From: Arenicola marina
Taxonomy: Eukaryota > Annelida > Polychaeta > Arenicolidae
Direction of reading: 5' to 3'
DNA: 64,000 bases
Assembly: GCA_964019135.1 (NCBI GenBank)
Contig: OZ025265.1
Coordinates: forward strand, 3,100,496-3,164,495
A program made the position numbers and the translations under genes. How positions within the stretch are numbered: position 1 is the stretch's first letter; each line of letters starts with the position of its first letter. Below are positions 1 to 64,000 of the stretch, piece after piece. A model generated the notes under the pieces. The model had not been told where the DNA came from and searched no databases. It saw only the letters and a list, made by a program, of their open reading frames with translations.

Positions 1-333
1 GCTTTATCTTTCCTTAAGTGGATTAGTCTGACCCATTATATCAGTGTGTCTCGGATTATAATCAATTTCGCATAAAATGATCCATTAATTATAGTTTACT
101 TGTAAATGTATCACAGTCCAATTAAAACTGAATTTGAGATATTAAGCATCATGCCAAAAGATATGGAAAATTCATTACTGCATAAGCTATTAAGGATATT
201 GTCAGTAAAATGATGTTGTCCGTGACTGTTCATGACAATGGCTATGAACATGTGTAATGATCCGTCCGTAGTATTGATTAGTAACATGAATTGTCGATTC
301 TGTAATTTAAACCAACTGCATCACGCTAGCTAC
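1..333. other. Intron after sushi 6, nothing recognised
   Basis: AT-rich sequence downstream (in transcript sense) of the sushi 6 donor. I see no exon, repeat or RNA gene in it. Confidence 0.5.
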
Positions 334-510
334 CTTGGCAATATGGCGCCTTTCCACTCCATACTCTTGTTTCAAGACACGCGCGGACGAGATCTCCCGA
401 GACATGCCGCCTTCCCTTCAGACACGTGTAGGTGATGGTTGACCCATATAGGTCATCAATCCAGGACGTGGCGGCATTGGTAACACGCGGAGGCGGGCCG
501 CATCTTATAA
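334..510 (-). CDS. Sushi/CCP domain exon 6 (last exon seen)
   Basis: This exon encodes a complete sushi (CCP) domain and is the most 3' exon visible. Reading the minus strand from an acceptor ending TTCGAAG, the translation begins V-I-R-C-G-P-P-P-R-V and has the four expected cysteines (R-C-G, Y-T-C-L, R-A-C-L, P-Y-C-Q) and the conserved tryptophan in V-W-S-G-K-A-P. The exon is 177 bp, phase 1 at both ends, and closes at CAAG|GTAGC. Sushi domains are about 60-residue protein-binding modules of complement regulators and adhesion proteins. The donor at its end shows that the gene continues past the window edge. Confidence 0.82.
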
Positions 511-808
511 CTTCGAAGGCGACAAAAATAAAATATTATATATTAATATTATATTATATATACGTTTGCTGTCTTTTCGCAATTATTTTTATTGAGTTTT
601 AAATTATTTTTCTTCAACTACCCAATTCATAGCAAAACACGCACAATATAGAGATAATACAATATAGATAGAAATTGGATCCAAGTACAGAAAAAACAGA
701 AATATATATAGCAATAAAATAAAATGAATTAGTATATAAGCCTTATAGATATATATGTATATACATGTATTTATAAACATAATGTTCTGTACATACAATG
801 TTACTCAC
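511..808. other. Intron between sushi 5 and sushi 6
   Basis: Short intron with AT-rich low-complexity stretches (TA and ATA runs around 535-565 and 700-780). No further feature is seen. Confidence 0.6.
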
Positions 809-997
809 GTTCGCAATATAACAGATCTCCCGCCCACTGAGTCGTGTCTTCACACACTCTCTCAAAAGTTACGTTGACTGGCCAATAGCCGGGCAGACAC
901 CGGTCAAGCAATCTCGTGCCTACTGGAAATCTGGCAAATGTCTTGAATAGGTATCTGTCACTGTGATGGACACGTGGAGGGTTACCACATTCAATTT
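809..997 (-). CDS. Sushi/CCP domain exon 5
   Basis: A single exon of 189 bp, phase 1 at both ends, encoding one sushi domain. The acceptor is TTATTTACAG and the donor CGAAC|GTGAGT. The protein starts E-I-E-C-G-N-P-P-R-V, continues P-V-G-T-R-L-L-D-R-C-L-P-G-Y, and ends F-E-R-V-C-E-D-T-T-Q-W-A-G-D-L-L-Y-C-E, giving the four cysteines and the tryptophan of the family. It is the exon that any splice from the upstream 21-bp donor array would join, and its phase matches every donor there. A SINE-like copy lies just upstream of its acceptor. Confidence 0.85.
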
Positions 998-1029
998 CTG
1001 TAAATAAATGAAATGACGTGGTGTTTTAT

Positions 1030-1190
1030 GCTGTTCTTTGAACAAACACGGTGGGCCAAGACCTTTTTCGGAACGATGACGGATGAATGGGTGAAACATA
1101 AGCCCCAGATTAGGTGCCCCGGATTCGAACCGAGGACCTGCGCTAACCTCTACAACAGGAATCCATCGTCTCCCCCGTAAAACAAAGACA
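1030..1190 (-). mobile_element. tRNA-derived SINE-like copy
   Basis: On the minus strand a B-box-like GGTTCGAATCC (1121-1131) follows a degenerate A-box region (T-G-T-A-G-A-G-G-T-T-A-G), then a non-tRNA body containing ATGTTTCACCC. The same ATGTTTCA motif follows the B box in the copy near 23870. The 3' part is too diverged from a cloverleaf to be a working tRNA gene. The boundaries are approximate. Confidence 0.5.
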
Positions 1191-1309
1191 GCATACATAA
1201 CAACAAAAAGAGAGACCATTTTCGTGTCTACAGCTGTTTCTTCTCAAATAATTTTTCTATTTCTTAGGTAGAAGTAACAGTTAACTTTACATTTATATAA
1301 TTACATACT

Positions 1310-3925
1310 GGAGCCTCACCTATAAACACTGAATCGAGCCTCACATGTTCACAATGGAGTCTGACCTGGACACACTGGAGCCTCACCTGGACACACTGGA
1401 GCCTCACCTGTACACACTGGAGCCTCACCTGTACACACTGGAGCCTCACCTGTACACACTGGAGCCTCACCTGTACATACTGGAGCGTCACCTGTACACA
1501 CTGGAGCCTCACCTGTACACACCGGAGCCTCACCTGTACACACTGGAGCCTCACCTGTACACACTGGAGCCTCACCTGTACACACTGGAGCGTCACCTGT
1601 ACACACTGGAGCCTCACCTGTACACACTGGAGCGTCACCTGTACACACCGGAGCCTCACCTGTACACACTGGAGCCTCACCTGTACACACTGGAGCCTCA
1701 CCTGTACACACTGGAGCCTCACCTGTACACACTGGAGTCTCACCTGTACATACTGGAGCCTCAGCTATACACACTGAAGCCTCACCTGTACACACTGGAG
1801 TCTCACCTGTACACACTGGAGCCTCAGCTATACACACTGGAGCCTCACCTGTACACACTGGAGTCTCACCTGTACACACTGGAGCCTCACCTAGACACAC
1901 TGGAGCCTCACCTGTACACACTGGAGCCTCACCTGTACACACTGGAGCCTCACCTGTACACACCGGAGCCTCACCTGTACACACTGGAGCCTCACCTGTA
2001 CACACTGGAGCCTCACCTGTACACACTGGAGCCTCACCTGTACACACTGGAGCCTCACCTGTACACACTGGAGCCTCACCTGTACACACTGGAGCCTCAC
2101 CTGTACACACCGGAGCCTCACCTGTACACACCGGAGCCTCACCTGTACACACTGGAGCCTCACCTGGACACACCGGAGCCTCACCTGTACACACTGGAGC
2201 CTCACCTGGACACACCAGAGCCTCACCTGTACACACTGGAGCCTCACCTGTACACACTGGAGCCTCACCTGTACACACTGGAGCCTCACCTGTACACACT
2301 GGAGTCTCACCTGTACATACTGGAGCCTCAGCTATACACACAGAAGCCTCACCTGTACATACTGGAGCCTCACCTGTACACACTGGAGCCTATCCTGTAC
2401 AGACTGGAGCCTCACCTGTACACACTGGAGCCTCACATGTACACACTGGAGCCTATCCTGTACAGACTGGAGCCTCACCTGTACACACTGGAGCCTCACC
2501 TGTACACACCGGAGCCTCAGCTATACACACTGGAGCCTTACCTGTACACACTGGAGCCTCGCCTGTACACACTGGAGCCTCACCTGTACACACTGGAGCC
2601 TATCCTGTACACACTGGATCCTCACCTGTACACACTGGAGCCTCACCTGTACACACTGGAGTCTCACCTGTACATACTGGAGCCTCAGCTATACACACTG
2701 AAGCCTCACCTGTACACACTGGAGTCTCACCTGTACACACTGGAGCCTCAGCTATACACACTGGAGCCTCACCTGTACACACTGGAGTCTCACCTGTACA
2801 CACTGGAGCCTCACCTGTACACACTGGAGTCTCACCTGTACACACTGGAGCCTCACCTGTACATACTGGAGCCTCACCTGTACACACTGGAGCCTCACAT
2901 GTACACACTGGAGCCTCACCTGTACATACTGGAGCCTCATCTGTACACACTGGAGTCTCACGTGTACATACTGGAGCCTCAGCTATACACACTGAAGCCT
3001 CACCTGTACACACTGGAGTCTCACCTGTACACACTGGAGCCTCAGCTATACACACTGGAGCCTCACCTGTACACACTGGAGTCTCACCTGTACACACTGG
3101 AGCCTCACCTGTACACACTGGAGTCTCACCTGTACACACTGGAGCCTCACCTGTACATACTGGAGCCTCACCTGTACACACTGGAGCCTCACATGTACAC
3201 ACTGGAGCCTCACCTGTACATACTGGAGCCTCACCTGTACACACTGGAGTCTCACCTGTACACACTGGAGCCTTACATGTACACACCGGAGCCTCACCTA
3301 GACACACTGGAGCCTCACCTGGACACACTGGAGCCTCACCTGTACACACCGGAGCCTCACCTGTACACACTAGCGCCTGACCTGTACACACTGGAGTCTC
3401 ACCTGTACACACTGGAGCCTCACCTGTACAAACTGGAGCCTCACCTGTACACACTGGAGCCTCACCTGTACACACTGGAGCCTCACCTGTACACACCGGA
3501 GCCTCAGCTATACACACTGGAGCCTCACCTGTACACACTGGAGTCTCACCAGTACACACTGGAGCCTCAGCTATACACACTGGAGCCTCACCTGTACACA
3601 CTGGAGCCTCACCTGTACACACTGGAGCCTCACCTGTACATACTGGAGCCTCACCTGTACACACTGGAGCCTCAGCTATACACACTGGAGTCTCACCTGT
3701 ACACACTGGAGCCTCACCTGTACACACTGAAGCCTCACCTGTACACACTGAAGCCTCACCTGTACACACTGGAGCCTCACCTGTACACACTGGAGTCTCA
3801 CCTGTACACACTGGAGCCTCACCTGTACACACTGGAGCCTCACATGTACGCACTGAAGCCTCACCTGTACACACTGGAGCCTCACCTGTACACACTGGAG
3901 TCTCACCTGTACACACTGGAGCCAC
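1310..3925 (-). repeat. 21-bp minisatellite carrying a 5' splice site in every unit (about 124 copies)
   Basis: The plus-strand unit is TACACACTGGAGCCTCACCTG. On the transcribed strand each unit reads CCAGTGTGTACAG|GTGAGGCT, a repeat of the last bases of the sushi 4 exon plus its donor. Units translate as A-P-V-C-T-G-E in the sushi frame. The frame is open from the exon to about 2600, where a variant unit gives TAG. Variant units (GAGTCT, CAGCTATAC, TACATAC, CTATCC) recur in blocks. The mark CAGCTATACACACTGAAG occurs at 1762, 2686 and 2980, spacings of 44 and 14 exact units, which shows block duplication. The array fills almost the whole intron between sushi 4 and sushi 5. Confidence 0.95.
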
Positions 3926-4089
3926 CCCGCTCCACGTTCCATTCACTAAACAAGTCCTTGAGATATTTCCGGAATACAGTTGATGATTTGGTAGACACTG
4001 GTATCGGATTGTCTCTCCAGAGGTCAAGGACGCCGGGAAGGAAGTGACGTTAGCGTTACCAGGGACGTCGAGGGCTGGACACGTGATCA
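3907..4089 (-). CDS. Sushi/CCP domain exon 4, running into the 21-bp array
   Basis: A 183-bp exon, phase 1 at both ends, encoding a full sushi domain: V-I-T-C-P-A-L-D-V-P-G-N at the start, I-R-Y-Q-C-L-P-N in the middle, S-R-T-C-L-V-N-G-T-W-S-G-V-A-P-V-C-T-G at the end. The acceptor is GTCCTCAG. The end given here is the first CAG|GTGAG. The next 124 units repeat that donor, so the real exon end is ambiguous. Without splicing, the reading frame continues as T-P-V-C-T-G-E-A-P-V-C units. The exon is a near copy of sushi 3, with only a few residue changes, and looks recently duplicated. Confidence 0.85.
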
Positions 4090-4537
4090 CTGAGGACAGA
4101 AACATAATGATGGTAACGTCAATAAAACACACGCATACAGAATAAAGGTTCAGGCAGTATCTAATCGGCGTCGAGGTAACGAACGAGCAATTAAAGCTAC
4201 TAATACAGCAACAATTTTGTCCTTCAAAATGTTTTGAATGGAACCTATTAGATATTAGACGCAATGAATAACATGGCATGTTGAAAAACCACTTTTTTCG
4301 AAGCTGGTTCATCTCATGTTGGAAAAACTATCCCTTAATTTCATAACAAATAGTGATATTACTGTTAAATGCATATTGCTGTATACATATAATTGATATA
4401 TATATGGAGAATTATTTGTAATAATTCTATTTGTTAAAGAGTAACGGCAAATTTGCTGGTCATAATTAATTATCCCGGGTAGCACTGGCGTTTCCCGAGC
4501 AAGATCGTACGGGAGTAAAAATTTACTGGAGTCTCAC
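4090..4537. other. Intron between sushi 3 and sushi 4
   Basis: The part next to the exon 4 acceptor (about 4090-4205) is alignable by eye with the intron upstream of sushi 3 (4721-4850), including AATAAAACACAC and CTAATC...AACGAACGA stretches. The duplication therefore carried intron sequence. The rest is AT-rich and unremarkable. Confidence 0.6.
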
Positions 4538-4720
4538 CTGTACACACTGGAGCCACGCCGCTCCACGTTCCGTTCACTAAACACGTCCTGGAGATATTTC
4601 CGGATTGCAGTTGATGATTTGGTAGACACTGGTATCGAATTGTCTCTCCATAGGTCAAGGACGGCGGGAAGGAAGTGACGTTAGCGTTACCAGGGACGTC
4701 GAGGGCTGGACACGTGATAA
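4538..4720 (-). CDS. Sushi/CCP domain exon 3
   Basis: A 183-bp exon, phase 1 on both sides, with acceptor GTCCTCAG and donor GTACAG|GTGAGAC. The four cysteines and the tryptophan of the sushi fold are present. The protein differs from sushi 4 at about three positions (P-P-S-L-T-Y-G and L-Q-S-G replacing P-A-S-L-T-S-G and L-Y-S-G). It shares the ending T-W-S-G-V-A-P-V-C-T-G and the same donor, but here the donor has not been amplified into an array. It lies about 630 bp upstream of its duplicate. Confidence 0.87.
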
Positions 4721-5119
4721 CTGAGGACAGAAACATGGGGATGGTAGCGTCAATAAAACACACATGGGGGTAGTGTCTACGGCATGAAGGTTGACACATT
4801 GTCTAATCACGTTAACGAACGAACACTTAACGTTACTCATGCAGCAATATAGTACTAATACAATAAGTGGCATGTTCTTAAGCCCCTTTTGTCGGCCAAA
4901 CTGGTTCATATCGAGTGGCTTTGTTTTACTACGTCATTAAAATTCGGGCATCGGCCATTTTAAGTTATTTGGTTTATACCTTTATACTGTTAGATTTTGA
5001 GTCCAACATATTTTTTCAAAACATTTGTGAGTGTATAATGGAGATAGCACAATGTTGCATGAACAGCTTTAATAACACTCTGACTTTGATTAGTTGGGTA
5101 GTAAAAGGTTAACACATAT

Positions 5120-5172
5120 ATGTTGATCAATCCCTCACCTGTACACACTGGAGTTCCATCTGCACTTCGCAT
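5120..5172 (-). pseudogene. Fragment of a sushi exon end
   Basis: On the minus strand, A-D-G-T-P-V-C-T-G followed by GTACAG|GTGAGG matches the last residues and donor of sushi 3 and 4. No upstream sushi body and no acceptor in the right phase are present. It looks like the leftover end of a third duplicate, or a copied array unit that moved. The rest of the 4721-5264 intron shows nothing else. Confidence 0.5.
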
Positions 5173-5264
5173 AATTACGGGGGCATTTTGTCCGTGTTAT
5201 TAAATGTTGTCAGTGAAATTGATCAGTTTGCTGTGCGCATCAATTATTCTATAATCTTACTCAC

Positions 5265-5468
5265 GTCTGCAGAGCGGGGGATCACCCGACCACGTGCCGT
5301 TGGGGTGACAAGACCTTGTGAGTTGACCTTCACTCAGTGTGTATCCCACGTCACAGTAGTAGCTGATGACGACATGCTGGTAGCTGACCACGTCACGGAT
5401 ATTGTATACAGTCTCTGGCATGCGCAGACAACTGTGGTTATAGACCTCGGGTGGATCACAGCTTATCC
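5265..5468 (-). CDS. Sushi/CCP domain exon 2
   Basis: A 204-bp exon, phase 1 on both sides, with acceptor GTCTCCCCAG and donor CAGAC|GTGAGT. The protein starts G-I-S-C-D-P-P-E-V-Y-N and ends S-C-H-P-N-G-T-W-S-G-D-P-P-L-C-R-R. It contains Y-Y-C-D-V-G-Y-T-L, so the standard four-cysteine sushi pattern is complete, with one additional cysteine in H-S-C-L-R. It is more diverged from sushi 3/4 than those are from each other. Confidence 0.88.
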
Positions 5469-5766
5469 CTGGGGAGACAAATTGAAAGGCAAAATGACTT
5501 GTGTCAGTGAATTCCACACAATGTAAAATAATAAATAACATGACAAGGGAAGGTGAGGCCGGTTTGCTATACAGGTTGAGGAACAAATGGAGGGTGAAGC
5601 CCGTTTGCTATCCAGGTTTGATTGAAATGCAACGCATCGCCTAATACAATTGATAACTAACAACAGTTTCAGTTGTTACGGGTGGGAGATCTAATAGACA
5701 CCAGGTTTGACATGACACAGGATAGGAAAACAAGAATACCAAAAAAAAAGAAGAAAAAACGTTTAC

Positions 5767-5967
5767 CCATGCAAGCGACTGTGGCATTCCACAGTCCGTC
5801 GCGACAGGTGATGGTCACGTTGCTGGTTCCGTTTCCGGGGCGGAGCTCATCCGTGACGTCAGTACATGTCAACGTGCACGTGCCACCGGAGGGGACGCCG
5901 CTCGGCGAGCAGTAGTCCGGGCTGTAAGTGGCATTGCCACGGGTAACCGGGAGGGGGCATCGATCAG
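5767..5967 (-). CDS. Sushi/CCP domain exon 1
   Basis: A 201-bp exon, phase 1 on both sides, from acceptor TCGACAG to donor CATGG|GTAAAC. The protein opens D-R-C-P-L-P-V-T-R-G-N-A-T-Y-S-P and has G-G-T-C-T-L-T-C-T-D, N-V-T-I-T-C-R-D-G-L-W-N-A-T-V-A-C-M. The extra cysteine pair (Y-C-S-P-S and G-T-C) suggests a six-cysteine variant of the sushi fold. It follows WSC in the protein after a 2.3-kb intron. Confidence 0.85.
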
Positions 5968-6549
5968 CTGTCGACCAAGGCGAATTTCATGGTCATGAAT
6001 CATGTAAGTTAGCTATGGACATTGTATTGCATTTCAGAAAGTTGCTTTACAGTTGATACACATTAATTGGTGCTTTCACTGTTTCTTGTTGCACCGACAG
6101 GAAACTTCTGATCATTCTCTATTGTAAATTTTGTTGCAGATATAATTGTATTTTTTCCAAGTGCGTATGTTTAAAATATTAAATTAACTTGTTCAAATGA
6201 TGTATCCGCCAGTACTTTTGGCTTCACATGGGTGACAAGCTAGGGAGTTTATTTTACTGCATAAATTTTGGTTTGTCAAGACGCCACTTTGCCGTCACCT
6301 AAACACATATTTGCAGTGGTTCCTCACAACAGAGTAATATTAACTTTTGCGAGTCGTCTGTTCTGCAATAGACGGTGTTCAAACATTCATTGACGTCATT
6401 GTTGCTTATATCCAATCATGTGGCGAAAAAAGGTCTTTCACGTGAGTTATGTCGGACAAATAAGTTGGAAAAACAAAGCAGATTTAGAGATAAGTGCTGC
6501 TCACTTACACCTATCATCCGCTATGATTGTCAATTTTATACTCACGTTT
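5968..6549. other. Intron part without recognised features
   Basis: AT-rich intron sequence between sushi 1 and the GC-box array. Nothing coding or repeated is seen. Confidence 0.5.
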
Positions 6550-8292
6550 AAGGAAAAATAACTCGAAGCGTGGGCGGGGCTTAGTGTCAGAGTGACTCAA
6601 GCGTGGGCGGGACTTAGTGTCGGAGTGATTCAAGCGTGGGCGGGGCTTAGTGTCGCAGTTATTCAAGCGTGGGCGGGGCTCAGTGTCGGAGTGACAAGCG
6701 TGGGCGGGACGTAGTGTCGGAGTGACTCAAGCATGGGCGGGGCTTAGTTTCGGAGTGACTCAAGTGTGGGCGGGGCTTAGTGTCGGAGTGACTCAAGCAT
6801 GGGCGGGTTTTAGTGTCGGAGTGACTCACGCGTAGGCGGGGCTTAGTGTCGGAGTAACTCAAGCGTGGGCGGGGCTTAGTGTCGGAGTGACTCCAGCCGG
6901 GGCGGGGCTTAGTGTCGGAGTGACAAGCGTGGGCGGGGCTTGGTGTCGGAGTGACAAGCGTGGGCGGGGCTTAGTGTCGGAGTGACTCAAGCATGTTCGG
7001 GACGTAGTGTCGGAGTGACTCAAGCATGGGCGGGGCTTAGTGTCGGAGTGACTCAAGCATGGGCGGGTTTTAGTGTCGGAGTGACTCACGCGTAGGCGGG
7101 GCTTAGTGTCGGAGTAACTCAAGCGTGGGCGGGGCTTAGTGTCGGAGTGACTCCAGCCGGGGCGGGGCTTAGTGTCGGAGTGACAAGCGTGGGCGGGGCT
7201 TGGTGTCGGAGTGACAAGCGTGGGCGGGGCTTAGTGTCGGAGTGACTCAAGCATGTTCGGGGCTTAGTGTCGGAGTGACTCAAGCGTGGGCGGGACTTAG
7301 TGTCAGAGTGACAAGCGTGGGCGGGGCTTATTGTCGAAGTGACAAGCGTGGGCAAGGCTTAGTGTCGGAGTGACAAGCGTGGGCGGGGCTTAGTGTCGGA
7401 GTAACTCAAGCGTGGGCGGGGCTTAGTGTCGGAGTGACTCCAGCCGGGGCAGGGCTTAGTGTCGGAGTGACAAGCGTGGGCGGGGCTTAGTGTCGGAGTG
7501 ACTCAAGCGTGGGCGGGGCTTAGTGTCGGAGTGCCAAGCGTGGGCGGGGCTTAGTGTCGGAGTGACAAGCGTGGGCGGGGCTTAGTGTCGGAGTGACTCA
7601 AGCATGTTCGGGGCTTAGTGTCGGAGTGACTCAAGCGTGGGCGGGACTTAGTGTCGGAGTGACAAGCCTGGGCGGGGCTTAGTGTCGGAGTGACAAGCGT
7701 GGGCAAGGCTTAGTGTCGGAGTGACAAGCGTGGGCGGGGCTTAGTGTCGGAGTAACTCAAGCGTGGGCGGGGCTTAGTGTCGGAGTGACTCCAGCCGGGG
7801 CGGGGCTTAGTGTCGGAGTGACAAGCGTGGGCGGGGCTTAGTGTCGGAGTGACTCAAGCGTGGGCGGGGCTTAGTGTCGGAGTGCCAAGCGTGGGCGGGG
7901 CTTAGTGTCGGAGTGACAAGCGTGGGCGGGGCTTAGTGTCGGAGTGACTCAAGCATGTTCGGGGCTTAGTGTCGGAGTGATTCAAGCGTGGGCGGGACTT
8001 AGTGTCGGAGTGACAAGCCTGGGCGGGGCTTAGTGTCGGAGTGACTCAAGCGGGGGCGGGGCTTAGTGTCAGAGTGACAAGCGTGGGCGGGGCTTATTGT
8101 CGAAGTGACAAGCGTGGGCAAGGCTTAGTGTCGGAGTGACAAGCGTGGGCGGGGCTTAGTGTCGGAGTGACAAGCGTGGGCGGGGCTTAGTGTCGAAGTG
8201 ACAAGCGGGGGCGGGGCTTAGTGTCGGAGTGACAAGCGTGGGCGGGGCTTAGTGTCGGAGTGACAAGCAGGGGCGGGGCTTAGTGTCGGAGT
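6550..8292. repeat. 31/33-bp minisatellite rich in GC boxes (about 54 copies)
   Basis: The unit comes in two lengths: a 31-bp form containing GTGACAAGCGTGGGCGGGGC and a 33-bp form with GACTCAAG. Both are followed by TTAGTGTCGGA. Nearly every unit contains GGGCGGGGC, a consensus Sp1/KLF-type GC box. The block from about 6850 to 7120 recurs almost exactly, and so do later blocks, so the array grew by block duplication. It starts about 30 bp from the WSC donor but does not contain that junction. Confidence 0.93.
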
Positions 8293-8324
8293 GTGGATCG
8301 GTCTATTCGTAACGTGGCACTTAC

Positions 8325-8597
8325 TTCTCTCAAACACGTAATGTTTATCACTGCAGCTGCCATCATCACACAAACAGTCGCCGTCGGCTCTGGCCCAGTA
8401 CCGCCCCACCAAGTCATCGCAATAACACAGCCATGCTGTGCCAGTACGACGGACGCTGGCAAACCGTAAGTTGTGGCAGTGATGCTGCAGACAATGCGAA
8501 ATGACCTCATCACGGGTCAAATCGAGATCAAAGGTCGCGGCTAGGAGGACATCGGGAAATGACCGGTCATCCTGGTAGCAGCCGTAGACCAACCCAC
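8325..8597 (-). CDS. WSC domain exon
   Basis: A 273-bp exon, phase 1 on both sides, with acceptor ATCTCCCAG and donor GAGAA|GTAAGT. The protein begins G-G-L-V-Y-G-C-Y-Q-D-D-R and has L-T-R-D-E-V-I-S-H-C and W-L-C-Y-C-D-D, matching the WSC pattern (G-C-Y-x-D, T-x-x-x-C, C-Y-C-G). WSC domains are cysteine-rich putative carbohydrate-binding modules. The tail adds a further cysteine-rich stretch (G-D-C-L-C-D-D-G-S-C). Confidence 0.82.
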
Positions 8598-8880
8598 CTG
8601 GGAGATATAACATGCAATATACATATTTACATGTAATATATCATATACAGATTTTAAGCCGACTTTGTCACAAATACTACTATGGTATATTAATCTCAAA
8701 TTATTTCATATCGGCATATTAACTAATTAGAATTTGTTAAAGATACATTAAATCTCTTAAGCGATTTCATTTGGCATATTAACTAAACAAAATTATATAG
8801 ACATTCGTCAAAGATATATTATTATAAGCAATCAAAGCTTATTTTTCATGATCATTGTCAGTTTTCCCGGCGGGCCATAC
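8598..8880. other. Short intron between ricin-like and WSC exons
   Basis: AT-rich intron with a loosely repeated pair around 8700 and 8765 (GCATATTAACTAA motif). No gene is seen. Confidence 0.5.
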
Positions 8881-9181
8881 CCATATGCATGTCGGGTTGC
8901 ATTGTCCATTGGTGTTGATCCAGAGGCGGCAGACATGGTGCTAAAGACAGGAGCGTCTCCTGTTGCCAGGTTGTCCAATCAGAAGCATTCAGATCTCGCG
9001 TGTCAAAATCGAAATGTGTCAGGCAAAGGTCGAGGAGTCGGTTTCGGATTTTATTGAGCTCCTCGTTGATGTGCCAGACGCCGGCCTTGAGCAGACGACA
9101 ATCTTTAAGGTGAAGGTCATAATCAAGACAGAGTAGAGTTTTCTTGTTCAGCAGGAGACCGTCCCATGTAAGACGCCATCG
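8881..9181 (-). CDS. Ricin-type beta-trefoil-like domain exon
   Basis: A 301-bp exon, open only in phase 0 at the start and phase 1 at the end, with acceptor TTTCTTGCAG and donor ATATGG|GTATGG. The protein R-W-R-L-T-W-D-G-L-L-L-N continues T-L-L-C-L-D-Y-D-L-H-L-K-D-C and V-W-H-I-N, then N-R-L-L-D-L-C-L-T, then L-A-P-C-L-P-P-L-D-Q-H-Q-W-T. These are two spaced copies of the ricin B pattern (leucine-asparagine, C-L-D, a later C, then W). About 100 residues is shorter than a full three-lobe trefoil. The phase-0 start does not match the phase-1 end of exon 9855-10028, which is why a small exon between them is proposed. Confidence 0.7.
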
Positions 9182-9426
9182 CTGCAAGAAATTAAAATAC
9201 TGTTTAACCTGCTTTATAAGCATACAAATAGCAAATTGCATCGGTTTAACCTGGAGTGTACTTCCTGTTTATCATATATTTATCAATGTTATCGCAGCCT
9301 GCAGGATAGCCCTGCGCAAGGAATTGTTTGTATTGCATGAAACTTCCAAAACAATCTCTGCTGCAAGAGCTAGTGTTCGTGCTACCGTGTCTGGGTGTTG
9401 GAATGTCCCAGCATAGCCACATCTAC

Positions 9427-9452
9427 TTTCTTCTTCGCTCGCGTATATATCG
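9427..9452 (-). CDS. Candidate 26-nt microexon
   Basis: The exon before this gap ends in phase 1 and the ricin-like exon starts in phase 0, so a piece of length 3n+2 is needed. On the minus strand a strong acceptor (GTCTCATTTCAG) is followed by 26 nt coding A-I-Y-T-R-A-K-K-K and a GTAGAT donor, which is exactly phase 1 to phase 0. No other support exists. A different small exon in 9185-9854 could do the same job. Nothing else is seen in that intron stretch. Confidence 0.35.
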
Positions 9453-9854
9453 CTGAAATGAGACTGGTTTGTCGAATTCGCCAGCAGACAAAAACTGGTG
9501 TTGAGCGGTCTCAGAGTTATCCACGGCGAATCTGGAGAAATAATGTCAAAACAGTGGCCAATTATACCTTTATTTGGTGTATATCAAGCTGGGTTCGATT
9601 ATTGTGTACATCAAATCATCATTTCAAGAAATTTAGTTCTTCTCACATCAAATATTTGTTTCTATTGATGCCGAAAGGACAAAATACAGTACAGATGCCC
9701 CGAGTGTGTACATGACATAGTTCGGCTTAGATTCTCGGCTAATCTCAATCCGTTCAATACGCGCAATATGTCAAAAACTTAACATGTATTCTTAAATGCT
9801 GCAGTTTATATCAACAGACTTACAGCAATTTGACTAATATATTGAGAATATTAC

Positions 9855-10028
9855 CTTCTTTGGTAGGCTGGACAATGGCGTGGAACGAGTATCGACGGCA
9901 AGAGTTTATCTTGGCGAAGGTGACGGTGTCTCCTACCCGCGACACGCTGGCGACACCGCCGAGCCTGTATGTATCTGATCCCGTGCACTCCGTGTACGGC
10001 AATATAGGGCTCTTTTGTGCGTGGAATC
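9855..10028 (-). CDS. Unnamed three-exon domain, third part
   Basis: A 174-bp exon, phase 1 on both sides, with acceptor CTGCTTTCAG and donor AGAAG|GTAATA. It encodes G-F-H-A-Q-K-S-P-I-L-P-Y-T-E-C, then R-V-G-D-T-V-T-F, and C-R-R-Y-S-F-H-A-I-V-Q-P-T. It continues the domain of exons 15986-16124 and 11196-11365. The spacing of beta-strand-like segments suggests a small beta-sandwich. I recall similar architecture in uncharacterised invertebrate multidomain proteins but cannot name the family. Confidence 0.78.
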
Positions 10029-11195
10029 CTGAAAGCAGAGGAGACGATACAGATCTGGTGCTGGAATCACAATTCCTGGTATCGGTGGTGAGTGTACTTC
10101 GAGTCGGCGGGTGATTATTATGTCTGCTGGCAGACGTTCATGGAGTGCGGTCGAATAACGTATAAATTAAAATATACTCATTCTACAGTGTACAGATACC
10201 GACATGTTTCATATAAAGGTCAAGGTTTCATGTACTAGTGTACTAATGTACTAGGGAAAATCTTTTTTTTCAATATAGCTCACGTATTACTCACGCCTAG
10301 TATTTAATACATAGTTACATTTCATGGGTTCTAACTTGGAAGATGGACCAAGTTGCTTATAGTAAACTAAGAATAAGTGCGACTTGCGACCGGTCCATAC
10401 TATGCCTCAAAAATGGCGTCTTTGCAACGAGATCACCATTGGTAAACACTCATGGCCGGGTGAAACAATTGTTATAAGATAAGCTAAAGTTTTATTTAAC
10501 GTGGGTATGTAAAAGTCAACAACAAATATTACCACAAGTGCTATTGACCGACAGTGATAAAATGAGTTGATGAGATTAATGTACATTTGATAATGAATGA
10601 AGAACCATCATCTCTCTAAACCTTGCCCGTTCCTATGTTACACAATATCCACGAATCACGGTGACACAAGAACACATCCGAGGCTGAACACATTGTTTTG
10701 AATTCCATAGCAGACTTGACTAACTTTAATTCTTTGTTGAGCATATTCCGTAACTTGCTGCCTTGATACTTCACTGAATTTTGGCCATAAGCTGTTGTGT
10801 TAAAGTATTATACTTACATGCCCCATCTTAGACTTCTTTTACATCTCAGAATCAAGACTAAAAGTATCTCAACATTATGATGCATATGTTTTATGAGTCT
10901 GTAAAACAACCATTTTAACATAAAAACTGCGCGGACTAGTTTATCGCCCGCGGACGTGATAGCGAGCCGCGGTCGACATCACACATAATACCGAACAGCG
11001 AACAGGCGCGCAGGGATATAAAGCCGGCTACCAACTTCTGCTCCGGTGAACAAACTTGCTTCTCACCGGATAACCCACAGGCTTTCTGGATTTAAATTCA
11101 AGACAGAATATACATATTCGACGTGGAAGTTCTTAATATAAACAATTACAGAACATATTACTTTAAGATATAGCACTCGCTGGATCCCGACTTAC
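10029..11195. other. Intron without exon; GC-rich patch with a TATA-like motif
   Basis: Mostly AT-rich intron. From about 10925 to 11065 the composition turns GC-rich and, on the plus strand, GATATAAAG (near 11016) is followed by pyrimidine-rich sequence 25-35 bp later. This could be a core promoter or part of an inserted element, but no coding sequence follows it. Confidence 0.35.
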
Positions 11196-11365
11196 CGAGC
11201 ACATCTCCCGCTTGTACTTCATAGCGCATTGTATAGGGCAACCGAACGTAGCCTTCGCCCGCGGGTATGCTAACGTTAGTGTTGCCAACGAGTTGAAAGC
11301 TCCCCTCCAGCGACGTCGGCCGCCATACCTGGACCATGACGTGACCAGCCTCAACGGCGAAAGTC
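11196..11365 (-). CDS. Unnamed three-exon domain, second part
   Basis: A 170-bp exon with phase-2 start and phase-1 end, acceptor GGTTTCACAG and donor CTCG|GTAAGT. It codes for T-F-A-V-E-A-G-H-V-M-V-Q-V-W-R-P, then F-Q-L-V-G-N-T-N-V and Y-E-V-Q-A-G-D-V-L-G. The phase-2 start fits the phase-2 donor repeated in the 51-bp array, giving G-W-R-T-F-A-V across the junction. The domain family is not known to me. Confidence 0.8.
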
Positions 11366-11514
11366 CTGTGAAACCAAAATGTTTTATAATGCCTAGCCTT
11401 CAATTTGTTAATGGTAAGATAATGCCACATTATAATGCCACACAAGGAAATAAAATGAGAAATAACGAGGTGACTTAGGTCGTTGCAACCGAACAAAGCT
11501 CATAAGCTGTTCCA

Positions 11515-14500
11515 TGAACCGAGGCCGCTAGTTGATACAAGTACATACCTCCAGCCGACCACTGTTCCAGTGACTGAGGCCGCTGATACACGTACATACC
11601 TCCAGCCGACCACTGTCCGAGGGACCGAGGCCACTGATACACGTACATACCTACAGCCGACCACCGTTCCAGGGACCGAGGCCGCTGATACACGTACATA
11701 CCTCCAGCCGACCAGTGTTTCAGTGACCGAGGCCGCTGATACACGTACATACCTCCAGCCGACCACTGTTCCAGGGACCGAGGCCGCTGATACACGTACA
11801 TACCTCCAGCCGACCACTGTTCCCGGGTCCGAGGCCGCTGATACACGTACATACCTCCAGCCGACCACTGTTCCAGGGACCGAGGCCGCTGACACACATA
11901 CATACCTCCAGCCGACCACTGTTCCAGGAACCAAGGCCGCTGATACACGTACATACCTCCAGCCGGCCACTGTTCCAGGGACCGAGGCCGCTGATAAACG
12001 TACATACCTACAGCCGACCACCGTTCCAGGGACAGAGGCCGCTGATATACGTACATACCTCCAGCCGACCAGTGTTTCAGTGACCGAGGCCGCTGATACA
12101 CGTACATACCTCCAGCCGACCACTGTTCCAGGGACCGAGGCCGCAGATACACGTACATACCTACAGCCGACCACCGTTCCAGGGACCGAGGCCGCTGATA
12201 CACGTACATACCTCCAGCCGACCAGTGTTTCAGTGACCGAGGCCGCTGATACACGTACATACCTCCAGCCGACCACTGTTCCAGGGACCGAGGCCGCAGA
12301 TACACGTACATACCTCCAGTCGACCACTGTTTCAGGGACCGAGGCCGCTGATACACGTACATGCCTCCAGCCGACCACTGTTTCAGGGACCGAGGCCGCT
12401 GATACACGTACATACCTCCAGCCGACCACTGTTCCACGGACCGAGGCCGCTGATACACGTACATACCTCCAGCCGACCACTGTTCCAGAGGCCGAGGCCA
12501 ATGATACACGTACATACCTCCAGCCGACCACTGTTCCAGGGACCGAGGCCGCAGATACACGTACATACCTCCAGTCGACCACTGTTTCAGGGACCGAGGC
12601 CGCTGATACACGTACATGCCTCCAGCCGACCACTGTTTCAGGGACCGAGGCCGCTGATACACGTACATACCTCCAGCCGACCACTGTTCCACGGACCGAG
12701 GCCGCTGATACACCTACATACCTCCAGCCGACCACTGTTCCAGAGGCCGAGGCCACTGATACACGTACATACCTCCAGCCGACCACTGTTCCCGGGACCG
12801 AGGCCGCTGATACACGTACATGCCTCCACCCGACCACTGTTCCCGAGGCCGAGGTCGCTGATACACGTACATACCTCCAGCCGACCAGTGTTCCCGGGAC
12901 CGAGGCCGCTGATACACGTACATACCTCCAGCCGACCACTGTTCCCGAGGCCGAGGTCGCTGATACACGTACATACCTCCAGCCGACCAGTGTTCCAGGG
13001 ACCGAGGCCGCTGACACACATACATACCTCCAGCCGACCACTGTTCCAGGAATCAAGGCCGCTGATACACGTGCATACCTCCAGCCGACCACTGTTCCAA
13101 CGACCGAGGCCGCTGATACACGTACATACCTCCAGCCGACCACTGTTCCAGGGACCGAGGCCGCTGATACACGTACATACCTCCAGCTGACCACTGTTTC
13201 AGAGACTGAGGCCGCTGATACACGCACATACTTCCAGCCGACCACTGTTTCAGAGACTGAGGCCGCTGATACACGTACATACTTCCAGCCGACCACTGTT
13301 TCAGAGACTGAGGCCGCTGATAAACGTACATACCTCCAGCCGACCACTGTTTCAGGGACTGAGGCCGCTGATACACGTACATACCTCCAGCCGACCACTG
13401 TTCCAGGGACCGAGGCCGCTGATAAACGTACATACCTCCAGCCGACCACTGTTTCAGGGACTGAGGCCGCTGATACACGTACATACCTCCAGCCGACCAG
13501 TGTTCCAGGGACCGAGGCCGCTGATACACGTACATACCTCCAGCCAACCAGTGTTCCAGGAACCGAGGCCGCTGATACACGTACATACCTCCAGCCGACC
13601 ACTGTTCCAGGGACCGAGGCCGCAGATACACGTACATACCTCCACCCGACCACTGTTCCTGGGACCGAGGCCGCTGATACACGTACATGCCTCCACCCGA
13701 CCACTGTTCCAGGAACCGAGGCCGCTGATACACGTACATACCTCCAGCCGACCACTGTTCCAGGGACCGAGGCCACTGATACACGTACATGCCTCCACCC
13801 GACCACTGTTCCAGGAACCGAGGCCGCTGATACACGTACATACCTCCAGCCGACCACTGTTTCAGGGACCGAGGCCGCTGATACACGTACATACCTCCAG
13901 CCGACCACTGTCCGAGGGACCGAGGCCATTGATACACGTACATACCTACAGCCGACCACCGTTCCAGGGACCGAGGCCGCTGATACACGTACATACCTCC
14001 AGCCGACCAGTGTTTCAGTGACCGAGGCCGCTGATACACGTACATACCTCCAGCCGACCACTGTTCCAGGGACCGAGGCCGCTGATACACGTACATACCT
14101 CCAGCCGACCACTGTTCCCGGGTCCGAGGCCGCTGATACACGTACATACCTCCAGCCGACCACTGTTCCAGGGACCGAGGCCGCTGATACACGTACATAC
14201 CTCCAGCCGACCACTGTTCCAGGGACCGAGGCCGCTGACACACATACATACCTCCAGCCGACCACTGTTCCAGGAACCAAGGCCGCTGATACACGTACAT
14301 ACCTCCAGCCGGCCACTGTTCCAGGGACCGAGGCCGCTGATAAACGTACATACCTACAGCCGACCACCGTTCCAGGGACAGAGGCCGCTGATATACGTAC
14401 ATACCTCCAGCCGACCAGTGTTTCAGTGACCGAGGCCGCTGATACACGTACATACCTCCAGCCGACCACTGTTCCAGGGACCGAGGCCGCAGATACACGT

Positions 14501-16015
14501 ACATACCTCCAGCCGACCACTGTTCCCGGGTCCGAGGCCGCTGATACACGTACATACCTCCAGCCGACCACTGTTCCAGGGACCGAGGCCGCTGACACAC
14601 ATACATACCTCCAGCCGACCACTGTTCCAGGAACCAAGGCCGCTGATACACGTACATACCTCCAGCCGACCACTGTTCCACGGACCGAGGCCGCTGATAC
14701 ACCTACATACCTCCAGCCGGCCACTGTTCCAGGGACCGAGGCCGCTGATAAACGTACATACCTACAGCCGACCACCGTTCCAGGGACAGAGGCCGCTGAT
14801 ATACGTACATACCTCCAGCCGACCAGTGTTTCAGTGACCGAGGCCGCTGATACACGTACATACCTCCAGCCGACCACTGTTCCAGGGACCGAGGCCGCAG
14901 ATACACGTACATACCTACAGCCGACCACCGTTCCAGGGACCGAGGCCGCTGATACACGTACATACCTCCAGCCGACCAGTGTTTCAGTGACCGAGGCCGC
15001 TGATACACGTACATACCTCCAGCCGACCACTGTTCCAGGGACCGAGGCCGCAGATACACGTACATACCTCCAGTCGACCACTGTTTCAGGGACCGAGGCC
15101 GCTGATACACGTACATGCCTCCAGCCGACCACTGTTTCAGGGACCGAGGCCGCTGATACACGTACATACCTCCAGCCGACCACTGTTCCACGGACCGAGG
15201 CCGCTGATACACGTACATACCTCCAGCCGACCACTGTTCCAGAGGCCGAGGCCAATGATACACGTACATACCTCCAGCCGACCACTGTTCCAGGGACCGA
15301 GGCCGCAGATACACGTACATACCTCCAGTCGACCACTGTTTCAGGGACCGAGGCCGCTGATACACGTACATGCCTCCAGCCGACCACTGTTTCAGGGACC
15401 GAGGCCGCGGATACACGTACATACCTCCAGCCGACCACTGTTCCACGGACCGAGGCCGCTGATACACCTACATACCTCCAGCCGACCACTGTTCCAGAGG
15501 CCGAGGCCAATGATACACGTACATACCTCCAGCCGACCACTGTTCCAGAGGCCGAGGCCACTGATACACGTACATACCTCCAGCCGACCACTGTTCCCGG
15601 GACCGAGGCCGCTGATACACGTACATGCCTCCACCCGACCACTGTTCCCGAGGCCGAGGTCGCTGATACACGTACATACCTCCAGCCGACCAGTGTTCCC
15701 GGGACCGAGGCCGCTGATACACGTACATACCTCCAGCCGACCACTGTTCCCGAGGCCGAGGTCGCTGATACACGTACATACCTCCAGCCGACCAGTGTTC
15801 CAGGGACCGAGGCCGCTGACACACATACATACCTCCAGCCGACCACTGTTCCAGGAATCAAGGCCGCTGATACACGTACATACCTCAAGTCGACCACTGT
15901 TCCAGGGACCGAGGCCGCTGATAAACGTACATACCTCCAGCCGACCACTGTTCCAGAGACCGAGGCCGCTGATACACGTACATACCTCCAGCCGACCATC
16001 ATTCCAGAGGCAGAG
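11515..16015 (-). repeat. 51-bp minisatellite carrying a 5' splice site in every unit (about 88 copies)
   Basis: The transcribed-strand unit contains GTGGTCGGCTGGAG|GTATG, followed by TACGTGTATCAGCGGCCTCG. The first part repeats the end of exon 15986-16124 and its donor. As 51 is 17 codons and units lack stops, the exon frame stays open through the whole array to about 11500, as 17-residue units around V-V-G-W-R-Y-V-R-V-S-A-A-S. Variant units recur in blocks: TGTCCGAGG at 11615 and 13910 (45 units apart) and GCCAATGAT at 12498 and 15252 (54 units apart). Long plus-strand frames here are by-products. Confidence 0.95.
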
Positions 16016-16124
16016 GCAGCCAATGCTTCATCAGGAAAAAGCATCACAAATCCAGACAGCCAATAGTCCTGCCGTAGCCCGGTGGTTTCAAACAACGACG
16101 AGCCGATGTAGAACTCATTGGAAC
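15986..16124 (-). CDS. Unnamed three-exon domain, first part, running into the 51-bp array
   Basis: A 139-bp exon with phase-1 start and phase-2 end. The acceptor is CTGTGGATAG and the first donor CTGGAG|GTATGT. It codes for G-S-N-E-F-Y-I-G-S-S-L-F, D-Y-W-L-S-G-F-V-M-L-F-P, and G-M-M-V-G-W-R. Joined to 11196-11365 it gives a continuous beta-rich domain. The end given is the donor nearest the acceptor, but about 88 further copies of this donor follow in frame. Confidence 0.78.
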
Positions 16125-16494
16125 CTATCCACAGAAAGCAACAAACGAGCATTGAGTATGCAGATCCATGGATTGCTATTCTAAATAGCTATATAAAGGA
16201 TATAATCGTAGGTGAAAAAACACAAATGTCTTGGTTTTAAGTCAGGCGTGAAGTACTTCAGTTTAGAAACTTTGGGCCACTTGCTGGGCAATGGTATATC
16301 ATTTTGGCAGTCGGTTCTGGGCAATCAATCGAAAGCAATTTAGAAATTGTGGAGAATTACTTTTTGCGTTCTTCGCCAGCGACACCAACTTAGTCATTGG
16401 TATTGTATCAACGTCTCGTTTGGGAGAAAGATCACCCTTTACTGATAGCATGAATTGTGCGCACTTAGTAGTAGATAGAGTTAGGTACGCGCAC

Positions 16495-16734
16495 CTTGGA
16501 ATGCCTTTATCTCGCACACTCCAAGCATGGCAGAGGAGACTTCAACGACGATATATCGACCACGGATTACTTTGTCGCAGTGGATGAATACATCTTCCCC
16601 CTCAGAGTTCATGGCTTCCGCCTCTGACACGTGTATCGTGCCACATTTGAATCGCTCCGCGAGGTTGTCGAAGCGTCGTGCGGCGGTAGGCATGTTATTG
16701 ATTACGGCTACTGACAGAACGGCGCCTGACGACA
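16495..16734 (-). CDS. Fucolectin-type (FTP) domain, second half
   Basis: A 240-bp exon, phase 1 on both sides, with acceptor TTACCACAG and donor CCAAG|GTGCGC. The protein has V-L-S-V-A-V-I-N-N, F-K-C-G-T-I-H-V, V-F-I-H-C-D-K-V-I-R-G-R-Y-I-V-V-E-V and ends G-V-C-E-I-K-A-F. This matches the C-terminal half of eel-fucolectin/tachylectin-like F-type lectins (x-C-x...G-R-Y-V-x-V...L-C-E-V). The matching first half is not in the adjacent upstream exon but beyond the F5/8C pair, at 19750-19974. Confidence 0.78.
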
Positions 16735-17304
16735 CTGTGGTAACAGATTAATTCTCATTATATTTGATTATATGTATACAAAATCCTCATGACAAAATAA
16801 TACTTGGACGAGTATTCATTTAAACCGCCTGCCGTAAGACATTGGCAACAGTGTACCAAAAGTGTCTTGATCTTTGTTGAACGTACATAATTTTTAAGAA
16901 CATTGCCTGAATTTGCTTTTACATATACTCCGCTATATCATTTATTATTTCACCCCTTAAATCTCCTATTTTCTACTAGAATGTTTTCATATTGCGTCAT
17001 ATACAACTTTGGGCTGAGACCGTTTGAATAGTAAACATTACTATGACACAGGACAAAGGTTTAAAAAAAGACAATGCAGTAATTTCAACAGGCCAATTTC
17101 ATGAGAATAGAGCAAGCGACTTCCAATGAACATCGGCCATTGTACTGCTTCACCAAACCCCTCATCGAAGCAAGGTCGAACACACATTGCAGCTTTAATA
17201 TTATCTCATTAATACATTTCTATTATCCCACTGCATTGTACATGGTACATTTTTGCAGGGGCCACTCGCTTGCCAGAACTTGCCCGAACTATCCACATAC
17301 AAAC
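16735..17304. other. Intron, nothing recognised
   Basis: AT-rich intron between the F5/8C second exon and the FTP second half. I looked specifically for a first-half FTP exon here on the minus strand and saw none. Confidence 0.5.
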
Positions 17305-17470
17305 CTCTTCCTAGGACTTTAATTTCACGCAAGCCGTTGTTGCCCGATGTGTACACATCAATGACGGACAGATTCAGGAAGTTTGTGATGACCGGCAGGA
17401 GCGAGAACGTCTGCCAGTCCTGACCAGCGCAGTGCTGTGTCGTTCCGTCGGGAAAGAACTGTAGCTGGAC
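17305..17470 (-). CDS. F5/8C-like domain, second exon
   Basis: A 166-bp exon, phase 0 start and phase 1 end, acceptor ACGCGTTAG and donor AGAG|GTTTGT. It encodes V-Q-L-Q-F-F-P-D-G-T-T-Q, then D-W-Q-T-F-S-L-L-P-V, and V-I-D-V-Y-T-S-G-N-N-G-L-R-E-I-K-V-L-G. The Y-T-x-x-N-N-G-x-x-E-I ending is typical of discoidin/F5-8C-like galactose-binding folds. Its first strand repeats the F-x-D-G-S/T-T-Q motif that also ends the preceding exon. Confidence 0.75.
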
Positions 17471-17590
17471 CTAACGCGTGGGACAATAACATATTGTACA
17501 CTAACACTGCTGAAAGTAGGACGGATGTGAGCCGACATCGAGTTGACTGGAACCAAGAAATCAATAACGGTCATATGTAAAACCGTATTA

Positions 17591-17735
17591 GCCACGTGAT
17601 GACCACGTGTTGACCACGTACTGACCACGTGTTTACCACGTGTTTACCCGGGTTTCCTGCGTGCGGACCTCGTGCTTAACAAAATTCTAACCACGCGTTA
17701 GCGATTTGTTTGCCACGTGTACACCACGTTTTGAA
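17591..17735. repeat. Cluster of CACGTG E-boxes in an irregular 11-bp repeat
   Basis: Five perfect CACGTG palindromes and several near matches occur in about 145 bp, with an 11-bp spacing (GACCACGTGTT) in the first half. It lies in the 433-bp intron between the two F5/8C exons. The rest of that intron holds nothing recognised. Confidence 0.7.
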
Positions 17736-17903
17736 GAAAAAAAAATTCACGATTAAATAAACTTCGGAACAATTTTTACTCATATCGTCTGACTAATACG
17801 CAACTTGTATGACTCGTACGTCTTTATGCGATCTAACGAGAAACAAAAACAGTCTACTCCATATGACAGATCTGCCGCCCTTGCGACCACATTTACAACA
17901 CAC

Positions 17904-18184
17904 CTGCTGTGTGGAGCCATCCATGAAGGCGAGCTCTATCGTCTTTGTCATATCCTGAGAAGTACAGCGCTGTAAGATGTGAACCTCGCGAAGGTCGATC
18001 TCCACCGGGAAGTCGATTCGTACCCAGCCACCGACGCCTTGGTTCAAAGTCGCCCAGGATTCAAAAGGCACATCCCCAAGGGCCCCGTCGTATATATTGT
18101 CACATTGGTAGTCCATGTAAAACTCGCTAGAGGCAGCACACGTCACGCCGAAGGCCGGAGTGGCCACATTCTCAATGGACGCAC
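17904..18184 (-). CDS. F5/8C-like domain, first exon
   Basis: A 281-bp exon, phase 1 start and phase 0 end, with acceptor CTTGAATCAG and donor CAGCAG|GTGTGT. It codes for G-A-S-I-E-N-V-A-T-P, V-T-C-A-A-S-S-E-F, N-I-Y-D-G-A, S-W-A-T-L-N-Q-G-V-G-G-W-V-R-I-D-F-P, V-H-I-L-Q-R-C, and I-E-L-A-F-M-D-G-S-T-Q-Q. The order (target start, D-G, W, G-W-I-x-I-x-F, V-x-I-x-Q-R, L-x-F-x-D-G-S) fits a discoidin-like carbohydrate or lipid-binding domain. Confidence 0.8.
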
Positions 18185-18284
18185 CTGATTCAAGACAAGC
18201 AATATAATATAGATATAGCATTTAAATTAAACGATTTTTTTCGAACAAAGCCCCCTAAAACATGATACATGTACAGATGTGTCT

Positions 18285-19795
18285 CCCGAATTTTGACATT
18301 CCCTATAGCTCTCCTCCCCATTGGAGTCCATTACCCTGTCTTTATCCAGCATTCACCCACAATGTTGAGACTGATATGTCCTGCAGCCCCCTCCAAATTG
18401 GAGTCTACAACCGTGTCTTTATCCTGCACTCACCCACAATGTTGAGACTGACATGTCCTACAGCTCTCCTCCCCATTGGAGTCCATTACCGTGTCTTTAT
18501 CCAGCACTCACCCACAATGTTGAGACTGATATGTCCTGCCGCCCCCTCCACATTGGAGTCTACTACCGTGTCTTTATCCTGCACTCACCCACAATGTTGA
18601 GACTGACATGTTCTATAGCTCTCCTCCCCATTGGAGTCCATTACCGTGTCTTTATCCAGCACTCACCCACAATGTTGAGACTGACATGTCCTGCAGCCCC
18701 CTCCACATTGGAGTCTACTACCGTGTCTTTATCCTGCACTCACCCACAATGTTGAGACTGACATTCCCTATAGCTCTCCTCCCCATTGGAGTCCATTACC
18801 GTGTCTTTAATCAGCATTCACCCACTACGTTGAGACTGACATGTCCTGCAGCCCCCTCCACATTGGAGTCTACAACCGTGTCTTTATCCTGCACTCACCC
18901 ACAATGTTGAGACTGACATGTCCTATAGCTCTCCTCCCCATTGGAGTCCATTACCGTGTCTTTAATCAGCATTCACCCACAATGTTGAGACTGACATGTC
19001 CTGCAGCCCCCTCCACATTGGAGTCTACTACCGTGTCTTTATCCTGCACTCACCCACAATGTTGAGACTGACATGTCCTACAGCTCTTCTTCCCATTGGA
19101 GTCCATTACCGGGTCTTTATCCAGCACTCACCCACAATGTTGAGACTGACATGTCCTGCAGCCCCCTCCACATTGGAGTCTACTACCGTGTCTTTATCCT
19201 GCACTCACCCACAATGTTGAGACTGACATGTCCTACAGCTCTTCTTCCCATTGGAGTCCATCACCGGGTCTTTATCCTGCACTCACCCACAACGTTGAGA
19301 CTGACATGTCCTGCAGCCCCCTCCACATTGGAGTCTACTACCGTGTCTTTATCCTGCACTCACCCACAATGTTGAGACTGACATGTCCTACAGCTCTTCT
19401 TCCCATTGGAGTCCATCACCGGGTCTTTATCCTGCACTCACCCACAACGTTGAGACTGACATGTCCTGCAGCCCCCTCCACATTGGAGTCTACTACCGTG
19501 TCTTTATCCAGCACTCACCCACAATGTTGAGACTGACATGTCCTGCAGCCCCCTCCACATTGGAGTCTACTACCGTGTCTTTATCCTGCACTCACCCACA
19601 ATGTTGAGACTGACATGTCCTGCAGCCCCCTCCACATTGGAGTCTACTACCGTGTCTTTATCCTGCACTCACCCACAATGTTGAGACTGACATGTCCTGC
19701 AGCCCCCTCCACATTGGAGTCTACAACCGTGTCTTTATCCTGCACTCACCCACAATGTTGAGACTGACATGTCCTACAGCTCTCCATTCTTTCAG
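18285..19795 (-). repeat. 77/78-bp dimeric minisatellite carrying a 5' splice site (about 19-20 subunits)
   Basis: Alternating 78-bp (CTCTCCTCCCCATTGG type) and 77-bp (CCCCCTCCACATTGG type) subunits make a 155-bp higher-order unit. On the transcribed strand each contains GTCTCAACATTGTGG|GTGAG, a copy of the last 30-odd bases of exon 19750-19974 with its donor. 155 is not a multiple of three and the exon frame reaches a stop within the first unit, so using a downstream donor would break the protein. Confidence 0.95.
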
Positions 19796-19974
19796 GTCCA
19801 GGACTATCCACTCGGCAATAGCGTTCCTCAGTTGAACACAAAGCGATGAGTCCCACGTGACCAGTGACGTTCCGTCGGTCAGTGCAGGTGTACTAACGAT
19901 GGGATTTCTTAGTATCATGACGTCAGCGCCGGCGGCCATATTTGTTTCCGTTGTTTTCGCTCCCACCTTCCTTT
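19750..19974 (-). CDS. Fucolectin-type (FTP) domain, first half
   Basis: A 225-bp exon, phase 1 on both sides, with acceptor CTGTCTTCATAG and donor TTGTGG|GTGAGT. The protein has A-A-G-A-D-V-M-I-L-R-N-P, S-T-P-A-L-T-D-G-T-S, S-S-L-C-V-Q-L, A-E-W-I-V-L-D-L-K-E-W, and ends A-V-G-H-V-S-L-N-I-V. This fits the first half of an F-type lectin (A-x-D-G, S-C-x-H-T, W-W-x-V-D-L-G, V-x-x-V-x-I), though the histidine usual after the cysteine is missing. The next exon is F5/8C-like, not the FTP second half. Confidence 0.72.
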
Positions 19975-20155
19975 CTATGAAGACAGAGATACACTACGGT
20001 ACATGGTGAGGACAGAGATACACTACGGTACATTGTGAGGACAGAGATACACTACGGTACATTGTGAGGACAGAGATACACTACGGTACATTGTGAGGAC
20101 AGAGATAAACTACGGTACATTGTGAGGACAGCGATACACTCTGGTACATTGTGCT
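19975..20155. repeat. 29-bp minisatellite next to the FTP acceptor (about 6 copies)
   Basis: The unit is GAGGACAGAGATACACTACG followed by GTACATTGT. On the transcribed strand it reads ATCTCTGTCCTCACAATG, close to the acceptor tract ATCTCTGTCTTCATAG of the FTP exon. It seems to have grown from the pyrimidine tract of that acceptor, but the units have lost the AG. Confidence 0.85.
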
Positions 20156-20639
20156 TATCATGACCCAATTTTAACCAGAGGCAAATTTTGAAGCCTCGGT
20201 TTGATACCACAATGATGTAGGCGTCTAACGATTATGATTACCATATTTCAGCCCACACCTGTAAATACATTACTCTAACATCATAACATACTAATACTTT
20301 CGACTACTCAGGTCATTTGGGGTAAAATATTGCAAAAATAAAAACAGGCTCATTTATATGCACATCTACATTGTGGTTCTTTCTGTAGAACGAACGATTG
20401 AGTCGTTGATTTGCAAAGTTCCAGCACAGTTGCTATGTTTGTTTTGTTTCATATAAATTTATGAGAACATTTAACAATATAGTACACGCGACAAAGAACC
20501 ACAATCGCTAAATGCATTGGTTGGTTTAAGTAGAACGCGTTATCCTCGATCTGTAGGCCATATGGCGACAAGGGGAAGGGTCAAGCCAGAGGCGAATCAT
20601 GTGCCCAGGAGTAACACCCTCCACTTTGCGAAAACAGAC

Positions 20640-20790
20640 ATGGGATTTGTTCATTATTACCCAGCGCAAACAAAGACATGTGTGCAGGTGGGATTCGAAC
20701 CCCACACCGGCCGCTCGGGCTGGCCTGGCAGAGCGCACTCGACGGCGGCCGAACGTGCTGCCTACTAGGTGGCCTGCGACCACCAGGGCA
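20640..20790 (-). mobile_element. tRNA-derived SINE-like copy
   Basis: The minus strand carries GGGGTTCGAATCCCACC, a good B box with flanking complementary bases, preceded by a GC-rich segment. The upstream arms do not form a full cloverleaf with a standard anticodon that I can recognise, so I prefer a SINE head to a tRNA gene. Confidence 0.4.
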
Positions 20791-21008
20791 TGCAAGGAAA
20801 ATACGTGCCTCTCTTAGTGTAGCTTGTACATGGAACGGTGGAATATTATATGATGTATGGGGATCCCATATACTCGTGTCCTTACGTTCACGCAGCAAGA
20901 CGGACACCGTGAGGTAGTCAGCCAGGTAAAGGCCTGAAACGGGAAATGAGGTCGCTATCTACATCGCGTGAACTAGATCGGAATCAGCTGGTTCAACACA
21001 TAATATAA

Positions 21009-21009
21009 T

Positions 21010-21063
<54 letters not shown>

Positions 21064-21065
21064 TC
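21009..21065. repeat. (ATT)n microsatellite
   Basis: About 18 ATT triplets with one ATTAGT interruption. Confidence 0.95.
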
Positions 21066-21264
21066 ACATATCATACAATAAATACAATTATGTAATAAGA
21101 AAATACGAGCAATAATATCTCCGCATCATTAAAACCACTTCGCTTCGCGTCATGCCACACATGAACACTACATGTACATGTTTTAGACAATCAGTTGTAA
21201 GGCCAAATCGCGCAGCCTCGTGAAAAGTTACAATATTTATATAAAGTACGCATCAAATTTAGGA

Positions 21265-22160
21265 ATCGTACAAACGTCCTTAGTAACACCATGTTCACCT
21301 ATACGTACACACGTCCTAAGCTAACTCACACTGGAACATGTTCACCCATACGTGCAAATGTCCTAAGGTAACTCACACTGTAAAATGTTCACCTATACGT
21401 ACACACGTCCTAAGCTAACTCACACTGGAACATGTTCACCCATACGTGCAAATGTCCTAAGGTAACTCACACTGTAACATGTTCACCCATACGTAAACAC
21501 GTCCTAAGGTAATTCACACTATAATATGTTCACACATATGTACACACGTCCGAAGGAAACTCACACTGTAACATGTTCACCCATACCTAAACACGTCCTA
21601 AGGTAACTCACACTGTAACATGTTTACGCATACGTAAACGCGTCCTAAGGTAATTCACAATGTAACATGTTAACCTATGCCTAAACACCTCCTAAGGCAA
21701 CTCACATTGTAACATCTTCACACATACCTAAACACGTCCTAAGGTAACTCACACTATAACATGTTCACGCATACGTAAACGCGTCCTAAGGTAATTCGCA
21801 ATGTAACATGTCAACCTATACGTAAACACCTCCTAAGGCAACTCACATTGTAACATCTTCACACATACCTAAACACCTCCTAAGGTAATTCACAATGTAA
21901 CATGTTCACCCATACGTAAACACGTCCTAAGGTAACTCACACTGTAACATGTTCACACATACGTAAACACGTCCTAAGGTAACTCACACTGCAACATGTT
22001 CACACATACGTAAACACGTCCTAAGGTAACTCACACTGCAACATGTTCACACATACGTAAACACGTCCTTAGGTAACTCACACTGTAACATGTTCACACA
22101 TACGTAAACACGTCCTAAGGTAACTCACACTGCAACATGTTCACACATACGTACACACGT
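21265..22160. repeat. 47-bp minisatellite (about 19 copies)
   Basis: The unit is AACACGTCCTAAGGTAACTC then ACACTGTAACATGTTCACAC then ATACGTA. On the transcribed strand each unit holds TTACAGTGTGAGTTACC, which has a GTGAGT donor-like core, but no recognised exon adjoins it. Confidence 0.93.
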
Positions 22161-22358
22161 CTTATTTCGCGTCATGACATGTTGCAGCATTCACTAGTTA
22201 GAGCACAGACTAACCGGCCGCATGGGGAAGGGTTGTGGGGTGGGGGGGGGGCTTAGTTACTCATTTAGTTCCACAGTCACATGCATCTCTAAATTAATCA
22301 TTGATATCGCTCAACTTGCACCCTCAGTATCAACAGAACAGCACATCAACAGCCTTAC

Positions 22359-22564
22359 CTTGTTCCCATGCCTGATCCCCTTCCCCTGTCGACGAATACA
22401 AGATGGCGGGCTTGAGGTCCTCGCGGCCGAACAGGTCGTCATAGGGACAATAGTTAGATCCGGGTTCCAAGACAACCAGCCAACCGTGATCGTTTGCACA
22501 GCTGGTATGGGTGTTCAGGTAAAACGAACGCCGGACGTATAGAGTGGCGGAGTACACCTGGTAA
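22359..22564 (-). CDS. Unnamed three-exon domain (W-I-P-V-F type), third part
   Basis: A 206-bp exon, phase 2 start and phase 1 end, acceptor TACCTTCACAG and donor ACAAG|GTAAGG. It codes for Y-Q-V-Y-S-A-T-L-Y-V-R-R-S-F-Y-L, T-S-C-A-N-D-H-G-W-L-V-V, and P-A-I-L-Y-S-S-T. The C-x-x-D-x-G-W-L-V-V ... I-L-Y-S pattern is one I have seen in uncharacterised invertebrate multidomain proteins, but I do not know a family name. It completes the domain begun at 24543. Confidence 0.8.
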
Positions 22565-22639
22565 CTGTGAAGGTACAGGAGTATGGTAACTTGGTTTAAG
22601 TAGGTTAGAACCACGCACTGTTGGCTTGGACCGGCGTAG

Positions 22640-22895
22640 CAGGGGGTATCAGACCGGGGGAGGGGCAGGGGGGAAGGGGACGAGAGAGGGGACCGGGGGA
22701 GGGGGAGGGGAGGGGAGGGGAGAGGGGACTGGGGGAGGGGGAGGGGGGAGTGGGGGAGGTAAGAGCAGACCAGGGGAAGGGCAGGGGGGAGGGGGACGAG
22801 ATAGGGGATCGGGGAAGGGGGGGGGGAGAGGAGAGGGGACTAGGGGAGGGGGCGGGGGAGGGGAGAGGGGACCGGGGGATAGGTAGGCGGCAGGG
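22640..22895. repeat. G-rich purine tract, quadruplex-prone
   Basis: An irregular GGGGA/GGGGGAG repeat of about 250 bp on the plus strand (C-rich in the transcript). Translations of it are artefacts of composition. Confidence 0.9.
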
Positions 22896-23605
22896 GGAAG
22901 AGATATAAAGGGCAAGCGGGAAAGATGTGGAGGTGTACGTGGCGTTTTGGAACGGTGTTTTTCACAAAAAGGGCGTTTGTTTTGGAACTGAAAAGACTTT
23001 TTCACGTAGCTTAATGGTAAAGGGTAAAGACGCTTTCCAAGTAGAATAAACGGCACCCATCCTAACGCTGTGTATTTAAAAAAATGTCAAGACTAGGTGG
23101 GGTGGGGTTCACACAGGTTGGACACGGCAAGCGCGCACCCTGAAAACGCCCTTGTGGCTGAACTCCTAATGTGTCGAAGATCAGACCAAATCTGGTGTAA
23201 AGATGTACGTGTTGCTACATAACCATCAGAAAGGATCACAATATGAAAGTCAATTGATACGGCAGTGGTAACTTGGGGGTGAATTTAGGGCCGATACAAA
23301 TACAATATGAAAATGGGAGCTGTGCAAGTATATCTCATAGAGGTCTGGAAGAAGGGGGTCTAGTCCGCAGTGTCGATTTTTCAACGATTTTCAGTGTCGA
23401 AAGTCGATTTTTCACGACGTTCCATCTCGCTTTTTGGGCTAAATTCCGTGTCGTATTCAGTGTCGGAATTTGGGGGTCAATGTCGAATGCCGATTTTTCA
23501 AATATGCCTGTGTGGCGTGTCGCCATTTGCCTCTTCCAGACCACTTGTATATATATGTAGCGAAATATTCAGTAGAGTTCTGACGTGGACTCGTTGGATA
23601 CTCAC
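22896..23605. other. Intron, nothing recognised
   Basis: Sequence between the G-rich tract and the next exon. A short internal duplication of a GTCGATTTTTCA motif occurs near 23370-23500. No gene is seen. Confidence 0.5.
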
Positions 23606-23763
23606 AGACCGCTAATGAGTGACGCAGACTCGGCATATTTAACCGAAGAAGCTGCCAATCTGGCCCTTTTAAACCAACTTTCTGCCGCAGCGACGTCGCT
23701 GGTCCGCACATTAAATATCATCCAGCTCACCTCCTTCCGGTCTTTGTACACTGACACCTTGAC
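23606..23763 (-). CDS. Unnamed three-exon domain (W-I-P-V-F type), second part
   Basis: A 158-bp exon, phase 0 start and phase 2 end, acceptor CTCGTTGCAG and donor GGTCT|GTGAGT. It encodes V-K-V-S-V-Y-K-D-R-K-E-V-S-W-M-I-F-N and A-A-A-E-S-W-F. The hydrophobic pattern joins smoothly to V-R-K of the preceding exon and to Y-Q-V-Y-S of the next. Confidence 0.8.
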
Positions 23764-23784
23764 CTGCAACGAGAAGGAAATGCT

Positions 23785-23955
23785 GAAAACAATGTGTGCC
23801 AGCACTGTGCCCATAATGCTCGGCATAAAGAGCATGTGTGGGATGAAACATATGCTAGTTGCAGGTGCCAGGGCGCGAACCCGTAACCTGTTGATCTGCA
23901 GCTCAGTCCGTGTTCCAGCTCGGCTATGGAGGCTCTCCGACCTGCAAGGGAACAC
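23785..23955 (-). mobile_element. tRNA-derived SINE-like copy
   Basis: On the minus strand TAGCCGAGCTGG (A-box-like) is followed by GGGTTCGCGCCC (B-box-like, complement at about 23871-23882), then a body with ATGTTTCATCCC that matches the copy at 1030-1190. It lies a few bases upstream of the acceptor of exon 23606-23763, in the sense orientation. Confidence 0.5.
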
Positions 23956-24337
23956 CAGTCTTAAATCTTAATAGACCGATCCAGTGTTTGTTTGTCCGAC
24001 ATAGCGCACGTGGACGACCTTCATTCCTCCACGGGATTGGTTAAAAGCAACAGAGACGTCAGTGAAGGACTGACAACCTGGATCGGTCTATTGACGTGGA
24101 GCACACGAGCGTATAATGTGCAGCGGGTCCTTAGCCACTTCAACTTCTGGTCCACCACGGTCGTCACAGATTCTAGATCAAAATATCCGTCTATATTTCC
24201 GTTTTACTAAGGAACACATAGGCAGTTATATGGTTCCCTATGGGGCTGTGAGATTGCTTCCAATGTGACTCGAAGTGCGTAGGTAAATATGAAGATATCT
24301 TACAGCTGGGGGTGGAATTACTTGATATTACGGTTAC

Positions 24338-24543
24338 CTTGCGGACTCCAATATGTCCCCAGAGGTCAGCCAAGGTCGACTTCACGTGGTCGCCGCAGTC
24401 TGCTGACCGCGTGATGTTGAGACCAACGGCCGGGACCCGGCCATCGAGGTATGACGTCACAGGACCTTGACCCAGAGCGTCATACATATCCTGTCCGTTG
24501 GCGGAGCAACCCTTAAAGACCGGGATCCAGTCCAAATCCAGGC
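24338..24543 (-). CDS. Unnamed three-exon domain (W-I-P-V-F type), first part
   Basis: A 206-bp exon, phase 1 start and phase 0 end, acceptor GGCTCAATCAG and donor CGCAAG|GTAACC. It encodes L-D-W-I-P-V-F-K-G-C, Y-L-D-G-R-V-P-A-V-G-L-N, and L-A-D-L-W-G-H-I-G-V-R-K. With the next two exons it gives a domain of about 190 residues. The family is not known to me. Context suggests an extracellular binding module. Confidence 0.8.
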
Positions 24544-24849
24544 CTGATTGAGCCAGAAACGTTTATATTTGGCGATTTTATAATTAACTAAATGTTCTTA
24601 TATAGCGAGTGAGCATATGGACTCATGAAATAACACTGGATCAATCTGCAGAATCATATCAGTATTATGTTTTACCAGATTCATCAATAAAATTCAAAAG
24701 TTTGGGATAACTCAAATCATTTTACCCTAGGTAAAAAATAATCGAAATGTACACTCCCCAAAGGTAGAATACTAACAGTTAGACAGCTACTAATAAATAT
24801 CTCAAAAACAATCTGTCCAATTCAAAATACTGCCAATATCTTCTCTCAC

Positions 24850-24966
24850 GTCGGTCGCAGTTAGCTCCCGCCGCGGTCGCGTCACAAGTGCACGTGTACT
24901 CAGCCAGCTTCGGTGTGGAGCACACAGCCATACTGTTACATGGCCGTGTACAGCACTCGTCATAAT
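24850..24966 (-). CDS. EGF-like domain exon
   Basis: A 117-bp exon, phase 1 on both sides, acceptor TTCTACAG and donor CGAC|GTGAGA. It encodes D-Y-D-E-C-C-T-R-P-C-N-S-M-A-V-C and Y-T-C-T-C-D-A-T-A-A-G-A-N-C-D-R. Seven cysteines are present, one more than the usual six, because of the doubled C-C at the start. The D-Y-D-E-C start resembles calcium-binding EGF. Confidence 0.82.
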
Positions 24967-25084
24967 CTGTAGAACAAATATAGAACAAACCACAGTTTAA
25001 AAGCTGACAGGTATCCCCCCACCCCCCTACACACCCATCCAACAAGAGCCAACGTGCATTATATCCTATTGAAACATAAAAGTC

Positions 25085-25395
25085 AACAATGCAAACCCAG
25101 GCGTTAACACTGCAAACGCAGGCCTTAAAACTGCAAACCCAGGCGTTAACACTGCAACCCCAGGCGTTAACACTGCAAACACAGACGTTAACACTGCAAA
25201 CCCTTGCATTAAAACTGCAAACCCAAAAGTTAGCAAAGTTACCAAATAAATTAACGCCGCGTACGGAATTTAATGCTGCAAACCCACACATTACCATTTG
25301 AAACATGAAAGTCAACACTGCAAACACAGAAGTTAACACTGCAACTACAAAAGTTAACGCTGCAAACCCACCAGTTCACATTGCAAACTCACAAA
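25085..25395. repeat. 21-bp intronic minisatellite (about 14 copies)
   Basis: The unit is GCAAACCCAGGCGTTAACAC plus T, degenerating towards both ends. It lies in the 952-bp intron between two EGF exons and does not include a splice junction. Confidence 0.88.
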
Positions 25396-25631
25396 TTAAT
25401 GTCGACTTGCTCTGTGACCTTATTTTCTGTTCACTTACAAGGCCTATTCAATGACTATATTGCACACAACATTAATATGTATCTGTGTTATTGCATCTTC
25501 GTTAATTCTTCGTTCTCGCACTCACGTGGGTGTGGCCCTGTGGGTTATCAGGTTCGGGGTAAACCCGAAAATCTAACACTGTCCATCTGGGTAATTCAGA
25601 AAACTTTCGATACGTCCCCTCTCAGGATTGG

Positions 25632-25766
25632 CAGGGGCGTAGGCAGGGACTTGAGCAAGTGTACGCACCTGCTGCAGATGAAATAAAAAAAGTACCCCCT
25701 AACCAGAAGATTGCACGCAAAATGCGTACGCACATGCTTACGTGCGTACGGCTAGCTACGCCCCTG
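25632..25766. mobile_element. Short non-autonomous DNA transposon (MITE) candidate
   Basis: The segment starts CAGGGGCGTAGGCAGG and ends GCTAGCTACGCCCCTG, so its ends are inverted repeats beginning CAGGGGCGTAG. Such ends are common in hAT-type non-autonomous elements. The interior of about 100 bp has no coding capacity, and I do not see a clean target-site duplication. Confidence 0.45.
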
Positions 25767-25919
25767 GTTAGCATTGGCTGGGTGCCAGGTGAGTTTCTCT
25801 TAGCAGAAGCTTTCCATATCCTGTCCGAGCCCTATCTGAGGTGACGACAGAATAGGACATTTATGCTGAGATAATTTAAACCTATTTGACACGAGTAGCC
25901 GTGTGGTGTGTTCACTTGC

Positions 25920-26033
25920 CTCGGTCACACTGTCGACCCGTGTATCCGGCTGTACACTGACACATGAAGGCACCGTCTGTGTTGACACATGTGCCTCCGT
26001 GTCTGCAGGGATCGCCTGCACATTCATCCACAT
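25920..26033 (-). CDS. Calcium-binding EGF-like exon with a GC donor
   Basis: A 114-bp exon, phase 1 on both sides. It codes for [27 protein letters not shown] and G-R-Q-C-D-R. The D-V-D-E-C start and [10 protein letters not shown] fit calcium-binding EGF with the Asp/Asn hydroxylation motif. The acceptor is TGTTTTAG. The only donor that keeps phase 1 is CCGAG|GCAAGT, a GC-AG intron; the next GT would give phase 2. Confidence 0.85.
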
Positions 26034-26590
26034 CTAAAACAGGAAGCGATATGTCGAAATGAGCTCCATATATATGTATGCACAGGCGCTTTGATCCGTA
26101 GCTTAGAACCCCCAACTAAAGCGAGCACCGACCAGGACCAATGTACGTCATCCATGCAAACACTACAAGGTGGCCTTTTAGTTTGATTTTGGAGCAAACC
26201 GCTGGTCTCGAGCGATTTGCAGGTAGCCACCCCCCCCCCCCTCACCCCCTACGAGTCGTTTTTCGAGTCACCTTGCTGGGTGGTCAGTTATGTCCATTCT
26301 TTTGTTATTGCCATGAGCAAGCATACGATGGCTGTAAAAGCGTATAAATAAATTAGTCTACATATAGTCAGAATTTTAAATCCGACATTGTATATATTGA
26401 TCCTGTAAACTATGCAATACAGACATGCATATGGTCGGACCGGAACCAGGAACGAAAATGATAGTACCGAAAATACTATCACTACGACCAATCAGCCACG
26501 GTGTTGAATGTGTTTAAGTCGACCTAATGCATGCCCAGTTGAACCCCCCCCCCCCTCCACCTTCAATTAGTGGCAGTGTTCGAAGCTTAC
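26034..26590. other. Intron, nothing recognised
   Basis: Two C-rich runs (about 26228-26240 and 26546-26556) are present. No exon or repeat array is seen. Confidence 0.5.
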
Positions 26591-26707
26591 CTGTTTGGCA
26601 CTGTGCACCTTCGTAGCCAATGATACAGCGACATTCGTAACCATTGACGACTTCAGAGCACGTGCCGCCATGTTGGCATGGTGACCCGGCGCAGTGGTGG
26701 TCCATCA
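26591..26707 (-). CDS. EGF-like domain exon
   Basis: A 117-bp exon, phase 1 on both sides, acceptor AATAATGTAG and donor AACAG|GTAAGC. It encodes H-H-C-A-G-S-P-C-Q-H-G-G-T-C, N-G-Y-E-C-R-C-I-I-G-Y-E-G-A-Q-C, a regular six-cysteine EGF. It lacks the D-x-D-E calcium motif. Confidence 0.86.
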
Positions 26708-27143
26708 CTACATTATTGGGATGGCAGGATGGCGAGATGCAAGCAGCACAGCAATGCAAAATGGAAAGCTAATTTAGATATTAATATCTTGTCAGTTTTT
26801 TTTTAAGAAGTTCCCAACACAATTTATGCTACATGACAACAGTTTGGTGATGGATTGAGTTTGTCAATCGTAATCATAAAACAGTCTAAGCAATTGACTC
26901 ACTAAGAACTGAGGATATTAAATGTTAATTGTATCTTACAATGTCTATTAGACATTGTTTAATAGCCATATTTGTATAATATATACAGTTTAAGGAAAGA
27001 CGCCAACACATGTGTACCATGCAGGAAAGCTACTGCACGTTGTGATGCACGCATGTGCGCAAACGTTCAAACAAGAATTCAAACAAATGTTATCAAGCGA
27101 TGACATGTCAATGGCCAAAAAGAATCCAACCATCTATACTAAC
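26708..27143. other. Intron, nothing recognised
   Basis: AT-rich intron between EGF and the 242-residue domain. I see nothing in it. Confidence 0.5.
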
Positions 27144-27872
27144 CAAACGGCAAGCCGATTGAAACTCCGACGATTGAAGCTCCGACATCCCATCCTGGGA
27201 TCAAGCTCTTCAAGCCACAGGTTTCCGGCGGTCTGGCTCCGACTAGTAGCTCCAAATCAGAACTAAATTGATCCACGGGTAGAATGTAATCCTTTAAATC
27301 TATCGGTGTCCTCGTCGATAACCAGCCGTCAGCGCCAGTGGAGGTAGCGTCATCTTTTATCGCAGCAGTATTTCCGTAATTATTTGGAAAGAGGGCGAAG
27401 TGTTGCGCATTCGGGCTAAAGCAATCATACACCATACACTGGCCGTTACTTTCGAAGCCAAGGGTGTAGTTAGCTGTGGAGGTTGGGTTCTCGAGTGCGA
27501 TACCCACAAACAAGTAAGGCCCTAGCGCATTGTGGACTAGCGGCTCAGAGAACCCAGCAAAAGAATTAATCAGGAAGGTGAAGTCCACATTGGCGTTTGC
27601 CTCCAGCTGGCGTATCTCCACTTGGCTCTGGCTCCCGTTGGTCTCGAACGTGCGAATCCGGAAGTGGGATCTGTCCGAGTACAGGGCAGCCAGATCCAAG
27701 GTCAAACTCGAATTGAAGGTGATGGCCTGTTTGGAGAGGTACGCGTAGCTTGTGTTTCCAGGACCGCCGAACTCACAGAACACTTGGAACACTCTCCCAC
27801 GAGGGGTCAGTAGTGTATGAACACCTGAATTCTGGTTTCCAGTCAAGTAGGATGTGTTGCAAGATGTCAGCA
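27144..27872 (-). CDS. Unnamed 242-residue domain, fibrinogen-like start
   Basis: A single 729-bp exon, phase 1 on both sides, acceptor TTTTTTCAG and donor GTTTG|GTTAGT. It is the largest exon in the window. It begins L-T-S-C-N-T-S-Y, then S-G-V-H-T-L-L-T-P-R-G-R-V-F-Q-V-F-C-E-F, which recalls the start of fibrinogen C-terminal and similar domains. Later come F-L-I-N-S-F-A-G-F, G-P-Y-L-F-V-G-I, E-S-N-G-Q-C-M-V-Y-D-C-F and A-L-F-P-N-N-Y. The rest does not follow the fibrinogen fold and I cannot name it. Several N-x-S/T sites suggest an extracellular glycosylated module. Confidence 0.8.
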
Positions 27873-28124
27873 CTGAAAAAAAAGCAAAAAAACCCGCATG
27901 AACCACCGCTAGGCGACGCCACCCACTACTCACAACTTTCAATGGTATCTCGTCTCGGTCTGTCGGTAAATGCTTGAGGTAGAGTAAAATGGCTTCTCGC
28001 ATTAGATTAATTTGAACTACGATTTGCAAAGAAGTCGACGAACCTCATTGTCTTGCAGTGGAAAAATACACAAAAACAGAAGTACCGTTGTAACGTATAA
28101 TGTCAGTTATACCAAATGTCTCAC

Positions 28125-28238
28125 ATTGGGCACAGTGCTTGCCGCCGTACCCCGGGGGACAGTTACACTGGTAGCTGCCAAAGGTGTTGTGACAGTAACC
28201 GTTGTTCTCACACGGGGAAGAATCACATTCATCGATAT
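28125..28238 (-). CDS. Calcium-binding EGF-like exon
   Basis: A 114-bp exon, phase 1 on both sides, acceptor CATCTTGCAG and donor CCAAT|GTGAGA. It encodes [27 protein letters not shown] and G-K-H-C. D-I-D-E-C together with [10 protein letters not shown] is the textbook calcium-binding EGF pattern. Confidence 0.9.
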
Positions 28239-28339
28239 CTGCAAGATGAGGAGTTAATAAGGAGACAATGTTAAACTTAATCATAGGGCTTTACGGCATG
28301 TAAGAAATCTCAAGATAAGTAACGGGATATACAACTATG

Positions 28340-28635
28340 AAGCAAAACATTGTAAAGCTTCAATCAGTGGTGCTATGTTATGCTTTACATTGTGAAGCTT
28401 CAATCAGTGGCGCTATGTTATGCTTTACATTGTGAAGCTTCAATCAGTGGCGCTATGTTATGCTTTACATTGTGAAGCTTCAATCAGTGGTGCTATGTTA
28501 TGCTTTACATTGTGAAGCTTCAATCAGTGGTGCTATGTTATGCTTTACATTGTGAAGCTTCAATCAGTGGTGCTATGTTATGCTTTACATTGTAAAGCTT
28601 CAATCAGTGGTGCTACGTTATGCTTTACATTTGCG
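28340..28635. repeat. 40-bp intronic minisatellite (about 7 copies)
   Basis: The unit is GCTTTACATTGTGAAGCTTC followed by AATCAGTGGCGCTATGTTAT. Copies are nearly identical. It lies in the intron before the calcium-binding EGF exon and does not include a junction. The remaining intron to 28948 shows nothing. Confidence 0.93.
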
Positions 28636-28948
28636 AGCCAACATTATGCGTTGAGTTGCATTCTAAACATATACAACAAACATATACTAAGTATACATCT
28701 AAAGAGATTGCGTGATGAAATCCAGTTTAAGGACAGAAATGTCATATAAACCACCAGTAATTGAAGCCTTAATTCTATTCACCGGACGAGTGAAATAATC
28801 GACCGCGTAACGTACAAAAGCAAGTGAAGTGTGTTTACGAGGTGGCCGCTGATATGTGTATTGGCTATCGTAACCTCGTTGAAAAAATGTATAAAGTTAT
28901 AAGTTTATAAAAAAAAAGTGAAATGTGTAAACATGGCGGCCATTTTAC

Positions 28949-29252
28949 CTGTCATTCTGCAGTATGCCACGTTCGCCTGGCAGTTAAAGGAATCACCAGA
29001 ACCCGAGTCCAAGAATTCATTCCCCGCCCACCAAATGGCCTGGGCGTTGTACAGCAGCTCGGCAAATCCATCTTGGGAGAAGCTCGACGACACTTCCGCC
29101 GGACCCCAATGGGAATCGTTGAAAGTAGTCCCCTCCCAGCCGGGTTCCGCGGCGTAGGAACACTTCCAACTGGCGTCCGTGATGAGGCCGTTGGAGAAGT
29201 AAGCGATGAAGTAGGCGTCCGCACCGCCATCAGTGGCGTTCACGGCAACGAC
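28949..29252 (-). CDS. Unnamed two-exon beta-sandwich-like domain, second part
   Basis: A 304-bp exon, phase 0 start and phase 1 end, acceptor CTCTTGAAG and donor GACAG|GTAAAA. It codes for V-V-A-V-N-A-T-D-G-G-A-D-A-Y-F-I-A-Y-F-S-N-G, T-D-A-S-W-K-C-S, T-T-F-N-D-S-H-W-G-P-A, and A-I-W-W-A-G-N, A-Y-C-R-M-T. The D-x-x-W and W-W motifs recall the jelly-roll domains of beta-galactosidases and related galactose-binding folds. That similarity is from memory and the family is not assigned. Confidence 0.8.
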
Positions 29253-29359
29253 CTTCAAGAGTAAAACGTATGCATGTATATTCAAAACTTCATCCTACAG
29301 GTTCGCATAATATTTGTTGCGGCTTGAGGAATGCAGTCATTATTTTAGTACAAACCTAC

Positions 29360-29484
29360 CTCTACGCCATGTGCGAAATCGATCGTGGCAATATGGAACC
29401 ACGAACGGTGTTCTGCTGCAAAGGTTCCATTGACGTAAACTTCAACAGAGTCATCTACAGCGGTGAACATCCGAGTCGGAAGAA
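29360..29484 (-). CDS. Unnamed two-exon beta-sandwich-like domain, first part
   Basis: A 125-bp exon, phase 1 start and phase 0 end, acceptor GGATTTTCAG and donor TAGAG|GTAGGT. It encodes L-P-T-R-M-F-T-A-V-D-D-S-V-E-V-Y-V-N-G-T, then W-F-H-I-A-T-I-D-F-A-H-G-V-E, joining V-V-A-V-N in the next exon. The D-D-x-V-x-V-Y-V-N-G strand is typical of carbohydrate-binding jelly rolls. Confidence 0.8.
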
Positions 29485-29559
29485 CTGAAAATCCGGTCAA
29501 TATTCGGTTGAATAAAGACAACGGCGTATTTATTCGAAATACAGTAGGGTGCCATGTCA

Positions 29560-30735
29560 AATAACAATGGTGGGCTATGCGCCATAACAATGGTGGGCTA
29601 TGTGCCATAGCAATGGTGGGCTATGTGCCATAGCAATGGTGGGCTATGTGCCATAGCAATGGTGGGCTATGTGCCATAGCAATGGTGGGCTATGTGCCAT
29701 AGCAATGGTGGGCTATGTGCCATAACAATGGTGGGCTATGTGCCATAGCAATGGTGGGCTATGTGCCATAGCAATGGTGGGCTATGTGCCATAGCAATGG
29801 TGGGCTATGTGCCATAGCAATGGTGGGCTATGTGCCATAGCAATGGTGGGCTATGTGCCATAGCAATGGTGGGCTATGTGCCATAGCAATGGTGGGCTAT
29901 GTGCCATAGCAATGGTGGGCTATGTGCTATAGCAATGGTGGGCTATGTGCCATAGCAATGGTGGGCTATGTGCCATAGCAATGGTGGGCTATGTGCCATA
30001 GCAATGGTGGGCTATGTGCCATAGCAATGGTGGGCTATGTGCCATAGCAATGGTGGGCTATGTGCCATAACAATGGTGGGCTATGTGCCATAGCAATGGT
30101 GGGCTATGTGCCATAGCAATGGTGGGCTATGTGCCATAGCAATGGTGGGCTATGTGCCATAGCAATGGTGGGCTATGTGCCATAGCAATGGTGGGCTATG
30201 TGCCATAGCAATGGTGGGCTATGTGCCATAGCAATGGTGGGCTATGTGCCATAGCAATGGTGGGCTATGTGCCATAGCAATGGTGGGCTATGTGCCATAG
30301 CAATGGTGGGCTATGTGCCATAGCAATGGTGGGCTATGTGCCATAGCAATGGTGGGCTATGTGCCATAGCAATGGTGGGCTATGTGCCATAGCAATGGTG
30401 GGCTATGTGCCATAGCAATGGTGGGCTATGTGTCATAACAATGGTGGGCTATGTGCCATAGCAATGGTGGGCTATGTGCCATAGCAATGGTGGGCTATGT
30501 GCCATAGCAATGGTGGGCTATGTGCCATAGCAATGGTGGGCTATGTGCCATAGCAATGGTGGGCTATGTGCCATAGCAATGGTGGGCTATGTGCCATAGC
30601 AATGGTGGGCTATGTGCCATAACAATGGTGGGCTATGTGCCATAGCAATGGTGGGCTATGTGCCATAACAATGGTGGGCTATGTGCCATAGCAATGGTGG
30701 GCTATGTGCCATAGCAATTGTGGGCTATGTATCAC
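29560..30735. repeat. 23-bp minisatellite A (about 51 copies)
   Basis: The unit is CCATAGCAATGGTGGGCTAT followed by GTG. Copies are almost identical, with ATAACAATGG as the commonest variant. It lies about 75 bp upstream of the acceptor of exon 29360-29484. Confidence 0.97.
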
Positions 30736-30824
30736 GGTATCGAGTCACTTAGTTATTTCGCACAAAGAGAGCGGGTCATAACGACCACGTAGTACAACAT
30801 TAACAAGCCAATGACGATTGTCAC

Positions 30825-31930
30825 TCAATATAACAACGAAAAGTCACTCAGGATAACAATGACAGGTCACTCAGGATAACAATGACAAGTCATTCAGGAT
30901 AACAATGACAGGTCACTCAGGATAACAATGACAGGTCACTCAGGATAACAATGACAGGTCACTCAGGATAACAATGACAAGTCATTCAGGATAACAATGA
31001 TAGGCCACTCAGGATAACAATGACAAGTCATTCAGGATAACAATGATAGGCCACTCAATATAACGATGATATGCCACTCAGGATAACAATGATAGATCAC
31101 TCGATATAACAACGAAAAGTCACTCAGGATAACAATGACAGGTCACTCAGGATAACAATGGCAAGTCATTCAGGATAACAATGATAGGCCACTCAATATA
31201 ACAATCATATGCCACTCAGGATAACAATGATAGGTCACTCGATATAACAACGAAAAGTCACTCAGGATAACAATGACAGGTCACTCAGGATAACAATGAC
31301 AAGTCATTCAGGATAACAATGATAGGCCACTCAATATAACGATGATATGCCACTCAGGATAACAATGATAGGTCACTCAGGATAACAATGACAAGTCATT
31401 CAGGATAACAATGATAGGCCACTCAATATAACAATGATATGCCACTCAGGATAACAATGATAGGCCACTCGATATAACAATCATATGCCACTCAGGATAA
31501 CAATGATAGGTCACTCGATATAACAACGAAAAGTCACTCAGGATAACAATGACAGGTCACTCAGGATAACAATGACAAGTCATTCAGGATAACACTGATA
31601 GGCCACTCAATATAACAATGATATGCCACTCAGGATAACAATGATAGGTCACTCAATATAACAACGAGAAGTCACTCAGGATAACAATGACAGGTCACTC
31701 AGGATAACAATGACAAGTCATTCAGGATAACAATGATAGGCCACTCAGGATAACAATGATAGGCCACTCAATATAACAATGATAGGCCACTCAGGATAAC
31801 AATGACAGGTCACTCAGGAGAACAATGGCAAGTCACTCCGGATAACAATAACAAGTCACTCAGGATAACAATGACAAGTCACTCAGGATACAATGACAGG
31901 TCACTCAGGATAACAATGAGAAGGTCATTC
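30825..31930. repeat. 23-bp minisatellite B (about 48 copies)
   Basis: The unit is CAGGATAACAATGACAGGTC followed by ACT, more variable than array A, with recurring multi-unit blocks (GATATAACAACGAAAAGTCA marks the start of several). It has the same period as array A and shares ATAACAATG with it. Confidence 0.95.
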
Positions 31931-32410
31931 GATGGATTGGCTTCCGAGAAAGTAACAAAATGGCACGTCATTTAAGATAGCACTCACACTCAGGTCACTT
32001 CGGATAACACCATTATATTATTTCAGGCTTACCTAACATATAACTATAACTTATAAGCTATGTGAGAATGTGGGGTCTTCGCTTCATCCGTCGTGTCATC
32101 CATGCCAGGTAGAACACATACTTATTAGGCGTGAATCCCCGTGAGATAACGCCACACTTTATTGTGGTTTCTTGGGGTACGGAACCGAGATAAACATTCT
32201 CATAAGTCACATATGTTGGTTACGGAATTGGGCACTGAAGAGACAAGAGGTGATCGATCATCACTACTCCACTGGTATGGCGTAAACTGACCTTAGACCA
32301 CCATGCCGGAGACGGAATAAATTTATTCCGTGGTAAAACTCCCAGGCTTGCTCCGCACAGAAAAAAATATATGCTTGTGTGGCAGAGAAGTACTTTGCCT
32401 GCATACTTAC
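31931..32410. other. Intron, nothing recognised
   Basis: Sequence between minisatellite B and the EGF exon. No exon is visible. Confidence 0.5.
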
Positions 32411-32530
32411 CGTTTTCACAGCGATCTCCATCGAATCCTTCTGGACAGTGACACGTGACTGGTGACGTCATACAGCGCTGAACGCACCATCCGCCATGTT
32501 GGCACGGATTGGATTGACAGTCCGGCGACT
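32411..32530 (-). CDS. EGF-like domain exon
   Basis: A 120-bp exon, phase 1 on both sides, acceptor TTCAATATAG and donor AAACG|GTAAGT. It codes for S-P-D-C-Q-S-N-P-C-Q-H-G-G-W-C-V-Q-R-C and V-T-C-H-C-P-E-G-F-D-G-D-R-C-E-N. It has seven cysteines, the extra one being in V-Q-R-C. It follows the second lectin domain directly. Confidence 0.87.
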
Positions 32531-33036
32531 CTATATTGAAAATCATTCAAATCAATCATGAAACGTTTTGGATATCTGGCATTAATTGACATGACGTAAT
32601 CGTAGTTACGCATGCAGCAAATATTTTGCCTCGGAAACTTGAAACCTGTTTTGCATGGTAATGATGTATCTAGGCTGTTAGTGTATAAGTACAGGTATAC
32701 GGTGTGCAATACATACCAGGGTCTGGGGGATTGATACGGATTCTAGCTTGTGTGATATGATAAAAATGGTGCATCTCCTGCGGGGAAGTGTTCCATTCTC
32801 CCTACTACGCCAACTCGAACATTACTGACGTTTTTTTACCTTTTTAAAATATGATAACATGTATATTACCTACATAGTTAAAATTCACACATTCAGACAA
32901 TCAGTCGAGGACATGTCTCGAAAAGAGCTTAAAAATCATAGGTGGGAATTTAAATCCTATTATGAGGTCACAGCAAATTGTCCTGGACGTTTTTTTTTAT
33001 TAGACTTATATCATGCAATTTTCATTGCCTGCAGGA

Positions 33037-33205
33037 GGGGATACAGGAATTTAAAAATGGGGGGGGGGGGGAGGGGAGGGGCGTCCAAACTTGCGGCCCG
33101 AGGGGGGATGGGGTACACGCCACCTCAGATAGCGTTCTTCCTAAAAAAAAGGGGGGGGGGGTCCGGACCCCTTGGACCCCACCCTCCTGGACCCGCCCTT
33201 GTGCC
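33037..33205. mobile_element. Non-autonomous transposon fragment, copy 1
   Basis: The segment has GGGATACAGGAATTTAAAAA, a long G run, CACCTCAGATAGCGTTCTTCC, another G run, GTCCGGACCCC, and ends GACCCGCCCTTG. The same landmarks recur in the same order at 35860-36125, so it is a dispersed repeat. Its end resembles other elements ending in a GCCCTTG/CAAGGGC terminus. No coding sequence is present. Confidence 0.5.
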
Positions 33206-33313
33206 TTATTATGCTTACTAATTGCATCCGAAACACCAGCACATGTAAGCCTTTAACCTTGATCGCACCACCGTATCTGACTCCTCATTACACTGCCGGA
33301 GCCTCACAGTTAC

Positions 33314-33534
33314 CATTGTATGTTGTTCGAATGGGAATCTCGCACACGAACTTCCGGTCCGAGTCACAGTCTCGCTGTTGTAGGTTTTTGCCGTCATAAG
33401 CGGCGCACTGACTGTTGTAAATGACCGGGATTGTTCCCCAGGGGGCGACACCGCTCGGTTTAACCTCCAAGTACCCCAGCCAAGTCCAGAGATCACTCGT
33501 CGCCGCTCTGGTGTAGTCAACCCACAGCGGCCGG
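33314..33534 (-). CDS. C-type lectin domain 2, second half
   Basis: A 221-bp exon, phase 2 entry and phase 1 end, acceptor CACTGCACGCAG and donor CAATG|GTAACT. It codes for R-P-L-W-V-D-Y-T-R, L-W-T-W-L-G-Y-L-E-V, P-W-G-T-I-P-V, S-Q-C-A-A-Y-D, R-D-C-D-S-D-R-K-F-V-C-E-I-P. The W-x-G-L-like core and the last two cysteines of a C-type lectin fold are present. The E-P-N/Q-P-D and W-N-D calcium motifs are not, so calcium-dependent sugar binding is doubtful. Confidence 0.83.
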
Positions 33535-33907
33535 CTGCGTGCAGTGGGAACAATACTCTCATAGACAATGGCGAGCACGGCAAATACACCGTGAGTAATT
33601 TTACATTTACGGAAAAAGCATGATGTGAAATGTGTAGATACGAGTTGTAATGTCTGTATTTCACTATGAAAATGTGCATGATGGTCATTGGCGTTAATAA
33701 GGACATCAGGGCCTAATATGCATGTCTGATGAACCCCGATATAACAAGTTGACAAGTATTGAGTACATGTATATCAGAGATTGACACTTGTGTGGTGACC
33801 TCGTCAGACTCATTCTACTCCTGTTCGTACTGTTGGATTAGTCCATCAATTATATCAGTTGATTACATATCAATACCATTACAGATAGGAATGGCTGAGT
33901 AACTCAC

Positions 33908-34094
33908 CCCGACGAGTACATGGCAATGAGTTGATGGAAGTCGTCATAATGCTGAAGTCTCACGAGATGTGAGCCCACGACTTTCTCGCACAACTTCTTG
34001 GCGCTAGCGTAGTCGTAATGCAGGGCCGTGACGTGATAGCAGTAAGCCGGGTTGAGGCTGCCTACATCCCAGGAGACCGGGCATTGGCCTGTAT
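33908..34094 (-). CDS. C-type lectin domain 2, first half
   Basis: A 187-bp exon, phase 1 start and phase 2 end, acceptor CATTGTTCCAG and donor GTCGGG|GTGAGT. It encodes G-Q-C-P-V-S-W-D-V, P-A-Y-C-Y-H-V-T, A-S-A-K-K-L-C-E-K-V-V-G-S-H-L-V-R-L-Q, and F-H-Q-L-I-A-M-Y. The C-P-x-x-W / C-Y start and the A-x-x-x-C helix are the usual N-terminal half of a long-form C-type lectin. The phase-2 break before W-x-G-L matches that of lectin 1. Confidence 0.84.
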
Positions 34095-34317
34095 CTGGAA
34101 CAATGGAAACGAATTGGTTTTTCAGGCCACAGGGGCTAAGCTGGGTCATCCAGGGAACCTGCCCGGGACCATGAAGCATCGGTGCCTGACACCGAATGGC
34201 CCTTATTAGGTGTCAGGGTTTAGTTCATTAATGATGATTGGAATTGTCTGGTGCTTCACCGGATTTGGTTTATTCCGCTAAATGGCTATATAAGTTAACA
34301 GTTAACATAAGCCATTT

Positions 34318-35738
34318 TCAAACCACAGACACGGCCCACCCATCGTCAAACCACAGACACGGCCCACCCATCGTCAAACCACAGACACGGCCCCACCCAT
34401 CGTCAAACCACAGACACGGCCCATCCAACGCCAAACCACAGACACGGCTCACCCATCGTCAAACCACAGACACGGCCCACCCATCGTCAAACCACAGACA
34501 CGGCTCACCCATCGTCAAACCACAGACACGGCCCACCCATCGTCAAACCACAGACACGGCCCACCCATCGTCAAACCACAGACCCGGCCCACCCATCGTC
34601 AAACCACAGACACGGCTCAGCCATCGTCAAACCACAGACACGGCCCCACCCATCGCCAAACCACAGACACCGCCCATCCATCGCCAAACCCCAGACACGG
34701 CCGACCCATCGTCAAACCACAGACACGGCCTACCCATCGTCAAACCACAGACACGGCTCACCCATCGTCAAACCACAGACACGGCCCACCCATCGTCAAA
34801 CCACAGACACGGCCCACCCATCGCCAAACCACAGACACGGCTCACCCATCGTCAAACCACAGACACGGCCCACCCATCGTCAAACCACAGACACGGCCCA
34901 CCCATCGTCAAACCACAGACACGGCTCACCCATCGTCAAACCAGAGACACGGCTCACCCTTCGTCAAACCACAGACACGGCCCACCCATCGTCAAACCAC
35001 AGACACGGCTCACCCATCGTCAAACCACAGACAGCGCCCACCCATCGCCAAACCCCAGACACGGCCGACCCATCGTCAAACCGCAGACACGGCCGACCCA
35101 TCGTCAAACTACGGACACGGCCCAGGCATCGTCAAACCACAAACACGGCCCAGGCATCGTCAAACTACGGGCACGGCCCAGGCATGGTCAAACCACAGAC
35201 ACGGCCCAGGCATCGCCAAACCCCAGACACGGCCCACCCATTGTCAAACCACAGACCCGGCCCACCCATTGTCAAACCACAGACACAGCCCAGGCATCGT
35301 CAAACCCCAGACACGGCCCACCCATCGTCAAACCCCAGACACGGCCCACCCATCGTCAAACTGAACACACCGCCCAGCCATTTTCAAACCACAGACACGG
35401 CCCACGTATCGTTAAACCCCAGACACGGCCCACCCATCGTCAAACAGCAGACACCGCCCACCCATCGTCAAACCCCAGACACGGCCCACCCATCGTCAAA
35501 CTGCAGACACCGCCCAGCCATTTTCAAACCACAGACACGGCCTACTCATCGTCAAACCACAGACACGGCCCACCCATCGTCAAACTGCAGACACGGGTCA
35601 CCCATCGTCAAACCACAGACACGGCCCACCCATCGCCAAACCATAAACACGGCCCATCCATCGCCAAACCCCAGACACGGCCCAGGCATCGTCAAACCCC
35701 AGACGCGGCCCACCCATCGTCAAACCATCAATATCATG
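34318..35738. repeat. 28-bp minisatellite (about 50 copies)
   Basis: The unit is AAACCACAGACACGGCCCAC followed by CCATCGTC, with CGCC, CCCAG and CAGG variants. No stop occurs in any plus-strand frame of the unit, which yields a 513-residue open frame that I regard as fortuitous. It lies in the intron between lectin 1 and lectin 2 and includes no junction. Confidence 0.95.
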
Positions 35739-35859
35739 GCATAGGGCAGAACTGTCGGATTAGTTCAAGGTTCATTTAAGTAAGACACTTTAACCCCTGT
35801 AAGTTATACATGAGAAGGAGTAAATTAAAGGTAGACATAACCCAAGTCCTTGCCGAAAA

Positions 35860-36125
35860 GGCATTGGGAGTTGTTCCTGGATTCAGCAACACTGAATCCA
35901 GGAATTTGAAAGGGGGAGGGGGCGGCTCTTAACAAAATTGCGGGCGGGGGGGTGGGGGATCCACGCCGCCTCAGATAGCGTTCTCAAAGAGGGTGGGTGG
36001 GTCCACGCCTCAGATTAGAGCCTAAATTTGGTACTGAAAAACGGCATTCTTCCTCAGAAAGGAGGGGGGGTGGGTCCGGAACCCCTGGCCCCACCCCCCC
36101 ACCCCCTGGATTCGCCCTTGCTGAC
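35860..36125. mobile_element. Non-autonomous transposon fragment, copy 2
   Basis: It has the same ordered landmarks as the copy at 33037-33205 (ATCCAGGAATTTGAAAGGGG, CGCCTCAGATAGCGTTCT, GGTCCGGAACCCCTGG, CTGGATTCGCCCTTG). It is longer, with an internal partial duplication of the CCTCAGAT...TTCT segment. No coding sequence is present. Confidence 0.5.
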
Positions 36126-36177
36126 GCACTAGTCTTAGCTATAGCCGGGGACCATAGATACAGAGACGATTACTCAC

Positions 36178-36395
36178 TGGGCGCCTGACACACCGCCGCC
36201 ATTGCACTTGCGCAGTCGATGTCCTCGATCACGTGATTGCCGTTGGCTGTGGCATTGATCCCGACACAGTCGTTCAGCGGTCGATTCGGAGCGGTCTCCG
36301 CCCAGAGGTCCTCCAGCATGAACGGCTGACCAGAGCTGTCGAAGAACTCCGGACGGTGGAGTCCGACCCAGAGCTCGTCTAACATCAGGTAGTCA
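36178..36395 (-). CDS. C-type lectin domain 1, second half
   Basis: A 218-bp exon with phase-2 entry and phase-1 end, acceptor GTCTCTCCCAG and donor GCCCA|GTGAGT. It codes for D-Y-L-M-L-D-E-L-W-V-G-L-H-R-P-E, A-E-T-A-P-N-R-P-L-N-D-C-V-G-I-N, and E-D-I-D-C-A-S-A-M-A-A-V-C-Q-A-P. This is the W-x-G-L to last-cysteine half of a C-type lectin, with A-P-N where mannose binders have E-P-N. The first-half exon must lie beyond the 74-bp array and outside the window. The first 30-odd bases of this exon and its acceptor are what the array repeats. Confidence 0.83.
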
Positions 36396-39300
36396 CTGGG
36401 AGAGACATCAATATGGTATAAGGTCATAGTTTAGGGTCGATCCAGAGGTCGTCTAACATCAGGTAGTCACTGGGAGAGACACCAATATGGTATAAGGTCA
36501 GAGTTTAGAGTCGATCCAGAGGTCGTCTAACATCAGGTAGTCACTGGGAGAGACATCAATATGGTATAAGGTCAGAGTTTAAGGTCGATCCAGAGGTCGT
36601 CTAACATCAGGTAGTCACTGGGAGAGACACCAATATGATATACGGTCATAGTTTAGGGTCGATCCAGAGGTCGTCTAACATCAGGTAGTCACTGGGAGAG
36701 ACATCAATATGGTATAAGGTCATAGTTTAGGGTCGATCCAGAGGTCGTCTAACATCAGGTAGTCACTGGGAGAGACATCAATATGGCATAAGGTCAGAGT
36801 TTAGGGTCGATCCAGAGGTCGTCTAACATCAAGTAGTCCCTGGGAGAGGCACCAATATGGTATAAGGTCAGAGTTTAGGGTCGATCCAGAGGTCGTCTAA
36901 CATCAGGTAGTCGCTGGGAGAGACACCAATATGGTATAAGGTCAGAGTTTAGGGTCGATCCAGAGGTCGTCTAACATCAGGTAGTCACTGGGAGCGACAT
37001 CAATATGATATAAGGTCAGAGTTTAGGGTCGATCCAGAGGTCGTCTAACATCAGGTAGTCACTGGGAGAGACATCAATATGGTATAAGGTCATAGTTTAG
37101 GGTCGATCCAGAGGTCGTCTAACATCAGGTAGTCACTGGGAGAGACATCAATATGGTATAAGGTCAGAGTTTAGGGTCGATCAAGAGGTCGTCTAACATC
37201 AGGTAGTCACTGGGAGAGACATCAACATGGTATAAGGTCATAGTTTAGGGTCGATCCAGAGGTCGTCTAACATCAGGTAGTCACTGGGAGAGACATCAAT
37301 ATGGTATAAGGTCAGAGTTTAGGGTCGATCCAGAGGTCGTCTAACATCAGGTAGTCACTGGGAGAGACACCAATATGGTAAAAGGTCATAGTTTAGGGTC
37401 GATCCAGAGGTCGTCTAACATCAGGTAGTCACTGGGAGAGACATCAATATGGTATAAGGTCAGAGTTTAGGGTCGATCCAGAGGTCGTCTAACATCAGGT
37501 AGTCACTGGGAGAGACATCAATATGGTATAAGGTCAGAGTTTAGGGTCGATCCAGAGGTCGTCTAACACCAGGTAGTCACTGGGAGAGACATCAATATGG
37601 TATAAGGTCATAGTTTAGGGTCGATCCAGAGGTCGTCTAACATCAGGTAGTCACTGGGAGAGACATCAATATGGTATAAGGTCATAGTTTAGGGTCCATC
37701 CAGAGGTCGTCTAACATCAGGTAGTCTTTGGGAGAGACATCAATATGGTATAAGGTCAGAGTTTAGGGTCGATCCAGAGGTCGTCTAACATCAGGTAGTC
37801 ACTGGGAGAGACATTAATATGGTATAAGGTCATAGTTTAGGGTCGATCCAGAGGTCGTCTAACATCAGGTAGTCACTGGGAGAGACATCAATATGATATA
37901 AGGTCAGAGTTTAAGGTCGATCCAGAGGTCGTCTAACATCAGGTAGTGACTGGGAGAGACACCAATATGGTATAAGGTCAGAGTTTAGGGTCGATCCAGA
38001 GGTCGTCTAACCTCAGGTAGTCACTGGGAGAGACATCAATATGATATACGGTCATAGTTTAGGGTCGATCCAGAGGTCGTCTAACATCAGGTAGTCACTG
38101 GGAGAGACATCAATATGGTATAAGGTCAGAGTGTAGAGTCGATCCAGAGGTCGTCTAACATCAGGTAGTGACTGGGAGAGACACCAATATGGTATAAGGT
38201 CAGAGTTTAGGGTCGATCCAGAGGTCGTCTAACATCAGGTAGTCACTGGGAGAGACATCAATATGATATACGGTCATAGTTTAGGGTCGATCCAGAGGTC
38301 GTCTAACATCAGGTAGTCACTGGGAGAGACATCAATATGGTATAAGGTCAGAGTGTAGAGTCGATCCAGAGGTCGTCTAACATCAGGTAGTGACTGGGAG
38401 AGACACCAATATGGTATAAGGTCAGAGTTTAGGGTCGATCCAGAGGTCGTCTAACATCAGGTAGTCACTGGGAGAGACATCAATATGGTATAAGGTCAGA
38501 GTTTAAGGTCGATCCAGAGCTCGTCTAACATCAGGTAGTCGCTGAAAGAGACATCAATATGGTATAAGGTCAGAGTTTAGGGTCGATCCAGAGGTCGTCT
38601 AACATCAGGTAGTCACTGGGAGAGACATCAATATGGTATAAGGTCATAGTTTAGGGTCCATCCAGAGGTCGTCTAACATCAGGTAGTCATTGGGAGAGAC
38701 ATCAATATGGTATAAGGTCAGAGTTTAGGGTCGATCCAGAGGTCGTCTAACATCAGGTAGTCACTGGGAGAGACATCAATATGGTATAAGGTCAGAGTTT
38801 AGGGTCGATCCAGAGGTCGTCTAACATCAGGTAGTCACTGGGAGAGACATCAATATGATATAAGGTCAGAGTTTAAGGTCGATCCAGAGGTCGTCTAACA
38901 TCAGGTAGTGACTGGGAGAGACACCAATATGGTATAAGGTCAGAGTTTAGGGTCGATCCAGAGGTCGTCTAACATCAGGTAGTCACTGGGAGAGACATCA
39001 ATATGATATACGGTCATAGTTTAGGGTCGATCCAGAGGTCGTCTAACATCAGGTAGTCACTGGGAGAGACATCAATATGGTATAAGGTCAGAGTGTAGAG
39101 TCGATCCAGAGGTCGTCTAACATCAGGTAGTGACTGGGAGAGACACCAATATGGTATAAGGTCAGAGTTTAGGGTCGATCCAGAGGTCGTCTAACATCAG
39201 GTAGTCACTGGGAGAGACATCAATATGGTATAAGGTCAGAGGTTAAGGTCGATCCAGAGCTCGTCTAACATCAGGTAGTCACTGGGAGAGACATCAATAT

Positions 39301-42300
39301 GGTATAAGGTCAGAGTTTAGGGTCGATCCAGAGGTCGTCTAACATCAGACAGTCACTGGGAGAGACATCAATATGGTATAAGGTCAGAGTTTAGGGTCGA
39401 TCCAGAGGTCGTCTAACATCAGGTAGTCACTGGGACAGACACCAATATGGTATAAGGTCAGAGTTTAGGGTCGATCCAGAGCTCGTCTAACATCAGGTAG
39501 TCACTGGGAGAGACATCAATATGGTATAAGGTCAGAGTTTAGGGTCGATCCAGAGGTCGTCTAACATCAGGTAGTCACTGGGAGAGACACCAATATGGTA
39601 TAAGGTCATAGTTTAGGGTCGATCCAGAGGTCGTCTAACATCAGGTAGTCGCTGAGAGAGACACCAATATGGTATAAGGTCAGAGTTTAGGGTCGATCCA
39701 GAGGTCGTCTAACATCAGGTAGTCGCTGGGAGAGCATCAATATGGTATAAGTTCAGAGTTTAAGGTCGATCCAGAGGTCGTCTAACATCAGGTATTCGCT
39801 GGGAGAGACATCAATATGGTATAAGTTCATAGTTTAGGGTCGACCCAGAGGTCGTCTAACATCAGGTAGTAACTGGAAGAGACATCAATATGATATACGG
39901 TCAGAGTTTAGGGTCGATTCAGAGGTCGTCCAACATCAGATAGTCACTGGGAGAGACATCAATATGGTATAAGGTCAGAGTTTAGAGTCGATCCAAAGGT
40001 CGTCTAACATCAGGTAGTCACTGGGAGAGACATCAATATGGTATAAGGTCAGAGTTTAGGGTCGATCCAGAGGTCGTCTAACATCAGGTAGTCACTGGGA
40101 GAGACATCAATATGGTATAAGGTCAGAGTTTAGGGTCGATCCAGAGGTCGTCTAACATCAGGTAGTCACTGGGAGAAACATCAATATGGTATAAGGTCAG
40201 AGTTTAAGGTCGATCCAGCGCTCGTCTAACATCAGGTAGTCACTGGGAGAGACATCAATATGGTATAAGGTCAGAGTTTAGGGTCGATCCAGAGGTCGTC
40301 TAACATCAGGTAGTGACTGGGAGAGACACCAATATGGTATAAGGTCAGAGTTTAGGGTCGATCCAGAGGTCGTCTAACATCAGGTAGTCACTGGGAGCGA
40401 CATCAATATGGTATAAGGTCAGAGTTTAGGGTCGATCCAGAGGTCGTCTAACATCAGGTAGTCACTGGGAGAGACATCAATATGATATACGGTCAGAGGT
40501 TAGGGTCGATCCAGAGGTCGTCTAACATCAGGTAGTCACTGGGAGAGACACCAATATGGTATAAGGTCAGAGTTTAGGGTCGATCCAGAGGTCGTCTAAC
40601 ATCAGGTAGTCACTGGGAGCGACATCAATATGATATACGGTCAGAGGTTAGGGTCGATCCAGAGGTCGTCTAACATCAGGTAGTCACTGGGAGAGACACC
40701 AATATGGTATAAGGTCAGAGTTTAGGGTCGATCCAGAGGTCGTTTAACATCAGGTAGTCGCTGGGAGAGACATCAATATGGTATAAGGTCAGAGTTTAGG
40801 GTCGATCCAGAGGTCGTCTAACATCAGGTAGTCACTGGGAGAGACATCAATATGGTATAAGGTCAGAGTTTAGGGTCGATCCAGAGGTCGTTTAACATCA
40901 GGTAGTCACTGGGAGAGACATCAATATGGTATAAGGTCAGAGTTTAGGGTCGATCCAGAGGTCGTCTAATATCAGGTAGTCGCTGGGAGAGACACCAATA
41001 TGGTATAAGGTCAGAGGTTAGGGTCGATCCAGAGGTCGTCTAACATCAGGTAGTCACTGGGAGAGACACCAATATGGTATAAGGTCAGAGTTTAGGGTCG
41101 ATCCAGAGGTCGTCTAACATCAGGTAGTCACTGGGAGCGACATCAATATGATATACGGTCAGAGGTTAGGGTCGATCCACAGCTCGTCTAACATCAAGTA
41201 GTCACTGGGAGAGACATCAATATGGTATAAGGTCAGAGTTTAGGGTCGATCCAGAGGTCGTCTAACATCAGGTAGTCACTGGGAGAGACATCAATATGGT
41301 ATAAGGTCATAGTTTAGGGTCGATCCAGAGGTCGTCTAACATCAGGTAGTCACTGGGAGAGACACCAATATGGTATAAGGTCAGAGTTTAGGGTCGATCC
41401 AGAGCTCGTCTAACATCAGGTAGTCACTGGGAGAGACATCAATATGGTATAAGGTCAGAGTTTAGGGTCGATCCAGAGGTCGTCTAACATCAGATAGTCA
41501 CTGGGTGAGACACCAATATGGTATAAGGTCAGAGTTTAGGGTCGATCCAGAGCTCGTCTAACATCAGGTAGTCACTGGGAGAGACATCAATATGGTATAA
41601 GGTCAGAGTTTAGGGTCGATCCAGAGGTCGTCTGACATCAGGTAGTCACTGGGAGAGACATCAATATGGTATAAGGTCAGAGTTTAGGGTCGATCCAGAG
41701 GTAGTCTAACATCAGGTAGTCACTGGGAGAGACACCAATATGGTATAAGGTCAGAGTTTAGGGTCGATCCAGAGGTCGTCTAACATCAGGTAGTCAATGG
41801 GAGAAACATCAATATGGTATAAGGTCAGAGTTTAAGGTCGATCCAGCGCTCGTCTAACATCAGGTAGTCACTGGGAGAGACATCAATATGATATACGGTC
41901 AGACGTTAGGGTCGATCCAGAGGTCGTCTAACATCAGGTAGTCACTGGGAGAGACACCAATATGGTATAAGGTCAGAGTTTAGGGTCGATCCAGAGGTCG
42001 TCTAACATCAGGTAGTCACTGGGAGAGACATCAATATGGTATAAGGTCAGAGTTTAGAGTCGATCCAGAGGTCGTCTAACATCAGGTAGGGACTGGGAGA
42101 GACACCAATATGGTATAAGGTCAGAGTTTAGGGTCGATCCACAGCTCGTCTAACATCAGGTAGTCACTGGAAGAGACATCAATATGGTATAAGGTCAGAG
42201 TTTAGGGTCGATCCAGAGGTCGTCTAACATCAGGTAGTCACTGGGAGAGACATCAATATGGTATAAGGTCAGAGTTTAGGGTCGATCCAGAGGTCGTCTA

Positions 42301-45300
42301 ACATCAGGTAGTCACTGGGAGAGACATCAATATGGTATAAGGTCAGAGTTTAGGGTCGATCCAGAGGTCGTCTAACATCAGGTAGTCACTGGGAGAACCA
42401 TCAATATGGTATAAGGTCAGAGTTTAGAGTCGATCCAGAGGTCGTCTAACATCAGGTAGTCACTGGAAGAGACACCAATATGGTATAAGGTCAGAGTTTA
42501 GGGTCGATCCAGAGGTCGTCTAACATCAGGTAGTCACTGGGAGAGACACCAATATGGTATAAGGTCAGAGTTTAGGGTCGATCCAGAGGTCGTCTAACAT
42601 CAGGTAGTCACTGGGAGAGACATCAATATGGTATAAGGTCAGAGTTTAGGGTCGATCCAGAGGTCGTCTAACATCAGGTATTCGCTGGGAGAGACATCAA
42701 TATGGTATAAGTTCATAGTTTAGGGTCGATCCAGAGCTCGTCTAACATCAGGTAGTCACTGGGAGAGACATCAATATGATATACGGTCAGAGTTTAGGGT
42801 CGATCCAGAGGTCGTCTAACATCAGATAGTCACTGGGAGAGACACCAATATGGTATAAGGTCAGAGTTTAGGGTCGATCCAGAGGTCGTCTAACATCAGG
42901 TAGTCACTGGGAGAGACATCAATATGGTATAAGGTCAGAGTTTAGGGTCGATCCAGAGGTCGTCTAACATCAGGTAGTCACTGGGAGAGACACCAATATG
43001 GTATAAGGTCAGAGTTTAGGGTCGATCCAGAGCTCGTCTAACATCAGGTAGTCACTGGGAGAGACATCAATATGGTATAAGGTCATAGTTTAGGGTCGAT
43101 CCAGAGGTCGTCTAACATCAGGTAGTCACTGGGAGAGACATCAATATGGTATAAGGTCAGAGTTTAGGGTCGATCCAGAGGTCGTCTAACATCAGGTAGT
43201 CACTGGGAGAGACATCAATATGGTATAAGGTCAGAGTTTAGGGTCGATCCAGAGGTCGTCTAACATCAGATAGTCACTGGGAGAGACACCATTATGGTAT
43301 AAGGTCAGAGTTTAGGGTCGATCCAGAGCTCGTCTAACATCAGGTAGTCACTGGGAGAGACACCAATATGGTATAAGGTCATAGTTTAGGGTCGATCCAG
43401 AGGTCGTCTAACATCAGGTAGTCGCTGGGAGAGACACCAATATGGTATAAGGTCAGAGTTTAGGGTCGATCCAGAGGTCGTCTAACATCAGGTAGTCGCT
43501 GGGAGAGACATCAATATGGTATAAGTTCAGAGTTTAGGGTCGATCCAGAGGTCGTCTAACATCAGGTATTCGCTGGGAGAGACATCAATATGGTATAAGT
43601 TCATAGTTTAGGGTCGACCCAGAGGTCGTCTAACATCAGGTAGTAACTGGGGGAGACATCAATATGATATACGGTCATAGTTTAGAGTCGATCCAGAGGT
43701 CGTCTAACATCAGGTAGTCACTGGGCGAGACATAAATATGGTATAAGGTCAGAGTTTAGGGTCGATCCAGAGGTCGTCTAACATCAGATAGTCACTGGGA
43801 GAGACATCAATATGGTATAAGGTCAGAGTTTAGAGTCGATCCAGAGGTCGTCTAACATCAGGTAGTCACTGGGAGAGACATCAATATGGTATAAGGTCAG
43901 AGTTTAAGGTCGATCCAGCGCTCGTCTAACATCAGGTAGTCACTGGGAGAGACATCAATATGGTATAAGGTCAGAGTTTAGGGTCGATCCAGAGGTCGTC
44001 GAACATCAGGTAGTCACTGGGAGAGACATCAATATGATATACGGTCAGAGGTTAGGGTCGATCCAGAGGTCGTCTAACATCAGGTAGTCACTGGGAGAGA
44101 CACCAATATGGTATAAGGTCAGAGTTTAGGGTCGATCCAGAGGTCGTCTAACATCAGGTAGTCACTGGGAGCGATATCAATATGATATACGGTCAGAGGT
44201 TAGGGTCGATCCAGAGGTCGTCTAACATCAGGTAGTCACTGGGAGAGACACCAATATGGTATAAGGTCAGAGTTTAGGGTCGATCCAGAGGTCGTCTAAC
44301 ATCAGGTAGTCGCTGGGAGAGACATCAATATGATATAAGGTCAGAGTTTAGGGTCGATCCAGAGGTCGTCTAACATCAGGTAGTCACTGGGAGCGATATC
44401 AATATGATATACGGTCAGAGGTTAGGGTCGATCCAGAGGTCGTCTAACATCAGGTAGTCACTGGGAGAGACACCAATATGGTATAAGGTCAGAGTTTAGG
44501 GTCGATCCAGAGGTCGTCTAACATCAGGTAGTCACTGGGAGAGACATCAATATGGTATAAAGTCATAGTTTAGGGTCGATCCAGAGGTCGTCTAACATCA
44601 GGTAGTCACTGGGAGAGACATCAATATGGTATAAGGTCAGAGTTTAGGGTTGATCCAGAGGTCGTCTAACATCAGGTAGTCACTGGGAGAGACACCAATA
44701 TGGTATAAGGTCAGAGTTTAGGGTCGATCCAGAGCTCGTCTAACATCAGGTAGTCACTGGGAGAGACATCAATATGGTATAAGGTCAGAGTTTAGGGTCG
44801 ATCCAGAGGTCGTCTAACATCAGGTAGTCACTGGGAGAGACACCAATATGGTATAAGGTCAGAGTTTAGGGTCGATCTAGAGCTCGTCTAACATCAGGTA
44901 GTCACTGGGAGAGATATCAATATGGTATAAGGTCAGAGTTTAGGGTCGATCCAGAGGTCGTCTAACATCAGGTAGTCACTGGGAGAGACATCAATATGGT
45001 ATAAGGTCAGAGTTTAGAGTCGATCCAGAGGTCGTCTAACATCAGGTAGGGACTGGGAGAGACACCAATATGGTATAAGGTCAGAGTTTAGGGTCGATCC
45101 ACAGCTCGTCTAACATGAGGTAGTCACTGGGAGAGACATCAATATGGTATAAGGTCAGAGTTTAGGGTCGATCCAGAGGTCGTCTAACATCAGGTAGTCA
45201 CTGGGAGAGACATCAATATGGTATAAGGTCAGAGTTTAGGGTCGATCCAGAGGTCGTCTAACATCAGGTAGTCACTGGGAGAGACATCAATATGGTATAA

Positions 45301-48300
45301 GGTCAGAGTTTAGAGTCGATCCAGAGGTCGTCTAACATCAGGTAGTCACTGGAAGAGACACCAATATGGTATAAGGTCAGAGTTTAGGGTCGATCCAGAG
45401 GTCGTCTAACATCAGGTAGTCACGGGGAGAGACATCAATATGGTATAAGGTCAGAGTTTAGGGTCGATCCAGAGGTCGTCTAACATCAGGTAGTCACTGG
45501 GAGAGACATCAATATGGTATAAGGTCAGAGTTTAGGGTCGATCCAGAGGTCGTCTAACATCAGGTAGTCACTGGGAGAGACACCAATATGGTATAAGGTC
45601 AGAGTTTAGGGTCGATCCAGAGCTCGTCTAACATCAGGTAGTCACTGGGAGAGACATCAATATGGTATAAGGTCAGAGTTTAGGGTCGATCCAGAGGTCG
45701 TCTAACATCAGATAGTCACTGGGAGAGACAACAATATGGTATAAGTTCAGAGTTTAGGGTCGATCCAGAGGTCGTCTAACATCAGGTAGTCACTGGGAGA
45801 GACATCAATATGGTATAAGGTCAGAGTTTAGGGTCGATCCAGAGGTCGTCTAACATCAGGTAGTCACTGGGAGAGACACCAATATGGTATAAGGTCAGAG
45901 TTTAGGGTCGATCCAGAGCTCGTCTAACATCAGGTAGTCACTGGGAGAGACATCAATATGGTATAAGGTCAGAGTTTAGGGTCGATCCAGAGGTCGTCTA
46001 ACATCAGGTAGTCGCTGGGAGAGACATCAATATGGTATAAGGTCAGAGTTCAGGGTCGATCCAGAGGTCGTCTAACATCAGGTAGTCACTGGGAGAGACA
46101 CCAATATGGTATAAGGTCAGAGTTTAGGGTCGATCCAGAGGTCGTCTAACATCAGGTAGTCACTGGGAGAGACATCAATATGGTATAAGGTCAGAGTTTA
46201 GGGTCGATCCAGAGGTCGTCTAACATCAGGTAGTCACTGGGAGAGACATCAATATGGTATAAGGTCAGAGTTTAGGGTCGATCCAGAGGTCGTCTAACAT
46301 CAGGTAGTCACTGGGAGAGACATCAATATGGTATAAGGTCAGAGTTTAGGGTCGATCCAGAGGTCGTCTAACATCAGGTAGTCACTGGGAGAGACACCAA
46401 TATGGTATAAGGTCAGAGTTTAGGGTCGATCTAGAGGTCGTCTAACATCAGGTAGTCACTGGGAGAGACATCAATATGGTATAAGGTCATAGTTTAGGGT
46501 CGATCCAGAGGTCGTCTAACATCAGGTAGTCACTGGGAGAGACATCAATATGGTATAAGGTCAGAGTTTAGGGTCGATCCAGAGCTCGTCTAACATCAGG
46601 TAGTCACTGGGAGAGACACCAATATGGTATAAGGTCATAGTTTAGGGTCGATCCAGAGGTCGTCTAACATCAGGTAGTCGCTGGGAGAGACACCAATATG
46701 GTATAAGGTCAGAGTTTAGGGTCGATCCAGAGGTCGTCTAACATCAGGTAGTCGCTGGGAGAGACATCAATATGGTATAAGTTCAGAGTTTAGGGTCGAT
46801 CCAGAGGTCGTCTAACATCAGGTATTCGCTGGGAGAGACATCAATGTGGTATAAGTTCATAGTTTAGGGTCGACCCAGAGGTCGTCTAACATCAGGTAGT
46901 AACTGGGAGAGACATCAATATGATATACGGTCATAGTTTAGAGTCGATCCAGAGGTCGTCTAACATCAGGTAGTCACTGGGCGAGACATAAATATGGTAT
47001 AAGGTCAGAGTTTAGGGTCGATCCAGAGGTCGTCTAACATCAGATAGTCACTGGGAGAGACATCAATATGGTATAAGGTCAGAGTTTAGAGTCGATCCAG
47101 AGGTCGTCTAACATCAGGTAGTCACTGGGAGAAACATCAATATGGTATAAGGTCAGAGTTTAAGGTCGATCCAGAGCTCGTCTAACATCAGGTAGTCACT
47201 GGGAGAGACATCAATATGGTATAAGGTCAGAGTTTAGGGTCGATCCAGAGGTCGTCTAACATCAGGTAGTCACTGGGAGAGACATCAATATGATATACGG
47301 TCAGAGGTTAGGGTCGATCCAGAGGTCGTCTAACATCAGGTTGTCACTGGGAGAGACACCAATATGGTATAAGGTCAGAGTTTAGGGTCGATCCAGAGGT
47401 CGTCTAACATCAGGTAGTCACTGGGAGCGATATCAATATGATATACGGTCAGAGGTTAGGGTCGATCCAGAGGTCGTCTAACATCAGGTAGTCACTGGGA
47501 GAGACACCAATATGGTATAAGGTCAGAGTTTAGGGTCGATCCAGAGGTCGTCTAACATCAGGTAGTCGCTGGGAGAGACACCAATATGGTATAAGGTCAG
47601 AGTTTAGGGTCGATCCAGAGCTCGTCTAACATCAGGTAGTCACTGGGAGAGACATCAATATGGTATAAGGTCAGAGTTTAGGGTCGATCCAGAGGTCGTC
47701 TAACATCAGGTAGTCACTGGGAGAGACACCAATATGGTATAAGGTCAGAGTTTAGCGTCGATCCAGAGGTCGTCTAACATCAGGTAGTCACTGGGAGAGA
47801 CACCAATATGGTATAAGGTCAGAGTTTAGGGTCGATCCAGAGGTCGTCTAACATCAGGTAGTCACTGGGAGAGACATCAATATGGTATAAGGTCAGAGTT
47901 TAGGGTCGATTCAGAGGTCGTCTAACATCAGGTAGTCACTGGGAGCGACATCAATATGATATACGGTCAGACGTTAGGGTCGATCCAGAGGTCGTCTAAC
48001 ATCAGGTAGTCACTGGGAGAGACACCAATATGGTATAAGGTCAGAGTTTAGGGTCGATCCAGAGGTCGTCTAACATCAGGTAGTCGCTGGGAGAGACATC
48101 AATATGGTATAAGGTCAGAGTTTAGGGTCGATCCAGAGGTCGTCTAACATCAGGTAGTCACTGGGAGAGACACCAATATGGTATAAGGTCAGAGTTTAGG
48201 GTCGATCCAGAGGTCGTCTAACATCAGGTAGTCACTGGGAAAGACATCAATATGGTATAAGGTCAGAGTTTAGGGTCGATCCAGAGCTCGTCTAACATCA

Positions 48301-51300
48301 GGTAGTCACTGGGAGAGACATCAATATGGTATAAGGTCAGAGTTTAGGGTCGATCCAGAGGTCGTCTAACATCAGGTAGTCACTGGGAGAGACACCAATA
48401 TGGTATAAGGTCAGAGTTTAGGGTCGATCTAGAGCTCGTCTAACATCAGGTAGTCACTGGGAGAGACACCAATATGGTATAAGGTCATAGTTTAGGGTCG
48501 ATCCAGAGGTCGTCTAACATCAGGTAGTCACTGGGAGAAACATCAATATGGTATAAGGTCAGAGTTTAGGGTCGATCCAGAGCTCGTCTAACATCAGGTA
48601 GTCACTGGGAGAGACATCAATATGGTATACGGTCAGAGTTTAGGGTCGATCCAGAGGTCGTCTAACATCAGGTAGTCACTGGGAGAGACACCAATATGGT
48701 ATAAGGTCAGAGTTTAGGGTCGATCCAGAGCTCGTCTAACATCAGGTAGTCACTGGGAGAGACATCAATATGGTATAAGTTCATAGTTTAGGGTCGACCC
48801 AGAGGTCGTCTAACATCAGGTATTCGCTGGGAGAGACATCAATATGGTGTAAGTTCATAGTTCAGGGTCGACCCAGAGGTCGTCTAACATCAGGTAGTAA
48901 CTGGGAGAGACATCAATATGATATACGGTCATAGTTTAGAGTCGATCCAGAGGTCGTCTAACATCAGGTAGTCACTGGGCGAGACATAAATATGGTATAA
49001 GGTCAGAGTTTAGGGTCGATCCAGAGGTCGTCTAACATCAGATAGTCACTGGGAGAGACATCAATATGGTATAAGGTCAGAGTTTAGAGTCGATCCAGAG
49101 GTCGTCTAACATCAGGTAGTCACTGGGAGAGACATCAATATGGTATTAGGTCAGAGTTTAGGGTCGATCCAGAGGTCGTCTAACATCAGGTAGTCACTGG
49201 GAGAGACATCAATATGGTATAAGGTCAGAGTTTAGGGTCGATCCAGAGGTCGTCTAACATCAGGTAGTCACTGGGAGAAACATCAATATGGTATAAGGTC
49301 AGAGTTTAAGGTCGATCCAGCGCTAGTCTAACATCAGGTAGTCACTGGGAGAGACATCAATATGGTATAAGGTCAGAGTTTAGGGTCGATCCAGAGGTCG
49401 TCTAACATCAGGTAGTCACTGGGAGAGACATCAATATGATATACGGTCAGAGGTTAGGGTTGATCCAGAGGTCGTCTAACATCAGGTAGTCACTGGGAGA
49501 GACACCAATATGGTATAAGGTCAGAGTTTAGGGTCGATCCAGAGGTCGTCTAACATCAGGTAGTCACTGGGAGCGACATCAATATGGTATAAGGTCAGAG
49601 TTTAGGGTCGATCCAGAGGTCGTCTAACATCAGGTAGTCACTGGGAGAGACATCAATATGGTATAAGGTCATAGTTTAGGGTCGATCCAGAGGTCGTCTA
49701 ACATCAGGTAGTCACTGGGAGCGATATCAATATGATATACGGTCAGAGGTTAGGGTCGATCCAGAGGTCGTCTAACATCAGGTAGTCACTGGGAGAGACA
49801 CCAATATGGTATAAGGTCAGAGTTTAGGGTCGATCCAGAGGTCGTCTAACATCAGGTAGTCGCTGGGAGAGACATCAATATGATATAAGGTCAGAGTTTA
49901 GGGTCGATCCAGAGGTCGTCTAACATCAGGTAGTCACTGGGAGAGACATCAATATGGTATAAGGTCAGAGTTTAGGGTCGATCCAGAGGTCGTCTAACAT
50001 CAGGTAGTCGCTGGGAGAGACACCAATATGGTATAAGGTCAGAGTTTAGGGTCGATCCAGAGCTCGTCTAACATCAGGTAGTCACTGGGAGAGACACCAA
50101 TATGGTATAAGGTCAGAGTTTAGGGTCGATCTAGAGCTCGTCTAACATCAGGTAGTCACTGGGAGAGACACCAATATGGTATAAGGTCATAGTTTAGGGT
50201 CGATCCAGAGGTCGTCTAACATCAGTTAGTCACTGGGAGAGACATCAATATGGTATAAGGTCAGAGTTTAGGGTCGATCCAGACGTCGTCTAACATCAGG
50301 TAGTCACTGGGAGAGACACCAATATGGTATAAGGTCAGAGTTTAGGGTCGATCCAGAGCTCGTCTAACATCAGGTAGTCACTGGGAGAGACACCAATATG
50401 GTATAAGGTCATAGTTTAGGGTCGATCCAGAGGTCGTCTAACATCAGGTAGTCACTGGGAGAGACACCAATATGGTATAAGGTCAGAGTTTAGGGTCGAT
50501 CCAGAAGTCGTCTAACATCAGGTAGTCACTGGGAGAGACATCAATATGGTATAAGGTCAGAGGTTAGGGTCGATCCAGAGGTCGTCTAACATCAGGTAGT
50601 CACTGGGAGAGACACCAATATGGTATAAGGTCAGAGTTTAGGGTCGATCCAGAGGTCGTCTAACATCAGGTAGTCACTGGGAGAGACACCAATATGGTAT
50701 AAGGTCATAGTTTAGGGTCGATCCACAGCTCGTCTAACATCAAGTAGTCACTGGGAGATACATCAATATGGTATAAGGTCAGAGTTTAGGGTCGATCCAA
50801 AGGTCGTCTAACATCAGGTAGTCACTGGGAGAGCCATCAATATGGTATAAGGTCAGAGTTTAGGGTCGATCCAGAGGTCGTCTAACATCAGGTAGTCACT
50901 GGGAGAGACATCAATATGGTATAAGGTCAGAGTTTAGGGTCGATCTAGAGCTCGTCTAACATCAGGTAGTCACTGGGAGAGACATCAATATGGTATAAGG
51001 TCAGAGTTTAGGGTCGATCCAGAGGTCGTCTAACATCAGGTAGTCACTGGGAGAGACATCAATATGGTATAAGGTCAGAGTTTAGGGTCGATCCAGAGCT
51101 CGTCTAACATCAGGTAGTCACTGGGAGAGACATCAATATGGTATAAGGTCAGAGTTTAGGGTCGATCCAGAGGTCGTCTAACATCAGGTAGTCACTGGGA
51201 GAGACATCAATATGGTATAAGGTAAGAGTTTAGGGTCGATTCAGAGGTCGTCTAACATCAGGTAGTCACTGGGAGAGACATCAATATGGTATAAGGTCAG

Positions 51301-54300
51301 AGTTTAGGGTCGATCCAGAGGTCGTCTAACATCAGGTAGTCACTGGGAGAGACATCAATATGGTATAAGGTCAGAGTTTAGGGTCGATCCAGAGGTCGTC
51401 TAACATCAGGTAGTCACTGGGAGAGACATCAATATGGTATAAGGTCAGAGTTTAGGGTCGATCCAGAGGTCGTCTAACATCAGGTAGTCACTGGGAGAGA
51501 CATCAATATGGTATAAGGTCAGAGTTTAGGGTTGATCCAGAGGTCGTCTAACATCAGGTAGTCGCTGGGAGAGACACCAATATGGTATAAGGTCAGAGTT
51601 TAGGGTCGATCCAGAGGTCGTCTAACATCAGGTAGTCGCTGGGAGAGACATCAATATGGTATAAGGTCAGAGTTTACGGTCGATCCAGAGGTCGTCTAAC
51701 ATCAGGTAGTCACTGGGAGAGACATCAATATGGTATAAGGTCATAGTTTAGGGTCGATCATGAGCTCGTCTAACATCAGGTAGTCACTGGGAGAGACACC
51801 AATATGGTATAAGGTCATAGTTTAGGGTCGATCCAGAGGTCGTCTAACATCAGGTAGTCGCTGGGAGAGACACCAATATGGTATAAGATCAGAGTTTAGG
51901 GTCGATCCAGAGGTCGTCTAACATCAGGTAGTCGCTGGGAGAGACATCAATATGGTATAAGTTCAGAGTTTAGGGTCGATCCAGAGGTCGTCTAACATCA
52001 GGTATTCGCTGGGAGAGACATCAATATGGTATAAGTTCATAGTTTAGGGTCGACCCAGAGGTCGTCTAACATCAGGTAGTAACTGGGGGAGACATCAATA
52101 TGATATACGGTCATAGTTTAGGGTCGATCCAGAGGTCGTCTAACATCAGGTAGTCACTGGGCGAGACAAAAATATGGTATAAGGTCAGAGTTTAGGGTCG
52201 ATCCAGAGGTCGTCTAACATCAGATAGTCACTGGGAGAGACATCAATATGGTATAAGGTCAGAGTTTAGAGTCGATCCAGAGGTCGTCTAACATCAGGTA
52301 GTCACTGGGAGAGACATCAATATGGTATAAGGTCAGAGCTTAAGGTCGATCCAGCGCTCGTCTAACATCAGGTAGTCACTGGGAGAGACATCAATATGGT
52401 ATAAGGTCAGAGTTTAGGGTCGATCCAGAGGTCGTCTAACATCAGGTAGTCACTGGGAGCGATATCAATATGATATACGGTCAGAGGTTAGGGTCGATCC
52501 AGAGGTCGTCTAACATCAGGTAGTCACTGGGAGAGACACCAATATGGTATAAGGTCAGAGTTTAGGGTCGATCCAGAGGTCGTCTAACATCAGGTAGTCG
52601 CTGGGAGAGACATCAATATGATATAAGGTCAGAGTTTAGGGTCGATCCAGAGGTCGTCTAACATCAGGTAGTCACTGGGAGAGACATCAATATGGTATAA
52701 GGTCAGAGTTTAGGGTCGATCCAGAGGTCGTCTAACATCAGGTAGTCACTGGGAGAGACATCAATATGGTATAAGGTCAGAGTTTAGGGTCGATCCAGAG
52801 GTCGTCTAACATCAGGTAGTCACTGGGAGAGACATCAATATGGTATAAGTTCATAGTTTAGGGTCGATCCAGAGGTCGTCTAACATCAGGTAGTCACTGG
52901 GAGAGACACCAATATGGTATAAGGTCAGAGTTTAGGGTCGATCCAGAGGTCGTCTAACATCAGGTAGTCACTGGGAGAGACATCAATATGGTATAAGGTC
53001 AGAGTTTAGGGTCGATCCAGAGGTCGTCTAACATCAGGTAGTCACTGGGAGAGACATCAATATGGTATAAGGTCATAGTTTAGGGTCGATCCAGAGGTCG
53101 TCTAACATCAGGTAGTCGCTGGGAGAGACATCAATATGGTATATGGTCAGAGTTTAGGGTCGATCCAGAGGTCGTCTAACATCAGGTAGTCACTGGGAGA
53201 GACATCAATATGGTATAAGGTCATAGTTTAGGGTCGATCCAGAGGTCGTCTAACATCAGGTAGTCACTGGGAGAGACATCAATATGGTATAAGGTCAGAG
53301 TTTAGGGTTGATCCAGAGGTCGTCTAACATCAGGTAGTCACTGGGAGAGACACCAATATGGTATAAGGTCATAGTTTAGGGTCGATCCAGAGGTCGTCTA
53401 ACATCAGGTAGTCACTGGGAGAGACATCAATATGGTATAAGGTCAGAGTTTAGGGTCGATCCAGAGGTCGTCTAACATCAGGTAGTCACTGGGAGAGACA
53501 CCAATATGGTATAAGGTCAGAGTTTAGGGTCGATCTAGAGCTCGTCTAACATCAGGTAGTCACTGGGAGAGACACCAATATGGTATAAGGTCATAGTTTA
53601 GGGTCGATTCAGAGGTCGTCTAACATCAGGTAGTCACTGGGAAAGACATCAATATGGTATAAGGTCAGAGTTTAGGGTCGATCCAGAGGTCGTCTAACAT
53701 CAGGTAGTCGCTGGGAGAGACACCAATATGGTATAAGGTCAGAGTTTAGGGTCGATCCAGAGGTCGTCTAACATCAGGTAGTCACTGGGAGAGACATCAA
53801 TATGGTATAAGGTCAGAGTTTAGAGTCGATCCAGAGGTCGTCTAACATCAGGTAGGGACTGGGAGAGACACCAATATGGTATAAGGTCAGAGTTTAGGGT
53901 CGATCCACAGCTCGTCTAACATCAGGTAGTCACTGGGAGAGACATCAATATGGTATAAGGTCAGAGTTTAGGGTCGATCCAGAGGTCGTCTAACATCAGG
54001 TAGTCACTGGGAGAGACATCAATATGGTATAAGGTCAGAGTTTAGGGTCGATCCAGAGGTCGTCTAACATCAGGTAGTCACTGGGAGAGACACCAATATG
54101 GTATAAGGTCAGAGTTTAGGGTCGATCCAGAGCTCGTCTAACATCAGGTAGTCACTGGGAGAGACATCAATATGGTATAAGGTCAGAGTTTAGGGTCGAT
54201 CCAGAGGTCGTCTAACATCATGTAGTCACTGGGAGAGACACCAATATGGTATAAGGTCAGAGTTTAGGGTCGATCCAGAGCTCGTCTAACATCAGGTAGT

Positions 54301-57300
54301 CACTGGGAGAGACATCAATATGGTATAAGGTCAGAGTTTAGGGTCGATCCAGAGGTCGTCTAACATCAGGTAGTCGCTGGGAGAGACATCAATATGGTAT
54401 AAGGTCAGAGTTTAGGGTCGATCCAGAGCTCGTCTAACATCAGGTAGTCACTGGGAGAGACATCAATATGGTATAAGGTCAGAGTTTAGGGTCGATCCAG
54501 AGGTCGTCTAACATCAGGTAGTCACTGGGAGAGACATCAATATGGTATAAGGTCATAGTTTAGGGTCGATCCAGAGGTCGTCTAACATCAGGTAGTCACT
54601 GGGAGAGACATCAATATGGTATAAGGTCAGAGTTTAGGGTCGATCCAGAGGTCGTCTAACATCAGGTAGTCACTGGGAGAGACATCAATATGGTATAAGG
54701 TCAGAGTTTAGGGTCGATCCAGAGGTCGTCTAACATCAGGTAGTCACTGGGAGAGACATCAATATGGTATAAGGTCAGAGTTTAGGGTCGATCCAGAGGT
54801 CGTCTAACATCAGGTAGTCACTGGGAGAGACATCAATATGGTATAAGGTCAGAGTTTAGGGTCGATCCAGAGGTCGTCTAACATCAGGTAGTCACTGGGA
54901 GAGACACCAATATGGTATAAGGTCAGAGTTTAGGGTCGATCTAGAGCTCGTCTAACATCAGGTAGTCACTGGGAGAGACACCAATATGGTATAGGATCAT
55001 AGTTTAGGGTCGATCCAGAGGTCGTCTAACATCAGGTAGTCACTGGGAGAGACATCAATATGGTATAAGGTCAGAGTTTAGGGTCGATCCAGAGGTCGTC
55101 TAACATCAGGTAGTCACTGGGAGAGACACCAATATGGTATAAGGTCAGAGTTTAGGGTCGATCTAGAGCTCGTCTAACATCAGGTAGTCACTGGGAGAGA
55201 CACCAATATGGTATAAGGTCAGAGTTTAGGGTCGATCCAGAGGTCGTCTAACATCAGGTAGTCACTGGGAGAGACACCAATATGGTATAAGGTCATAGTT
55301 TAGGGTCGATCCACAGCTCGTCTAACATCAAGTAGTCACTGGGAGAGACATCAATATGGTATAAGGTCAGAGTTTAGGGTCGATCCAGAGGTCGTCTAAC
55401 ATCAGGTAGTCACTGGGAGAGACATCAATATGATATAAGGTCAGAGTTTAGGGTCGATCCAGAGGTCGTCTAACATCAGGTAGTCACTGGGAGAGACATC
55501 AATATGGTATAAGGTCAGAGTTTAGGGTCGATCCAGAGGTCGTCTAACATCAGATAGTCACTGGGAGAGACACCAATATGGTATAAGGTCAGAGTTTAGG
55601 GTCGATCCAGAGCTCGTCTAACATCAGGTAGTCACTGGGAGAGACATCAATATGGTATAAGGTCAGAGTTTAGGGTCGATCCAGAGGTCGTCTAACATCA
55701 GATAGTCACTGGGAGAGACACCAATATGGTATAAGGTCAGAGTTTAGGGTCGATCCAGAGCTCGTCTAACATCAGGTAGTCACTGGGAGAGACACCAATA
55801 TGGTATAAGGTCATAGTTTAGGGTCGATCCAGAGGTCGTCTAACATCAGGTAGTCGCTGGGAGAGACACCAATATGGTATAAGGTCAGAGTTTAGGGTCG
55901 ATCCAGAGGTCGTCTAACATCAGGTAGTCGCTGGGAGAGACATCAATATGGTATAAGTTCAGAGTTTAGGGTCGATCCAGAGGTCGTCTAACATCAGGTA
56001 TTCGCTGGGAGAGACATCAATATGGTATAAGTTCATAGTTTAGGGTCGACCGAGAGGTCGTCTAACATCAGGTAGTCCCTGGGAGAGACATCAATATGAT
56101 ATACGGTCATAGTTTAGAGTCGATCCAGAGGTCGTCTAACATCAGGTAGTCACTGGGCGAGACATAAATATGGTATAAGGTCAGAGTTTAGAGTCGATCC
56201 AGAGGTCGTCTAACATCAGATAGTCACTGGGAGAGACATCAATATGGTATAAGGTCAGAGTTTAGAGTCGATCCAGAGGTCGTCTAACATCAGGTAGTCA
56301 CTGGGAGAGACATCAATATGGTATAAGGTCAGAGTTTAGGGTCGATCCAGAGGTCGTCTAACATCAGGTAGTCACTGGGAGAGACATCAATATGGTATAA
56401 GGTCAGAGTTTAGGGTCGATCCAGAGGTCGTCTAACATCAGGTAGTCACTGGGAGAAACATCAATATGGTATAAGGTCAGAGTTTAAGGTCGATCCAGCG
56501 CTCGTCTAACATCAGGTAGTCACTGGGAGAGACATCAATATGGTATAAGGTCAGAGTTTAGGGTCGATCCAGAGGTCGTCTAACATCAGGTAGTCACTGG
56601 GAGAGACATCAATATGATATACGGTCAGAGGTTAGGGTCGATCCAGAGCTCGTCTAACATCAGGTAGTCACTGGGAGAGACACCAATATGGTATAAGGTC
56701 AGAGTTTAGGGTCGATCCAGAGGTCGTCTAACATCAGGTAGTCACTGGGAGCGATATCAATATGATATACGGTCAGAGGTTAGGGTCGATCCAGAGGTCG
56801 TCTAACATCAGGCAGTCACTGGGAGAGACACCAATATGGTATAAGGTCAGAGTTTAGGGTCGATCCAGAGGTCGTCTAACATCAGGTAGTCGCTGGGAGA
56901 GACATCAATATGATATAAGGTCAGAGTTTAGGGTCGATCCAGAGGTCGTCTAACATCAGGTAGTCACTGGGAGAGACATCAATATGGTATAAGGTCAGAG
57001 TTTAGGGTCGATCCAGAGCTCGTCTAACATCAGGTAGTCACTGGGAGAGACATCAATATGGTATAAGGTCAGAGTTTAGGGTCGATCCAGAGGTCGTCTA
57101 ACATCAGGTAGTCACTGGGAGAGACACCAATATGGTATAAGGTCAGAGTTTAGGGTCGATCTAGAGGTCGTCTAACATCAGGTAGTCACTGGGAGAGACA
57201 CCAATATGGTATAAGGTCATAGTTTAGGGTCGATCCAGATGTCGTCTAACATCAGGTAGTCACTGGGAGAAACATCAATATGGTATAAGGTCAGAGTTTA

Positions 57301-60300
57301 GGGTCGATCCAGAGCTCGTCTAACTTCAGGTAGTCACTGGGAGAGACATCAATATGGTATACGGTCAGAGTTTAGGGTCGATCCAGAGGTCGTCTAACAT
57401 CAGGTAGTCACTGGGAGAGACACCAATATGGTATAAGGTCAGAGTTTAGGGTCGATCCAGAGCTCGTCTAACATCAGGTAGTCACTGGGAGAGACATCAA
57501 TATGGTATAAGTTCATAGTTTAGGGTCGACCCAGAGGTCGTCTAACATCAGGTATTCGCTGGGAGAGACATCAATATGGTATAAGTTCATAGTTTAGGGT
57601 CGACCCAGAGGTCGTCTAACATCAGGTAGTAACTGGGAGAGACATCAATATGATATACGGTCATAGTTTAGAGTCGATCCAGAGGTCGTCTAACATCAGG
57701 TAGTCACTGGGCGAGACATAAATATGGTATAAGGTCAGAGTTTAGGGTCGATCCAGAGGTCGTCTAACATCAGATAGTCACTGGGAGAGACATCAATATG
57801 GTATAAGGTCAGAGTTTAGAGTCGATCCAGAGGTCGTCTAACATCAGGTAGTCACTGGGAGAGACATCAATATGGTATAAAGTCAGAGTTTAGGGTCGAT
57901 CCAGAGGTCGTCTAACATCAGGTAGTCACTGGGAGAGACATCAATATGGTAAAGGGCAGAGTTTAGGGTCGATCCAGAGGTCGTCTAACATCAGGTAGTC
58001 ACTGGGAGAAACGCCAATATGGTATAAGGTCAGAGTTTAAGGTCGATCCAGCGCTCGTCTAACATCAGGTAGTCACTGGGAGAGACATCAATATGGTATA
58101 AGGTCAGAGTTTAGGGTCGATCCAGAGGTCGTCTAACATCAGGTAGTCACTGGGAGAGACATCAATATGATATACGGTCAGAGGTTAGGGTCGATCCAGA
58201 GGTCGTCTAACATCAGGTAGTCACTGGGAGAGACACCAATATGGTATAAGGTCAGAGTTTAGGGTCGATCCAGAGGTCGTCTAACATCAGGTAGTCACTG
58301 GGAGCGATATCAATATGATATACGGTCAGAGGTTAGGGTCGATCCAGAGGTCGTCTAACATCAGGTAGTCACTGGGAGAGACACCAATATGGTATAAGGT
58401 CAGAGTTTAGGGTCGATCCAGAGGTCGTCTAACATCAGGTAGTCGCTGGGAGAGACATCAATATGATATAAGGTCAGAGTTTAGGGTCGATCCAGAGGTC
58501 GTCTAACATCAGGTAGTCACTGGGAGAGACATCAATATGGTATAAGGTCAGAGTTTAGGATCGATCCAGAGGTCGTCTAACATCAGGTAGTCGCTGGGAG
58601 AGACACCAATATGGTATAAGGTCAGAGTTTAGGGTCGATCCAGAGCTCGTCTAACATCAGGTAGTCACTGGGAGAGACACCAATATGGTATAAGGTCAGA
58701 GTTTAGCGTCGATCCAGAGGTCGTCTAACATCAGGTAGTCACTGGGAGAGACACCAATATGGTATAAGGTCAGAGTTTAGGGTCGATCCAGAGGTCGTCT
58801 AACATCAGGTAGTCACTGGGAGAGACATCAATATGGTATAAGGTCAGAGTTTAGGGTCGATCCAGAGGTCGTCTAACATCAGGTAGTCACTGGGAGCGAC
58901 ATCAATATGATATACGGTCAGACGTTAGGGTCGATCCAGAGGTCGTCTAACATCAGGTAGTCACTGGGAGAGACACCAATATGGTATAAGGTCAGAGTTT
59001 AGGGTCGATCCAGAGGTCGTCTAACATCAGGTAGTCGCTGGGAGAGACATCAATATGGTATAAGGTCAGAGTTTAGGGTCGATCCAGAGGTCGTCTAACA
59101 TGAGGTAGTCACTGGGAGAGACACCAATATGGTATAAGGTCAGAGTTGAGGGTCGATCCAGAGGTCGTCTAACATCAGGTAGTCACTGGGAGAGACATCA
59201 ATATGGTATAAGGTCAGAGTTTAGGGTCGATCCAGAGCTCGTCTAACATCAGGTAGTCACTGGGAGAGACATCAATATGGTATAAGGTCAGAGTTTAGGG
59301 TCGATCCAGAGGTCGTCTAACATCAGGTAGTCACTGGGAGAGACACCAATATGGTATAAGGTCAGAGTTTAGGGTCGATCTAGAGCTCGTCTAACATCAG
59401 GTAGTCACGGGGAGAGACACCAATATGGTATAAGATCAGAGTTTAGGGTCGATCCAGAGGTCGTCTAACATCAGGTAGTCACTGGGAGAAACATCAATAT
59501 GGTATAAGGTCAGAGTTTAGGGTCGATCCAGAGCTCGTCTAACATCAGGTAGTCACTGGGAGAGACATCAATATGGTATACGGTCAGAGTTTAGGGTCGA
59601 TCCAGAGGTCGTCTAACATCAGGTAGTCACTGGGAGAGACACCAATATGGTATAAGGTCAGAGTTTAGGGTCGATCCAGAGCTCGTCTAACATCAGGTAG
59701 TCACTGGGAGAGACATCAATATGGTATAAGGTCAGAGTTTAGGGTCGATCCAGAGGTCGTCTAACATCAGGTAGTCGCTGGGAGAGACACCAATATGGTA
59801 TAAGGTCAGAGTTTAGGGTCGATCCAGAGGCCGTCTAACATCAGGTAGTCACTGTGAGAGACATCAATATGGTATAAGGTCAGAGTTTAGGGTCGATCCA
59901 GAGCTCGTCTAACATCAGGTAGTCATTGGGAGAGACATCAATATGGTATAAGGTCAGAGTTTAGGGTCGATCCAGAGGCCGTCTAACATCAGGTAGTCAC
60001 TGTGAGAGACATCAATATGGTATAAGGTCAGAGTTTAGGGTCGATCCAGAGCTCGTCTAACATCAGGTAGTCACTGGGAGAGACATCAATATGGTATAAG
60101 GTCAGAGTTTAGGGTCGATCCAGAGGTCGTCTAACATCAGGTAGTCGCTGGGAGAGACACCAATATGGTATAAGGTCAGAGTTTAGGGTCGATCTAGAGC
60201 TCGTCTAACATCAGGTAGTCACTGGGAGAGACATCAATATGGTATAAGGTCAGAGTTTAGGGTCGATCCAGAGCTCGTCTAACATCAGGTAGTCACTGGG

Positions 60301-63300
60301 AGAGACACCAATATGGTATAAGGTCAGAGTTTAGGGTCGATCCAGAGGTCGTCTAACATCAGGTAGTCACTGGGAGAGACATCAATATGGTATAAGGTCA
60401 GAGTTTAGGGTCGATCCAGAGGTCGTCTAACATCAGGTAGTCACTGGGAGCGACATCAATATGATATACGGTCAGACGTTAGGGTCGATCCAGAGGTCGT
60501 CTAACATCAGGTAGTCACTGGGAGAGACACCAATATGGTATAAGGTCAGAGTTTAGGGTCGATCCAGAGGTCGTCTAACATCAGGTAGTCGCTGGGAGAG
60601 ACATCAATATGGTATAAGGTCAGAGTTTAGGGTCGATCCAGAGCTCGTCTAACATGAGGTAGTCACTGGGAGAGACACCAATATGGTATAAGGTCAGAGT
60701 TGAGGGTCGATCCAGAGGTCGTCTAACATCAGGTAGTCACTGGGAGAGACATCAATATGGTATAAGGTCAGAGTTTAGGGTCGATCCAGAGCTCGTCTAA
60801 CATCAGGTAGTCACTGGGAGAGACATCAATATGGTATAAGGTCAGAGTTTAGGGTCGATCCAGAGGTCGTCTAACATCAGGTAGTCACTGGGAGAGACAC
60901 CAATATGGTATAAGGTCAGAGTTTAGGGTCGATCTAGACCTCGTCTAACATCAGGTAGTCACGGGGAGAGACACCAATATGGTATAAGGTCAGAGTTTAG
61001 GGTCGATCCAGAGGTCGTCTAACATCAGGTAGTCACTGGGAGAAACATCAATATGGTATAAGGTCAGAGTTTAGGGTCGATCCAGAGCTCGTCTAACATC
61101 AGGTAGTCACTGGGAGAGACATCAATATGGTATACGGTCAGAGTTTAGGGTCGATCCAGAGGTCGTCTAACATCAGGTAGTCACTGGGAGAGACACCAAT
61201 ATGGTATACGGTCAGAGTTTAGGGTCGATCCAGAGCTCGTCTAACATCAGGTAGTCACTGGGAGAGACATCAATATGGTATAAGGTCAGAGTTTAGGGTC
61301 GATCCAGAGGTCGTCTAACATCAGGTAGTCGCTGGGAGAGACACCAATATGGTATAAGGTCAGAGTTTAGGGTCGATCCAGAGGCCGTCTAACATCAGGT
61401 AGTCACTGTGAGAGACATCAATATGGTATAAGGTCAGAGTTTAGGGTCGATCCAGAGCTCGTCTAACATCAGGTAGTCACTGGGAGAGACATCAATATGG
61501 TATAAGGTCAGAGTTTAGGGTCGATCCAGAGGCCGTCTAACATCAGGTAGTCACTGTGAGAGACATCAATATGGTATAAGGTCAGAGTTTAGGGTCGATC
61601 CAGAGCTCGTCTAACATCAGGTAGTCACTGGGAGAGACATCAATATGGTATAAGGTCAGAGTTTAGGGTCGATCCAGAGGTCGTCTAACATCAGGTAGTC
61701 GCTGGGAGAGACACCAATATGGTATAAGGTCAGAGTTTAGGGTCGATCTAGAGCTCGTCTAACATCAGGTAGTCACTGGGAGAGACATCAATATGGTATA
61801 AGGTCAGAGTTTAGGGTCGATCCAGAGCTCGTCTAACATCAGGTAGTCACTGGGAGAGACACCAATATGGTATAAGGTCAGAGTTTAGGGTCGATCCAGA
61901 GGTCGTCTAACATCAGGTAGTCACTGGGAGAGACACCAATATGGTATAAGGTCAGAGTTTAGGGTCGATCTAGAGCTCGTCTAACATCAGGTAGTCACTG
62001 GGAGAGACACCAATATGGTATAAGGTCATAGTTTAGGGTCGATCCAGAGGTCGTCTAACATCAGGTAGTCACTGGGAAAGACATCAATATGGTATAAGGT
62101 CAGAGTTTAGGGTCGATCCAGAGGTCGTCTAACATCAGGTAGTCACTGGGAGAAACATCAATATGGTATAAGGTCAGAGTTTAGGGTCGATCCAGAGGTC
62201 GTCTAACATCAGGTAGTCGCTGGGAGAGACATCAATATGGTATAAGGTCAGAGTTTAGGGTCGATCCAGGGGTCGTCTAACATCAGGTAGTCACTGGGAG
62301 AGACATCAATATGGTATACGGTCAGAGTTTAGGGTCGATCCAGAGGTCGTCTAACATCAAGTAGTCACTGGGAGAGACATCAATATGGTATAAGGTCAGA
62401 GTTTAGGGTCGATCCAGAGGTCGTCTAACATCAAGTAGTCACTGGGAGAGACATCAATATGGTATAAGGTCAGAGTTTAGGGTCGATCCAGAGGTCGTCT
62501 AACATCAGGTAGTGACTGGGAGAGACATCAATATGGTATAAGGTCAGAGTTTAGGGTCGATCCAGAGGTCGTCTAACATCAGGTAGTCACTGGGAGAGAC
62601 ATCAATATGGTATAAGGTCAGAGTTTAGGGTCGATCCAGAGGTCGTCTAACATCAGGTAGTCACTGGGAGAGACATCAATATGGTATAAGGTCATAGTTT
62701 AGGGTCGATCCAGAGGTCGTCTAACAGCAGGTAGTCACTGGGAGAGACATCAATATGGTATAAGGTCAGAGTTTATGGTCGATCCAGAGGTCGTCTAACA
62801 TCAGATAGTCACTGGGAGAAACATCAATATGGTATAAGGTCAGAGTTTAAGGTCGATCCAGAGCTCGTCTAACATCAGGTAGTCACTGGGAGAGACATCA
62901 ATATGGTATAAGGTCAGAGTTTAGGGTCGATCCAGAGGTCGTCTAACATCAGGTAGTCACTGGGAGAGACATCAATATGATATACGGTCAGAGGTTAGGG
63001 TCGATCCAGAGGTCGTCTAACATCAGGTAGTCACTGGGAGAGACACCAATATGGTATAAGGTCAGAGTTTAGGGTCGATCCAGAGGTCGTCTAACATCAG
63101 GTAGTCACTGGAAGAGACATCAATATGGTATAAGGTCAGAGTTTAGGGTCGATCCAGAGGTCGTCTAACATCAGGGAGTCACTGGGAGAGACATCAATAT
63201 GGTATAAGGTCCTAGTTTAGGGTCGATCCGGAGCTCGTCTAACATCAGGTAGTCACTGGGAGAGACATCAATATGGTATAAGGTCAGAGTTTCGGGTCGA

Positions 63301-64000
63301 TCCAGAGGTCGTCTAACATCAGGTAGTCACTGAGAGAGACATCAATATGGTATAAGGTCAGAGTTTAGGGTCGATCCAGAGGTCGTCTAACATCAGGTAG
63401 TGACTGGGAGAGACATCAATATGATATAAGGTCAGAGTTTAGGGTTGATCCAGAGGTCGTCTAACATCAGGTAGTCACTGGGAGAGACATCAATATGGTA
63501 TAAGGCCAGAGTTTAGGGTCGATCCAGAGGTCGTCTAACATCAGGTAGTCACTGGGAGAAACATCAATATGGTATAAGGTCATAGTTTAGGGTCGATCCA
63601 GAGGTCGTCTAACATCAGGTAGTCACTGGGAGAGACATCAATATGGTATAAGGTCAGAGTTTAGGGTCGATCCAGAGCTCGTCTAACATCAGGTAGTCAC
63701 TGGGAGAGACATCAATATGGTATACGGTCAGAGGTTAGGGTCGATCCAGAGCTCGTCTAACATCAGGTAATCACTGGGAGAGACATCAATATGGTATAAG
63801 GTCAGAGTTTAGGGTCGATCCAGAGGTCGTCTAACATCAGGTAGTCACTGGGAGAGACATCAATATGATATACGGTCAGAGGTTAGGGTCGATCCAGAGC
63901 TCGTCTAACATCAGGTAGTCACTGGGAGAGACACCAATATGGTATAAGGTCAGAGTTTAGGGTCTATCCAGAGGTCGTCTAACATCAGGTAGTCACTGGG
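36388..64000 (-). repeat. 74-bp minisatellite carrying a 3' splice site (about 373 copies, open at the window end)
   Basis: On the transcribed strand each unit contains GATGTCTCTCCCAG|TGACT, then ACCTGATGTTAGACGACCTC, TGG and a spacer. It thus repeats the acceptor of exon 36178-36395 plus the start of that exon. Landmarks fall in a strict 74-bp register: the rare mark GGTATTCGCTGGG is at 39791, 42677, 43565, 46821, 48819, 52001, 55997 and 57551, spacings of 39, 12, 44, 27, 43, 54 and 21 exact units. From 36388 to 63988 only two single-base deletions are needed (near 39735 and 57953). Units included in an exon would shift frame and stop. The array runs off the window. Confidence 0.97.

Follow-up and report, generated by a model that had tools for sequence, protein, structure and literature searches.

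A 74-bp minisatellite carrying a lectin exon's own splice acceptor fills a 47.9-kb intron in the annelid Arenicola marina

How is the correct splice acceptor found when the intron before it consists almost wholly of copies of that acceptor? A C-type-lectin-like gene on the minus strand of a 64,000-nucleotide stretch of the Arenicola marina genome raises this question. We refer to the whole stretch as the window; it corresponds to C20:3100496-3164495 in a genome of 867 Mb and 762 contigs. A first-pass annotation, made from the sequence alone, had described an intronic array built from the 3' splice site of a lectin exon, and had concluded that the gene must either force the use of the last acceptor or tolerate many dead transcripts. 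We examined the array, the gene around it, and similar arrays in the window and elsewhere in the genome.

TRF reports the 74-bp repeat in the window as a single array (36364-64000, period 74, 373.5 copies, 95% matches). With the next 40 kb added, the array overshoots the window end by 19 kb and reaches position 82904 of the prolonged window coordinates (C20:3183399), broken twice, each time by about 105 bp. Our own segmentation on the minus strand gave 624 units over 46,536 bp, 371 of them entirely inside the window. The count of about 373 acceptor copies given earlier is thus too low, the total being about 624 units. The array begins 32 bp within the exon at 36178..36395 (-), hereafter exon B, and by both TRF and unit segmentation it occupies 36396..64000 (-), upstream of exon B in the transcript, before continuing beyond the window. 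It makes up 46,536 of the 47,861 bp of the intron (97%).

The unit spans about -42 to +32 relative to the exon B acceptor. On the minus strand it reads TGATGTCTCTCCCAG followed by exon-like sequence, and the consensus matches exon B at 30 of its first 32 bases (36364..36395 (-)), in agreement with the earlier statement that the unit holds about 30 bases of the exon start. The remaining 42 bases come from the intron end and contain the branch-point-like CTCTGAC, a pyrimidine tract and CAG. Both the tract and the acceptor had been predicted for the unit; the acceptor is confirmed, and the tract is present but short (12 of 17 bases). The motif TCTCCCAG occurs 528 times in the intron versus once on the gene strand of window positions 1-36177.

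Exon B is 218 bp long, starts in phase 2, ends in phase 1 and codes for the second half of a C-type-lectin-like domain. Its score against Pfam Lectin_C is 15.9 bits, under the cut-off of 22.6. Its identity to two paralogous exons is 52% and 56%, with the same start, phase and donor; the donor, GTGAGT at 36172..36177 (-), stands at the same place in the paralogues. The first half of the domain is in exon A (C20:3184752-3184905), which lies past the far end of the array and ends ...AATGG|GTAAGT. The first base of exon B, T, completes the codon begun by exon A, so the junction is in phase 2. When the genome was searched with the joined exons A and B, the two paralogues were located at 14.18 and 32.28 Mb of this chromosome, and both exons are present in each. 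Their intron is at the same position and in the same phase and measures 707 and 181 bp, which makes the intron here 68 to 264 times as long. In the paralogue introns TRF found no array, apart from a short piece of about 35 bp, rich in A, in the 707-bp one. The A-B junction is thus supported by phase and paralogues at the level of genomic sequence, and with the upstream exon placed beyond the array we agree with the earlier reading that the array was built from the 3' splice site of the lectin exon and lies in the intron preceding it.

Exons A and B are open with intact splice sites, and comparison with the paralogues gave dN of 0.26-0.29 and dS of 0.98-1.03 (dN/dS about 0.27-0.28). The next lectin-like domain (33291..34212 (-)) also reads open; it consists of two exons separated by a phase-2 intron of ordinary size. 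Lectin_C scores 27.8 bits for 33291-33773, and no Pfam family was found for the other exon, 33907-34212. On the minus strand of the window, EGF, sushi and DUF7402 matches exceed their cut-offs, and together they may belong to one large gene for an extracellular mosaic protein. Upstream of exon A lie putative retrotransposon frames, named by reading the frame for their likeness to reverse transcriptase and endonuclease (94024-96721 in the prolonged coordinates, C20 about 3194519-3197216 (-)). A further frame at 98110-98367 (C20 about 3198605-3198862 (-)) presumably resembles the E1-like enzyme UBA5.

The acceptor copies are well preserved. Of the 624 units, 615 retain the acceptor AG, 612 the full CAG and 516 the branch-point-like CTGAC, a motif that the first-pass annotation had not mentioned. 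We looked for erosion of the decoy acceptors across the 624 units and found none. Changes hit the A and G of the acceptor 5 and 6 times, compared with 16.9 for the average position, so nothing suggests that the decoys are being disabled. The true acceptor (TGATGTCTCTCCCAG, 36396..36410 (-)) comes from the last unit of the array, which differs from the consensus by one base, within the CTGAC motif. As a result, its branch-point-like sequence is CTATGAC (36423..36429 (-)), where most other units have CTCTGAC; by the branch-point consensus CTATGAC is slightly worse than the motif of most decoys. Locally, the true acceptor is no better than the decoys, so its immediate surroundings do not set it apart.

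The use of an upstream acceptor would break the reading frame, as the first-pass annotation had proposed. The first four decoys upstream of the true acceptor give exons of 292 to 514 nt (292 and 366 nt for the first two), each with 14 added codons and then a stop; through the next acceptor upstream the stop reached is the in-frame TGA at 36424..36426 (-). Only these four products were used for stop positions, as for farther ones the count loses register wherever a 73-bp unit or an insert intervenes. The in-frame stop is present in 618 of 624 units.

The dilemma between a forced last acceptor and dead transcripts is unsupported. When introns are long, splicing prefers the sites that lie nearest to each other across an exon, according to the accessible text of one study (PMC9225289), and such exon definition predicts the last acceptor. 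Amphioxus has comparable but smaller arrays, called mirages, which are tandem repeats across an exon-intron boundary, and the available parts of the reports describe them as apparently not disturbing splicing (PMC3087553, PMC3902484). The array origin, its place and the frame break are thus supported, the dilemma is not. We consider it likely that the array is a mirage minisatellite and that correct mRNA is still made by exon definition, as judged from the sequence. If the gene is transcribed, the true acceptor would be paired first with the exon B donor, 218 nt away, since it alone lies directly before that donor, and the decoys would lack a similarly well-matching donor a short way downstream. 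The first decoys, with their extended exons of 292 and 366 nt, may fall within the reach of exon definition. A small leak to acceptors one or two units upstream would then be expected, with the products presumably removed by decay.

The supply of donors in the array bears directly on this reading. Scored by a simple count of matches to the nine-base consensus, the own donors of exons A and B reach 7/9. About 2,080 GT sites lie in the array, and only 6 of them reach 7/9, with none higher; 20 shuffled arrays gave 42 to 68 such sites (mean 53). All 6 lie upstream of exon B at distances above 31 kb; 3 are identical to the exon B donor. Sites at 6/9 are common (516 GT sites), and the unit consensus holds one at each acceptor, CCA|GTGACT, a single base from the CCA|GTGAGT of exon B. 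This makes weak pseudo-exons, roughly one unit in length, conceivable. We also considered the decoys as recursive splicing (ratchet) sites. Joining exon A to a decoy gives ATG|GTGACT with 7/9 matches, equal to the gene's own donors, so the rebuilt donor is not weak; we rejected recursive splicing because a step from it drops one exon base and loses the frame.

The same observations can be read as a leaky gene, in which a large share of transcripts uses decoys and is lost to nonsense-mediated decay, with the array length setting the output. The local equality of decoys and true site, the stop brought by decoy use and the frequent 6/9 sites would all suit such a leak. Timing would as well: RNA polymerase moves at 2-4 kb per minute, so the first decoy would be made many minutes before the true site. 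However, only 6 sites equal the gene's own donors, and they are far from exon B, and the closest decoy, about 1.4 kb from the exon A donor, is too far away for intron definition. The amphioxus mirages, reported without splicing disturbance in the accessible text (PMC3087553, PMC3902484), also argue against heavy decoy use. We regard a large leak as unlikely.

It is quite improbable that the locus is a dying gene copy, whose array was free to grow since splicing no longer mattered. Two paralogues exist, and a decoy-filled intron of 47.9 kb would be a plausible end for a gene. Against this, exons A and B have kept their frames and splice sites, their dN/dS is low, although a recent loss would still be compatible with these values, and the next lectin-like domain is open too. 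Least probable of all is an assembly artefact in the array or its length, which the exact recurrence of blocks longer than 1.2 kb might suggest, since the stretch contains no N, the 624 units comprise 217 distinct sequences, the unit contains the exon's own sequence and similar arrays occur at other junctions of the genome.

On our preferred reading, no function has to be assumed for the array. Tandem duplication of a stretch from about 42 bp in the intron to 32 bp in exon B, by slippage or unequal exchange, followed by block duplications, would have led to the 624 copies. The intron would thereby have been stretched from a few hundred bases, as in the paralogues, to 47.9 kb. Divided into twelve bins, the array shows 1.6 to 2.6 changes per unit relative to the consensus, nearly uniform along its length. 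Stretches of more than 1.2 kb recur exactly at shifts of 1,702 and 3,215 bp; at the 3,215-bp shift, a 107-bp insertion is present in a second copy as well. These block repeats suggest recent growth of the array. As the block duplications were seen within one haplotype, length instability between haplotypes is likely.

The array has the structural features of the mirage class, as far as genomic sequence can tell: the repeat lies across an exon-intron boundary, and its units carry the splice signal. The boundary may be that of a working exon, given the intact frame, the phase-2 match to exon A, the two paralogues and the dN/dS. According to the accessible text of the reports, amphioxus mirages occur in Adh, troponin C, the globins BflGb6 and BflGb9, and PGBD5 (PMC3087553, PMC3902484), and they were proposed as a route to new introns (PMC3087553). 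The array described here differs in phylum, in scale and in its many intact acceptors. The BflGb6 haplotypes are described with 6 and 3 units, in contrast to the 624 copies over 46.5 kb in this annelid, and four such arrays lie here in one 64-kb window. A human interferon-induced transcript reportedly contains a minisatellite of splice donors (Nucleic Acids Res 1995;23:1854, by its title as cited in PMC2572611); tandem splice-site copies within a gene are shared with the present case, with donors there and acceptors here. The giant introns of Drosophila kl-3 and kl-5 resemble this intron in being almost wholly tandem repeats that have to be transcribed through (PMC6508621, accessible text). 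They are described there as megabases of simple satellite, reportedly needing special RNA-binding proteins, whereas here a gene-derived unit with its own splice acceptor extends over 46.5 kb. At 97% tandem repeat the intron is similar to these satellite-filled introns in composition, and at 47.9 kb it is well below the megabase size of intron gigantism (PMC6508621). An annelid intron with large minisatellite arrays has been described, with mean monomers of 178 and 181 bp (PMC12783039). It is alike in having intronic arrays, and the accessible part of that report does not mention splice junctions in the unit. In the open-access literature, as covered by titles and the beginnings of abstracts, we found no such array described in an annelid.

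The mitochondrial contig agrees with the annelid assignment. Contig C762 (15,942 bp) carries cox1-cox2-cox3-nad6-cob-atp6-nad5-nad4-nad1-nad3-nad2 on one strand. The cox1 gene was found as a Pfam match and cox3 was named by reading its frame; the nine other mitochondrial genes were scanned with Pfam, with nad6 at 22.7 bits, below its cut-off of 33.2, and nad2 matching only a general antiporter family. The COX1 frame makes good sense with AGR as Ser, ATA as Met and AAA as Lys, judged by its conserved motifs. In annelids and their kin, nad6 and cob follow cox3, atp6 lies between cob and nad5, nad5 and nad4 are exchanged, and nad3 lies between nad1 and nad2, according to the accessible text of PMC2639372. 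The gene order of the contig points to the annelid one; together with the COX1 reading, this led us to reject amphioxus as the source. In the nuclear genome, dozens of kinase-domain frames of about 280-320 codons, perhaps intronless, were seen on C3, mostly at 45-57 Mb, among the 120 of 1191 candidates that were scored.

The array had been presented as a single oddity, which did not hold. TRF listed 24 rows in the window, several of them overlapping or simple, and we inspected the edges of 13 arrays. Four of the 13 span a presumed splice junction: the 74-bp array at an acceptor, and arrays of 21, 51 and about 77.5 bp at donors. The 21-bp array (1302..3923 (-), TRF, about 125 copies) covers the donor of a sushi exon (CAG|GTGAGG; sushi 36.7 bits), and at the same junction two paralogues also carry 21-bp arrays, of 32.9 and 67.9 copies, whose unit has diverged. 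The 51-bp array (11507..15998 (-), 88 copies) covers a presumed donor, CTGGAG|GTATGT, of an exon called from its open frame and AG/GT only. The array of about 77.5 bp (18294..19780 (-), TRF period 155) covers the presumed donor ATTGTGG|GTGAGT of an exon likewise called by open frame and AG/GT, for which Pfam gave no match. Rfam at gathering thresholds found nothing in the window or in the extracted loci L010, L011 and L012 (L009 was left out).

Two of the donor arrays contain long open frames. The 21-bp array (1302-4327 (-), with L025 and L026) is open together with the sushi exon over 575, 300 and 545 codons in the three paralogues, and the 51-bp array (11474-16188) has open frames of more than 1,500 codons on both strands. 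As the frame of the 21-bp array stays open, use of a downstream donor would add in-frame heptapeptides. A search for coding constraint in the 51-bp array by codon position gave 73, 64 and 66 changes, about even and without a sign of constraint, and none of the changes gives a stop in the frame of the exon. The 21-bp array shows 10 of its 17 possible synonymous changes, 16 of its 44 possible amino-acid changes and each of the two that would create a stop. A coding role of the two arrays is therefore unsupported.

Junction-spanning arrays are also found elsewhere in the genome. We took 58 exons (38 lectin and 20 sushi, 2-2.4 kb each) from the Pfam matches listed and 20 kinesin exons, a small and non-random sample. 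The 58 were picked to spread over clusters, and they are not independent because several are near copies from the same clusters. L025 and L026 were left out of the edge count, having been chosen for their long open frames. The edge zone, -45 to +15 bp of the domain end, was set post hoc, after an earlier look that had missed L040. Array edges fell in this zone at the donor end of 8 of the 58 exons (L032, L039, L040, L051, L063, L069, L074 and L080; random mean 2.95) and at the acceptor end of 2 (L051 and L052; random mean 2.47). Among 5,000 random placements, 31 reached or passed the observed number for donors, 3,624 for acceptors and 188 for both together, indicating enrichment on the donor side and none on the acceptor side alone. 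Sorted into 60-bp bins, the closest array edge on the donor side lies in the junction bin for 8 exons, and the other bins contain 0 to 7. In the ten edge cases, the presumed splice signal is either part of the array or its starting point.

L051 itself is a lectin-like exon flanked by a 51-bp junction array on the acceptor side and a 45-bp one on the donor side (1-903 and 1085-1234). In L059 (1027-2000) and L064 (1032-2000), a 99-bp lectin-motif repeat overlaps the domain match, with printed units that are open in L059 and contain stops in L064; these arrays reach into the lectin matches, lie outside the zone and were not counted. Among the 20 kinesin exons, no splice signal was contained in a multi-copy array. 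Two arrays come close to a kinesin junction and do not contain the signal, and the exon end and donor of L094 lie inside a 457-bp segment duplicated to about two copies. Sequence near the lectin and sushi exons consists of tandem arrays over 29,805 of 123,200 bp, versus 6,087 of 40,000 bp near the kinesin exons.

A wider interpretation may be offered as speculation, and we hold it to be doubtful: in this lineage, tandem duplication would be drawn to splice junctions through a mechanism coupled to transcription or splicing, exons would go on producing arrays from their own splice sites, and the arrays would lengthen introns almost freely, with decoys kept harmless by exon definition. Some of them, with units in multiples of three and open frames, would feed in-frame repeats into proteins. 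The locus sets up a natural contest between one true acceptor and about 620 near-identical decoys, where the main visible difference is the distance to the downstream donor. Junction counts in this intron would gauge the distance dependence of exon definition and any benefit of earlier transcription. The arrays indicate that junction-spanning minisatellites occur in a phylum distant from amphioxus, and that an intron can thereby reach 68 to 264 times its length in the paralogues.
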